64,000 nucleotides of DNA from Ariolimax columbianus (Eukaryota; Mollusca; Gastropoda; Stylommatophora; Arionidae), in contig JAVGWX010000012.1 of the NCBI GenBank assembly GCA_036924085.1, positions 32,670,272-32,734,271 on the forward strand, read 5' to 3'. The translations under genes and the position numbers were made by a program. This document shows positions 1 through 64,000 of the stretch, piece after piece; positions within the stretch are counted from its first letter, which is position 1, and each line of letters begins with the position of its first letter. The notes below the pieces were generated by a model. That model was not told where the DNA came from. It ran no database searches and saw only the letters and a program-made list of their open reading frames with translations.

Positions 1-540
1 TATGTGAGTTAGGGTCAGGTAAATGATTCTGATCAGACTATGTTAGCCAGGGTTAGGTAAAACATACTGATCGGACAATGTTAGTTAGGGTCAGGTAAAA
101 CATACTAATCGGACAATGTTAGTTAGGGTCAGGTAAAACATACTGATCGGACAATGTTAGTTAGCGTCAGGTAAAACATTCTGATCAGGATATGTGAGTT
201 AAGGTCAGGTGAAACATACTGATCAGACTATGTTAGTTAGGGTCAGGTGAAACATACTGATCAGGCTATGTTAGTCAGGGTCAGGAAAAAAGAACTGTCC
301 AGACTGTCAGTCAGGGTCAGATGAAACATACTGTTCAGACTATGTTAGTTAGGTTCAGGTGAAACATACTGATCAGGCTATGTTAGTCAGGGTCAGGAAA
401 AAAGAACTGTCCAGACTGTCAGTCAGGGTCAGGTGAAATATACTGTTCAGACTATGTCAGTTAAGGTCGGATGAAACATACTGATCAGACTAAGTCAGTC
501 AGGTGAAACATACTTTTTTAGACTATGTTAATCAGGTGAA
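1..540 (+). repeat. 38-bp minisatellite of rep-P
   Basis: About 14 tandem copies, period 38, moderately diverged, with some units replaced by a variant reading gtcaggaaaaaagaactgtc. The unit appears reverse-complemented at 34.09-34.79 kb. Confidence 0.85.
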
Positions 541-837
541 ACATGTTGGCCAAGACCCTGTCTCGGGGAGGAATACCGTCTGATCAGGCAAAACAGACTT
601 AGAAAAGATCCACACCTCGGCTTCCTAGTAGCCTTCACATGAAACGGGTTGTTTTCATTGCAGCCTGGTTAACGAGGTGAATATTGCACTGTAATCTCCA
701 TTGTGGTGAGTTTATTGAAGAGCTTCGCATTGCACTACAGCCAGGGAGACCAGGATTCACCATCTCAAGTACGCTTCGGGAAGTGAGGGGAGCTAAAGTT
801 ACCTGGCACTAATGAATATCGTCAAGAGCACCTAACT

Positions 838-986
838 CAAGTAGGTGTGGTATATCCACCAACAACAACTCAAGTACTGGTGGTATTGCCACCACCACCA
901 CCACCACCACCACCACCACCATCACCACCAACAACAACAACAACAACTCAAGTACTGGTGGTATTGCCACCACCACCACCACCACC

Positions 987-1018
<32 letters not shown>

Positions 1019-1097
1019 CAACTCAAGTACTGGTGGTATTGCCACCACCACTACCAACAACTCAAGTACTGGTGGTATTGCCACCACCACCACCACC

Positions 1098-1129
<32 letters not shown>

Positions 1130-1190
1130 CTCAAGTAAGGGTGGTATTGCCACCACCAACAACAACTCAAGATGACAGACCTGAGTCCTC
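838..1190 (+). repeat. composite CCA/CAA repeat tail
   Basis: Five to six copies of a block made of (CCA)n, (CAA)n and the segment tcaagtactggtggtattg. Within each block ggtgg...ccacc is self-complementary. The poly-His, poly-Pro/Thr and poly-Val frames here are repeat translations, not genes. The block seems to be an amplified 3' end of rep-P. Confidence 0.75.
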
Positions 1191-1200
1191 TTCTCTGTAG

Positions 1201-1890
1201 CGCAATACAATGCGTCTTAACAGACTCACCTCTAGAGGTTCACAATGTCGATCCCCACTTTGGTGGCCAGACTGGTGTAAGATCCTGATTCCAGCAGCAC
1301 GGCTGCATCTTGGCCAGCATCTTGGACAGCATCTTTCCCACAAGTCCTTGCACTCCGTTATTTGTTGTACGTTTTACCGAGAGCTTACAGCACACGATTC
1401 TTGTAGCTAGTGTCTTTCACATATTTACTAGCCTTGGAGCATCAATCTTGCTTTCAACATAGATAATCTACGGTTAGCAACATCACTTCAACAGCAGCAG
1501 CAACATCTACAACAGCAAACATATAAATACCGATTATACTGCAAACAAGTCGCTGTCCCACATCATAACCAAATTGCTCATCTGCTCCATCGATTTTCTA
1601 GAGATATATTTGAGATCATAAATATAGCAGCCCTGAGGGAGGAGCCGGTTCTCCAACCAGGCGCCTCAGCTGGGTCGTGGACAGCTTATTTGGATCTATA
1701 TTTGGATGTTTGCTGTCAATACCCATAAACCGAACATGAACCAGAAAAAAAGAGATCCGCATTTAAGTCAATATGAGACAGCACAGGCTCAATTGGTCAA
1801 TCATCTGTTTGTCTATACATCCAATTACAAGTCTACACAAACATAAAACCAAGAGGCCGTTAGAGACGACGAACTGGCACGGATTACGAA
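1201..1890. other. no gene recognised; probable LINE leader at right
   Basis: A 66-codon frame near 1210 has no recognisable motif. From about 1620 the sequence leads directly into the endonuclease remnant and may be its 5' untranslated region; this is inferred only from position. Confidence 0.4.
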
Positions 1891-2195
1891 TGATGATTTT
1901 TGTAATATGGAATATTAGAAGTATTAATGTTACGAGCTCATGGAAGAAATGAAGAAATCCAAAATAGAAATGCTAGCTTTCACAGAGAGAAATATAGATG
2001 GAGAAGGGGAGGTTGGGGGAGGACGAGGGAGTGATATGGGGGTGTGTACAGACCTTGAGGGTAAGGTGCTTCTCTACAGAGGAGTTCCCACTTGTCACGG
2101 AGCAAAAAGGCAAGTAGGCTGTTTTGTGGAAAGGAATCAAAGGAACAGTATGAAGGAATGGACGTTTATAAATGAACGCATTTTGGTGTTGGTCC

Positions 2196-2470
2196 TCAAA
2201 GCAGAAGGCGAGTCACTCGACATTGTCATTGGCGTAAAGCAGAAGGTGAGTTACTCGACATTGTCATTGGCGTAAAGCAGAAGGTGAGTTACTCGACATT
2301 GTCATTGGCGTAAAGCAGAAGGTGAGTTACTCGACATTGTCGTTGGCGTAAAGCAGAAGATGAGTCACTCGACATTGTCATTGGCGTAAAGCAGAAGGTG
2401 AGTTACTCGACATTGTCTGTGGCGTAAAGCAGAAGGTGAGTTACTCGACATTGTCATTGGCGTAAAGCAG
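2196..2470 (+). repeat. 7 x 38-bp array born inside the endonuclease
   Basis: Seven exact-period units (starts 2196, 2234, 2272, 2310, 2348, 2386, 2424). The first unit is the original coding sequence. Near-identical aaagcagaaggcgag and aaagcagaggcgaaa lie at the two edges, so the unit is bounded by short direct repeats already present in the element. A 38-bp unit breaks the frame. Confidence 0.85.
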
Positions 2471-2528
2471 AGGCGAAAGAAGATTTATTTGAGCTGCTTG
2501 AAAAGATCCTTCTTGGAGATCTCACTGC

Positions 2529-3012
2529 TACAATGGGACGTAATCATTCTAGACTGGAAGAGTTTGGTGGATTCGGCGAAAATGTTTTAACTGAGTATGG
2601 AATACGACTCCTGAGATTCTTCAGCGAGCTATAACTGGTTATTACAAATACAAAGTTCCCTTACTGATGCACTGGGACGTAACCATTCTAGACGGGAAGA
2701 GTTTGGTGGATTCGGCGAAAATGTTTTAACTGCGTACGGAATACTAGTGCCAACACTAGACAAACTCTGTGGCAGTGTCTACAGCCTCAGGATGACCACT
2801 GCTTTCTTCGAACAAATTCAAGTTGACGTCTGACAGCGTACGAAGAAGAAGAAGAAGAAGAAGAAGAAGAAGAAGAAGAAGAAGAAGAAGAAGAAGAAGA
2901 AGAAGAAGAAGAAGAAGAAGACGAAGAAGAAGAAGAAGAAGAAGAAGAATACGACTCTTAAGATTCTTCAGCGAGCTATAGCTGGTTATTACAAATACAA
3001 AGTTCCCTCACT
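2529..3012 (+). repeat. 135-bp tandem duplication of endonuclease segment
   Basis: The segment starting gggacgtaatcattctaga and ending ttacaaatacaaagttccct occurs twice in tandem. The second copy is interrupted by the insertion at 2745-2946 and resumes at about 2953. Confidence 0.85.
2745..2946 (+). mobile_element. 5'-truncated RNase H LINE (LINE-C) 3' end with (GAA)n tail
   Basis: About 100 bp matching, in the same sense, the 3' end of the minus-strand LINE at 21.31-22.55 kb (shared text includes caaattcaagttgacgtctg and agcgtacgaagaa), followed by about 30 GAA units. The insertion is flanked by gaatac at 2739-2744 and 2947-2952, consistent with a target-site duplication, although GAA in the tail makes its left edge ambiguous. 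It carries only the last codons and the 3' untranslated end. Confidence 0.8.
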
Positions 3013-3720
3013 GCCGCTGACATACATAGACTTGTGAACAGGCAAGAAATGAGAGAACCATCAATGATTGTGCCATTGTGAGGATATATTCATTGAAGGA
3101 TGTGACAGATGCCAGAGCCTGGGGAGGATCAGAAATAAGAAATCACCACTACCACGTGACAGTGAAAAGAACAACCGAAATACACCAAAACAACGTGGCT
3201 ATTAAGAAAGAAACCGAACATCAGAAAAGGCGAAACAAGAATAAATGTGTACAATCTGAGAGAGCCAGAAGTTAGGACCAGATAGCAGGGGTTTATATCT
3301 AGTGCAGAGGAAACAATCCAAGGATATGAAAACCCTCTGGATCAAATTCATGAATATAATTGAAGGTAGCAACATCAGAAACATGTGAAGTCTGAGTCAA
3401 GAATGATATCAAGAGGACACCCCGGTAAACTGAATTAGTAAAACTGATAATAAGTAATTTTTTTTAATGCATGGAAACAACAATTGAAAGGCAAGAATAC
3501 AACAAGAAAATAATTTAAATATAACGAATTTATAACACATAGAACTGAAGCCAGGAAAACAATGCTAACGGCAAAACCAAAATCATGGGAGGACTTTGGA
3601 GAAGGACTAGTTGAGAATGCAGGAGAAAACCAGACGCCGTTATACAGGACCGTTATAGATATGGGGAAGGAAAAAGAGAGATCGTCCACATTTCTAAAAG
3701 ACAAGCAAGCAGATTTCTAC

Positions 3721-3870
3721 CCTAAGTGAGAGAATGGATACATGAAAAGACTATTTCTCAGAGCTCCTATTTGCGAAGGACGAACACGTCCTATGTACAA
3801 CAGGCTTTCGTAGAGTGGAATCTTACAGAACAAAAATTATGGATTTCTGTCCCAAAAAACAGATTTAGTC
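3721..3870 (+). pseudogene. possible RT palm scrap
   Basis: The translation FSELLFAKDEHVL around 3745-3785 resembles an RT FADD box with the catalytic pair altered. It is too short to classify; it sits between linker remnants and RNase H remnants in the same orientation. Confidence 0.4.
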
Positions 3871-4215
3871 ATTCAGTGGATTACGGCCCACTGAGGGATC
3901 CTTGGAAACGAGAAGGCAGATGAGTTCGCAAAAACCAGAAGTGGTGGCACGCAGCCTCGTTATTGACAGAGCTACAACGACGTAAAGACATTCATCAAAC
4001 GATCCATGAGGACGGAATGGAGAAACCAGTAGAGAGTATACAAGCTAGGAAATAACAGCATAAACAAACTTGACAGCGATGGATGACATTGATCTACAAA
4101 CTCAGAACAAGACACTGCAGACTCAAGGCCCACCTCCATAGAATAGGTATTAGAGAAACCGTCACATGCGATTGTCGAGCACCAACACCAACATCAGAAC
4201 AAATCCCGCAGGACT
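3870..4215 (+). pseudogene. LINE RNase H C-terminal remnant
   Basis: VQWITAH followed by GNEKADEFAKTRSGG matches the final RNase H segment (VQW..H..I.GNE.AD.LAK) of LINEs. Downstream, VKTFIKRSMRTEWRN and YKLRTRHCRLKAHLHRIGI.ETVTCDC match the C-terminal spacer and Cys/His knuckle. It is frameshifted and carries stops, and it lies in the same orientation as the endonuclease remnant, so both may be one collapsed element. Confidence 0.7.
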
Positions 4216-4443
4216 GTCTATCTCTGTGGCGAAGTGGTCAAGCCGTTTGCCTCGTGGTCAGACGGTCGGGGTTCGAATATGAGCTGCGACGGTCGGTCCA
4301 TGATATCAATTTTTTCCGGAGATCCCTGGGTTCATCGCTGGAGCTACGGAGTTCGTGCTTTGTGCGATGCTCTCGACAGATGGGGTACATCTGCCGAGAG
4401 AGACCGAGCTAAATGGGGAAAACCCGAGGCGATGAAGTCGAGT
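4216..4443 (+). mobile_element. SINE-d, tRNA-derived
   Basis: A pol III A-box-like tgtggcgaagtggt at 4221 and a B-box-like ggggttcgaatat at 4265 have tRNA-like spacing, with a 4-bp anticodon-like stem (ccgt/acgg) between them. The body contains tccggagatccctgg and ctacggagttcgtgctttgt and is shared with 25686-25800. It abuts the mariner fragment on its right. Confidence 0.7.
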
Positions 4444-5580
4444 TTCAGTTCTACAGTATCATGCCGTGGAACTCACCTTGCAGACACTTTGTGGTTCTGT
4501 AGCAGATCATGGATGATGTGGTGTGCTGAACCTTGACTGATGTCCAAATGTGCTGAACCTTGGCTGATGTCCAGATGTGCTGAACCTTGGTTGATGTCCA
4601 GATGTGCTGAACCTTGACTGATATCCAGATGTGCTGAACCTTGAATGATGTCCAGATGTGCTGAACCTTGACTGATGTCCAGATGTGCTGAACCTTGACT
4701 GATGTCCAGATGTGCTGAAACTTGGCTGATGTTCAGATGTGCTGAACCTTGACTGATGTCCAGATGTGCTGAAACTTGGCTGATGTCAAGATGTGCTGAA
4801 CCTTGACTGATGTCAAGATGTGCTGAACCTTGACTGATGTCCAGATGTGCTGATTTTTGACTGATGTCCAGATGTGCTAAAACTTGGCTGATGTCCAGAT
4901 GTGCTGAACCTTGACTGATGTCCAGATGTGCTGAACCTTGACTGATGTCCAGATGTGCGGAACCTTGACTGATGTCCAGATGTGCTGAAACTTGGCTGAT
5001 GTCCAGATGTGCTGAACCTTGACTGATGTCCAGATGTGCTGAAACTTGGCTGATGTCAAGATGTGCTGAACCTTGACAGATATCCAGATGTGCTGAACCT
5101 TGACTGATGTCAAGATGTGCTGAGCCTTGACTGATGTCCAAATCTGCTGAACCTTGACTGATGTCCAGATGTGCTGAACTTTGACTGATGTCCAGATGTG
5201 CTAAAACCTGGCTGATGTCCAGATGTGCTGAACCTTGACTGATGTCCAGATGTGCTGAACCTTGACTGATGTCCAGATATTCGGCAATTTCCGTCACAAT
5301 CACGCGGTCAACGGCTGCAATCGACTCTGGGGTCACTACTCGGTGTGCTTGACCCGGTCGTGAACAGTCTGTCACAGAACTCACGCCGTTTTGGAACTTC
5401 CTATTTCTCTCATGCCCTTGCTGGAGTGAAAGGCATGCATCACCGTACTAGTACGTCTTTCGCCGATGAGTTTCAAAAATTTCCATCCCTTCGTTGATTA
5501 AAAAAAACACGGATACCAGAACGCTGCTCCTATTGGTACATATAAATAGTGGAGCGACCATTTTTTAATTGCAATTATGA
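4444..5580 (-). mobile_element. Mariner-family transposase, N-terminal part
   Basis: On the minus strand a 303-codon frame (start near 5384) reads SRPGQAHRVVTPESIAAVDR, then VTEIAEY, then a nine-residue unit LDISQGSAH repeated 28 times, then HIIHDLLQNHKVSAR and a TGA where the family has Trp; VPRH follows. This is the second helix-turn-helix of a mariner/Tc1-type transposase (pattern I..IA..L.IS.GS.H.IIH..L...KV.ARWVP). Sequence upstream (5385-5560 read backward) fits the first helix-turn-helix with frameshifts. The DD(D/E) catalytic domain is absent; the element is cut off at the SINE-d boundary. Function in life would be inverted-repeat DNA binding. Confidence 0.85.
4524..5279 (-). repeat. 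28 x 27-bp array encoding LDISQGSAH
   Basis: Exactly 28 units with period 27 and no net indel (729 bp separate the first and last tgctgaac). The unit is nine codons of the surrounding transposase and stays in frame with both flanks. Substitutions cluster at the sixth and seventh residues of the unit (GS, VS, VL, SS, KS). Confidence 0.95.
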
Positions 5581-5584
5581 ATGA

Positions 5585-6180
5585 CCACTTTTGAATGACC
5601 ATCTCGTATGTGTTCACCTGATAACGCGTGTTTGGGGAAACCATAAACTGACAATTAAAACCAAGGTCATGGTGTTCAATGTTTGTGTCGTCAGCACACT
5701 GTTATATGCTCTCGGACTTTGGACAACATTTGCTAAACAAGGGCACATCCTTAACACCTTCCATCTATGGCGCTTGCGATGAATTCTTGCAACATGGAGA
5801 GACAGGGACAAATGCAGAGGTACTCTCTCGCACCGCAACGGTTTCCCAATCACGTACACTCTCCTTACTGAGCGAAGACTACGATGGCTTGGTCATATTC
5901 GTCGCTTGGACAATGGTTGCATCCCCAAAGATATCCTCTTTGTACAGTTGGCGGATGGCAAAAGAACAGTCGACCGACTGTTGGTGAGATTCAAAGATAT
6001 GTAAGCGTGAATATCAAGGCCCTGGACATGAGCCTGAGGTTCTGGAAAGACGACACTGTAGACCGATCCAAATGGGGATCTACCCTGAAGGACCACCTCA
6101 CACTTCGTGAAGAAAAACTCTTGCAACACAGAGAAGTGAAAAGACTACACCGAAAGGAGAAAGAAAACAAGAACAGCTAA
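5585..6180 (+). pseudogene. LINE RT C-terminal region
   Basis: The frame reads KTKVMVFNVCVVSTLLYALG, then TERRLRWLGHIRRLDNGCIP and KDILFVQLADGKRTVDRLLV, then (shifted frame) KALDMSLRFWKDDTVDRSKW and a Lys/Glu-rich end. This is the post-RT thumb and C-terminal portion of a common invertebrate LINE (pattern TLLYG...W, RRLRWLGH, KD.L...L..G.R..GRP). One frameshift occurs near 6000. The RT core is missing (5' truncation). Confidence 0.8.
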
Positions 6181-6189
6181 GTATGTATT

Positions 6190-6775
6190 TATTGTTCACC
6201 ATTCCAAGTCATATCATCCCATAATCAGTCATGACTGAAAGGGCTACTGTACTGTACGATAACTTAGCTGTCTGAACGTGATTTCGTTCTTTTGTTCTCT
6301 ATTTATCAATAACTTCGCCAGTTCTAACTTAATTATTAGTTAGTTTTCTACCTGTGTCGTTAAGCGTCGTAGGGAGCTTAAGTCGTCTATCCTGCACCAA
6401 GTGCGTTGCGTAGGTCAATGTGAGCCCTTGTCGCTGCACAATCACTCTAATGTCATCTATCCACCTACCTCGCGGCCACCCCCTTGCCCTGTAGCCAGAT
6501 CTACCAGCGTTGTAAGCCATCAGTGGAAGTTGATGAGGGTGCGTTCTCATGAGATGACCAAACCAACTTATTTTCTGCCTGGAAATGTATTCGACGTAGT
6601 GCTGACCATACTTCGAATGTCGTCGTTTCACATTCTGTCTCTTCTGCTAACACCGATGACCTTCCTCAAAAACTTCATTTCACAAGTCGAAATTCTGTCT
6701 CTTCTGCTATCACCGATGACCTTCCTCAAAAACTTCATTTCACAAGTCGAAATTCTGCTCTTTTAATTATTTTCA
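6190..6775 (-). pseudogene. LINE RT C-terminal region, second family
   Basis: The minus-strand frame 6329-6631 reads ISWFGHLMRTHPHQLPLMAY and GRWIDDIRV, the W.GH.mR and GRp...W.D.I motifs of LINE C-termini. Upstream on the minus strand EMKFLRKVIG is duplicated by a 60-bp tandem repeat. 5' truncated, opposite in orientation to the preceding fragment. Confidence 0.75.
6631..6755 (-). repeat. 60-bp in-frame tandem duplication in LINE
   Basis: Two copies with period exactly 60 (cttcctcaaaaacttcattt at 6661 and 6721), i.e. 20 codons duplicated inside the LINE fragment, with a partial third copy upstream. Confidence 0.85.
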
Positions 6776-6991
6776 AATTAAATGGTGTAGTAATTTGGTT
6801 TTGACAGAGACGACTAAACCCAGTTGCAGCCCTTAAAGCATGTCGTCGTACTATACAACTAACAGTGCAGTAAAACTATTTAGGGTAAAAGACTCTAATG
6901 CCCATCGGTTTGTACAACACATGCGCCCTGTTATTTACACAGACTAAACACTTTGCACGTATCGACCGCCATCTGGCATTGACAGAACGTT

Positions 6992-7420
6992 ATAAAAGAC
7001 ATTCCCCAAGTGTTTTACAAGACGTGGAGCAAAGAGTAGTCACGGTCAGGTGAAGCACTGACGTAATAAAAGACATTATTCTCTAAGTGTTTTACAAGAC
7101 GTGGAGCAAAAAGTAGTCAGGGTCAGGTGAAGCACTGACCAATGGCCTATCGCACGCTATTGTTCAGGCTCCTGAAAACAGACAGTGGCCCAAGATTCTG
7201 ACCAACGACGACCGACATTGTAATGCCCATGCTTGTGAACTTACTGAGGAGCCTCTAAATGGCGCTACATCCAGGAGGATGGTCCATCTTCTGAAGAACA
7301 CTTTGGGATGTAAGAAGAGCTACTGTAACCCGCTAAAAAAGACACGTCATCAAAAATTAACTCAATTCAGCAAGATTGCCCTCGAACAACAGTAGCAGAA
7401 ATAATAACAACATATTATGC
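6992..7420 (+). mobile_element. rep-P copy D
   Basis: A 74-bp direct duplication (6992-7139) carries the rep-P text gtcaggtgaagcactgac twice. The body follows (gtgaacttactgaggagcct, gctactgtaacccgct) and then a CAA/AAC-rich end at 7383-7412. Only remnants of the 38-bp array are present. Confidence 0.65.
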
Positions 7421-8097
7421 GTGAATTAATGAACAAATAACTCATTAACATGGAGCTATGAATAATTAGCCTGCAATAAGCTCACGGTCCGGCTAGTTTA
7501 AGTATGATGCCAACGTACTTGAGACTCGTTGACTGGATGACAACATATTTATAAATCATGAATACATTATCTATATTTCACAAGTAACATAAGTTACATA
7601 TATGTCAGTTGTCATCGATTGTCTCATCTTTGATCTGCACTAACACGTGATGAGTGTATACCACCTGTTTTCTGCTAATAATATTTAAGATCCGTCAATA
7701 ACTATGGTATGAGAATAGGACTAAGCTGTTCGACACAGGTGTACTTTGATATTCTAATATATGACTAGGAAATGTGGCATGCAACTATTAAGAGTAGCAA
7801 ATCCAGGCTGTAAACCTTCTCTAACAGATGTCTCATTTGCGTAGTTATGTATCAGATGCCCAGGTGCAATAACAAACACAGACTTGCGGCATAGAACAAA
7901 ATAATAAACAATATAACAGGTGATAAAGGGAGAATAGGCAAAAGACGTAACGGGCTGCAACGAAATTGGAAAGATAATGGCACTCATAAATGACTCACTC
8001 TTGTTTACGATAGAACGTGTAGATGAATAGGGCACATGATCCGGAAGACATTCTGTTAATCTTATATGGCATTAAAAAACGTATTCGTGTTTGTATT
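7421..8097. other. no gene recognised
   Basis: AT-rich sequence. A 93-codon minus-strand frame (7754-8035) has a hydrophobic centre but no motif that I recognise. Confidence 0.4.
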
Positions 8098-8441
8098 CCC
8101 GAGTAAAAGTGGTGTTAAAAAAGTCTCCGATCCTTTTTTTTTTCCTCGGCAAAAAAGAAGCATAGCTGTTGTACTTCGGAAGGTGGGTCGTCATGCGCAT
8201 GCGTAAACTGTTCCTGCCCACAGAATGCATCAGTCGCTGGCAGTCAGCCTTTTAGTGGTTAGTGCAGTTAGCACCAATCAGGTTTTTACTCACCAATTGC
8301 GCAGCAATGTCAAAGTCATGTTTACCTTTTTCTTTTACTCCGTGGAGTTGTGGATCCTGATTCAAAACATCCCAAAGAACACTACCTGGAGGTCATCCGT
8401 CGAATTGGTGATGCTGTTCCAAGCAAACGACTAGACCTGTG

Positions 8442-9434
8442 GACAACTTGAACTTGGCAGCTCCATCATGACAACTGGAACTTGGCAGCTCCATCATGAC
8501 AACTTGGCAGCTCCATCATGACAACTTGGCAGCTCCATCATGACAACTTGGCAGTTCCATCATGACAACTTGGCAGCTCCATCATGACAACTTGGCAGCC
8601 CCATCATGACAACTGGAACTTGGCAGCTCCATCATGACAACTGGAACTTGGCAGCTCCATCATGACAACTGAAACTAACTGCTCCATCATGACAACTTGG
8701 CAGCTCCATCATGACAACTTGGTAGCTCCATCATGCCAACTTAGCAGCTCCATCATGACAACTGGAACATGACAGCTCCATTATGACAACTTGGCAGCTC
8801 CATCATGACAACTTGGCAGCTCCATCATGACAACTTGGCAGCTCCACCATAACAACTGGAACTTGGCAGCTCCATCATGACAACTTGGCAGCTCCATCAT
8901 GACAACTTGGCAGCTCCACCATGACAACTGGAACTTGGCAGCTCTATCATGACAACTTGGCAGCTCCATCATGACAACTGGAACATGACAGCTACATCGT
9001 GATAACTTGGCAGCTCCATCATGACAAATTGGCAGCTCCATCATGACAACTGGGCCATGACAGCTACATCGTGACAACTTGGCAGCTCCATCATGACAAC
9101 TTGGCAGCTCCATCATGACAACTGGAACTTGGCAGTTCCATCATGACAACTGGAACATGACAGCTACATCATGAAAACTGGAATTTGGCAGCTACATCAT
9201 GACAACTGGAACATGACAGCTACATCATGACAACTTAGAAGCTCCATCATGACAACTGGAACATGACAGTTACATCATGACAACTTGGCAGCTCCATCAT
9301 GACAACTGGAATTTGGCAGCTACATCCTGACAACTGGAATTTGGCAGCTACATCATGACAACTTGGCAGCTACATCATGACAACTTGGCAGCTCCATCAT
9401 GACAACTGGAACATGACAGCTACATCATGACAAC
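8442..9434 (+). repeat. 22/29-bp minisatellite of the HHDN catalytic segment
   Basis: About 40 units built on ggcagctccatcatgacaac, in two lengths (with or without an extra ggaact). In the mariner frame this text encodes WQLHHDN, the segment holding a catalytic Asp. The hexamer gacaac is present at both outer edges, in the position expected for the parent gene. Confidence 0.9.
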
Positions 9435-9730
9435 GTACCCACCCAGTCTTCGCATCTGATTCAGACTTTCTTGGCTAAACACAACCTTCTTCTGGTTTGC
9501 CAGATTCCATATTCTCCCGACATGACACCTTGTGATTATTGGCTGTTCCCCAAACTGAAAAACTGCTGAAATGGACCCGATTAAAGTCACACAAAAAATG
9601 ATATTGTATGTGACGACCCAATTGTACTTTATTCCCAAAAAGACCTTCCTGAAATCCTTTCAACAATTACGGGGCTGTAGGGAGAGGCGTGTGTAGTCCT
9701 AAGGAAAGTACTTTGAAGGGGTTAGGGTTT

Positions 9731-9748
9731 CAAACCCCCCCCCCCCCC
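9731..9748 (+). repeat. poly-C tract
   Basis: A run of about 17 C in the 3' non-coding part of the mariner copy. Confidence 0.9.
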
Positions 9749-9815
9749 CTTCCGTGAGTAATAGTATTTGTCAGGCCCAAAGGTCAGACACTTTTTGAAC
9801 ACATTTCGTATTTTC

Positions 9816-10084
9816 ATGTAGAATCGGTATCACTCCAATCCGGACAGACTTATAGGGGCTCAGTACTTGAAAGTGTATGATGAACCTTATAGGCACTGTT
9901 GTCACCTGTAGCTTGGCTGTTGCGCACACACATGCTCTATCCTGGTACGTGCCTCTTTGTCTACGTCTGATATAATAGTGCTAGCTTGTGGATCACTGCA
10001 TCAGCAGCTGTGCCGTCGTCAACAAAGAATGTTTATTCGCGACAATGAGCACAAGACAAGTATTTACCGCAGCTATAATATATA
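9816..10084. other. no feature recognised
   Basis: Unique-looking sequence between mariner and SINE-c. Confidence 0.4.
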
Positions 10085-10970
10085 GGGAAGCGTTAGCTCA
10101 GTTCATAGCGAGCAATTCGGTATTTTCTGTGGTAACAGCGTGAATCGGTTCATAGCGAGCAATTCGGTATTTTCTGTGGTAACAGCGTGAATCGGTTCAT
10201 AGCGAGCAATTCGGTATTTTCTGTGGTAACAGCGTGAATCGGTTCATAGCGAGCAATTCGGTATTTTCTGTGGTAACAGCGTGAATCGGTTCATAGCGAG
10301 CAATTCGGTATTTTCTGTAGTAACAGCGTGAATCGGTTCATAGCGAGCAATTAGGTATTTTCTGTGGTAACAGCGTGAATCGGTTCATAGCGAGCAATTC
10401 GGTATTTTCTGTGGTAACAGCCTGAATCGGTTCATAGCGAGCAATTCGGTATTTTCTGTGGTAACAGCGTGAATCGGTTCATAGCGAGCAATTCGGTATT
10501 TTCTGTAGTAACAGCGTGAATCGGTTCATAGCGAGAAGTTCGGTATTTTCTGTGGTAACAGTGTGAATCGGTTCATAGCGAGCAATTCGGTATTTTCTGT
10601 GGGAACAGTGTGAATCGGTTCATAGCGAGCAATTCGGTATTTTCTGTGGTAACAGTGTGAATCGGTTCATAGCGAGAAGTTCGGTATTTTCTGTGGTAAC
10701 AGTGTGAATCGGCTCATTGCGAGCAATTCGGTATTTTCTGTGGTAACAGTGTGCCTTGGTTCGCAACTAGGTGAAGACTAAAAAAATCCGGGTCGTGATT
10801 TTAATCGGGGACTGCTTCTCCAGTTAACCCAGCTGTAAAAGGGTACCTGACGCATCAGGGAAAGTAAAAACAGCAGGGAAGGGCACTGGCCACCCCACCT
10901 CCCATAGACCACGGTTTAGTACAATGGAGTCTTCAAAAACGTCATTTCAAACATGCGGTTAGGGCAGATG
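10085..10970 (+). mobile_element. SINE-c, tRNA-derived, with expanded head
   Basis: It begins gaagcgttagctcagttc (A box at 10095), continues into a 14-unit array, and then shows the B-box-like cttggttcgcaac at 10756 and a body with atccgggtcgtgatttt, gggtacctgacgcatcag and gtacaatggagtcttc. The unexpanded copy at 48245-48505 (minus strand) has A box, about 47 bp, B box, then the same body, so this copy is a single SINE whose A-to-B interval was amplified in place. Confidence 0.85.
10101..10758 (+). repeat. 14 x 47-bp array inside the SINE-c tRNA head
   Basis: 658 bp = 14 x 47 exactly, with no indels. The unit runs from gttcatagcgag to gcgtgaatcg. Each junction reads cggttcatagcg, a hybrid of the B box (cggttcg) and the A-box flank (cagttcatagcg). 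Confidence 0.95.
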
Positions 10971-11330
10971 AGATTAACGTCTGGTCAGGCAGAACACACT
11001 GATCAGAGAATGTAAGCCAGGGCCAGGAGAAAAGCCCTGGCCAAGACCCTCACCTGACCTCCTCGTTGATCGTCCTACAAACGGGCTGTTGTCGGGGACA
11101 ACAATCTGGATAACAGGGTGAGGTTCGATGTGATCTCCGTAGTAGTGAGCTACACGCAGATAAAGCCAAGCATAGCACTACCGCCTGGAGGACCCCGGTC
11201 CACCTTCATAAACACTCTCGAGACATGGGGAAAGCTACTGCAACCCGCCACTTAACTTTTTAGGGCGCACATAAGACTAACCTACTCATTGTGGCCATTC
11301 GAAACAACAACTACAAACCAGCGGTTAATT
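10971..11330 (+). mobile_element. rep-P copy B
   Basis: About 1.5 units of the 38-bp motif (gtcaggcagaacacactgat, gtaagccagggccagg), then the body (gatctccgtagtagtgagct, gcatagcactaccgcctgga) and an end in gaaacaacaactacaaacca. It follows SINE-c directly. Confidence 0.75.
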
Positions 11331-11409
11331 CTGCTCAATTTCCACTTTACTTTTACTTTTTATAATATATAAACACTGATTTCACAAAATCCCCTTTTCC
11401 ATTCCTAAT

Positions 11410-11620
11410 GTCTCATTTTGGTCATTTAATGCCGCTCACCATGGAAACGTTTCCAGCTAGGATGTCAATTCTTTCATGGCCATGAACACCAGGCTGGTCA
11501 GACAAGTATATCCCGACACGCCTCTGAAAGTATGAAGCCTTAATGTCATCAATCCTTTCTGCATTGTCCGAATGAAGAATAGGATCCACAACTACTAGAA
11601 GTATCCTCTTTCAGCCAAGA
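11410..11620 (-). pseudogene. possible LINE RNase H scrap
   Basis: The minus strand reads QPGVHGHERIDILAGN followed by VSMVSGIK, resembling the GHaGv.GNE.AD.LAG...tsg segment of one LINE RNase H type. Short and frameshifted. Confidence 0.45.
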
Positions 11621-11624
11621 CTGG

Positions 11625-11794
11625 ATATATATATATAGTATAGTCACTATTTGAGACTGGATATATATACTGTATAGTCACTATTTGAGACTGGATATAT
11701 ATAATGTATAGTCACTATTTCAGACTAGATATATATACTGTACAGTCACTATTTCAGACTGGATATATATACTGTATAGTCACTATTTCAGACT

Positions 11795-11854
<60 letters not shown>

Positions 11855-11988
11855 TAGTCACTATTTCAGACTGGATATATATACTGTATGGTCACTATTT
11901 GAGACTGGATATATATATTGTATAGTCACTATTTCAGACTGGATATATATACTGTATAGTCACTATTTGAGACTGGATATATTTATAT

Positions 11989-12025
<37 letters not shown>

Positions 12026-12266
12026 AATATATATATATTGTATAGTCACTATTTCAGACTGAATATATATACTGTACAGTCACTATTTCAGACTGGATAT
12101 ATATACTGTATAGTCACTATTTCAGACTGGATATATATATTGTATAGTCACTATTTCAGACTGGATATATATACTGTATGGTCACTATTTGAGACTGGAT
12201 ATATATATATTGTATAGTCACTATTTCAGACTGGATATATATACTGTATAGTCACTATTTGAGACT

Positions 12267-12325
<59 letters not shown>

Positions 12326-12555
12326 ATAGTCACTATTTTAGACAATATATATACTGAACAGTCACTATTTCAGACTGGATATATATAATGTATAGTCACT
12401 ATTTGATACTGGATATATATATTGTATAGTCACTAATTCAGACTGGATATATATATATTGTATAGTCACTATTTCAGACTGGATATATATACTGTATAGT
12501 CACTATTTGAGACTGGACATATATACTGCATAGTCACTATTTTAGACTGGATATA

Positions 12556-12626
<71 letters not shown>

Positions 12627-13075
12627 TAGTCACTATTTCAGACTTGATATATTTACTGTATAGTCACTATTTGAGACTGGATATATATGTTGTATAGTCA
12701 CTATTTCAGATTGGATATATATATATATTGTATAGTCACTATTTCAGATTGGATATATATATACTGTATAGTCACCATTTGAGACTGGACATATATACCA
12801 TATAGCGACTATATGAGACTGGACAAAATATACTGTATAGTCACTATTTGAGACTGGACATATATACTGTAAAGTCACTATTTGAGACTGAATATATCAA
12901 TTGTATAGTCACTATTTCAGATTGGATATATATATTGTATAGTCACTATTTGAGACTGGACATATATACTGTTTAGTCACTATTTGAGACTGGACATATA
13001 TACTGTTTAGTCACCATTTGAGACTAGACATATATACTGTATAGCCACTATCTAAGACAAACATGATACATGATA
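11625..13075 (+). repeat. 34-bp minisatellite with nested (TA)n expansions
   Basis: About 35-40 units of the type tagtcactatttcagactgg + atatatatactgta. Within four units the atat segment has expanded to long TA runs (about 11799-11850, 11982-12037, 12268-12322, 12556-12623). The right-hand third is more diverged and lacks long TA runs. Confidence 0.9.
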
Positions 13076-13391
13076 GACACTATCTGAAATGGTAGTTAGA
13101 TGCATCAAAGGTAGGTTAGAAATATAACTGCATTCATGTGGCATACGGGTGAAACATTTATTTCACAACTACAACACACCGGTCTCGTATCCCAACGTGT
13201 CCAGTTTGACAGACATGTCTGGCTCATGTTGGAGAAAACAGTTTTGTGAGTGACTTTATCTGGTGTCAATATATGACTCATGTTGGAGAAAAATGATTTG
13301 CTTATTATTACTATCGTTCTCTTCCCGATACAGACACGGTCTAGTTTACTCAGCTGTGTTATGGGGTTAATTTGTTAATGGTACATGGCAT
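13076..13391. other. no feature recognised
   Basis: Unique-looking AT-rich sequence between the minisatellite and the LINE. Confidence 0.4.
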
Positions 13392-15160
13392 ATGGTTAGC
13401 GAAATAGGCATAGAACTGGCGAGAAATGGAACTGGCAATCCTTCCTCGCACAATTTTTGGCTTAGTACACACCTTACAGAAGGCAGAGTGGATAACTGCT
13501 CCTCAATTATTGAACACAATCTGGGAAGAAACGATGCCAAAAGGGCATATCAAATAATCAAGGACGAAGTAAAGCCTATACAAGGTCGGAATACAACGAT
13601 TCAGGATAAGAAAGAGAATTGTCTCACAGAAGCCCAAAACAATCGAGCTCGTTGGACAGAGTACGGCTCCTAATTATATAATCATGAGGGTCGAGGTGAC
13701 CTAGGAAATGCAATCGCCCCGGAAATGAAAATGTTAGAGGAGAATCAACCGATAATAAGAGCGGAAGTAACTGAACCGGCAAAGATGTTAAAAAAAAGGG
13801 GGAAATCTGTGGGTGTGGATACTATCACAGCAGATCTCATACAACTGGGGGGCTCTGACATACATCTGTTCAACGATCTAGACGAAATCAGTGGTTTTAC
13901 CGCTACCTAAATCAGGGGACCTCAAGTTGTGTCAGAACTTTAGAGCAATTTGCTTCATTAGTCATCCTAGCAAAGTTCTCTTAAGAATAATCCTCAACAG
14001 ATTAAAACCACAGGCAGGGAATTTAATTGCCGAAGAGCAAGCCGGGTTTCGAGCGGGAAGAAGCACCACTGAACATATATTCAATCTGCGGATATTGAAT
14101 GAGAAATACTTAGAGTATCAACAACACATATCTCATGTCTTCATTGATTTTAAAAAGGCGTTCGACAAAGTATGGCATGCGGCGCTATGGACAACAATGA
14201 AATATTACAAGATCAATAGTAATATTGTGAACGTAATTGAGAACCTTTATGAGAAGGCGTCAAGTACAGTTTATGTAGATAGAATACTAGGCGAATGGTT
14301 CCGCGCGTCTGTTGGGGTGAGACAAGGCTGTATACTCTCTCCAAAGCTCTTCAATGAATTTTTGGATAGAATAATGGAGGCGGCCCTGGAGGGACATGTT
14401 GGTACGATCAGAATAGGTGACAAGACGATTACAAACCTACGATTTGCAGATGATATAGATGGCCTGGTAGGCATGGCAACGGATCTACAGGAGCTGATTG
14501 GTAGATTGGATAGAGAGGTGCAGAGCTATGGCACGGAGATAAATGCAGAGAAAAAAAACTGATGACTAATAACACGAAAGGGTTTACATCTGGGATAAAT
14601 GGAAACGGTCAGTAACTCGAAGTTGTGCACCGGTTCAAGTATCTGGGATCACTGATCAGTGACGAGGGATCGCAGCCTGAGATAATTACCAGAATAGCAC
14701 AGACAACAACGGTGTTTACGAGTTTGAAACCCATATGTGAGACGTGGACCATTACTGCGGATATCCAGGGCAGAATGCATGCAATGGAAATGAGGTGCTT
14801 TAAAAGACTCCTAAATGTTACAGATAAGGATCGTGTCACGAACGTAGAAATACGACGAAGAGTGAAAAACGGAATTTGGCCTTTTGATGATCTGTTCAAA
14901 ACTATTAAAAGGCAAATTATGGCTTAGTATGGGCACGTTAGAGGTCCAGCGGAATTGCAAATTCGATCCTGCGTGGTTCCGTACCGGGAATGAGAGGACG
15001 GGGACATCCAAGGAAGAGATGGACAGAGAACATCACTGAGGGGTCAGACCTTCGTCCTGGAGAGGCAAGACTGGCGGCAGCGGACAGAGAGAGATGGCGT
15101 GGGATTTGTGGGAGTGTCTTCAAGTGTGTCCCAATGACCTGATGAACTGAACTGAACATT
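13392..15160 (+). mobile_element. LINE-A: non-LTR retrotransposon, linker to 3' end
   Basis: Linker remnants (NDAKRAYQIIKDEVKPIQGR; KMLKKRGKSVGVDTITADLI) lead into a 223-codon RT frame, then a thumb segment (HRFKYLGSLISDEGSQPEII, then CETWTITADIQGRMHAMEMR) and a C-terminus in two frames (YGHVRG; RGHPRKRWTENITEGSDLRP; ADRERWRGICGSVF). The text jumps from LKPI to CETW, where relatives have about 40 more residues, so there is an internal deletion. The 3' end is tgaactgaactgaac, a pentamer-type tail. The endonuclease is missing. It would have encoded the enzyme for target-primed reverse transcription. Confidence 0.9.
13891..14562 (+). pseudogene. RT domain of LINE-A
   Basis: The 223-codon frame reads LCQNFRAICFISHPSKVLLR, EEQAGFRAGRSTTEHIFNLR, HVFIDFKKAFDKVWH (first catalytic Asp), VGVRQGCILSPKLFNEFLDR and LRFADDIDGLVG, with the FADD catalytic pair at 14443-14454. 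All RT core blocks from fingers to palm are present and uninterrupted. It starts inside the frame of its own linker by a shift near 13890 and ends at a stop after INAEKKN, where relatives continue, so it is the best-preserved RT core on the plus strand but not a complete gene. Confidence 0.9.
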
Positions 15161-15169
15161 GAAGTCTAA

Positions 15170-15480
15170 CGCTTCATCAGCGACTGCAGTTTCTGCTATG
15201 GTACATTTTGTTTATTTCTCTTCCTGATTTCCATCTTGCATTTTCCGTAACTTTATTTCCAATATAGGAAATGCCCCTGACCTGTTCAATTATTTATTGT
15301 CCTTTTTTAAAAAAATATGTTGAGCAAGTTTCGAGTCTGCTTTGCTAATTATCGTAGTTTTTGTTTTCTTGGTGTTAAAATCTAAACCATATACCCGACT
15401 TTTATTCTTTACCTGAATCATTATTTTTTGTGGCACCTGTTGGCTTTCATCCAACTGGGTCATGAGAAGATCTGAGGTTA
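15170..15480 (-). pseudogene. RT palm scrap of another LINE
   Basis: The minus strand reads LMTQLDESQQVPQKI, then YGLDFNTKKTKTTIISKADS, matching the segment after the YADD box (g..iN.kKTKtm.isk). Short, with stops. Confidence 0.55.
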
Positions 15481-15499
15481 TTTATTGATATCCCAGATT

Positions 15500-16015
15500 G
15501 ACCTGGCTCGTCTGATATCCCCAGTTTACTGGAGGTGTTCATGGCTGCAGGGTAATTCTATGTTTATTAGCAGACACGTCTATAAGGTGATCACAGTATC
15601 GAGCCCAACTGCAGTCGATTCAGTAGTAAAATTGGTACCTGGCTTATTGTCAAGCAAGGAAAGGTCACGAGGAAGCGAACTAGCCACCCCGCTTCATAAG
15701 AATCTGAAGTTGTTTTGTTTTTTGTGTTTTTTTCGTTCGCCTTATTTCTCTTATCCCCAAGGCGGTGTGCGTTGCACTGTGGTTTTTATTTTGCGCCTGT
15801 CGGCCCAGTGCATCCGACTTCAGCATGCATTTTATGTAAGGGTCTGCTTCCTCCTGCATTTTCTAAGGGTTTGCTTCCCCGGGGTAACGGCCGGTGCTGT
15901 GATGGGGATCGAACCCAGCACCTTCTGGTTGTGAGCCGTGCCACTTAACCATTAGGCCACGCCGTCCCCCGAATCTGAAGTTTAATACGATGAAGTCTGT
16001 AACGCTTCATCCCGG
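15500..16015 (+). mobile_element. SINE-c, second copy, split by SINE-a
   Basis: A degraded head has a B-box-like gtatcgagccc near 15597. The 3' body is aattggtacctggcttattg, then aactagccaccccgc, and resumes after the insertion as ttaatacgatgaagtctgta, matching gtacaatggagtcttc of the other SINE-c copies. SINE-a occupies 15712-15970. Confidence 0.65.
15712..15970 (-). mobile_element. SINE-a, tRNA-derived, with target-site duplication
   Basis: On the minus strand it starts ggggacggcgtggcctaatg (A box tggcctaatggt), has B box tgggttcgatcccc, a body with cccggggaagcaaaccctta and gctgaagtcggatgcactgg, and an A-rich tail. The direct repeat gaatctgaagtt flanks it at 15700-15711 and 15971-15982. 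The 149- and 77-codon plus-strand frames here are read-through of the SINE. Confidence 0.92.
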
Positions 16016-16320
16016 ACAGCAGTGCTTTTAGATAACTCTTACCTTGACATTTTTAGATTTAAGATTTTTTGACACAATCATCCACATTATTATGTATCGT
16101 ACCTCAGTTTCTATATATAAGGTTCTCAGCCTGGATGTTAAAGAAAGGTCTTGCTGTGGTATGTGGTCTGATCTGGTCTGTTCCGTCTCTGCATTCCAGG
16201 CATATCCATAAGTGCTCAGTCTCTCTCAGCAAATGGAGAAGAGTGTAGATGCTGATGGTTCCTGAAGTGCAGTTTGTTTATATTCATGCTATCTCCTATC
16301 ACGTGCCCCTCACGCACCTA
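16016..16320. other. no feature recognised
   Basis: Unique-looking sequence between SINE-c and the 25-bp satellite. Confidence 0.4.
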
Positions 16321-16327
16321 GAACCTC

Positions 16328-17852
16328 GTTTGACTTCAATGTAATGCAGTCTGTTTGACTTCATTGTAATGCAGTCTGTTTGACTTCAATGTAATGCAGT
16401 CTGTTTGACTTCAATGTAATGCAGTCTGTTTGATTTCAATGTAATGTAGTCTGTTTGACTTCAATGTAATGCAGTCTGTTTGACTTCAATGTAATGCAGT
16501 CTGTTTGACTTCAATGTAATGCAGTCTGTTTGACTTCAATGTAATGCAGTCTGTTTGACTTCAATGTAATGCAGTCTGTTTGACTTCAATGTAATGCAAT
16601 CTGTTTGACTTCAATGTAATGCAGTCTGTTTGACTTCAATGTAATGCAATATGTTTGACTTCAATGTAATGCAGTCTGTTTGACTTCAATGTAATGCAGT
16701 CTATTTGACTTCAATGTAATGCAGTCTGTTTGACTTCAATGCAATGCAGTATGTTTGACTTCAATGTAATGCAGTCTGTTTTACTTCGATGTAATGAAGT
16801 CTGTTTGACTTCAATGTAATGCAGTATGTTTGACTTCAATGTAATTAAGTCTGTTTGACTTCAATGTAATGCAGTCTGTTTGACTTCAATGTAATGCAAT
16901 CTGTTTGACTTCAATGTAATGCAGTCTGTTTGACTTCAATGTAATGCAATCTGTTTGACTTTAATGTAATGCAGTCTGTTTGACTTCAATGTAATGCAAT
17001 CTGTTTGACTTCAATGTAATGCAATCTGTTTGACTTCAATGTAATGAAGTCTGTTTGACTTCAATGTAATGAAATCCGTTTAACTTCAATGTAATTAAGT
17101 CTGTTTGACTTCAATGTAATGCAGTCTGTTTGACTTCAATGTAATGCAATCTGTTTGACTTCAATGTAATGCAATATGTTTGACTTCAATGTAATGCAGT
17201 CTGTTTGACTTCAATGTAATGCAGTCTGTTTGACTTCAATGTAATGCAGTCTGTTTTACTTCAATGTAATGCAGTCTGTTTGACTTCAATATAATGCAGT
17301 CTGTTTGACTTCGATGTAATGAAGTCTGTTTGACTTCGATGTAATGAAGTATGTTTGACTTCAATGTAATGAAGTCTGTTTGACTTCAATGTAATGCAGT
17401 CTGTTTGACTTCAATGTAATGCAGTCTGTTTGACTTCAATGTAATGCAGTCTGTTTGACTTCAATGTAATGAAGTCTGTTTGACTTCAATGTAATGCAAT
17501 CTGTTTGACTTCAATGTAATGCAATCTGTTTGACTTCAATGTAATGCAATCTGTTTGACGTCAATGTAATGCAATCTGTTTGACTTCAATGTAATGCATT
17601 CGGTTTGACTTCAATGTAATGCAATCTGTTTGACTTCGATGTAATGAAGTATGTTTGACTTCAATGTAATGAAGTCTGTTTGACTTCAATGTAATGAAGT
17701 CTGTTTGACTTCAATGTAATGCAGTCAGTTTGACTTCAATGTAATGCAGTCTGTTTAACTTCAATGTAATGCAGTCTGTTTGACTTCAATGTAATGCAGT
17801 CTGTTTGACTTCAATGTAATGCAATCTGTTTGACTTCAATGTAATGCAGTCT
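16328..17852 (+). repeat. 25-bp satellite, 61 units
   Basis: Period 25 without net indel over 1525 bp (gtttgacttcaatgtaatgc + agtct). Variants differ mostly in the gcagt/gcaat/gaagt segment and tend to recur in short runs. Confidence 0.95.
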
Positions 17853-18185
17853 GTTAATTGATGACATGTCTATTGCAGTGTTGATAAACTTCAAAATGCC
17901 ATTTTTTTCCATATCTAGTGGGCTTGTGAAGTCAGAATGCCAGCTCCTTTGTTGCTCTGATCCCATCATGACAAGGAGAGTAGATCCAAACCCTATCTGC
18001 ATGTTTAAGGTTTCTACATCTTCCATTACCTGATATCTGAGCTTGTCAAACTATATCAGGGCGCATCAAACTTATTTATACTTGGCGCCCACTTTTATAA
18101 CTTTTGTGAGGGTAAATTTAACCAAGCGGCTACTAAAATCTGAATTGAAGAAGACTATGCGATCGTACACTGAGTATGTCTGTAT
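17853..18185 (-). other. unrecognised sequence with a 71-codon frame
   Basis: The minus-strand frame 17811-18026 extends from unique sequence into the satellite edge. It contains QIGFGSTLLVMMGSEQQRSW and has no family that I recognise. Confidence 0.3.
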
Positions 18186-18194
18186 GTTTTGGAT

Positions 18195-18720
18195 GACTTT
18201 AATACATCATCATCATCATCATCATGTGACATCGCTCTTGTCCCAGCCCGCTTGAAAGAAACTCAATCTCTTGCTAAATCTCCAGCCGGTTCCAGAGTCA
18301 TGTCAAGCATTTCTTGACATCTTGATGCCATCACCTTCTTGATCTGCATGAGCGTCTCTTGCCCGGCACCATCCCCTCCATTACCGTTCTATCAAGCCCG
18401 TTGTGTTTATTATGTAGCTTAAGTATTTAAATTTGTTGTTCATGACGGAATTTATGAAACAGCTCTCTACTATGTCCGACTTTTTCCAATGTCTATATTT
18501 TTTTTTCTCCATCCCATTGTATTCTGACTACCTTTCTATAAGATTTCGACTAGAATGACTGGGTTCTTTTTCTTCAAGTTTGGGTAACTGTCTACGTTTC
18601 ACAGTCGTATTCTTCCAAGGGAAAAACGCAGGTTCTCAAAATTTTCACTTTTGTTGATTTGATGGTATTCTGCCATGGTTTCCATAGGTTGTGTAGCCTC
18701 TGCATTACCATAATAATAAT
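18195..18720 (-). mobile_element. LINE-B C-terminal fragment
   Basis: Reading the minus strand, the text matches the 3' region of the LINE at 45.7-47.9 kb (shared phrases such as ggcaagagacgctcatgcag-like C-terminal coding, and aaaattttgagaacctgcgt). It ends in (ATG)n at 18207-18227, the tail type of this family. Heavily mutated. Confidence 0.65.
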
Positions 18721-18800
18721 AATGGTAATAATAATAATGGCAATAATAACAATGGTAATAAGAATAATGGTAATAATAACAATGGTAATAAGAATAAGAA
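18708..18800 (+). repeat. AAT/GGTAAT microsatellite
   Basis: Interrupted (AAT)n with ggtaataataataatgg motifs. Confidence 0.85.
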
Positions 18801-19025
18801 TAAAATATTTAAAATACATGTAATTAAAAATGTAAATAAAATGTAATTATTCAGCTACCGCCCACCTGAGAAGCTAAACTCGCCTACTAGGTCAAGATTG
18901 ACGAGCACTGATCCAGATGGAGAATATCGGATTTTGTGGATCGGTTATTAATCTCAACTCCTGGACCGAGTTAGGTGGGGAGGGTGAGGATGGGGGAACA
19001 GAGTATATATCCATTGTTTAGACTC

Positions 19026-19130
19026 GCACTGGAACAAAACTAAGAACAAAACTAAGAACAAACTAAGAACAAAACTAAGAACGAAACTAAGAACAAAACT
19101 AAGACCAAAACTAATAGCAAAGCAAAGAAT
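19026..19130 (+). repeat. 12-bp repeat aagaacaaaact
   Basis: About eight imperfect tandem copies. Confidence 0.8.
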
Positions 19131-19785
19131 GAAACTTGTGCAACAAACAATACGCCTTGATCAGGGACAGCGTACACATAACAAAAACGGTCAACTTGCA
19201 CACCCAACACAGAAGTGGACATGAACACATAAAAAAGTACTTAGTTCAGGAAGTGTGGACAGCCTATCAGGTAGGGATAGCTTACAATGCTGGACAGCAT
19301 AATATACGAGATGCAAAAATGGCCGCATATGTCGATACGGCCAAACGGGCAATGACCAAATGGTTATACCTGTACATAAAGCATATAAACTTTCAGACAG
19401 GGGGTATAGGGGTCGCACCGAAACGTGAATGACACCAAGGGGTCCTTTGAAATGTAGATATTTAGAATATAAACAAGTAGACCTTAAGTTACTTAAGTTA
19501 GGAAAAATAACATGGTTTTCTTCTTAATTTCCTAGGTAACTCTAGAACGCGTAAAGCTTGTTCCCGAAAGGTAACGAAGCCTGCCATCTGACAAGGATGG
19601 CAGTGGATCAAATCCATGGTGAAGCACATATTTATTTTCTGTTGCGGATGAAATAAACAATCATAGCAGGCACACTACTTGACGACATGAGTACCCAAAC
19701 GGCTTACAGTCGTCAGCCTTGAAACCTCTCGACTACCTCAGCAATTGGGATAAAGTCGTACGACACACAGGAGTACTCTAGAAAG
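19131..19785. other. unrecognised; 98-codon plus-strand frame
   Basis: The frame 19136-19432 has no recognisable motif, and no splice or promoter context that I can support. Confidence 0.3.
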
Positions 19786-19789
19786 TGAA

Positions 19790-19925
19790 GAAATTGAAAA
19801 CTTCATACCTTTCCAATACCCCGCCTCCGTTATCAGCAGTAATGGAGATTGCCAACAGACCAGCAGGAGAATTACCACGACAGTGCAGAGGTTAAATAAA
19901 ATGAGAGATGTGTGGCAGAACACGA
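19790..19925 (+). pseudogene. LINE thumb scrap
   Basis: ASVISSNGDCQQTSRRITTT followed by VQRLNKM resembles the yLGs.is..g....ei..Ri..a...f..L segment that follows RT domains. Confidence 0.45.
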
Positions 19926-20009
19926 ACTAAACAACAACAAAAAATTTTAGTACATGTATCATCGCTGTGGAAAAGTAAGAAGGCAAACTACGGACTATAA
20001 TGCTTGTTC

Positions 20010-20060
20010 CTCTTTGTCTCTTTCGTTCTCAAACTCTCGCTACTAAGCTCTGAAAAGGGA
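20010..20060 (-). mobile_element. SINE-b terminal scrap
   Basis: Text such as tttcgttctcaaactctcgc followed by tgaaaaggga resembles one end of SINE-b (27.9 kb). Only about 50 bp. Confidence 0.4.
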
Positions 20061-20213
20061 TTTGTTAACACTGAAGAAGAAAATAAGAAACTTTCGAGCT
20101 AAAATGTAGCAAGAAAGTTATCAGAATACTATTGGCAGTGAAAAAGGAGAAAACTCATACGTCCTAAACGATGTCATGTGTATACACACAAATTCACTGG
20201 TAAACATCTTTTC

Positions 20214-20520
20214 GTCGTCTTCTTCTTCTTTTTTTTTTGTCGTCTTTCTACCGGATTGTAGTCCAGTGTCGTGGTATGCATTTATCTTTCACCTCTATCT
20301 TTGCCTGACTGATATTTATCCCTACTTTACGTCTTGTTTCGTTTTACTCTGTCTATCCACCTTTTCCTCGGTCTACCTCTCATTCTTCTTCGTGGTGTTC
20401 TCCTGTAGAAAGTTGGATAAACAATGTGGTCTTCACTCTCACAATGTGGTCAAACCATTTCATTCTCTGTTGTTCGAGGCAATTTTATCAGGGAATTGTT
20501 ACAACCCTCACTTCTGGTGA
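20214..20520 (-). pseudogene. LINE C-terminal fragment with TTC/GAA tail
   Basis: The minus strand reads RGRPRKRWIDRVKRDVK, the GRPrkRW.d.v motif of LINE C-termini. At its 3' side (20214-20242) lies a GAA-type tract on the minus strand that may be its tail. Confidence 0.6.
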
Positions 20521-20574
20521 AACTAAAATACGTACTATGGTCCCATCAAACGCTACAATAGACTAGAAATAAAA

Positions 20575-20738
20575 CTGTTCTAGAAGGCGTGGTACCTGGA
20601 GAACAAGGCAGAGATTTACGTAGAAAAAATTGGTCACAGGGCATCTAAGATGGTTTGAAGATGTCGGGGACGGAGCGCTAGAATTGGCTGAAGGTCAAGG
20701 CAGCTGTGACGAGAGCGACGTTCTTATAGAAGATTAGC
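20575..20738 (+). pseudogene. LINE-B-like C-terminal end
   Basis: LEGVVPGEQGRDLRRKNWSQ and a final AAVTRATFL resemble the gmvpGkRGRGR.rrRW.qDi ... rRatF ending of LINE-B. Frameshifted. Confidence 0.55.
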
Positions 20739-20744
20739 TACCAG

Positions 20745-21092
20745 GTTATGAATAGAGTAGGACACACCTCGTGGAAAGATACGAAGACTAATCATGAATG
20801 TATTTTTCGCAGCGTTAAGCGGAATAGAATATACCAGACCTCAGTTTGGTACGGTCACATATCGAGATCAAATGGTTTTGCAAATACGATCCTCCCCGGA
20901 AAGGTAGACGACGAAGAGGCCGGCCCAAAAAAGAGGTGGAAAGACAACATAAAAGAATGGACCAATCTCCGACCAGAAGAGGCACAGACAGCGGCCGCTG
21001 ACAGAGAAGGGTGGCGTGGATTTTGTGAGGATGTCTTCATGCGTGCCCCAACGACCTCACCGGTTACAAGATGACCTGACCTGACCTGACAG
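20745..21092 (+). pseudogene. LINE-A C-terminal end
   Basis: A 108-codon frame reads VWYGHISRSNGFANTIL, KKRWKDNIKEWTNLRPEEAQ and AADREGWRGFCEDVF, nearly the same C-terminus as LINE-A at 15.0-15.1 kb. It ends in a (TGACC)n tail. 5' truncated. Confidence 0.85.
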
Positions 21093-21308
21093 TTTCAAAT
21101 CTAACCAGCAATTACATCAGATTAGCCGCCATTTCTGCAGTGTCTGATTAGCATATTGGTAGAGGATGAAGATGATAATGTTTATGTTTATGATGCTTGA
21201 GATGATTATTGATAGTGACTTTAGCGATGATGGTGAGGGTTAAAATGACAATATTCATTGTCATAGATGTTATAGGTGATGATTGCTGATGACGATGGGG
21301 ATGATATT
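21093..21308. other. GAT-rich sequence, no feature
   Basis: Imperfect gatgat/gatgatg-rich sequence; a similar stretch lies at 22520-22680. Confidence 0.4.
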
Positions 21309-22550
21309 CTTTTTCTTCTTCTTTTTCTTCGTACGCTTTCAGACGTCAACTTGAATTTGTTCGAAGAAAACAGTTGTCATCCTGAGGCTGTCGACACTGC
21401 CATAGAGCTTGTCTAGTGTTGCCACTGGTGATGGCCACATCTGCTTTCTCTGGTCCTCGTATGTCGGGCAATTTTGCAGCAGATGTTCAGCGATCATTTT
21501 CCCTGTACCACAGGTGCATTCGTCAGTGCCACCTATCTTCAGTTTATTGAATAGATGGTACCTCAGTCTATTGTGGCCTGTGCGGAGTCTGTCTTCTTCT
21601 TCGTACGCAGTCAGACAGTAACCATTATTTTTTCGAAAAAAGCGGTGGTCATCCTGTGCGGAGTCTGAAGACCACGACCTGCTCTCTTATGTTCAATTGG
21701 TAATAGGCATCATTTATTGTGTAGCCAGTATGCTTTGTTTCCCATTTGGCCATGTATCTGGCCCTAATAAACCTTTTGGACTCTTCATAGGTCACACTAG
21801 AATCTGGTTGTGGTAATCTTGCACTTTCTTTTGCCAGTCTGTCTGCCTCCTTGTTGCCTTGAATGTTACAGTGGGATGGAACCCACTGTACCACTACTCT
21901 TTTTGGTGCGGACTGCTGGTATAGGTGACAGAGTACTGCACTTAAATCATTAAGTTCAGTATTTTTCTGGCTTTTTAGTGCTGTATCCACGGACAGGGCA
22001 TCTGTAAACAGATCTATCTGGCTTTCATTGCTTTCGCCTGTCAGCATTGCTTCAACTGCAGCCTTCAGTGCCTCTGCCTTCGCTCGCTCTGAAATTGCTT
22101 GAGAATTTTCCAGTTGCCACTGACAGTGTTATTTTTCTACCATTTGTTAGGCTCAGGAATACCCCTCCCCCTCCATTCTGTGTTGTGTTTGTTACAGAAC
22201 CGTCGGTGTATGCATGGTCCAGTCCATGCTTGGGTAGTTTTTCGCTATGTACCTCAGTGTAATGTCTCTTCTTTCTTTTTCAGTCTGGCTGTTCTTGTTT
22301 CCAATACCTGGTATATTTTCTACCACCTCTGGAATGATATGCTGCCTCCAGGTAGGTTTGCGTACAGTATGGATGGGCTTTGGTGTTGTTACGGTGTTCA
22401 AAGGGTATTCGCTCATCTTTGCTTTGGCTATTTCTGCAAAGTTTCTCCGCGTCAGTTTCCCTTTTCTAAATCTATTTAGTCTCTGATGCATTGGATGGTC
22501 TGTCAGTCTTCTGAGTTTCGGGGATGATATTATGCTGATGGGAAGGGTAT
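21309..22550 (-). mobile_element. LINE-C: RNase H-bearing non-LTR retrotransposon, 3' part
   Basis: From the right, the minus strand reads a spacer (HPMHQRLNRFRKGKLTRRNF ... IAKNYPSMDW), an RNase H domain with its four acidic positions visible (YTDGS; AKAEALK; LFTDALSVD; GNKEADRLAKE), VVQWVPSHCNIQ, VVVFRLRTG, and then, after a 61-bp insertion, HNRLRYHLFNKLKIGG.DECTCG and EHLLQNCPTYEDQRKQMWP (Cys/His knuckle). The 3' end is a GAA-rich tail at 21309-21331. The RT and endonuclease are absent. A small indel lies in the AEAL region. The 132-codon frame 21649-22047 is the intact core of the domain. Confidence 0.9.
21592..21652 (-). mobile_element. 61-bp LINE-C 3'-end insertion with 15-bp target duplication
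   Basis: The 61-bp segment (minus strand atgaccaccgctttttt ... gtacgaagaagaaga) is the extreme 3' end of a LINE-C copy with a short GAA tail. The identical 15-mer cctgtgcggagtctg lies at 21577-21591 and 21653-21667. The insertion introduces a TGA immediately after LRTG in the host RNase H frame. Confidence 0.95.
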
Positions 22551-22973
22551 TAATGACGATGGGAGGGCGACGATGATGGCGATAATGAGGATAACAAGGA
22601 TAATGGCGGCTGTGACGATGGTTACAGCGATACTATTGATGATTATGAGAATGGTGATGATGCAATAATAGTTCATGTTTAAAATATCGACAACGAAATG
22701 TTCGGACTGTAAAATTTGTCTTTCATTCCACGCTCGATCCAGTCCCTTCTGAGTTCCGTGTCAAAACAGACTCGTTCCTACTCCCAGGCCCGGCGCCATC
22801 AAAGTCTCAATATAACCTTTGGTCTGCCTTGATTTGGTTGAAGAGTGCAGACAAATCAAGTCAAATAAGCAAGAATCGATCGATTTGAGGTAGCAGGCTA
22901 TCAAACAGGACGAATCTACTCGGCTGGCCGTTAGTCTATTGATAAGATCCGTCTCATTTTCTGAGGAAATATT

Positions 22974-23100
22974 TCTTCTTCTTCGTTTTTTTCATCGTCT
23001 TGTTCTTGTTCTTGTTCTTTTTCTTCTTCTTCTTTGTCTTCTTCTTTTTGTTCTTCTTCTTCATCATCTTCGTTTTATTCTTCTTTATCTTCAACTATCT
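22974..23100 (+). repeat. TTC-rich pyrimidine tract
   Basis: Interrupted (TTC)n, (TTG)n and poly-T; the Phe/Ser-rich frames here are artefacts. Confidence 0.85.
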
Positions 23101-23141
23101 ATCTACATACCTACATAAACTCACCTACCTACGTACCTATC

Positions 23142-23172
<31 letters not shown>

Positions 23173-23225
23173 CTATCTATATCTATCTATATCTATCTAT
23201 CTATCTATATATCTAATAATCTATA

Positions 23226-23258
<33 letters not shown>

Positions 23259-23340
23259 ATCTATCTATCTCTCTATCTATCTATCTGTATGTCTGTTTGT
23301 CTATTTGCCTGTTTGTCTATCTGTCTGTCTGTTTATAACA
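23101..23340 (+). repeat. (CTAT)n microsatellite
   Basis: Long imperfect ctat/ctgt tetranucleotide tract. Confidence 0.92.
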
Positions 23341-23814
23341 TCACGTATACGTTCCCGACTGTCAGCCCGCTGACTACACATTTATCAGTCAAGTCCATAC
23401 ATTTCTAGGATAGCCTGGTAAAATAAAAGAAACAAATAGACCAGCAATATAGCCACTATTGTGACCTACTGGACTCATTTGGTCTAGACTAGACGTACCC
23501 TTACAACGACAGACAATAGATTGCACCAAAAGCTTGCATAATTTCCCATGCCCGGACCGTTCTTCGCGTCATATTCTGAGAGTCTGGGAGTCTGAAGCAG
23601 CAGGCATTAAGTTCAAGAAAAACTGTTTACTGCAGACGTGAACACAAACTGAACATGTGATAGCGTGCATTCATGTCTCGGGGCTTGTTGGCAGCTATGA
23701 ATGGAGTCTAGTTACGATGTGCATGTTGTGCTTGTACGATCCTTACTTTTTCACGTGTGTGAGGAAGACGAGTCAATTTTTTTTTTAAATGAAGAGACAC
23801 CTGTGACATAGGCT
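23341..23814. other. no feature recognised
   Basis: Unique-looking sequence. Confidence 0.4.
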
Positions 23815-24130
23815 CGTGACAGACTAAAAACTGAACTTAAACTTAACGTCGTTATGCTGGTTTGAAGACCCTGCAGAGTCTGCATACAACCAGTTTCCTT
23901 TACATTACCTTGCTCTAAAAAGCTATGCGCATCTAATCTATTCATAAATGCATTAATTGTCCTTGCCTTCACTACTTACTGTGGCAATGCATTCACCACT
24001 CTCTGACTAAAAAAATATTTCCTAATACCTAATCTGGACCTTTCTTTAGTTAATTTGTAACTATGCCCTCTTGTTCTTGTATGTGGTTGTATTTGGAGAA
24101 ACTTGTTATCGTCTAATAACAAAAGGTTTG
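23815..24130 (-). mobile_element. LINE-D (CR1-like) 3' end
   Basis: It shares with 55.1-55.4 kb the text gaagaccctgcagagtctg, ttaccttgctctaaaa, aatatttcctaata and gccctcttgttcttgt. On the minus strand this is the last coding part and 3' end, finishing near 23835 in a ttaag-type tail. 5' truncated. Confidence 0.8.
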
Positions 24131-24599
24131 GGTTGATTGATTGACAGCAATGCATTTTGAAATACTGTTGTTACTGGCGTCGTAGGTTCTGAGTTGTTAA
24201 GAAAATGGAGATGTTCCAGGCGTGTAGCTCGTATACCTGGCAGCAGGATGACATGAATATTGACGTATTGGTGTATCTACAAATGTAAGCGTCCTCTCTC
24301 CAGAAAGATGGATAGATGGCCATAGTAAAACTTGTAGTTCATCATGAAAGTTCAAGACAAGCTAAATAACCTCCCCTATGCAGAACGTAGCATCTTACAA
24401 CCGCCAATCTATTTGGCTGTTACAAGTTTCTTGGCAAGTGTCTGTACGGTAGGTTGCCATTACTTTCTGTACGCGGAGGAGGGATCGCACCGGAAAAAAA
24501 CAACTTCCGAGTCTGCCAAACCGGACAAGCAAAAGACCAAATAAAGTTTTAAAGAATAGTTGGCTTCCTGGCCTCAAACACTTGATATTCCTGATTGAG
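24131..24599. other. no feature recognised
   Basis: Unique-looking sequence; short frames only. Confidence 0.4.
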
Positions 24600-24860
24600 C
24601 ACCAGGATTGCATAATACAGATATCAGTGGCAGGAGAGAGACAAACCTTGCCTGGGGATCAGGTTTAAAATACTGACCAAGACCATAGCTCTTGTTATCC
24701 TGGGAACAGTCTTGTGGTATAGCAGCCTGGCCAACAAGGTGGAGTATCGACATAGTCATCCCATACAGATGACACTTCTGAGCATAGCGTAAACATCATG
24801 GAAAGCCCAGTTCTACTGTCACAAACACGCAGAAAGGATTGACGTAATAACCAATGCAAC
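24600..24860 (+). mobile_element. possible diverged rep-P body
   Basis: aaatactgaccaagaccata, then gcagcctggccaacaaggtg and a tail region resemble the rep-P body order (ggccaagaccct ... gcagcctggttaacgaggtg). Weak beyond these phrases. Confidence 0.35.
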
Positions 24861-25062
24861 ATTTCTCTTTCCGCTGGTCATTGACTACATTATGATGGCA
24901 ACAACATCAACCATTTAACAAATAAAATTAAAAGAAATTCAACAAAACAACTTGGTAATCTGGACTTGGCTCTTCTGTCCCATAATCACAAGAGGTTGAA
25001 GAATACAATAAGTATACTATCCCCCAAACCATAACCCATGAGAGGGCACTTAGTTTGGAAAT

Positions 25063-25447
25063 GACGACACACAGATTATGAGAATACATAGAGAGAACAC
25101 ACAGATTATGAGAATACATAGAGAGAACACACATATTATGAAAATACATAGAGAGAACACACAGATTATGAAAATACATAGAGAGAACACACAGATTATA
25201 AGAATATTTAGAGAGAACACACATATTATGAGAATACATAGAGAGAATACACAGATTATGAGAATATTTATAGATAACACGCAGATTATGAGAATACATA
25301 GAGAGAGAACACACAGATTAGGAGAATACATAGAGAGAACACACAGATTATGAGAATACATAGAGAGAACACACAGATTATGAGAATATTTAGAGAGAAC
25401 ACGCAGATTATGAGAATACATAGAGAGAGAACACACAGATTATGAGA
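25063..25447 (+). repeat. 30-bp minisatellite, about 13 units
   Basis: Units acacagattatgagaatac + atagagagaa, period 30 with a few 32-bp variants. It is open in several frames on both strands (e.g. IHRENTQIMR), an artefact of the period. Confidence 0.92.
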
Positions 25448-25685
25448 ATAAATGAAACTGAGGACAACCATATCGTGTTAGCGATTTGACTCCTATAATA
25501 TGTGAAATCGTGCAAGTATTGAAGTAACAATATAAACAACGTCAGAATTGAAAACAAGATCTCAAAATAAGAATACAACAGACAAAAGGAGTTTTTATTG
25601 CATTGTTCAATGAATGCAAATTAAAAGTAATTAAGTTAAACACAAAAACAAAAATCTTTAAATCCAATGTAAAGTCCGTACTTCA

Positions 25686-25800
25686 TGATGTCATTTTTTT
25701 CCGGAGATCCCTGGAGCTACGGAGTTCGTGCTTTGTGCGATGCTCTCTCGAGAGACCGAACTAAATGGGGGAAAACCCCAAGGCAATGAAGTCGAGCATT
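25686..25800 (+). mobile_element. SINE-d body fragment
   Basis: Shares tccggagatccctgg, ctacggagttcgtgctttgt and atgaagtcgag with the copy at 4.2-4.4 kb; the tRNA-like head is missing. Confidence 0.75.
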
Positions 25801-27405
25801 TGCTTAAAGTTTTTTTCTTTCTAAAGATCTTTGACTGGAGAATTCCGGTTATCTCTACGGGCAATAAATGACAGAAACGGGGCTACTATGGCAGAAAGCA
25901 AAGACATTCTAGAAAGATGAGTGGAATACTGCACAGAGATGCAGAGGACAACACACAAAACGAAAACATGCCAACAAACAATGAAGTGGAAGAACCAGGA
26001 CGCACATTGAACGAAGTTCGAGCAGCGATTAGGGCGCTGAAAAAAATGGAATACCCCAGGCAGCGATGATATAACCGCTGAACTGATACAAGCGGGAGGA
26101 GAGGCAAGCATCCGCATATACCACGCAGTCTGTAATAAGATCTGGCGCAACACAGAATGGCTCAAACCATGGAAACGATCTGTGTACAACCCATTATCAA
26201 AGAAGGGGAATCTAAAGTTAAGTCAAAACTATCGCACTATCGCCTTGATAAGCCAGGCCAGCAAGATCTTATTGCGTATCATTATGAAAAGAATATAAAG
26301 AAAATTGGACTATGAAATAAACGAAACGCAAGCAGGGTTCAGGCCAGGTAGAGGCACGAGAGACCATATCTTCAACATGAGAAACATCATCAAGAAAAGC
26401 AGAGAATTCAATACAGACATGTATGCCTGTTTTATAGACTACACCAAACCTTTGACTGGGTAAAACATCAGCAAATGTGGAACATTATGAAAGATATGGG
26501 CTTCCCAATACATCTGGTTCAACTAATAGAAACCCTCTACAGAGGGCAGCAAGCAGCTGTCAGAATACATGGTGAAACCTCAGATTGGTTTGAGATACGC
26601 AAGGTGTCAGACAGGGCTGCATTCTTTCACAATACCTGTTCAACATATATGCAGAAAACATCATCGGGAATGCAAAGACAGATCCAATTTCTAGACTTCG
26701 ATGCTTTCACAATAGGAGGAAAGGAGATACCAGATATGCTGACGACACAGTTTTGTTCTCAAATAGCACCAGGGGCCTAGAACTAATAATTACATCAGTC
26801 CAGAAACACAGTGAAGCCCAGATTATCTACCTGAATCCAAACAAAAGTAAAATAATGACAACTAATAAGAGAAACCTCCAACCTAAAATCGGGATAGCTG
26901 GCGAAGTGATTGAAAATGTTGCACATAATATCTGGATCAATACTGAACAACAATGGAGATCCTAAGAGCATGTAATTTTATTGTGGCAACCTATGAATGT
27001 GAAACGTGGACGATTACAAATGCACTAAGAGCGAAGATCGGTGCTTTTGAAACACAGTGCTATAGAAGAGTCCTGGACATCCGGTGGACAGAGAAAGAAA
27101 TAAACAAATCCATCCGACAAGACCTAAATGTAGAAACGAATTGGCTCATAACTGACGTAATGACCCGACAACTGAGATTTTTTTTGGACACATCCAACGA
27201 CACAATGGACTGGAGTGAATGGTTATGGAAGACGTGTTCACTGGGAAGAGAGGCATGGGTCGACTGAGAAGACGATGGACCCAGGACATCAAGGAGAAGC
27301 TGGATTTGATCGTGGAGCAGGCCAGAAGAATGGCGAAATATATAGTTTCCTACAGACAGGCTGTCAGGAGAGTGATGTTCTGCGAAGGACATACTTCATG
27401 ATCAT
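25801..27405 (+). mobile_element. LINE-B: non-LTR retrotransposon, linker to 3' end
   Basis: In shifting frames: linker (EVEEPGRTLNEVRAAIRALK), AELIQAGGEASIRIYH, SQNYRTIALISQASKILLRI, QAGFRPGRGTRDHIFNMRNI, CFIDYTK (first catalytic Asp), MWNIMKDMGFPIHLVQLIET, then YADDT at 26735-26749, NPNKSKIMTTNKR, ATYECETWTITNALRAKIGA and a C-terminus ending LRRRWTQDIKEKLDLIVEQA and RVMFCEGHTS. At least four frameshifts are present. VRQGC is corrupted. The endonuclease is missing. SINE-d text abuts its 5' side. Confidence 0.88.
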
Positions 27406-27418
27406 GTACGTATGTGTA

Positions 27419-27422
<4 letters not shown>

Positions 27423-27488
<66 letters not shown>
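27423..27488 (+). repeat. (TA)n microsatellite
   Basis: About 30 TA units directly after the LINE-B 3' end. Confidence 0.95.
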
Positions 27489-27490
<2 letters not shown>

Positions 27491-27494
27491 CATT

Positions 27495-27665
27495 GTAGAT
27501 CACTGTAGTACGTGACGCACTCGCCTATCACAGCGATGAACGGGAATGATGGGTGATCGAGTCCCACAAGTTTCAAGCGACGCCTGGTCTTACGGGAGGT
27601 AAGACCAGAGTGCCTGCATTACTGCAATCCTGAATTACCTCAAGTCGACTCGACCAATAGTTCTG
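27495..27665 (+). mobile_element. possible tRNA-derived SINE head
   Basis: A B-box-like gggtgatcgagtccc at 27549 and an anticodon-like stem tcgc/gcga upstream. The phrase agtttcaagcg downstream recurs at 51154, where a similar head-like stretch occurs. The family is not established. Confidence 0.4.
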
Positions 27666-27879
27666 CCAATGATACAAGGTAATTCGGGATAAGTGTGACA
27701 TTGATGATCAGCGCATTCATCTCCCTCACTATAATCCTCATGCAGCGCACATCACATTATCAAGACAAAACCGTCTGGTGTTGTGGCCGTCATCGCTTTG
27801 CAATGGACAATAACTTTTAACTTTATATTTATATATATTATATAATTGTTAAAGAGTAATACTACATCTATATGGCTTG

Positions 27880-28215
27880 GCTTGGCTTCGTTCGTTCTTT
27901 ATCTCCCGCTACCAAACCCTGAAAGGGCTTAAGTAGCAGAATGTGGTCCAGAGAACGGAATGCGTTTTGCCGTAGTTTACAGCTTGACTGCGATATTTGT
28001 ACCTTTCGGTCCAACACATCCGACTTCAGCAATCATTTTTGAGTATCGGGCTAGCATTCTCTCTTCGATCCCTTCTTCTTAGTCAGTCGGTCCTGCTGCA
28101 GCCTGTTATCCAGGATCACCGCGTGGAGGTGTAAAACTGCCTTAGCAGCTCTGGTTCGCTGGCCCTGACGCTAGCAGTCAGCTATGAGTCGCTGACCACT
28201 GCAGCTCATGCGCTG
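27880..28215 (-). mobile_element. SINE-b, first copy
   Basis: About 335 bp present as an inverted copy at 32575-32930 (shared: atcaccgcgtggaggtgta, agcttgactgcgatatttg, taaagcag-type ends reversed). It contains the core catccgacttcagcaatca shared with SINE-a; strand is assigned from SINE-a sense. No clear tRNA head, so calling it a SINE is inference. Confidence 0.7.
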
Positions 28216-28745
28216 TTCTACACCATATGACACTGCATTAAAAATCTGCTTCTACGTCCGACGTCGCTATGCCTGCCACGCTATCGCGGCTCAGGATCAT
28301 CTCTGGCGAGCACACAGCAGTAGTCAGCTAACATTGGAAAATGGACCAGTTTCGCTGGTATCGCTTATTCATCTAGGTAATGTCCCGGTGAGAATGTTTG
28401 CCGTGCTCATCGCTAACCTGCACTGTTGGCATGGAAGAAATCCAAGTGGGAATGGAGGAGGTGAATCTTTAGGAACACACTATAGCCAATACAGAGACAT
28501 GTCTTCAACTAGTTCTTTGTAGTTTTCTGCACTGAGTTCCCACGAGAAAGTTAGCTGACGCCAGACAAAACGTGTACTGATCTTTCTTTCTTGTCACCTT
28601 AGCAGCGACGTCCATCTTCTCGTCTCTGAAGTGGTTATAGATTTGAGGACCGACAGAAATTCCCTCTTTAATTTTCAATCCACTGAGGCTTTGGAATATG
28701 TATCACAGGCACCTGAAAGCTGATCTAGTTTGGTATTGTATTTCT
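28210..28745 (-). pseudogene. Pseudogene of a multiplied invertebrate protein family
   Basis: The minus strand reads SGLKIKEGISVGPQIYNHF, then NYKELVEDMS, KIHLLHSHLDFFHANSAG, SDEHGKHSHRDIT, MNKRYQRNWS and MLADYCCVLARDD, separated by stops and at least two frameshifts. From memory this matches the C-terminal half of an uncharacterised family found in many copies in arthropods, cnidarians and molluscs (pattern GLS..K.KEGIFVGPqI ... K.H.LHSHLDfFP.N.G..SDE.GERFHQDI..me.RYqG.W...mlADYCW...RD). Function unknown; its copy number suggests a link to mobile elements. Key GERFHQ is here GKHSHR. Confidence 0.7.
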
Positions 28746-29790
28746 AGTTTCTCTCTTTCATCAGAGAACGACCTTGCCATCGCTGTTTCTATTCTGCCCT
28801 CCTCCTGGTCGATGTGTCTTTTACACTTCGTCTCATATTTCATCTTGACTTGACCCACTCAACTGCTATGCCTTTGTCGTCTATGCCAAGATTTTCTTCG
28901 TAATGTCGACAATATGCTTGCCTTTTTCTATAGGCGTCTCTATTCTGAAGCTATAATCTTCTCAATCTTTGCGCATGACAATCATATCTCTCGTACCGAA
29001 ATCCTGATCCTTCTCTGGTGGCTAAAGGACGTTATAGGTGGCATGTCGGTTGGAAGCCGACTCAAAGCTCACTTAATGAACCACTGTGACACCTTACACT
29101 ACAAAAAAATATGCGTGGCCCTTATGCTATCCAGACATGTTTTCTGGTGTCCTTCCCGTGTTCAGTTTTTATTTGAAATAGATAAAATAGGGGCTAACCT
29201 GCAAGTCACGTAATGCAATTTATTTGCAACCGCTGCGACACGAAATATTTCAGGCAGACTGGTCTTTAACTGTGTGTCTGCGTTTGTCAACACCTCAATG
29301 ATATTTGCAAAAACTCCTGCCGCCAACCACTTCAATAGTCCTAAACACCAGAGTTAAGGTGAACATCGTCTCTTGAATCTTTGATGATTAACACCGGTTT
29401 GAGAACATCGTCTCTTGAATCTTTGATGATTAACACCGGTTTGAGAACTCTAATTTTTCTTATTTGATTTCCCCAAACTTGATGGTTTGTATATATTTCA
29501 TACGTTTACGTTGTCTTCCCTTCTCATTATTCTCTTCCGCCTCCATTTCTCTTCCATTTCAATTTTTTCACATATGTGCCTGTGATTATTATTTTTTATT
29601 CATCTGCCCTTTTTCTGTACGGTGTCTATTTGCATACGTATATTGGTCCATCCAATTTCAAGCACAAGGACTGGTACGACGAAAATGATGCAAAAGAAAT
29701 AAATATCCCTCCTCACATAAAGAGACAAGCGCATAGTGCACATCAAAATACCATGTTGTCGTCGTAAAAGCAAACGGCATTCACTAGCAC
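28746..29790. other. no gene recognised; upstream part may extend the pseudogene
   Basis: A 99-codon plus-strand frame (28914-29213) is likely antisense noise over the degraded 5' part of the pseudogene. A 42-bp direct duplication (gaacatcgtctcttgaatct...) lies at about 29360-29448. Confidence 0.4.
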
Positions 29791-30500
29791 GCGATGAGTA
29801 GTCGAAACGAGGCTCGGGTCCTGGCTAAGCGAACGGGCCGACGATATCGAGGCGTTCCTTGGACGACACCATTCAAGGGTTCTTTGAGGTTCTGAAAACA
29901 CTTTGTGGCCATAACCTTTTGGTAACTTTCCAATTCGCAGTGCTGATGGATTACTAATGACCGAGAAAACGGCGGGAAACATGGATGTGTACTTGACCCG
30001 ATCCCGTTGAGTATGAAGCTTTAGCTATGCCGACAGACGCCTTCAAGGACAGAGAGTCCAGTATATCAGGTCCATACAGTTTCCCCTCTATTTAATCACC
30101 CTAGATTGAATGCATAAACCAAGGTTATCTGTGATACGGTATTAGAACTCTCATTTGCGGATGACTGTGCTCTGAACAAAAGCTTTGAACAAAATATGCA
30201 GGAAAGGATGGACCGGTTCTCAGTTGCTTATGACAATTTTGTTTAACCATTAGCATAAAGAAAATTGAGGTATGTACCAACCAGCTCCGGGCAAAACTGA
30301 GGTTATGTATCACCCAGCTCGAGGTAAAACTGTGGTTATGTACCAACCAACTCCAGGTAAAACTGAGGTTATGTATCAACCAGCTCTATTTGACTGTTCA
30401 ACAATCACAACCTCGCACAACTTTCACACGCTCCCTCAAGGTGAGTCCCTTCCATTGCACTTGGTTGGGCTAGCTTCTGAGAGCGCACAAACCTAGCATA
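29790..30500 (+). mobile_element. LINE-F: linker joined to RT palm
   Basis: Linker text WLSERADDIEAFLGRHHSRV and SADGLLMTEKT, then TDAFKDRESSIS, then ELSFADDCALNKSFEQNMQE with RMDRFSVAYDNF, and TISIKKIEVMYQPAPG. In relatives several hundred residues separate the linker from the FADD box, so there is a large internal deletion. The sequence after the FADD box holds a 33-bp in-frame tandem repeat. No C-terminus is visible. Confidence 0.8.
30262..30387 (+). repeat. 33-bp in-frame repeat in LINE-F RT
   Basis: Starts at 30271, 30304, 30337 and 30370 (tatgta), period exactly 33, encoding KTEVMYQPAPG variants: three full units and one partial. Confidence 0.92.
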
Positions 30501-30779
30501 CAGACGCACACATACATCTAAAAGCACTGGTTTATGCGTCTTAATATCGCCCAGTTGACTATTGTCTGGGGTGGAATAGGCACGCCTCCGCCAGTGAGGC
30601 AAACACGTAAAATAAAAAAAATAAAAAAATATGAGCTAGCTCATTGAGTAGGAAAATCCAGTCCAACTTTTCGTCGATTAGGCTTGATAGTGTTGGAACC
30701 TATTCTCCACCTTACTCAACACACGTGATAACTGGGGTGTGTACGCTGGAGACGAAAGGAGCTTAATGACTGTCACACG

Positions 30780-31300
30780 GCTTATCTGATCGGAGACGCA
30801 TATTGCATATTAAATGCAATGACGGGACCATTCTACAAACAATGAAGTCTTGAATGAAGTCAAAACAGGTGAACATCGCTCGGTGCTAAGTCGAGGCTGA
30901 AAGGCAGATGTTCAAGAAGTTCCCACACTAGTTGGTTAATTTTGTCTAGCTTAAACTAGATGTATGTGGCCTGACGTTGTCAAGATGGAACAGTGCTTCT
31001 CTAGTCATCAGGTCTGGACGTTTTCGTCGAATTGCATCCCAAAGCATCAACATAACTTCACATTACGACACAGCATTCACAATTTCACCTTTCTTTTTGG
31101 GACATTTGGTAACAGGGAGAATCCCAAAAACTATATAAGCAGAACATTCCTTTTGATTGCGTAACTTTGAATTTCTTGTAAAAAAGGTGGAGAACTTTTC
31201 TTCGCATTGAAGCACGATTTGACTCAGGTTGGTAGAGATGCACCCATTTTCTATCCCTAGTAACAATTCTGTTCAGCATGTCGCCTCCTCATCTGCATAC
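30780..31300 (-). mobile_element. Mariner-family transposase, catalytic part
   Basis: The minus strand reads MLNRIVTRDRKWVHLYQPES (first catalytic Asp region; relatives have TGDETW), KKFKVTQSKGMF, FWDSP, RRKRPDLMTREALFHLDNVR and PHTSS (second Asp, LDN.RPHT), VWELLEHLPFSLDLAPSDVH and LF (third, YSPDLAPSD.HLF). Frameshifts and stops occur between the blocks. N-terminus and inverted repeats not seen. Confidence 0.85.
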
Positions 31301-32570
31301 CGACAGAGATGCTGCAAGGGCAGGCCCATTCGGTTCATTAGTCAGCTGTCTGTGTACCCACAGTGAGCACACTTTCCGGAACTTCAATCAATCATGCATT
31401 ATGACGTAGGCTAAACCATGCGAACAGCTTATTGCAATTGAAACACTGTCTATCGTTTCTCGAATAATCCCCCTCTCCCGCCGCACTGATGCCGCACTGA
31501 TGCATCCCCTACATTCTGAACAGGGGGACCAGGTCGGGTTCTATCAACAATTTGTCAGCGCCTTTGATAAAATTGTATCGAACCAGCTATGCACCGCTTT
31601 ACGCAACAAACAAGTATCATTTACAGAAAGTCTTTTTGAAACCAAAGCCCACCCCCCCCCTTCTCCCCCCCCCCCCCCCCCCAGATAACGCACACCGTCA
31701 ATGTGTTCTTTTATTGTATCATTTTTGAACCAGTATACCATTTTGTATCTGAGTTATACACTTGCATTCGACACTTAGCCTAGAGCTACCTACAACAATC
31801 ACAAAACTGGATGCTGCTGCCACTTAATGACACATTTACAAACTACAAATGTACATTTGTCAGCCATTTCCTATTAGTGAGTGACCTACTTATCGACTTA
31901 CTCTCGTACATACATATGATCAGGGCTTGAAAAGCGTGCTCGTCTGCTGGTCTCTGACGTATAAAACCATTGCTTGACGAATAAAAAAAATCAGTTTTTA
32001 ATCGTCACTTCATAACGACTCTCGTACGATTATTAATGTTATTACGGTTAGAATAGATGGTACAAAAGCTAGCTTATGGTTGGTGAATCTAAATGGACCT
32101 CGGCTGTCACACTTTAAACCTTCTAAAGCCATCGATAAATGGTACTTCAGTGATGAAACAACCAAGAATGTTCAAGGACACACACACTCTTTGCCTCTGG
32201 CAGCCGTGCATTTTTTCTTAAGAAGAAATAGACTAATACTGTGCAAGTAATACAATATATTTTAGTTTGGTACACATTGTTAGGTAGAAATAATAGCGAA
32301 TTATTGCCTAGTTTAAATGTGTTAACATAATTTGCATGACTGCAGTCCGATCATGTTGACTGGTGAAATTTTTGACTGACTCGTCATCTACTCTAAAAAT
32401 TGTCAGTCCCTGAATATGATCAACCGAGTGCTGACATCCTGATTTTAAAAGTACATATAGTAGTGACTTAGGATCTGGGCACACAGGACGTGACATATGG
32501 TCAGCAAATGTTGGTAATGTAATTGATGACAGGTCTTCTGACTGTTGAAGTTTGAGATTAAATGCCAGTG
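31301..32570. other. no gene recognised; poly-C tract
   Basis: Mostly unique-looking. A C-rich run (two long C tracts, 31649-31682) lies within it. A plus-strand phrase near 32090 (LVNLNGPRLSHFKPSKAIDK) is discussed among the rejected calls. Confidence 0.4.
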
Positions 32571-32574
32571 CGGG

Positions 32575-32930
32575 ATCAGGATGCTGAGCAGCACATGAGC
32601 TGCAGTGGTCAGTGACCCATAGCTGACTGCTAGCGACAGAGCCAGCGAACCAGAGTTGCCAAGACCGTTCTACACCTCCACGCGGTGATCTTGGATAACA
32701 GGCTGCAACAGGGCAGACTGGCTAAGAAGGGATAGAAGAGGGAATGCTAACCCAATACTAAAAAAATGCTCACTGAAGTCGGATGTGTTGGACGAAATGG
32801 TGCAAATATCGCAGTCAATCTGTAAACTACGACACAACGCATTCCGTTCTCTAGACTACATTCTGCTACTTAAGCCCTTTCAGGATTTGGTAGCGGGAGA
32901 TTGAGAACGAACGAAGCTAAGCCAAACCAA
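32575..32930 (+). mobile_element. SINE-b, second copy
   Basis: Inverted full-length partner of 27880-28215. It contains ctgaagtcggatgtgttgga (core) and ends tagcgggagattgagaacga. Confidence 0.75.
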
Positions 32931-33420
32931 TTGTCAGTGCAACTAGTTTTCCGAGACCATAAGTCAATAGTGATGACATCGGTACGAGTAGCTTCCAACA
33001 AAACCGCCAGGTCGATACGTCCGCAACGTCATCTTCTGATCTCACGTTAAATGTAAACGTTGTTTAACAGCGGATACTGCTGTGTGTGATGAAGTGTTAG
33101 TGACTTCATTGTACGAGACAACAACTTGTTTCTGTGGTGACGTTGTCAGTTCCCTGCTGTGGGGAATTATTAGAATAATAGTAAGACATGTACCTATATA
33201 CAGCTCAGTACTAGTAATTACCTTCAGCGCTTTAAGAAGACGCTCGCTCATGGTGAATAACTCAGAACTTGTTTACAACCAAGTCTATCCGTCGGAACAC
33301 GACATATTTGTCGTCAAAATGTCACCAAAGAAACTGTCGGACTGATTTCGTTCATCAATTCTCTTTGCATTTCGTATTTCAACAAGACTTCTTTATCTGT
33401 TTTCTTTTCATTACAGGGGA
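32931..33420. other. no feature recognised
   Basis: Unique-looking sequence; short frames only. Confidence 0.4.
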
Positions 33421-33424
33421 TGTC

Positions 33425-33530
33425 ATCCATTTGATTATTCTTCGTCTTCTTCTTTTTCTTCTTCGTTTTCTTCTTCTTCTTTCTTGCCTTCTTATTCTTC
33501 TTCTTCTTCTTCTTCTTTTTCTGTGTACGT
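33425..33530 (+). repeat. TTC-rich tract
   Basis: Interrupted (TTC)n; Lys-rich minus-strand frame is an artefact. Confidence 0.88.
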
Positions 33531-33544
33531 TTTCCTTTTCCTGG

Positions 33545-33660
33545 AACTTTGCAAATAGCAGGATGTAGTCTGGAAAGCGGAATACGTTGTGTCGCTATTT
33601 TACAACTTGACTGCGATATTTGCACCTTTCGGTCCGACACATCCGTCTTCTGCAGGGATC
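33545..33660 (-). mobile_element. SINE-b, partial copy
   Basis: Shares gcgatatttgcacctttcgg and cacatccgtcttctgc with SINE-b; truncated at both sides, adjacent to a TTC tract. Confidence 0.7.
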
Positions 33661-33774
33661 CATCTTCAATATATCCAGATCTCGAAGGTATCTTCTACAA
33701 TTGTTTGTTAATTATCCATGTTTCTAGACTATTCAGTAAAGACGAGCATCAATAACACCAACAACGTATCACCT

Positions 33775-34800
33775 TTTATTCGAGAGTAACTGTCTTCGAT
33801 GTTGTTGTTGTTGTTGTTGGTGTTGCTAATGCCACTGGCATTTGAATTAGAGACTCTTGACGACTTTCTTTGGTGGCTGGTTGCAGTGACTTTCCTCACA
33901 TCCAGAGCCGTACTTGAGGAGGTGGACGGAGTCCCCCTGGTTATAGTGCAATGCAAGGCTCCTCAGTAAGCTCACTACTATGAAGATCACAGTGGCCATC
34001 CCAACTTTACAATCCAGACTGCCATGAAACAGCCTGCATCCACAGAGAACCGCTTGAAAGTAAGGTGGAGCCTTTATCAGACTGCTTCACCTGACCTTGA
34101 CTAATATAGTCTGATCAGTATGTTGTACCTGACCCTGATTAATATAGTCTGATCAGTATGTTGTACCTGACCCTGACTAATATAGTCTGATCAGTATATT
34201 TTGTCTGACTCTGACTAATATAGTCTGATCAGTATATTTTGTTTTACCCTGACTAATATAGTCTGATCAGTATATTTTGTCTGACCCTGACTAATATAAT
34301 CAGATCAGTATATTTTGTCTGAGCCTGACTGATATAGTATGATCAGTATATTTTGTTTGACCCTGACTAACACAGTCTGATCAGTATGTTGTACCTGACC
34401 CTGGCTAATATAGTCTGATCAGTATATTTTGTCTGACCCTGACTAATATAGTCTGATCATTGCGGTTAATCTGACCCTGACTAACACAGCCTGATCAGTA
34501 TGTTCACCTGACCCTGACTATCATAGCTTGACCAGTATGTTTCATCTGATCCTGACCAGTATGTTTTGCCTGACCAAGACTAAGATAGCCTGATTTGTAT
34601 GGTGTGCCTGACCCTGACTAACACAGTCGGATCAGTATGTTTTACCTGACCCTGACTAACATAGTCTGATCAGTATGTTTTGTCTGACTCTGACTAACAG
34701 TCTGACCAGTAAGTTTAACCTGACCCTGACTAACATAGTCTGATCAGTATGTTTTGCCTTACTCTGACTAATACAGTCATTCAGTCTAAGAACTGGTTTG
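33775..34800 (-). mobile_element. rep-P copy C, inverted
   Basis: Read on the minus strand: 38-bp array (34800 to 34085), body (tcatagtagtgagcttactg, gccttgcattgcactataac, gtgaggaaagtcactgcaac), hairpin aatgccagtggcatt, then (CAA)n at about 33800-33820. The same order as copy A confirms the element boundaries. Confidence 0.85.
34090..34795 (-). repeat. 38-bp minisatellite of rep-P copy C
   Basis: About 19 units with atagtctgatcagtatgtt and cctgaccctgacta; the same unit as at 1-540, on the other strand. Confidence 0.9.
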
Positions 34801-35300
34801 CAATCTCAGGATCATGTCTGTCCAGCATAATTTATTAATCTCTTGGTAATGTCACATCTCAAACACCGCAAAGTATTTCGTCTTTCTTTCATTTCGTATC
34901 CATGTTTCAGAACCGTACAACGCCACAGACCAGACTTGAGTCGTCAGAAGTCCTTTTCATAATGTCATATAGTGCTCTTATCGAAGGGCTAATGCTGGTC
35001 ACATCTATAACTTTATTAACACCTACCTTAATTTAAGCCAACATTAAATCTGAAGATCAATTTGAATGAAAAAACAAACAAATTTGGACACACACACACA
35101 CAAAGAAAACAAACTCCTCTATGCGTCAATTCCCACTTGTTAGAATTTCTCGTGTCAACGTCTGGTCTTTCCATTTCCCCTAAACTAAAATGGCGAAGGG
35201 TCATCGTGTCTCTCTGCGCTATAAAGCATTTATCACCTCTTCAGTCTATCCACCACTAGTGTGTCAGTCTATTCCAAGGTTATGTCTGTTCGTTTCTGAA
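34800..35300 (-). pseudogene. LINE C-terminal fragment
   Basis: The minus strand reads VWSVALYGSETWIRNERKTK, matching the v.s.aLYGsEtWt.r....k segment downstream of LINE RT domains, then degraded C-terminal text. The junction with rep-P copy C is at about 34795. Confidence 0.6.
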
Positions 35301-35820
35301 CACCATCTGGCCAGCTTATCTTAGGGCGATCTCTCTTTCTTTAGCCAGGAAGTGTGCCCTAGAGTATTATATTAGGCAGTCCATTTGATCGTATCATATG
35401 GACGTACCATTGGAGCGTGTGCGTTTTTACAATTGACAGGAGGTCTCATTATGGCCACAGACGTACATATCTCTTAAAACCAAGATCACATTAATGCAAA
35501 CATCCATCATCTCGATCTACATATATATAAATACGTGTGAAACATGAAGATGTAATGCTGTTAGAGAGTAAAGTCTATGCGATATTCTGGTGTACAATCA
35601 GTTTACCTATATATATATATAAAATGCACTGAAAGTTTGTGAGATTTTTGGTTTCTTCGTTTGTTTGTTTCCTTGTTTGTTTGTTTGTTCATTAACAATT
35701 GTAAACCGTTCCCAACCCCATTTTGCATAGTTGCCTTTCAGGACGCGTAATTAGGAAATGTGGCCCTATGACACAAGATGAAGTGTGGATCGTCCATGAA
35801 TAATGAGGAGAGTGGACGGG
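35301..35820. other. no gene; (TTTG)n at 35650-35690
   Basis: Unique-looking with a short tttg microsatellite. Confidence 0.5.
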
Positions 35821-35824
35821 TTGA

Positions 35825-35955
35825 AGGTTTCCGAGCATGACGGAGTGATTTTCCGGGATATGGGCGGGTTGAGGGTTGCCGAACATGACGGAGTGATTTG
35901 CCGGGATATGGGCGGGTTGAGGGTTGCCGAACATGACGGAGTGATTTGCCGGGCT
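35825..35955 (+). repeat. 48-bp repeat, about 2.7 units
   Basis: ggcgggttgagggttgccga + acatgacggagtgatttgcc. Its wording (ggttgagg, ttgccggg) resembles the array starting at 37.1 kb. Confidence 0.85.
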
Positions 35956-36129
35956 ATGGGAGGGATGACCAGCTAATCAAGGACGAAAGGAATATGCGGG
36001 ATGAAGGAAGAAGGAGCGATGTACCGAGGGTAAGTGCAGGTAGAGGATGGGGAATTCTGCATGAGCTCAAGAGCCGTTGCAACTTCTGGACACGAGTGCA
36101 CACAGATCGGACACAACGAGCAGAAAATT

Positions 36130-36800
36130 GAGATGGCAGTGAAATCTACATAACACAGTCCAATGGCGACATAGAAAGTAACTCCATACCAACAGGAGAG
36201 ACCTGCACTAATTTCAGAGCTAATGCAACATCTTTGCATGCATCGACTAATTCTGTGTTGGCCAGGACACAGGCGCAGGAAAGAAGCTCCTTCTAACGGG
36301 CTCCAGGAAGGTGCTCCAAGTCATCTCAAGTCCTGGGTGAAATAAACTCTTCCACGAAGTGTGACATCTAGTTGTTGTCCAGGAGGGCTGGTATGATCCT
36401 CCTGTGGATTCCGCCCATTGTACGATCCTTAGAAATGAGGTGGCAGATAAGCTCGCAATAGCCGGAAGGGGCGACACTCAAACTCGCAAATCACTGCGCT
36501 TTAATGACGTAAAGAGACTCATCAGATGACCCATGAGGACGGAATGGAGAAACTAGCACAAAGAGTGCAGACAGTGGAATGACAACGTCGATAGATGGAG
36601 ATCTTTGGATTCAGGGCTGGACATTGCGGACTAGAGGCCCGCTTCCGGGCGGTGGGTCTTGCTATTGCGAAGCGCTCGAGCAAACACCAGAACATATCTT
36701 GAAGGATTGCTCCACTTATACAGACCATAGAGGGGCAGTCTGGCCCGGGGAAGTGGACTGTGCACTGGGGGAGAGGTGGCAGTGGGGGACTGGCTGATAG
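36130..36800 (+). pseudogene. LINE RNase H remnant
   Basis: In shifting frames: ITQSNGDIESNSIPTGETCT followed by NFRAN (G....ys....G...tN.rAE pattern with the catalytic Glu lost), LQEGAPSHLKSW-type debris, GNEVADKLAIAGRGDTQTR (final RNase H Asp), LRFNDVKRLIR, MRTEWRN and C-terminal SCYCEALEQTPEHILKDCST (Cys/His knuckle). It belongs to the LINE-C class broadly but is clearly diverged from the 21-22 kb copy. Confidence 0.7.
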
Positions 36801-37084
36801 CGCAGTCGCGAGGGCTCTTTCGTGAACCTTAACGGGTTAGAAGCATAGTATAGCACCAGTTGTTTCAAGAAAAAGAGGATGAGGAAGAGGTGATAGGGAT
36901 ATGGATAGATAAAGGCGAGTAGAGACTGATGGAGGAAGAGATGGGCAGGTTGAAGAGGGGGAAGACATTGGCGGATTGAAGTAGAGACGAAAATGTTGGG
37001 TTTGATCGCTGAGAGAAGTGCATTGTGGGTGTGATGGGTGAGACAGGGTTAACAAAATAAACAACTTTCATAGTTATGTTGAGA
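36801..37084. other. no feature recognised
   Basis: G/A-rich sequence before the array. Confidence 0.4.
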
Positions 37085-38622
37085 AGTAGAAAAGGTTGGA
37101 TGAGTTGCCGGGGAGAGATTGTCGGGTTGAGGAGGATTTGTGGACGGATGGATGGATGAGTTGAGTGGAGAGAGGGTCGGGCTGAGAAGTAGATAAGGAT
37201 GGATGAGTTGCCGGGGAGAGATGGTCGGGTTGAGGAGGATATATAGACGGGTGGATGGATGAGGGGAGAGATGGTCGGGTTGAGGAGGATTTGTAGACGG
37301 ATGGATGGATGAGTTGAGGGGAGAGATGGTCGAGTTGAGGAGGAGATATGGACGGATGAGTTGCCGGGGAGAGATGGTTGGGTTGAGGAGGATTTGTGGA
37401 CGGATGGATGGATGAGTTGAGGAGAGAGATGATCGGGTTGAGGAGGAGATATGGACGGATGGATGGATGAGGGGAGAGGTGGTCAGTTTGAGGAGGAAAT
37501 ATGGACGGATGGATGGATGAGTTGAGGGGAGAGATGATCGGGTTGAGGAGGAGATATGGACCGATGGATGGATGAGGGGAGAGGTGGTCGGTTTGAGGAG
37601 GAAATATGGACGGATGGATGGATGAGTTGAGGGGAGAGATGGTCGGGTTGAGGAGGAGATATGGACGGATGAGTTGCCGGGGAGAGATGGTCGGGTTCAG
37701 GAGGATTTGTGGACGGATGGATTGATGAGTTGAGGGGAGAGATGGTCGGGTTGAGGAGGAGATATGGACGGATGGATGGATGAGTTGAGGGGAGAGATGG
37801 TAGGGTTATGGAGGAGATATGGACGGATGAGTTGCCGGGGAGAGATGGTAGGGTTGAGGAGGAGATATGGACGGATGGATGGATGAGTTGAGGGGAGAGA
37901 TGGTCGGGTTGAGGATGAGATATGGACGGATGGATGGATGAGGGGAGAGATGGTCGGGTTGAGGAGGAGATATGGACTGATTGATGGATGAGTTGAGGGG
38001 AGAGATGGTAGGGTTATGGAGGAGATATGGACGGATGAGTTGCCGGGGAGAGATGGTAGGGTTGAGGAGGAGATATGGACGGATGGATGGATGAGTTGAG
38101 GGGAGAGATGGTCGGGTTGAGGATGAGATATGGACGGATGGATGGATGAGGGGAGAGATGGTCGGGTTGAGGAGGAGATATGGACGGATGGATGGATGAG
38201 GGGAGAGATGGTCGGGTTGAGGAGGAGATATGGACTGATTGATGGATGAGTTGAGGGGAGAGATGGTCAGGTTGAGGAGGAGATATGGATGGATGAGGGG
38301 AGAGATGGTCGGTTTGAGGAGGAGATATGGACGGATGGATGGATGAGGGGAGAGATGGTCGGTTTGAGGAGGAGATATGGACGGATGGATGGATGAGGAG
38401 AGAGATGGTCGGTTTGAGGAGGAGATATGGACGGAAGGATGGATGAGGGGAGAGATGTTCGGGTTGAGGAGGAGATATGGACGGATGGATGGATGAGTTG
38501 AGGGGAGAGATGGTCGGGTTGAGGAGGAGATATGGACGGATGGATGGATGAGGGGAGAGATGGTCGGTTTGAGGAGGAGATATAGACGGATGGATGGATG
38601 AGTTGAAGGAGAGAGAAGTACG
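37085..38622 (+). repeat. 48/50/55-bp minisatellite
   Basis: About 30 units of the form ggacggatggatggatga + (gttga) + ggggagagatggtcgggttg + aggaggagatat. Three length classes differ by the optional gttga and by replacement with gttgccg. The minus-strand frames of 231-420 codons (Pro/Ser/His-rich) are repeat translation. Confidence 0.93.
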
Positions 38623-38689
38623 GTCCGAACATCGTTGAGCACCTGGAACTAAGATATATACTGATCGGCGGTATCTTATGGGTGTGTTG

Positions 38690-39655
38690 TATTCTGGAGT
38701 GTGTTGCATTCTGGAGTGTGTTGTATTCTGGAGTGTGTTGTAGTTGGATTCTGGAGTGTGTAGTAGTTGGATTCTGGAGTGTGTTGAAGTTGGATTCTGG
38801 AGTGTTGTAGTAGTTGCAATATGGAGTGTGTTGTAGTTGGATTCTGGAGTGTGTAGTAGTTGTATTCTGGAGTGGTGTAGTTGGATTCTGGAGTGTTGTA
38901 GTAAATTGGATTCTGGAGTGTGTAGTAGTTGGATTCTGGAGTGTTGTAGTAGTTGGATTCTGGAGTGTGTAGTAGTTGGATTCTGGAGTGTTGTAGTTGG
39001 ATTCTGGAGTGTGTAGTAGTTGGATTCTGGAGTGTTGTAGTAGTTGGATTCTGGAGTGGTGTAGTTGGATTCTGGAGTGTTGTAGTAGTTGGATTCTGGA
39101 GTGTGTAGTAGTTGGATTCTGGAGTGTTGTAGTAGTTGGATTCTGGAGTGTGTAGTAGTTGGATTCTGGAGTGTTGTAGTTGGATTCTGGAGTGTGTAGT
39201 AGTTGGATTCTGGAGTGTTGTAGTAGTTGGATTCTGGAGTGTGTAGTAGTTGGATTCTGGAGTGGTGTAGTTGGATTCTGGAGTGTTGTAGTAGTTGGAT
39301 TCTGGAGTGTTGTAGTAGTTGGATTCTGGGGTGGTGTAGTTGGATTCTGGAGTGTTGTAGTAGTTTGATTCTGGAGTGGTGTAATTGGATTCTGGAGTGT
39401 TGTAGTAGTTGGATTCTGGAGTGTGTAGTAGTTGGATTCTGGAGTGTTGTAGTAGTTGGATTCTGGAGTGTTGCAGTTGAATTCTGGAGTGTGTTGAAGT
39501 TGGATTCTGGAGTGTTGTAGTAGTTGCAATATGGAGTGTGTTGTAGTTGGATTCTGGAGTGTGTTGTAGTTGGATTCTGGAGTGTGTTGTAGTTGGATTC
39601 TGGAGTGTGTTGTAGTTGTATTCTGGAGTGTGTTGTAGTTGTATTCTGTTTAAGG
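38690..39655 (+). repeat. 22-26-bp minisatellite
   Basis: About 40 units of gttggattctggagtgt plus gtag/tgtagta spacers of variable length. Continuous with the previous array after about 70 bp of unique sequence. Confidence 0.93.
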
Positions 39656-39660
39656 GCTTG

Positions 39661-39845
39661 AAGTGAGACGTGTTGTTGAAGTGGGACGTGTTGTTGAAGT
39701 GGGACGTGTTGTTAAAGTGGGACGTGTTGTTGAAGTGGGACGTGTTGTTGAAGTGGGACGTGTTGTGGAAGTGGGACGTGTTGTTGAAGTGGGACGTGTT
39801 GTTGAAGTGGGACGTGTTGTTGAAGTGGGACGTGTTGAGGTCTTA
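39661..39845 (+). repeat. 18-bp repeat, 10 units
   Basis: gtgggacgtgttgttgaa, period exactly 18, encoding VEVGRV; abuts the previous array. Confidence 0.95.
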
Positions 39846-41095
39846 GCTAAAGCTGCTCCGATCCCTACTTGTGAGTTATTGATGATATTGGATTGGGGCT
39901 CACCAAATGTCTGTGGACCGTCCTCCCTGTGTTTCCCATAGCTTCAATTGGTAAAGGGTTGTTTGTTTGTTGCACAATCCTAACTGACCATATTTGGATC
40001 ACGTCGTACTCAATTTTAGCCGACCCGGTATGTTGGGGGCTTTTTCATGGTATAACCGCTTTTTCTAGTCAACCCAGTCTGTGTACAGTCAGGTGAAAAT
40101 TTCGAGGCACCGCAGAAGCTACAGAGTCTGTGCTCTGACGTCGACAATTTCAGCGATGAAGGGACTGAGTACAAGTAAGATGCCCATGGTACAATGAAGT
40201 CAGTTCTGTAAGCAATTTTCTGGGTTTTTTTTATAACCTATCTGCTTGATCACGTGTCTTTGTTGACTGTTCTTATGAGCTGTTTAGCGGTTTGAAGAGA
40301 TGTTAATGGATGTGGCTGTTCTTGGCTTGGTCCTTTCATAATATGGTGATCAGGTGAAAGGCGCATCATTGGTTAACGTCTTAGCTTTCTCACAGGTGGG
40401 GATGACGTGTTTCCTGCCTGGTGGCCTTGCTGTCCACCCTAACTGTAGGATAGATAGCCATTGATATAATTATCCGTCCAGACAAGGACCGCCAGCTCCC
40501 TTCTTCGTCTCCCTGTCTTGCCCATTATCTGATAACCAGATTTACATTTTGAGCTGGGGTAGATTAGAGCTTGTCCAGATCAGGGTTTGAGCTCTGCTCT
40601 TTGTCATGTCTTTACATTTTAAATTTTCAATCACCCCGATAACTTCTTATAATGATACAGAGCTGATTTATGGGCTGAAACCATTACCATACATATATTT
40701 GGAAGTTTCTCACTAACAACTATTCCTGAATTTATACGAGTAATGTACTTATTCTTTCTAACAGGAGTTTCACATTTAAAAAGTAATAATAAAAGTGTCC
40801 AAAAGTTAGTGAATGGGTTAAGCTGTTTGATATCTCCATTCAGGGTGTTATTAATGGAGGGCGTTTGCGATAGTAGTTGATTCCGCAATTTTGAAAATTA
40901 ATTGGTAATCTAGAAGATGGTGTTTGGCTGTTTCCAGTTGTTCGTTGCACTGCTTGTGGTGTCGTGTATGATATTCGGTGACTCGGTGTATTTATTTGTT
41001 CAGTGGCACTTGTTTTGTTCGCAAAAATGAAAATTGTACGTTGGTCACTCCAACTCAAATTGCTGATGCTAGTTTTGAGATTGGGTAGAGACATT
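39846..41095. other. no gene recognised
   Basis: Short frames only. Minus-strand frames at 40631-41094 have no motif that I recognise. Confidence 0.4.
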
Positions 41096-41099
41096 TCTG

Positions 41100-42840
41100 C
41101 ATACAGACAATCAAACTACCACTTACAAGCTTATGTACAACCAACATACAGACAAGCAATATACCACTTACAAGCGTATGTACAACCAACATACAGACAA
41201 GCAATCTACCACTTACAAGCTTATGTACACCATACAGACAAGCAATCTACCACTTACAAGCTTATGTACAACCAACATACAGACAAGCAATCTACCACTT
41301 ACAAGCTTATGTACAACCAACATACAGACAAGCAATCTACCACTTACAAGCTTATGTACAACATACAGACAAGCAATCTACCACTTACAAGCTTATGTAC
41401 AACCAACATACAGACAAGCAATCTACCACTTACAAGCTTATGTACAACCAACATACAGACAAGCAATCTACCACTTACAAGCTTATGTACAACCAACATA
41501 CAGACAAGCAATCTACCACTTACAAGCTTATGTACACCATACAGACAAGCAATCTACCACTTACAAGCTTATGTACAACCAACATACAGACAAGCAATCT
41601 ACCACTTACAAGCTTATGTACAACCAACATACAGACAAGCAATCTACCACTTATAAGCTTATGTACAACCAACATACAGAAAAGCAATCTACCACTTACA
41701 ACCTTATGTACACCATACAGACAAGCAATCTACCACTTACAAGCTTATGTACACCATACAGACAAGCAATCTACCACTTACAAGCTTATGTACAACCAAC
41801 ATACAGACAAGCAATCTACCACTTACAAGCTTATGTACAACCAATATACAGACAAGCAATCTACCACTTACAAGCTTATGTACACCATACAGACAAGCAA
41901 TCTACCACTTACAAGCTTATGTACAACCAACATACAGACAAGCAATCTACCACTTACAAGCTTATGTACAACCAACATACAGACAAGCAATCTACCACTT
42001 ACAAGCTTATGTACAACCAACATACAGACAAGCAATCTACCACTTACAACCTTATGTACACCATACAGACAAGCAATCTACCACTTACAAGCTTATGTAC
42101 ACCATACAGACAAGCAATCTACCACTTACAAGCTTATGTACAACCAACATACAGACAAGCAATCTACCACTTACAAGCTTATGTACAACATACAGACAAG
42201 CAATCTACCACTTACAAGCTTATGTACAATCAATATACAGACAAGCAATCTACCACTTACAACCTTATGTACACCATACAGACAAGCAATCTACCACTTA
42301 CAAGCTTATGTACACCATACAGACAAGCAATCTACCACTTACAAGCTTATGTACAACCAACATACAGAAAAGCAATCTACCACTTACAAGCTTATGTACA
42401 ACCACCATACAGACAAGCAATCTACCACTTACAAGCTTATGTACAACCAATATACAGACAAGCAATCTACAACTTACAAGATTATGTACAACCAACATAC
42501 AGACTAGCAATCTACCACTTACAAGCTTATGTACACCATACAGACAAGCAATCTACCACTTACAAGCTTATGTACAACCAACATACAGACAATCTATCTA
42601 CCACATACAAGCCGATGTACACCATACAGACAATCTATCTGCCACTTACAAGCTTATGTACAACCAACATACAGACAATCTATCTACCACATACAAGCCT
42701 ATGTTCACCATACAGACAATATATCTGCCACATACAAGCCTATGTGCAAACAACATACAGACAATCTATCCATCACATACAAGCCTATGTGCAACATACA
42801 GACAACCTATCTATCACTTATAAGTTTATCTACAACTACA
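41100..42840 (+). repeat. 45/41-bp satellite with HindIII site per unit
   Basis: About 39 units: acaagcttatgtacaacc + aacatacagacaagcaatct + accactt. Short units read atgtacaccatacagacaag or atgtacaacatacagac and are 4 bp shorter. Units from 42585 on are diverged. Frames up to 589 codons are open across it in all three plus-strand phases because the unit has no stop in any phase. Confidence 0.95.
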
Positions 42841-42864
42841 ATTTAAAGCTTATTTCTATGATGA

Positions 42865-42965
42865 CGAGTGGCTGGTCGAGCGGTGTTGATCTCGGCCTTT
42901 AGATCACGAGAACGCGCGTTCACAACCTTGGTCAGATATCGAGGGTAAAATCAAACCTAACATGT
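42865..42965 (+). mobile_element. tRNA-like (Leu/Ser type) SINE head
   Basis: A box tggctggtcgagcggtgttg, a perfect 5-bp anticodon stem (gatct/agatc), and a degenerate B box gcgttcacaacc in tRNA-like order. No 3' family partner found in the window. Confidence 0.5.
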
Positions 42966-43379
42966 ACAATGCGCAGCGACGTTTACGACAAGCATCATTT
43001 ATTCCCTAGCCTTACGTAAAAAAAAGTATATATATATGTCTTCCTGGCGATGATAAACGCTGAAATACATTTTTTTATATTAATGGGCCTGTTCTTTTTG
43101 TTGTGTCTTCTGATTTTTTTTTCTTTTAGACGTAACTTAGCATCATTTAGCTATAATTCGTTGTCAGGAGCTACCATTAAACAAAGAATCTTGCCATGTT
43201 TTATCTCTATATTCACGCTCCGTCATTTTGAAAAGCCCATCAGCAGCTCGTTATATCCCCCATTGCTGCGGCAAAGTTATTTTTGTTACTAATAAATGCC
43301 CCGATAATCGGACGCTTCCATAACTTGGCATCATCTGCATTTAGAAGCTCAAACGCATTCAACATTTAGAGGCTGTGTT
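42966..43379. other. no feature recognised
   Basis: An 80-codon hydrophobic plus-strand frame at 43050-43292 has no recognisable family. Confidence 0.35.
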
Positions 43380-43419
43380 CTTTGTTGTGTGTGTGAGTGT
43401 TATTGTGTTGTTCGCTTAA

Positions 43420-43590
43420 TTTCCCAAGACTTATTGCGCTGTGTTTTGCGCCTAGCTACTCTGTGCATCCGACTTCAGGACGAACTTTTAAAACTGATAT
43501 GCTTTCCATAGGCACGTGCTTTTACTGTTTCGTGAATCCGAACACAAGGTTGTGAGCTGCGTTTCTAACAGTTTCGCCAAGACTCATTCC
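43420..43590 (-). mobile_element. SINE-a, old diverged copy
   Basis: Contains ttttgcgcctagctactctg, gcatccgacttcagg and, at the head end, gtgaatccgaacacaaggtt then gtgagctgcg, colinear with the SINE-a copies at 15.8 and 54.7 kb. Confidence 0.65.
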
Positions 43591-43889
43591 CCATAGAGGC
43601 TGAGGCTGGAACACATGTTCTCTATGCGCTAGGAGCTTCATATACACGTCCCACCAAGTGGGCCACAACGTGTGCGTCCACTAATAGATAAAAGATATCA
43701 GATGACTAATATAGTTATTTTCATAAACAGGAGATAATTGTGGACATCTACGCGTCCTTATAATCAAGTGCCGTCTCCGCAACAAAGGACACGACAGAAG
43801 CCTACACGATGATTTCACTGCAATCGGGCGTCCTCTGGAAATGACTTAGTCGGCTAGTTCTTTCAATACCAGAGCGCCATCCTCTGAGT

Positions 43890-44400
43890 GTTTCTACACG
43901 GAAAGGGAAAAGGTCTCTGCGTCGGAGGTTTACGGTAATGGATTTCCAGCTGTCGCTGTCCCATGTCAGGCTGATACACTCAGTCATACACTCAGACACT
44001 CAAACTGTGTCTTTACCCCATCGTGATGTTGTCTGTACCTCTGCCGTCCCTGGTTCTCTTGCCTACTACTCTGTCCTCCAATATAGCTTCAATATATATA
44101 GTAGACTGTCATGTCGCTTGACATGATCAAAATATATTATTTTTGTGCTTTTGATTTCTTTCAGAAGTATCTTCTCCACCTTGAGTTGCTCCTAAACCTT
44201 ACAATGTGTTTTCCTATCTTGCCAAGAAACTTGTTCAAGTCGTCTGAATACCGACATTTCAAAGGTGTCAATATTGTTCTTTATTTTCTTGGTCATGGTG
44301 CAGGTTTCTACTCCATACAATAACAATGCAAATAACATTTAATGATTCTCATTTTTAAGTTCTGAGATTTCTGCTTGGACAGAAGTGTATGTTTCATGCT
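43890..44400 (-). mobile_element. LINE-G fragment, empty-site paralogue
   Basis: Colinear with 54240-55030 (shared: gtttacggtaatggattt-like, tcttgccaagaaac, acatttcaaaggtgtcaata, taatgattctcattttta), both on the minus strand. That text corresponds to a LINE C-terminus and 3' region. This copy lacks the SINE-a insertion. Confidence 0.7.
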
Positions 44401-44479
44401 GTTAAATCAAAGCGAAGATGCTAGTGTGGGAACCATACTTTATTGGTTACGATCTCATTGTAGCGTTACCGCGAATGGA

Positions 44480-44870
44480 AAGGCAGGCAGACTTGAAAAA
44501 TGGGGAGGAGAATATAAACACGCATAAAATGACATCACATACTACAATGACATCACATACTTTAAGGACAATAGATCTATTCAGAGTGTTGGTTGAGAAC
44601 AGAGCCAACCAGATGATGACTACCACACTCCAGACCATAGTTCATCTCAGGACAGGTCACAACAGACTAAATCAGCACACGTACACGCTTCACATGTCTG
44701 CTTAACAACTGTAAACGTGTGGGCCAAGCGAACAAACTAGCCAGAATGTAATTAAGAAATGCCCTTTGTATAGCCAGATGAAGAGAACTCACTGGCCAAA
44801 TGATTCAGCACTAACTCAAAGCTGTACAGATCTAAAAAAGAGCTTCAGACATCAGTCTAGCTCATGACGG
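44480..44870 (+). pseudogene. LINE RNase H C-terminal scrap
   Basis: LQTIVHLRTGHNRLNQHTYT, then CPLYSQMKRTHWPNDSALTQ: the region after RNase H with part of the Cys/His knuckle. A 95-codon frame covers the first part. Confidence 0.75.
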
Positions 44871-44879
44871 TGAGTCTTG

Positions 44880-45715
44880 ACTTAACTTAACGACTGTATA
44901 CTAGTTTAGAAGACTCCGTAGAGTTTGTATAATTAACTTGCCGTCTTTATTCTAGTTTAGAAGACTGTGCAGATCCACTTAACGTCTTCATGCTGGTATA
45001 GAAGACTTTGCAAAGTCTGTATACAAAAAGTTTCTTTTACATTCACTTGATATAAAAATAACTATTTGCATCCAATATATTATTGAATGCATTAATTGAC
45101 CCTGCCACCCCAATTTTCTGGTATAATGCATTCCAAGCATTCACCATTCTCTGACTTAACAAATATTTCTTTAAATCTAAAATGAACCTTTCTTTAATCA
45201 ATTTGTGATTGTGCCCTCTTGTTTTTGTAGACAGCTGAATTTTGAAGGAAAAAAACTTGTTATGGTCTATTGTATCCTTTTCGTTATCTTATAAACCTGT
45301 GTTAAGTCACCTCTAATTCTTCTCTTTTCTTGACACAGTAGGCCGGTTTTTCCTAGTCTTTCCTCATACCTATAATTTTGGAATCCCACTATCAGCTTTG
45401 TCGCTTTACATCCTTTCCGGCATGTTCAAACCCGCTCTACGAACTCCACACCTGTACACAGGACTCCAATCTGGGGATCTAGCTAATGCTTTTTACAATT
45501 TTAATATCAGTTCCATGCTTTTATGTTTAATATTTTTTTATCATACCTAACATTTCATTTCCGTTTTTCACTGCTACCTGAACTTCCTCACTCACTGCTA
45601 CCTGAACTTCGCACTGCTACCTGGGCTTGCTCACTCACTGCTACCTGGACTTGCTCACTCACTGCTACCTGACTTGCTCACTCACTGCTACCTGGACTTG
45701 CTCACCCACCTTATG
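44880..45715 (-). mobile_element. LINE-D (CR1-like) 3' part
   Basis: Matches 55.1-55.8 kb: aaaaatatttcttt, gtgccctcttgtttttgta, cctgtgttaagtcacctcta, ggaatcccactatcagcttt. The final ~45 bp of the element is present about three times in tandem at 44885-45010. Near the 5' edge a 24-bp repeat has expanded. 5' truncated; ends against LINE-B. Confidence 0.8.
45570..45708 (-). repeat. 24-bp array inside LINE-D coding sequence
   Basis: About six units of ttgctcactcactgctacct + ggac, with two small deletions. On the minus strand it encodes SEQVQVAV repeated between KVGEQV and VKNGNEMLGM; the unexpanded copy at 55.7 kb reads KVSEQVKVAVKKANAMLGM. Confidence 0.88.
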
Positions 45716-47945
45716 GTATACATCATCATGTAGCATGTCCTTTGTAGAACGTCGCTCCCATCACAGTCTGTCTGAAAGAAACTCGTTCCCTTACCAAAAC
45801 ACCAGCCTACGCCACTGTCATACTCAGGCATTCCAGGACATCTTGGTGCCATCGTCTTCTTGGTCTACCCCTTCCTCTTTTGCCTGGCACCATACCTTGC
45901 ATCACCGTTCTCTCAAGACCGTTGTGTCTCTTATGTGACCAAAGTATTTGCATTTTCTAGCCAAAATGGAATTGATAAACCAGTTCTCCTCTATGCTCAA
46001 CTCTTGCCGAATGTCTACATTTGTTCTTTTCTCTGTCCAGGGTATTCTGAGGATCTTTCTGTAACATTTTGACTCGAAGGATTCGATTCCTTGTATAGAA
46101 GTTTTGGAAATCGTCCATGCTTCACAGCCATAAGCTGCCACAGGAAAAACACAGGCTCTCAAGACTTTTACTTTCATCGTTTTGTTGATGCCCTGCCATA
46201 ATTTACTTCAGGCTGTTCAGTCTCTGCATTGCCATAGCTAGTCTTCTTCTGATTTCTTTCAAGCAGTCACCATTTTTGTCAATTCTGGAGCCCAGATATT
46301 CAAAATTTGTGACCTGATCTTTTTCCTCACCACCCACTGTGAATTTATGCTGACATTGTGTTTTATCGGTGGTCATTATCTTTGTTTTGTTTATGTTTAT
46401 GAACAGATTTTGATCTTTACTATGTCCATTAACGACAGAAGGTAGCTGCTCTAGCCCTTCTGCACTTCTTGATAGTATCACTGTGTCATCTGCGTATCGT
46501 AACTCTGGAATCTCGTACCCCCCAATCGTAAATGGGTCGAAACTTTCAATGTTCTCATCTTCTCGAACATTTCTCATTATACATTCCGCATATATGTTGT
46601 ACAGATAAGGTGAGAGCATAAATCCCTGTCGGACTCCCGTTTGTACTGCAAACCAATCTGATGTTTGCCCATATACTCGGACAGTGGCTTGTTGATCTTG
46701 GTACAATGTTTCAATGAGATGGACTATATGCAAAGAAAACCCAATTTCCTTCATGATTCTCCACAGATTTTGATGTTTTACCGTGTTGAAGGCCTTAGTG
46801 TAATCAATCAAACATGTGTACAGGTCTACATTAAACTCTCTACATTTTTCATAGATATTACTTAAATTGAATATGTGGTCCCGGGTCCCTCTGTCTTTCC
46901 TAAAGCCTGCCTGGACTACGTGAATTTCAGATTCAAATCTTTTCTCTATCCTTCTTAATAGGATTCGCAAAAGTATCTTGCTAGCGTGGCTGATCAGCGC
47001 GATAGTTCGGTAGTTCGTGCACAGCTTCTGGTTGCCTTTTTGGGGGAGGGGAATATAAATTGATTCATTCCATGCTTCTGGCCACTCTGCACTGTGCCAT
47101 ATCTGTTTACACAGCTTGTGATAGACTCGAGCACATGCCTCTCCTCCTGCTTGTATTAGCTCTGCTGGGATATCATCGCATCCTGGAGACTTTCCCTTTT
47201 TCAGGCTTTAAATTACATAGCGTACTTCTTCCAATGTTGGTTCAGGTTCTTTCTCATCCTTTGGTAGGATTGTAACTGAGCGCTTTGTGCTATCTCCATA
47301 CATGGTTCTGCAGTATTCTCTCCATCTATGCAGTATGTCTTTGGTTTCTGTTAATGTGTTATCCTCTTTGTCATTTATGACATGTTGAACAGGACGGAAT
47401 TCCCTTGTCAGTGTTCTTATTACATTGAATGCATCCCTCTCTCTGCCTTGTTGTTGTAGGTTTTCTATATCCTTACATGTTTCTACTATGTATCTTCTTT
47501 TATCTTTTCTTATTTCTCTTCTAATTTTTTTTGCGCAGCTTTTACATGCTGTGTTGGTCCCCTTACTTCCCATTTGTTTTAATTGTTGCCTTTCTGCAAT
47601 GATTTTCTGTGTTTCCTCTGTTATATAGCTCTGTGTCTTGTGCAATATCTTTGGAATCATTTCTTTTGATGTCGAGATCAAAATTTCCCTTGCGTACGAT
47701 GTCAACTCCTCAGATATTATCTCTTCCTGTACAGCAAGCAACGCCTCAAATTTGTTTTCTACTTTGATGTTGTATTCAGTAGGTATTGCTGATACATCGA
47801 ACCGTATTGGCTGGCAACCTTTGTTGATCCTACGTAGTCTTGTTTGGAAAACTGCAAACATTAATTCATGGTCCGTATCGCAGTCTGCTCCTGGCAGCGT
47901 TTTTGTCGCCAGCACATTTGATGGTATACAATCAATAACCAAACA
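45715..47945 (-). mobile_element. LINE-B: best-preserved non-LTR retrotransposon copy
   Basis: Read on the minus strand: C-terminal endonuclease (LPGADCDTDHELMFAVFQTR), linker (EETQKIIAERQQLKQMG; NVIRTLTREFRPVQHV), SLKKGKSPGCDDIPAELIQA, NYRTIALISHASKILLRILL, QAGFRKDRGTRDHIFNLSNI, TCLIDYTKAFNTVKH, QTGVRQGFMLSPYLYNIYAE, LRYADDTVILS (YADD at 46482-46496), GSRIDKNGDCLKEI, AYGCEAWTISKT and a C-terminus GKRGRGRPRRRWHQDVLECL. From 48005 to 46203 the frame is open except for one TAA at 47208-47210; a one-base frameshift near 46200 leads into the C-terminal frame. The 5' end is lost at a GAA/poly-purine tract (47940-47990). The tail is an ATG-type repeat near 45715-45730. Confidence 0.92.
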
Positions 47946-47992
47946 CAAGAAGAAGAAAAAGAAGAAGAACAAGAAAAAGAGGAAAGACATAA
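47940..47992 (-). repeat. GAA-rich purine tract
   Basis: Lies exactly at the 5' truncation of LINE-B; the hydrophobic FLFFFF start of the overlapping frame is its translation. Confidence 0.85.
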
Positions 47993-48244
47993 AATCAAAC
48001 TTCAAAATATAAGAAGATAGTGATCATCTGTTATGTATGCTCGCCATCACCGCGTGGTTTAGAAATATGGAGCGATGAGAACAATAACAAGAGTTTTAAG
48101 GAAAGAATTGAGACCTTGATATATGGATACATAGAAGAATGTGGTGTCATTTATTGACAGAAAAACAAACATGAAAGTCTTAGAGAAATCTAGAATACAC
48201 AGAGAGTTAAAGTAAACTCAAGTGGAAATTCAGCAGAATTATCC

Positions 48245-48505
48245 GCTGATTGGAAATGGAGTTTTTGAAGAAGACTCCATTGTACTTAGCCGTAGCCTGT
48301 GAGAGGTGTCCTTCCTTGCTGTTTTTACTTTCCCTAACTCATGCGTCAGGTACCCATTTACGGCTGGATTTACTGGAGAAGTGGTCCCCAATGAAAATCA
48401 CGACCCGGATTTTTGTTAGTTTCCGGACGGGGTTCGAACCGAGGCACGCAGCTACCACAGAAAATATCGAGTTTCTCGCTATGAACTGAGCTAGCGCCCC
48501 TCCAC
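48245..48505 (-). mobile_element. SINE-c, unexpanded full-length copy
   Basis: On the minus strand: ggcgctagctcagttcatag (A box), cctcggttcgaaccccg (B box), atccgggtcgtgattttcat, gggtacctgacgcatgag, gtacaatggagtcttcttca. About 260 bp. It gives the ancestral single-unit arrangement for the array at 10.1 kb. Confidence 0.9.
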
Positions 48506-48959
48506 AGAAAGTTAATGAGCGAAATTAGAATCAAACAGTTAAGATATTTTGGTTGTGTCAGCCTTACTGAAACACGTACTGGAAGGAAAGGGGAATAACA
48601 AACGTGCCAGAGCTACATACATAAATAAATGTGAGGATAATATCAAGATAAGGAGAGATAAAATTCTGTCAGAGTGTATCATCAAGGCATGATACAGAGG
48701 TCTTCATACATCCATTACAGACAATCTTTCATGTGAAGATAGCAACTTAACTGAACCGTGAGGCTTAAGAACATTGCGTGAAAAATTATCTAGTAGTAAT
48801 AAGAATCGAAAAAGCAATCAATTCCAGATATCACACGATCTCATTGTATCAAAAAGAGTTAGTTATCTACTGTTAATTTTAAAGGGAATGAATAAGACAG
48901 AAAGGAAACAGGAAAAGAAATCACCTTTGGCTTTCATATAAATACATTTATTTCATAAA
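48506..48959. other. no gene; possible LINE scrap
   Basis: The phrase RIKQLRYFGCVSL near 48530 resembles a LINE C-terminal R.LryfGH motif, too short to call. Confidence 0.3.
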
Positions 48960-48962
48960 TCT

Positions 48963-49670
48963 AGCAGTCTATCTCAGACATGGCGGGCCACAATACAGTT
49001 TATCTCTCAAATAACTACATCTATTTCCCTTATACGTCTAGCAGTCTATCTCAGACATGGCGCCCCACCATACAGTTCATCTCTCAAATAACTACATCTA
49101 TTTCCCTCATACGTCTAGCAGTCTATCTCAGACATGGCGCCCCACCATACAGTTTATCTCTCAAATAACTACATCTATTTCCCTCATACGTCTAGCAGTC
49201 TATCTCAGACATGGCGCGTAAACTAACAGTGTATCCCTTAAATAACTACATCTATTTCCCTCATACGTCTAGCAGTCTATCTCAGACATGGCGCCCCACC
49301 ATACAGTTTATCTCTCAAATAACTACATCTATTTCCCTCATACGTCTAGCAGTCTAACTCAGACATGGCACGTAAACTAACAGTGTATCCCTTAAATAAC
49401 TACATCTATTTCCCTCATACGTCTAGCAGTCTATCTCAGACATGGCGCGCCACCATACAGTTTATCTCTCAAATAACTACATCTATTTCCCTCATACGTC
49501 TAGCAGTCTATCTCAGATATGGCGCCCCACCATACAGTTTATCTCTCAAATAACTACATCTATTTCCCTCATAAACCTTTCAGTCTATCTCAGACATGGC
49601 GTGCCACCATACATTTTATCTCTCAAATAACCCTATCTATTTCCCTCATAAATCTACCAGTCTGGCTCAG
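48963..49670 (+). repeat. 77-bp satellite, 9 units
   Basis: Period exactly 77 (atggcg/atggca at 48980, 49057, 49134, 49211, 49288, 49365, 49442, 49519, 49596). Two subtypes: gccccaccatacagttta and gcgtaaactaacagtgta, in the order AAABABAAA, with a partial tenth unit. Confidence 0.95.
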
Positions 49671-50812
49671 ACTTCTCTCGTCGACTAACAGTGTATTCCT
49701 ATATTGGGTTGAAGAGGCCTGTACTGTCAATTTGCTCCGACATACTTGAAAAACATAACGAGGCTTTATGCATAAACCAGTCCAATCAGTGTTTGAACAA
49801 CATGGTTAAAACTGGCTGATATATGTAAGTTTTGCCATAGGCATACTCAACAAAATCAAGCACACGCACATTAAATAACATCGAATGAGAGACAGGAAAC
49901 AGTAAAAAGATGAATACCTTCCAAACATTATTATACATAAAACCAGCCACTGAACATCCTAGGAATAATTGCTTCTTTTTCTGTTCCAAGTAAAAACAAG
50001 TTAATAGCTCTTGTTTATACCTTTAAGCATAATTATTGTGTTTTTTCTAGAGCTTCCCTTCAACTCCAGATTGGTATTGCACATTCATGATGTTTTTGAG
50101 CTGCATGGATTGTGTGTCATACCATGTGCATGAGCCGGTGTATTCTTTCAAAGAGGGGTTACACTGGAACGTCAATGCTTCCAGCGAAAAGTTCTATTAT
50201 AGAATCCGGTACCTTTAACATGAGAAGCGAGTGTTCTGTCATCCTGCCACGCAGACACTCATATTTATTATATGTGTTGCGTTCGAAGATGAACAGAAAA
50301 AGGAAGGCCTTTGATCAGAAGCATTCTCTTGTTGGATTTGAACCAGAAAGAAGGCGACTGAAATCGAGGACTGAAATCAAGCTTTCTGCAGTGTGCATCC
50401 CTCGGAACAGAACCTTGAGACAAACTGAAATCGAAATGCTGCGTCAAAGGTGTGACGCATATTGAATGGAGGTAAAAGAAGAACTTACAACAGGGCACAA
50501 TATGCCATACACTATCTGAAGATGTCTAAATAAGTTCAGAACGAGAGAGTCAAGGTGAAGGTCGACTGTGAACAAAATGGGAACTATTGATCACACCAAA
50601 GACGGGAAAACACGAGATTAACTGTCCCAGAATGCAGTAATTCTGTACAATGGAAGATATGATGGTTCTAAACAAAAGAGCATCCTTGATGGCACTAGCA
50701 GGTTTCTGGTTGAACACTCTGTGAGGCTGTCAGCAAGTAGAAACTACCATTATGACGATACGCTATAGTCAAATTGATAGACACGTGAAAAAATACGGTG
50801 TCTACAAAATGC
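49671..50812. other. no gene recognised
   Basis: A 117-codon plus-strand frame (50112-50465), Arg/Ser-rich at the end, has no family that I recognise. Confidence 0.35.
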
Positions 50813-51065
50813 GATCACTTGACTCTCATTTCTGTAATTCTGTGTACAAGTTTTCCGTGTGTACACACTAATATCACTTGACTCTCATTTCTGTTGTTCT
50901 GTGAACAAATTTCCCGTTTGTACAAAATGTGATCATTTGATCTTCATTTCTATTGTTCTGTGTATACATTTTCAGTGGGAGAAAAATGCGATCACTGGAC
51001 TTACATTTCTGTTTTCCTGTGTACATGTTTCCTGTGTGTACGAAATAAGATTACTTCACTTAATT
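50813..51065 (+). repeat. 59-bp decayed repeat, 4 units
   Basis: Units start atcacttgactctcatttct, then gttctgtgtaca; heavily diverged, with a scrap near 51365. Confidence 0.8.
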
Positions 51066-51719
51066 TTATTTTAGTGTGTAAATCTGATAGATAAGTCGCT
51101 CGCCTCTCCAGAAACGGTCAAACGATGGTATTAAACGGTTGGTTTATAACCTTGCTAGTTTCAAGCGTCACTGGATTGTGAGATCGGCGCCTATTCCTTC
51201 CCAATTGTGGACTGTAATTAAAGCCAAAAGAAGGAAGCCCATTCTATCATGCAACGCCACAACAGACCTCTCACCTGTGTTCCTGCACACTTGATTGTAA
51301 GTATATTTTTTTAACAATTCCCTTTACACCCAGGGGTAGAAGAGGAGACATTAAGAAGAAAACCTTCATTTCTGTAGTTCTGTGTACATGTAATAAGTGT
51401 GCACAAAATTCCTGTCTATTCGATCTTGTTTTGCTTTTTTTTACTTTGTTTTAAGCATATATTAGTAACACACCTTTCTATGTCTCATTGCACAGTTTAC
51501 CTGCATTCCTCACCTGACTTCAGACAATGCATATACCACGTGTGCAGCGTTGAGATTGAGGGGAGTCTAGGAAGTGAGGAATGTGGTTCTTATTCATTCG
51601 CCACATGTTACGAGCTCTGCCAGCTTCCAGACTTTATCTCAATTATTCATTGTGTTTACGACTGTGTTTATTTGGTAGTTTATTTGTATTCATTCTTGTA
51701 TCGTTTTTGGTTAATGGTG
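51066..51719. other. no gene recognised
   Basis: A stretch at 51085-51170 resembles the SINE-head candidate at 27.5 kb (shared agtttcaagcg). A 153-codon frame from 51399 runs into the following array. Confidence 0.35.
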
Positions 51720-52235
51720 TGTGCTAGGCTTGTTTGTTCTGTGTGTGCTTGGCTTGTTTGTTCTGGTGTGTGTGTGCTAGGCTTGTTTGTTCTGTGTGTG
51801 CTAGGCTTGTTTGTTCTGGTGTGTGTGTGTGCTAGGCTTGTTTGTTCTGGTGTGTGCTAGGCTTGTTTGTTCTGGTGTGTGCTAGGCTTGTTTGTTCTGG
51901 TGTGTGCTAAGCTTGTTTTGTTCTGGTGTGTGCTAGGCGTGTTTGTTCTGGTGTGTGCTAGGCTTGTTTTGTTCTGGTGTGTGCTAGGCTTGTTTGTTCT
52001 GGCGTGTGCTAGGATGTTTGTTCTGCTGTGTGCTAGGCGTGTTTGTTCTGGTGTGTGCTAGCCCAGATTGTTCTGGTGTGTGCTAGGTCTGTTTGTTCTA
52101 GTGTGTTCCAGCCCTGATGGTTCTGGTGTGCTCCAGCCCTGATTGTTCTGGTGTATTCCAGCCCTGATTGTTCTGGTGTGTTCCAGGACTTATTGTTCTG
52201 CTGTCTTCCAGGCCTTATTGTTCGGTGTGTTTTGT
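51718..52235 (+). repeat. 25/26-bp minisatellite
   Basis: About 20 units of ggtgtgtgctaggcttgttt + gttct, more diverged toward the right (ccagccctgattgttct). Confidence 0.93.
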
Positions 52236-52321
52236 TGGCGAGCATATTTCCAGGTGAGGGATGTGGAGGGCCAGCATATTCCCCCTGCCTCCACCGTTAG
52301 AGACAACACTTATTGTATTGT

Positions 52322-52400
52322 GTTATAGCGTCTGATTATCATAGGGGTAGAGCACTAGGTTTTCACTGTGAAGGTACGGGGTCCAGCTCCCGTCACTGAC
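52322..52400 (+). ncRNA. tRNA-like sequence (Glu-like), probably SINE head or tRNA pseudogene
   Basis: gcgtctgattatcatagggg carries a D-arm/A-box-like segment, then aggttttcactgtgaagg resembles a tRNA-Glu anticodon arm, and acggggtccagctcccgt forms a T-arm-like stem. gcgt at the start pairs with acgc at the end. The anticodon stem does not pair well, so I do not call a functional tRNA. Confidence 0.4.
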
Positions 52401-52419
52401 ACGCTGCAGTCGACCAAGC

Positions 52420-52560
52420 TGTGCATTTTCTAGCCAAAATGGAATTGATAAACCAGTTCTCCTCTATGCTCAACTCTTGCTGAATGTCTACATTTGTCTT
52501 TTTCTGTGTCCAGAGTATTCTAAAGATCTTTCTGTAACATTTTGACATTATACCAAGCTG
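52420..52560 (-). mobile_element. LINE-B C-terminal scrap, antisense
   Basis: The minus strand reads KCYRKIFRILWTQKKTNVDI and ELSIEENWFINSILARKC, the same segment as in LINE-B at 46.0 kb and at 53.75-53.87 kb. About 140 bp. Confidence 0.85.
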
Positions 52561-53044
52561 TAAATTTTTGTCAGAAAATTGGCTTACTGTTAGGGAAGAA
52601 AAGGCAGGGAGAAAGGGAGCTCTAACACTTAATCCCACACAGTTAACACATCAACAGGTAATGGCTCCGTGACTGCACCAGAACAGAATTAAATCGGTAA
52701 CTACGATACATCCACAAGACCTTCGTCAGGGATAGAGAACGAAGGACAACAACTAACAAAGCTCAATTCAACACAAAACATCAAAATGAGTTGCTTACGT
52801 TAGCAGACATGGAAGCGGTCATGAAGTGGGATTTATTTGTTGTTTTCGTCTGTTTCTTATCCCCGACGAATGCCCTGTGGCGGTAACGTATGTGTTGCTT
52901 TGTTTTTTGTCCTGATGTGGTCACTGAAAGAATTATTATAGATGTCTTTACCGACTTTTCACCTTCAGAACTGTTGCAGCTTCGACTTATTTATCCCCGA
53001 AAGCAGTGCCTGTAATGTATTACCTTTACGTATGTTTTTATTTT

Positions 53045-54095
53045 GTTATCAAAACAAAAGACCTGTACACATGTTTCATTGATTACACCACGGCCTTCCA
53101 TACGGTAAAACATCCAAACCTGTGGGAAAACATGAGGGAAATGAGTTTTCCTGTGCACATTATTCATCTCATTGAAACATTACACCAAGATCAACAAGCC
53201 GCTGTACGAGTATCTGGGTAAACATCAGATTGGTTCGCAGTACAAAAGGGAGTCCGACAGGGATGTATCCTCTCACCCTATCTATACACCTTATCTATGT
53301 ATAATAAGAAATGTTCGAGAAGACGAGAACATTGAAAGGTTCGACCCATTTGCGATTGGGGGGTACGAGATTCCAGAGTTACGATACGCAGATGACACAG
53401 TGATACTATCAAGAAGTGCAGAAGGGCTAGAGCAGCTAATTTCAGCCGTAAATGGACACAGTAAAGATCAAAACTTGTTTATAAACATAACTAAAACAAA
53501 GATAATGACCACCGACAAAACACAATGTCAGCATAAATTTATAGTTGGTGGTGAAGAAATAGATCAGGTCACACATTTTGAATATCTGGGCTCCAGAATT
53601 GACAAAAAATGGCGACTGCTTGAAAGAAATCAACAAAATAATAAAAGTAAAAGTCTTGAGAGCCTGTGTTTTTCCTGTGGCAGCTTATGGCTGCGAATCA
53701 TGGACGATTACCAAAACTTTCAGACAAAGAATCGAATCATTCGAGTCAAAATGTTACAGAAAGATCCTCAGAATACCCTAGACACAGAAAAAGACAAATG
53801 TAGACATTCGGCAAGAGTTGAGCATAGAGGAGAACTGGCTTATCAATTCCATTTTTGCTAGAAAATGCAAATACTTTGGTCACATCAAGAGACACACCAG
53901 GTCTCGATAGAACAGTGAAGGAAGGTATGGTGCTAGATAAAAGAGGAAGGGGTAGACCAAGAAGACGATGGCACCAAGATATCCAGGAATGCCTGGGTAT
54001 GACTGTGGCGGAGGCTGGAGTTTTGGGAACGGGTTTCTTTCAGACAGACTTGGATGGCAGCGACGTTCTATAAAGGATGCTATATTATGATGATG
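53045..54095 (+). mobile_element. LINE-B: RT palm to 3' end
   Basis: KDLYTCFIDYTTAFHTVKHP (first catalytic Asp), HIIHLIETLHQDQQAAVRVS, then in the next frame LRYADDTVILSRSAEGLEQL (YADD at 53385-53399), KTKIMTTDKTQCQHKF, and in further frames VKVLRACVFPVAAYGCESWT, RIESFESKCYRKILRIP and GRGRPRRRWHQDIQECLGMT, ending RDVL and an (ATG)n tail near 54090. Nucleotide wording is very close to the inverted copy at 45.7-47.9 kb. 5' truncated before the fingers; three or more frameshifts. Confidence 0.9.
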
Positions 54096-54234
54096 ATATC
54101 AAAACAAACAGGAAACTGAAGACAGGACAAAAAGTAAATAAAATCAGCAAAATAAAACAAAATTAAGCTCAATTTCAGAGATAAATTGCATGGAAACACA
54201 AAGCGTATGCTACAGTAGGTCAAGTCCTCCTTGT

Positions 54235-55060
54235 TAAGAAGAGATCATCATCATCAAGTGCTGTTTCCGCATCAGAGGTTGATGATAATGGATCTCTCGT
54301 CTGTCCGTGTCAGGAGGGAACACACAGTCAAACTATGTCCCGACCACATCTTGATGTTGTCTGTCCATTTGTACATATGCCGGCCTTAAGCTCTCTTCTC
54401 TTCGCTCCAAAATAACTTTCAGCCGACTGTGATGCCGCTTGATATGACCAAAATAGTCGTTTTCTCCTTTTAAATTTTTTTAGAAATATATTTATTTTTA
54501 GAAGTATATTTTTTGTTAGAAGTGTATGTTTACCTGCAGTTGTTCAATATCCGGTCTATTTTTTTTTAATTTTCGTTTGCGTTCGCCTTATTTCTCTAAT
54601 TCCCAGGGGGGTGTGCGTTGCACTGTGGTTTTTATTTTGCGCCTGTCAGCCGAGTGCATCCAACTTCAGCATTCATTTTATGTAAGGGTCTTCTTCTTCC
54701 TGCATTTTCTGAGGGTTTGCTTCCCCGGGATAAAGGCCAGTGCTGTGAAAGGGTTCGAGCCCAGCACTTTCGGATTGTGAGCCGTGCTACTTTAGCACTA
54801 GCCCACGCCATCAGCTCTCTATTTGTTTTCCTATCTTTCCAAGAAACTCGTCCAAGTTTTCTGAATACCCACATTTCAAAGACATCAATACACTTCTCCA
54901 ATATCTCGGTCAAGGTCATGGTTTCCACTCCAGACAATACAAATTGAATGCACATAGCATTTAATGATTCCCATTTTGAAGTTCTGAGATATCTGTTTGG
55001 AGAGAAGTATATGAGGCATGCTGTTAAATGTATTCTGGTCATTGCAATTCTCTTAATTAT
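54235..55060 (-). mobile_element. LINE-G fragment, SINE-a-filled paralogue
   Basis: The minus strand reads LSGVETMTLTEILEKCIDVF and EMWVFRKLGRVSWKDRKTNR, a LINE post-RT segment. Colinear with 43890-44400 but interrupted by SINE-a at 54567-54815. Confidence 0.75.
54567..54815 (-). mobile_element. SINE-a, second well-preserved copy
   Basis: Head (minus strand) tggcgtgggctagtgctaaa, B box gggctcgaaccctttcac, body gggaagcaaaccctcagaaa, core gctgaagttggatgcactcg, A-rich end. A short tctattt repeat lies at both flanks. The plus-strand 84- and 109-codon frames are translations of the SINE. Confidence 0.88.
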
Positions 55061-55114
55061 CTCCCTTCCGCAATTGCCACCCGCCGTTATAAGATGATCA
55101 AGGTGTAAATAGCT

Positions 55115-56142
55115 TTACACTTAACTTAACTTAACTTAACTTAACGTCTTTATACTGGTTTAGAAGACCCTGCAGAGTCTGTATACAACCAGTTACATTT
55201 ACATCACCTTGCTCTAAAAGCTATGCGTATCCAGTTTATTCTTAAATGCATTAACTGTCCCTGCCTCCACTACCTCCCCTGGCAATGCATTCCAAGCAGA
55301 CACCACTCTCTGACTAAAAAAATATTTCCTAATATCTAACCTGGACCTCTCTTTAGTCAACTTGTAGCTATGCCCTCGTGTTATTGTAGGTGGCTGTATT
55401 TTAAAAAAACTTGTTATAGTCTAATTTATCGATTCCTCTGATCATCTTATAAACCTGTATTAAGTCACCACGAATTCTTCTCTCTTCGAGACACTGTAGG
55501 GCGGTTTTTCTGAGTCGTTCCTCATAACTGTAATTCTGGAATCCCACTATCATCTTTGTCGCTCTTTTTTGTATTTTTTCTAGCATGTTTATGTCCCCTC
55601 TATGATAAGGACTCCACACCTGTACACAGTACTCCAATCTAGGTCTAACTAAAGCTTTATACAGTTTGACGATCACTTCCTTGCTCCTATGTTTAATATT
55701 TCTTTGTATCATACCTAACATTGCATTTGCCTTTTTCACTGCTACCTTTACTTGCTCACTCACCTTTCCTGTATGATCTATTATAACCCCTAGGTCCCTT
55801 TCCTTATCTATCTTTCTAATATTGTTTTCTCCCATTCTGTAATTATGTTCCATATTGGATCTACCCATGTGGATGACTACATTTATCTACATTAAACTCC
55901 ATTTGCCAGCTTACAGACCATTCTCGAATTTTATCTAAATCCGACATCAATATATCCACTTCCGCTTTAGATGAGACACTACTGCATAGTTTTGTGTCAT
56001 CAGCAAATTTTGCAATCATGGATCTCATATCAATGTCCAAATCATCTATATATATCAAGAACAAAATTCGTCCCAAAACCGAGCCCTGTGGCACACCACT
56101 TTTCACTTCACTCCACTCAGAATACTCCTTATTTATGCCCAT
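55115..56142 (-). mobile_element. LINE-D (CR1/jockey-like) non-LTR retrotransposon, RT palm to 3' end
   Basis: Minus strand: SEVKSGVPQGSVLGRILFLI, YIDDLD, IAKFADDTKLCSSV (catalytic FADD), ADVDILMSDLDKIREWS-type text, then a 155-codon frame RKIDKERDLGVIIDHTGKVS, KVAVKKANAMLGMIQRNIKH, LYKALVRPRLEYCVQVWSPY, MLEKIQKRATKMIVGF and IRGDLIQVYKMIRGIDKLD. The 3' end is a (TTAAG)n-type tail at 55115-55135. One frame break lies near 55865. This is the CR1/jockey-type RT with the VPQGSVLGPLLF block, distinct from the RQGC-type LINEs elsewhere in the window. 5' truncated. Confidence 0.92.
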
Positions 56143-56310
56143 ACTTGTTCCAGAATTTCTCCATGTTTATGGATGTCAACTTTGACTTTAGTTTCTTTTA
56201 TGTCAATTTTCAGACCACATTGTTGGCTCTTGCTGTTTATCTAATCCATTATGTTCTGCAGATGTACTGTATCCTCTGCCAATAACACTGTATCCCCAGG
56301 AAGAAATCAA
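56143..56310 (-). pseudogene. RT palm scrap of another LINE
   Basis: Minus strand GDTVLLAEDTVHLQNIMD, then INSKSQQCGLKIDIKETKVK, the (YA)DDTVLLAE and gLkin.kKTKvm blocks. It abuts LINE-D, marking an insertion or deletion junction. Confidence 0.7.
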
Positions 56311-56585
56311 GGGACGTTATTCAGACCGACAACGAGCAAATACACAAGGAAACACCGTCTGCTGGACAAACTAAAAATTTGTCATTCAGACATATATGTT
56401 TGAAGAGGACAGACAAACAGCAGAATGGCTTCAACGTATGTCCGCTCCACGGAAAGAGCTGAATGGCAGCATGAAAACTTAATTGAGGTACAATATATAT
56501 GGCAGCAAGAGAAGTCCGAGCGGGACATATACCGCATTTATAATGTTAAGACATTTAGTTATTTTCAGAGATAGATGAGAAACGC
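56311..56585. other. no feature recognised
   Basis: Unique-looking sequence. Confidence 0.4.
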
Positions 56586-56596
56586 CTTTATGGGGG

Positions 56597-56815
56597 AAAT
56601 AGGTGTGACTATTTTAGGGGCAAACCTGTTGCGTGACTAAAATAGGTGTGACTATTTTAGGGGCAAACCTGTTGCGTGACTAAAATAGATGTGACTATTT
56701 TAGGGGCAAACCTGTTGCGTGACTAAAATAGATGTGACTATTTTAGGGGCAAACCTGTTGCGTGACTAAAATAGATGTGACTTTTTAGGGGCAAACTGTT
56801 GTGTGACTAAAGATG
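56597..56815 (+). repeat. 43-bp repeat, 5 units
   Basis: aataggtgtgactattttag + gggcaaacctgttgcgtgac; last unit degraded. Confidence 0.93.
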
Positions 56816-56972
56816 CATGCGGCATATTACCTCATTTATGAATTAAATATTTGGCTTTTATTAAATGTATAAACTGATTTTTGAAGAGAGAAATCTCAGG
56901 CAGACGACCAAGTGTATGATGAAAATGGATGTGGTTATTTGAGAGCAAACAATGAAGGAAAAGAAATATTAA

Positions 56973-57004
<32 letters not shown>

Positions 57005-57005
57005 G
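56973..57005 (+). repeat. poly-T tract
   Basis: About 30 T. Confidence 0.95.
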
Positions 57006-57332
57006 GTGTGTATGCGTGAACATAAATTGCCATCAAATGGGAACATGACAAGGGAAACAATTCAAATAATTAAATCTTTTTGTAATACGCATCAGTAATA
57101 CATAAAGGGAAAGAACCGAATGTTGGGGGGACAAGAGATAAAGGTTGCTGCCCACTTCCTCCTGTCCTATCTCCTATCTCGATAAAGTCTTGCCATTGGA
57201 ATCCTATAACTCAGGACGAGAGAGGTTAACTGTTACCAGCACGAATAATCCTGATTGAAAATCCAAGTCCAGCGCCCAAGTCACAGCTTCACACACAAAT
57301 CATCAAATATGATACATTGGCCATCCAGGCGA

Positions 57333-57337
<5 letters not shown>

Positions 57338-57411
<74 letters not shown>

Positions 57412-57412
57412 C
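57338..57412 (+). repeat. (TA)n microsatellite
   Basis: About 36 TA units. Confidence 0.95.
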
Positions 57413-57499
57413 GTTAGAAGTGGATTTTGGCAGTTTGACAGTACAATTTAAAACTTCCCGTCAATATCCTTAAAATTTTGTTTTCGTACGACAGGTGGC

Positions 57500-58030
57500 A
57501 CTAAAGGAGCAGTCTGACAAAATGACATATGTCATGGAAGTGCGTTATAAACAGAGGTGCGTTATTGAATTCCAGTAAATGGAAAAAGTTGCACCAATTG
57601 ACATTCATCGGCGCTTGCGGAACAGTTACTGAGACGAAACAGTGGATGTTAGCACAGTGAGGCGGTGGGTTCTGCGTTCCAGCAGTGGTGAAAGTGACAC
57701 GAAGGACAAGCCTAGTTCCGGACGGCCATGCACAGCTGTCACTTCCCACAATGAAGAACGTCTCGTTCAGCTCATCCGCGTAAATCGGAGGATTACAACC
57801 AGGAACTGAATATCTGCTTCAATGCGTTGAAAACGTGGACATCATTGTTCTAGCAACGACTCCGTCAAAGCAGTTGTGAAACAGTGGGTCATCGCAGCAG
57901 ATTTTCACGAGCGCTGCATGTATGCTCTTGTTAATTATTGAGAAAATTTATAGCAAAGGGTGGTGTCTATGTTGAAAAACAGTTTTCTGGAGGCAAGACA
58001 TTGCTCTACCAAATAGTGTTGTTGTGCTTA
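57500..58030 (+). mobile_element. Mariner-family element, internally deleted
   Basis: N-terminal helix-turn-helix region (MEVRYKQRCVIEF, DETVDVSTVRRWV, KDKPSSGRPCTAV, HNEERLVQLIRVNRRITTRN) is followed almost at once by the C-terminal end (NDSVKAVVKQWVIAADFHER, then FIAKGGVYVEKQ). The catalytic DDD/E core is missing, so both ends are kept with the middle lost, as in deletion derivatives mobilised in trans. One or more frameshifts. The following satellite begins about 30 bp later. Confidence 0.85.
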
Positions 58031-58062
58031 TTTTTTTTTTTTAAATTATCTGTCATGGTTTT

Positions 58063-59165
58063 CAATCCAAGTATTTCTGTCGTGGGCCATCTGTGTCAGC
58101 TCAATCTAAGCCTTCCTGTAGTGTGCCATCTGAGCCATTTCAATTCAAGTATTTCTGTCGTGGGCCATCTGTGTCAGCTCAATCTAAGCCTTCCTGTAGT
58201 GTGCCATCTGAGCCATTTCAATCCAAGTATTTCTGTCGTGGGCCATCTGTGTCAGCTCAATCTAAGCCTTCCTGTAGTGTGCCATCTGAGCCATTTCAAT
58301 CCAAGTATTTCTGTCGTGGGCCATCTGTGTCAGCTCAATCTAAGCCTTCCTGTAGTGTGCCATCTGAGCCATTTCAATCCAAGTATTTCTGTCGTGGGCC
58401 ATCTGTGTCAGCTCAATCTAAGCCTTCCTGTAGTGTGCCATCTGAGCCATTTCAATCCAAGTATTTCTGTCGTGGGCCATCTGTGTCAGCTCAATCTAAG
58501 CCTTCCTGTAGTGTGCCATCTGAGCCATTTCAATCCAAGTATTTCTGTCGTGGGCCATCTGTGTCAGCTCAATCTAAGCCTTCCTGTAGTGTGCCATCTG
58601 AGCCATTTCAATCCAAGTATTTCTGTCGTGGGCCATCTGTGTCAGCTCAATCTAAGCCTTCCTGTAGTGTGCCATCTGAGCCATTTCAATTCAAGTATTT
58701 CTGTCGTGGGCCATCTGTGTCAGCTCAATCTAAGCCTTCCTGTAGTGTGCCATCTGAGCCATTTCAATCCAAGTATTTCTGTCGTGGGCCATCTGTGTCA
58801 GCTCAATCTAAGCCTTCCTGTAGTGTGCCATCTGAGCCATTTCAATTCAAGTGTTCCTGTCGCGGGCCATATGTGCCATCTCAATCCGTCTTTCTGTTTT
58901 TTGTCAACCGTGCCACCTCAATTTGTCTTCCTATCGCGGGTCAAATGTGCCACCTCAATCCAAGTCTTCCTGTCGCGGGCCATATGTGCCCCCTCAATCC
59001 AAATCTTCTTGTCGCGGGCCATCTGTGCCACCTCAATCCAAGTATTCCTGTCGCGGGCCAAATGTGCCACCTCAATCCAAGTCTTCCTGTCGCGGGCCGT
59101 CTGTGCCAGTTCAAACCAAGTCTTCCTGTCGTGGGCCATCTGTGATAGCTCAATCTACGTCTTCA
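58063..59165 (+). repeat. 78-bp higher-order repeat (10 units) plus 39-bp monomers
   Basis: Ten nearly identical 78-bp units (58063 to 58842, no indels), each of two 39-bp halves: caagtatttctgtcgtgggc-type and ctaagccttcctgtagtgtg-type. From 58843 to 59165 about eight diverged 39-bp monomers follow (two of 37 bp). Because 39 is a multiple of 3, frames of 423 and 350 codons stay open; they are not genes. Confidence 0.96.
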
Positions 59166-59430
59166 CAATTTCTTCTATATTTGTCTCAAGATCTTTGCAC
59201 AACGAATGAGTAGGGTTGCCTCTACTTCTCTTATGTCTGGGGGTACCCGAACAGAGACTGCCTTGCAATGTTCTCAACTGGTTTCCTGAATGTAGGACCT
59301 ACCCAAGATCAACACCTCATCTTCACACACTGTTACGTTGTGATCTGTCCGACTCCGTATCACAGTCCCATATTAGTGATCGTATCGATCCATTTCAATC
59401 ACTCCATCCTGTGCAAAAGAGCCAACAGCA
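59166..59430. other. no feature recognised
   Basis: Unique-looking sequence between the satellite and LINE-E. Confidence 0.4.
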
Positions 59431-60870
59431 ATAACATTTGGAAAGAAGAAAGCAGAAAATAAAACAAAAATGGGTAACATCTGAAATACTAAACAAAATG
59501 GAGGTAAGACGCTATTTGGAGAACAGTCACATAGAGCATGACATTGCTAAGTTTAGGTGCATTAAGAATGAATTAGATCAAGAAGGTAGATTTGAACGAG
59601 AAAAAAGGTGGATAGACTGATGCGAGTACATTGAAGAGCTGAAGAAAGCAGGGAAATTTGATCCGGTCATTAAAAAAGTAAAAACAATCATGTAGTAACA
59701 ATAATGCGTTCAATCACGGATAATTAATTATAAAAATTGGAAACCATTAACAGATCCAGACAGAAATAAAGAGAGTTGGAGATGAAATGTTATGGTGCTG
59801 TATGAAGACCGGGGTACGGATATGTTATGGGACTGTATGTATACCGTGGTACGGATATGTTATGGGACTGTATGTAGACCGGGGTACGGATATGTTATTG
59901 GACTGAATGTAGACCGGGGTACGGATATGTTATGGGACTGTATGAAGACGGGGGCACGTATCAAGATACCATACCATTAAATGGCATGACTTTGATAGAA
60001 GAGAGATTACTTGTAACCGGAGAAGAAGCTCGTCAGATATTTTCTCAAACAACAAATCACTATAGATAGATGAGTTACCTATTGAACTACTCAAATCAAC
60101 GGGGAAGACTTTACAAAATTTTGTTTTTCAAACAAGTAAATAAATTTACAACAATGGAACGTTGGCAAAAGATCACACAGTTAAAATAATAATCCTTTTG
60201 TCAAAGACAACGAATGCAATAGAATGCGGTCAATTCCGAACGACAAGTTTACATAACATATACATCTAAAATTTATTGAAGATAATTAAGAAAAGAATCG
60301 ATGACAAGACAGAGGTAATGCTAAAAGATAGTCAGTTTTGGTTTCGTAAGACCAGGGGTATACATGAGGTCCGCGGATCATTGCGACCTCGCAGAAAGAA
60401 GAATGAACGATCAAGGACGACCACCCATTTATCTGCTTTATTGACTACGAGAAAGCCTTTGATCAAGACCCCCTGATACAAACTTTTCCCAGATTTTGCA
60501 ACAACTAGATATGGAGAGATTCATGATGATAAATCAAGAATCAATTATTTCAATCAAAGAAAGACTAACAGATCCAGTTCGAATAAGTACGACAGTCCTA
60601 CTTGCTTTCACCGAGTCTCTATTACGCATATTCTGAAATGATGATAGAAAATGTTGTTCAGAGTTGTAATAGGGGTGTCAAAGTCATTGGCATGAAAGTT
60701 AATGCTATCAAATGTGTCGATAACCAAGCCATAGTGGAAGGATCAACATACAGTAGCAACGTTGCCAATGCTGCTTGAACAAATTAACAGCACAGCCAAA
60801 GAGCTTGGCATGAAAACAAAACGCATTGAAGATAAAGATTACGGTAATAGTCAAACAGCAGAAAGAAAAC
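59430..60870 (+). mobile_element. LINE-E copy 1: linker and RT remnants
   Basis: Linker-like Lys/Glu-rich text with a 35-bp repeat, then LLKIIKKRIDDKTEVMLKDS, FRKTRGIHEVRGSLR, ICFIDYEKAFDQD (first catalytic Asp, frame-shifted), MMIENVVQSCNRGVKVIGMK and IKCVDNQAIVEGST (FADD box lost to CVDN), KELGMKTKRIEDKDYG. Many stops. Directly followed in the same orientation by a second copy. Confidence 0.75.
59782..59960 (+). repeat. 35-bp repeat in LINE-E linker, 5 units
   Basis: atgttatgg at 59787, 59822, 59857, 59892 and 59927, period exactly 35. The first unit encodes VLYEDRGTDM, resembling the LYED.RG linker motif also seen as MLYEDSRGAK in LINE-E copy 2. Confidence 0.9.
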
Positions 60871-60879
60871 AACAAACAA

Positions 60880-62545
60880 GACACGAGTAACCCAGAGTGG
60901 GGGATGCATTCGAGATAAGAATAGTGCCATTTCGATGGATGAGAATGACATATCAAACAGATGGACGGAATATATAAGGATGCTTTATGAGGACAGTCGC
61001 GGAGCCAAACCATCAACATATGATAATGAAGGACCCAGCATCCAAACATCAGATGTAGTAAATGTGATAAAAACTATGAAAAAAAAGTAAAGCAACAGGG
61101 CTGGACTCCATAAACATAGAAACGATAGAGGCCCTAGAGAAATTTGGTATAGATATACTTACTGACCTGTGTAATGACATATACAATACTGAATGCATAC
61201 CAACAGACCTGAAAACATCTACGTTTATAACACTCCCGAAAAAAACACCTCATGCAACAGAATGTTCAGACTTTAGAATAATAAGTCTAATGATCACACA
61301 ATTAAAATACTACTCAAGATCATACAAGAGAGAATAAGAGGTCAAATAGAGAGGGGAGTTTCAGAAGAACAATTTGCTTTTCAAAAGTTTAATGGAACAA
61401 GGGAAGCAATTTTCTGTTTGCGAACTTTGACAGAAAAATATATAGAAATAAATAATGACATTTATATTTGCTTTATAGACTACCAGAAGACTTTTGACAG
61501 AGTACAACATGAAAAATTAAATAAATTTCTCCAAGAAATAGGTCAAGATGGTAAAGACATAAGACTGCTCTGTAATCTGTACTGGGACAAACTGCTACAG
61601 GAAAGTTATACTCTCCAAGTATAGATGTAAAAAGAGGAGTGAGACAGGGATGTATATTATCCCCTTGGCTCTTTAATATCTACACAGAACAAATATTCAA
61701 ACAGAGGGGATGCCATGGCTTGTCGTTGGAGAAGTGGCAATAAACAATCTAAGATATGCGGATGATACAGTGTTGATGGCAAAAAGGGAGCAAGAATTAC
61801 AGGAGCTTGTGACAACAATAAGTCAAGAGTTTGGATTAGACATAAACATAAAGAAAATAAAGACTATGATAATTGGGGAAAGTGACAAGAAACTATGTAT
61901 TCAGATAAAAATAAAAGATCAACTATTTGAATAAATACAGAGTTCCTCCTATCTAGGTCATATAATAACGGAAGAAGGCTGTCGTGAAAAAAAGATCAGA
62001 CAGAGAATAGATATGGTCAAGATGGAATTTGACAACATGCGACACATACTGTCATCCAAACAGATAAATCAGAATTTGAAAATGAGAATTGTCAGGTGTT
62101 ATGTATCGCTCGTCACTACTTTATGGCGCAGAAACATGGACAATGAATAGCAAGTTGGAAAAGCGCAATGGAACATTCGAACTGTGGGTATATTGAAGAT
62201 TAAGTCGCATTTCTTGGATAAAGAAGAAAACAAATTTGAAGGTGTTAGAAAAGTTGGGGGTGAAAATAGAATTAATGACCGAAATCAGAGTTAGACACTT
62301 ACGTTATTTTCGTCATATAACAAGACATACCTCCTTGTAGAAGACCATACTGGAGGGTTGGATGGAAAGCAGTCGTTCAAGAGGGAGACAACGCTTTAGT
62401 GGAGGGATAATATCAGGAGATGGACTGGAAAAAGCCTCTCAGATTGCACAATTACTGCAAGAGATAAAGTACACTGAAGATCCATTGCAGCCAACCTTCG
62501 ATGCGGAGATGGAACCTGAACTGAACTGAGTAATTCACAAAGTTC
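60880..62545 (+). mobile_element. LINE-E copy 2: linker to 3' end
   Basis: NRWTEYIRMLYEDSRGAKPS, KKKKATGLDSINIE-type linker, DLCNDIYNTECIPTDLKTST, a 68-codon frame with LTEKYIEINNDIYICFIDYQ and KTFDRVQHE (first catalytic Asp), RQGCILSPWLFNIYTEQIF (shifted), LRYADDTVLMAKREQELQEL (YADD at 61755-61769), FGLDINIKKIKTMIIG, YLGHIITEEGCREKKIRQRI and DNIRRWTGKSLSD ... ARDKVHWRSIAANL. The 3' end is cctgaactgaactgag, a TGAAC-type tail. At least five frame changes. No endonuclease. Confidence 0.88.
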
Positions 62546-64000
62546 ACTCAATATAAAGCATGGGTTTTCAACAACATTTGGTCCTTTACCAGAAGGCCTG
62601 TACACTAGCCTTTGCCATCTGCTTATAATGCCACTGCTCTGTACATGATGAGGATGTCAGCTCTAATATCAACCATCTATTACGACATGCCTTGAAGGGT
62701 CACTTTATGTATATTTTCTTCATCCAGGCGATCCCTATTAGCCACACAAAAAATGTCAAGAACTCTAAACCCTATAGCAGAAGAGTCACTGAACCAATTT
62801 AAACAAAGAAGCGGAAGGTGAGAAAGTGTAGGATCGACTACCCCATCATATACAACCTGGAAGACAAAAGAAACAAATAACGAGATATTCACACTTCCCG
62901 GCGGAAGTGACGCGACTAAGGCTCGCTTGACATTAGACCGCCACCCCATCCTAGATAAACTATGATCCACAAGGATAATATCTATATACACAAGGTAGAA
63001 GAGTGTGCTGCCGGGTCTTTGTGTATTACAAGAACAAGAATAGCACTACTGACCCACAGAGAGCATGCCGGATGAGGTGACAACTTTGTGACATATCATA
63101 ACACCGTCCATGGTTAGGTGGTTTGTTAAGAGCAGCATAGATGCGTGTAACAGGATGCGGGTCTAATTTGCTCTAGTGTTTGAGTCTATGAAGATGGAAT
63201 TGCACATCTGTTAATCATCCTCTGTAAGCTCTTGTTCCAACGCAGCGGAGTAATAAGCTGCTCGAACCTAGCCCGCTAAGCAGGAAATCCTCCTCCCGGC
63301 AATAACCAGGTCACACCAAATTTGGGACTTGCACGGGGTCATTTGCTCCTGTAGAAGTATAGGTCGACTAAGAACTAAGAAGAGAACTAATTAGTCTACT
63401 TTATTCCTCTATATCTTTCACTCATCCAGAGTTGTATAAATCTATTTATGTTTCGTTCATTTTATTGTAGAAATTCCCGACCGTTGAATCAAAGTTTAGT
63501 CATTTCCGAGTAAACATTAACCTTTCATTCATGGCTCATTCTAGTCTCGTTCGCTTTACGTACTCCTGCAAACACCTACGTGTAAGTAGATGTTTTTATG
63601 AGGCTAAATACAGTGGCGTTGCCATCTGTGGCGCGGCGACGTCGTAAGGGGCCCCGGGCATAGTTTCAACCGGGTGGACGAGGTGCCAGAAAAGGCTGAA
63701 CCAAAATTGTAAACACTTTCTAATTTTATTTTGTACATGTTAGCAATGATTTTAACGTTTGATGAAAGAATGGAGACAGTCCTTTTGGGTTGGGGGTGGG
63801 GCGTGGATGAGGAGTGGAGAACTGAAGAGACAGCACAATGAATTAGCTGACAGCAGCCAGGGACTCATAGATGGTTGCTTGCATCAGAGTCAAGCTGACT
63901 AAGATCTTTTTCCGTCTTCAAGCGAGAGGCCTGGAAAGAAGTTTGAGTATGGAAGTCTAGTTAGGATCGGGATCATAGTGGGAAGACAAACCAAGTACCC
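62546..64000. other. no gene or repeat recognised
   Basis: About 1.45 kb of apparently unique sequence with only short frames. A G-rich run (ttgggttgggggtggggcg) lies near 63790. Confidence 0.45.

Follow-up and report, generated by a model that had tools for sequence, protein, structure and literature searches.

The window analysed here is the whole 64,000-nucleotide stretch of contig JAVGWX010000012.1 (Ariolimax columbianus; positions 32,670,272 to 32,734,271), 26% of which consists of tandem arrays. The sequence-only reading of this DNA had named eight arrays, one of them only as probable, that lie inside transposable elements (TEs). They exist as claimed: TRF recovered all eight, with edges no more than 9 bases from those named, with units of 10–100 bp and with scores of 182–1262, compared with a best array score of 54 in the dinucleotide-shuffled window, 18 of 20 shuffles being free of any array. 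The further claim, that each unit is a fragment of its host TE and that the TE continues on both sides, holds in part. Homology between the unit and the surrounding element was established by sequence comparison for four arrays (SINE at 10101, LINE at 45568, LINE reverse transcriptase (RT) at 30261, mariner at 8442) and rests on weaker evidence or a motif for three (2198, 4522, 6632), while for the unit of the 59787 array no evidence linking it to the LINE was found. The element flanks the array at both ends in about four cases (10101, where this was tested, and 8442, 2198 and 4522, partly or wholly by motif), and is seen on a single side at 6632, 30261 and 45568. None of the eight units recurred beyond copies of its own element when the window was compared with itself (blastn, E 1e-5, matches of at least 60 bp more than 3 kb apart, or of at least 30 bp more than 13 kb apart), and an Rfam search at gathering scores gave no matches. 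Among the 120 matches listed of 4,510 in one sequence search, the three under eukaryote names come from sea slugs (Elysia, Plakobranchus) with an identity of 58–62%, and five are listed under Thiolapillus.

Table 1. Arrays, array-free copies and retroposon copies in the window, in window coordinates.
Feature	Position	Strand	Evidence or remark
13–14-unit 38-bp array, third retroposon copy, 3' part 687–788	1–544	+	cut by window edge
7 x 38-bp array, LINE-endonuclease-like relic	2198–2471	+	TRF, junction; identity by motif only
28 x 27-bp array in helix-turn-helix of mariner-like transposase relic	4522–5278	-	TRF, generic Pfam HTH; mariner by motif
2 x 60-bp duplication, 5' edge of LINE C-terminal tail	6632–6762	-	TRF, tail comparison, junction
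22/28-bp array in mariner transposase, HHDN motif	8442–9434	+	TRF (8451–9434, 22/50 bp), Mos1 match, junction
14 x 47-bp array in tRNA-like SINE head	10101–10758	+	TRF (10101–10753), SINE copy in window, junction
Retroposon inserted in SINE	~10962–11311	+	ends approximate, by eye; CAA-type tail
33-bp array (unit KTEVMYQPAPG), LINE reverse transcriptase	30261–30388	+	TRF (30261–30386), protein homologues
18-unit 38-bp array, second retroposon copy, 3' part 33994–33857	34091–34778	-	TRF, self-comparison
24/20-bp array in LINE relic	45568–45709	-	TRF, LINE copy in window, junction
Array-free copy of the SINE of the 10101 array	48209–48497	-	window self-comparison, junction
Array-free copy of the LINE stretch of the 45568 array	55639–55763	-	self-comparison, junction
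5 x 35-bp array preceding LINE reverse transcriptase sequence	59787–59961	.	TRF (59787–59958), RT match, junction

Host elements

The SINE that hosts the 10101 array extends from about 10090 to 10951 and picks up again at 11316. What we take to be the A and B boxes of its head were read by eye against a consensus; ARAGORN found no intact tRNA in the window, and a 21-mer of the SINE sought in viral contigs had no hit. The dispersed second copy of this SINE in the window is free of the array and aligns with both of its flanks. The units of the array are 96% identical (TRF), compared with 77–82% between the two SINE copies in their right part, which fits birth of the array after SINE insertion; late homogenisation could likewise give high unit identity.

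Among the LINE hosts, that of the 45568 array (44977–45595) matches 55139–55763, and the array-free stretch 55639–55763 aligns through 45595. The 30261 array directly follows the FADD motif of a LINE RT, which is visible on the left side, and two RT homologues (P0121 and P0122) are array-free, each carrying a single copy of the unit. The LINE C-terminal tail next to the 6632 duplication runs from 6646 to 6332 on the minus strand; in the comparison with five LINE tails of the window, its score was reached by 0, 1, 35, 207 and 772 of 1000 shuffles. At 59787, LINE RT sequence (59985–60386) begins 23 bp past the array. The host of the 2198 array we presume, from motifs only, to be a LINE endonuclease: searches with Pfam, PDB and homologues gave no endonuclease match for the array, and none of 56 candidates proved to be a homologue of the region.

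Two further hosts resemble mariners. On the right side of the 8442 array, which comprises about 39 units, a Mos1 alignment of 45 residues runs gap-free from the HHDN at the array edge (E 6e-4 for the whole sequence), while Pfam gave no match for this transposase; the sequence to the left of the array we take to be mariner from a motif. The relic around the 4522 array is the ORF 5447–4476 on the minus strand, likewise assumed to be mariner from a motif, and it had no match to Mos1. With the array collapsed it resembles a generic HTH at E 0.008, under the Pfam cut-off, whereas with the array left in, HTH_5 and HTH_DeoR exceed the cut-off, the repeat inflating scores. Matches of the array protein to DUF6470 and similar Pfam entries were set aside as repeat artefacts. 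A search for this relic in bacterial and archaeal genomes and viral contigs, which covered 320 and then 38 stretches, confirmed none.

A retroposon family with a 38-bp repeat occupies four places (1–788, 34778–33857 on the minus strand, 6987–7353 and about 10962–11311), where a 3' part follows the 38-bp repeat and, in each of the other three copies, matches the 34-kb copy at 71–77%. Only 2 weakly recognised 38-bp units are present in the 6987 copy and 1 in the 10962 copy; the latter starts within the 38-bp repeat and has an imperfect 13-bp target-site repeat (11/13). Unit identity is 74% between arrays compared with 75% and 79% within them.

Junctions and array-free copies

Replication slippage or break repair between short direct repeats had been proposed, and the junctions agree in mostly lying at such repeats. 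A direct repeat of 4–8 bp is found at five of the seven measured junctions and an overlap of 0–1 bp at the other two: in the order 2198, 4522, 6632, 8442, 10101, 45568 and 59787, the overlaps are 8, 1, 6, 6, 4, 4 and 0 bp, with a sum of 29. Seven of the eight named arrays entered this sum, since at 30261 the right boundary is lost and the junction could not be measured; the values for 10101 and 45568 were taken on the array-free copies, and values were hand-entered from script output. Over 20,000 random draws the summed overlap had a mean of 5.1 and a maximum of 19, the observed sum never being reached, and a random junction has an overlap of at least 4 bp in 2.1% of cases. Three more arrays, outside the sum, have overlaps of 4 bp (at 29361), 3 bp (at 16328) and 2 bp (at 56597); the rest were left out of the junction analysis because their edges are worn.

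The spacing of the repeats equals the TRF period at four of the five positive junctions, and at 8442 it equals the 28-bp unit, which GACAAC flanks on both sides; the 22-bp variant is this unit shortened by a loss of 6 bp. After the 2198 array comes AAAGCAGA, in which the first 8 bp of the unit recur, and the overlap at 6632 is ATTCTG. The array-free SINE contains GTTC twice at a spacing of 47 bp, and the array-free LINE contains TCAC spaced 24 bp and TCACT spaced 20 bp. The junctions at 4522 and 59787, however, speak against a start from direct repeats, and so do two details at 10101: the GTTC overlap, 4 bp long on the array-free copy, is 1 bp if measured on the array's last unit, and 13 of the 14 units end in AATCG or similar where the SINE copy has CCTCG.

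For the SINE array at 10101 and the LINE array at 45568, origin in place is shown directly by the array-free copies in the window. Together with the array-free RT homologues, these copies uphold the proposal that the hosts are unrelated elements in which arrays arose in place.

Origin of the arrays

Our preferred reading, to which we assign a probability of about 0.78, is that these are ordinary minisatellites begun after insertion of the element by a duplication of about 20–60 bp between short direct repeats. The element would insert first and the array start later, when two short direct repeats lying by chance one unit apart within the element prompt the tandem duplication; further copies would then be added as the lengthened repeats slip or exchange unequally. 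The enzymatic route and the later growth of the arrays we infer. Replication slippage, unequal exchange and microhomology-mediated break repair are indistinguishable on these data.

That the arrays were instead inherited, carried and spread by the elements, appears unlikely, although one family is so read: the 38-bp retroposon, with its common 3' part and 38-bp repeat in four places, seems to carry its array along, the opposite of birth in place. Even within this family, however, 27 of the 32 units in the two long arrays are closest to another unit of the array they belong to, which points to local growth here too, and two copies are nearly unitless. Arrays present in all copies of an element were not what we found for the SINE at 10101 and the LINE at 45568, which have array-free copies in the window, nor for the RT at 30261, with its two array-free protein homologues. 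It is highly improbable that the arrays are assembly artefacts, since most units in the eight arrays differ by point changes, the exceptions being near-identical two-unit cases, and the two array-free copies reveal the source of the units.

An active role of the TEs, which would promote array birth by nicking, reverse-transcription jumps or target-site repeats and hence be enriched in arrays, we regard as distinctly unlikely. In its favour, a truncated LINE has the 6632 duplication (60 bp) at its 5' edge, which resembles the partial duplications at Alu 5' ends described in PMC3389668. The expected enrichment, however, was absent. Under the automatic annotation of the window, 5, 6, 10 and 8 of 27 minisatellites lay within 50, 100, 200 and 300 bp of recognised repeat or LINE sequence, against random-placement means of 9.6, 10.4, 12.1 and 12.8 (lower tail 0.045, 0.058, 0.28 and 0.048), in what is a weak test, as masking trims matches beside arrays, the library is without mariner proteins and several TE relics recognised by eye are unmarked. 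Microsatellites, other short-period arrays and the arrays at 1–544, 856–1171, 1305–1335 and 18710–18849 had been omitted from this count beforehand. A laxer annotation, in which 18710–18849 was retained, gave 7, 14 and 17 of 28 at 30, 100 and 200 bp against an expected 16.1, 18.1 and 19.1; the strict annotation was run because the lax one admitted short matches through tblastx sum statistics. The idea of an above-chance share of array starts inside TEs was consequently abandoned, and with no excess at TEs, these look like the places where the ancestor of an array is still readable rather than the cause of the arrays.

Comparison with known systems

To our knowledge, the states before and after the origin of a minisatellite are seldom seen side by side. 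In this window the SINE array and the 45568 LINE array each have an array-free sister copy, at a distance of about 38 kb and 10 kb respectively, and at five junctions a direct repeat agrees with the unit length; if the same is true genome-wide, TE copies would offer numerous natural experiments on the origin of tandem repeats. It is possible, albeit doubtful, that this genome makes minisatellites unusually fast from any sequence, each usually from a direct repeat of 4–8 bp. Datable TE insertions could then be used as clocks, by which the birth rate of minisatellites and the direct-repeat requirement would be measured directly.

SVA-type retroposons contain an internal VNTR, and the short retroposon of the 38-bp family is like them in layout, with a tandem array that varies in length and a 3' part that is conserved, as judged from only four diverged copies.

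Minisatellites derived from TEs are well documented in four reports (PMC3389668, PMC6947457, PMC10702118, PMC9659126). In the human set (Ahmed and Liang 2012, PMC3389668), units are local TE pieces that arose by local duplication, 300 of 7,276 cases have flanking direct repeats of 5–20 bp, and the origin is left open in 6,817 of 7,276, the unexplained cases being mostly two-unit. The window agrees with that set in the TE-piece units, the local duplication and some flanking direct repeats; it differs in having overlaps of at least 4 bp at 5 of 7 junctions (at least 5 bp at 4 of 7 if 45568 is taken at the 20-bp spacing), under criteria that are not identical and in a tiny sample, and in arrays of up to 28 (4522) and about 39 (8442) units. 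In squamate reptiles, SINE-derived satellites (Vassetzky et al. 2023, PMC10702118) share with the 10101 array a tandem unit made of a partial SINE and a SINE that resumes at the array end, but occur at many loci per genome with some of up to 1000 units, whereas here there is one locus with 14. The model of Haber and Louis (1998), as summarised in PMC6947457 and PMC3389668, places direct repeats of 5–10 bp on either side of the future unit. Our junction data, read from sequence, appear to fit this model in the short direct repeats one unit apart at 5 of 7 junctions, and depart from it in that some overlaps are 4 bp and two junctions have none. The window is thus a good local example of an already known process.

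Tandem arrays and the elements that hold them

All eight arrays named in the sequence-only reading, which had proposed that minisatellites are repeatedly born inside TEs, were recovered by TRF with ends at most 9 bases from the positions first assigned. Their scores (182-1262) are far beyond chance: when the window was shuffled 20 times with dinucleotides preserved, the top score was 54. Altogether, the 38 tandem arrays listed from TRF occupy 16,746 of 64,000 bases (26%). Three G-rich minisatellites lie side by side at 37097-39837 (periods 50/55, 23/47 and 18 bp); their strands differ strongly in composition, the GC skew being 0.62 over 36001-40000. A (GAA)36 run at 2842-2949 adjoins the 3' end of a LINE. 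This end occurs again at 21429-21307, in a match that takes in about 24 bp of the GAA repeat, but TRF reports no array at the second place.

Tandem arrays and 38-bp-family copies in the window
Feature	Position (strand)	Units	Setting or basis
Endonuclease-like array	2198-2471		presumed LINE endonuclease; motif resemblance
HTH array	4522-5277	28 x 27 bp	in frame in helix-turn-helix
LINE-tail duplication	6632-6757	2 x 60 bp (20 residues)	amino edge of LINE C-terminal tail
Mariner array	8442-9434		right side mariner transposase; Mos1 alignment
SINE array	10101-10758	14 x 47 bp	TRF; array-free copy 48209-48497 (-)
LINE RT array	30261-30388	KTEVMYQPAPG	reverse transcriptase at 29968-30240, then array
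LINE array	45568-45709		in LINE relic 44977-45595; array-free match 55139-55763
RT-adjoining array	59787-59961		followed 23 bp on by LINE reverse transcriptase sequence, 59985-60386
38-bp retroposon family	1-788 (+)	14 recognised
38-bp retroposon family	6987-7353 (+)	2 recognised, weak
38-bp retroposon family	about 10962-11311 (+)	1 recognised	interrupts SINE
38-bp retroposon family	34778-33857 (-)	18 recognised

Two of the arrays have array-free copies of their element in the window. The copy of the SINE array's repeat matches the left flank plus first unit over 62 bp (87%) and the last unit plus right flank over 180 bp (82%), with a longer alignment of 248 bp at 77%. We read the head of this repeat as a putative tRNA-like SINE from its A and B boxes; ARAGORN found no intact tRNA in the window. 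The LINE relic around the 45568 array is 78% identical to its array-free counterpart, which is continuous across the array's start point; on the right, the alignment stops at 45712, 3 bases past the array, and another repeat starts at 45718-45721.

The unit stretch of the LINE RT array is present as a single copy in the reverse transcriptase homologues P0121 (65% identity) and P0122 (67%), and no LINE sequence was found downstream of the array. The 6632 duplication was compared with five in-window LINE tails. For two of them, 0 and 1 of 1000 shuffles scored as high as the duplication itself; for the other three, 35, 207 and 772 did. The LINE reverse transcriptase sequence at 59985-60386 was matched by 15 of 122 proteins at E 1e-3; for the unit of the adjoining 59787 array, a LINE origin is a candidate reading. 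Pfam, PDB and homologue searches gave no support for a LINE endonuclease at 2198-2471. Among 120 listed matches to the LINE reverse transcriptase at 13882-14559, five carry the name of a bacterium, Thiolapillus sp., which, we would guess, probably reflects animal contamination of a symbiont assembly.

The right side of the 8442 array aligns with Mos1 over 45 residues, gap-free (E 6e-4), with no Pfam match; its left side is presumably mariner, judging from a motif. With the array collapsed, the 4522 relic yields a generic HTH alone in Pfam, below cut-off, and does not match Mos1; its mariner identity is putative, from resemblance.

Junction overlaps and the origin of arrays

If an array began as a duplication between two short words that match by chance, those words should be spaced one unit apart in the ancestor. 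Exact overlaps were found at the junctions of the 2198 (8 bp, AAAGCAGA), 6632 (6 bp, ATTCTG) and 8442 arrays (6 bp, GACAAC at 28-bp spacing, the 22-bp units corresponding to the 28-bp unit less 6 bp). On the array-free copies, the overlap is 4 bp for 10101 (GTTC; 1 bp when measured on the array's last unit) and 4 bp for 45568 (TCAC, spaced 24 bp; alternatively TCACT, spaced 20 bp); it is 1 bp for 4522 and 0 bp for 59787. The sum over these seven junctions is 29. In 20,000 draws of random junctions with matching periods from array-free sequence of the window, the sums averaged 5.1 and never exceeded 19, and a single random junction attains 4 bp in 2.1%. The less favourable 10101 value lowers the observed sum to 26, which no draw attained either. 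The overlaps agree with the Haber-Louis model of minisatellite origin (PMC6947457 section 3.1; PMC3389668 section 3.4). The data do not discriminate among slippage, unequal exchange and microhomology-mediated repair as the route. A perfect 2 x 42-bp duplication at 29361-29448, whose overlap is 4 bp (GAAC), appears to be an array that began very recently and is still at its first step.

Placement and proposed transport of arrays

The expectation that arrays start in TEs more often than random placement predicts was not borne out. Sequence recognised automatically by self-similarity (blastn, tblastx) and LINE proteins (tblastn) made up 32% of non-array sequence, and 5, 6, 10 and 8 of 27 minisatellites lay within 50, 100, 200 and 300 bp of it, below the null means of 9.6, 10.4, 12.1 and 12.8 at all four distances (lower tail near 0.05 at three). 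Because this mark-up under-counts beside arrays and was made without a mariner library, we read the low counts as a lack of enrichment and not as avoidance; with a looser mark-up (51%) there was again no excess.

The four 38-bp-family places share a 3' part (71-77% identity of the other three to the 34-kb copy), preceded in each by the 38-bp repeat, and a CAA-type tail is seen by eye. The copy interrupting the SINE has an imperfect 13-bp target repeat (11/13 by eye), and the SINE's uninterrupted counterpart lies at 48 kb. Between the two long arrays, unit identity is 74%, within them 75% and 79%; for 27 of the 32 units the closest relative belongs to the same array. From these comparisons we read the family as a retroposon with which an old array travels, altered continually in its copies; on this reading, TEs in the window are both a source of arrays and a means of moving them.

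Relation to known systems

The new part would be the genome-wide rate of such array births. Of 31,472 human minisatellites, 7,276 overlap TEs or are similar to them, and direct repeats of 5-20 bp flank 300 of the 7,276 (PMC3389668); squamate tandem repeats derived from SINEs, with a SINE at one end, are described in PMC10702118, and reviews add examples from LTR elements, Alu, B1 and other repeats (PMC6947457 section 3.1; PMC9659126). The window is a clear local animal example of TE-derived minisatellites, an already documented process.
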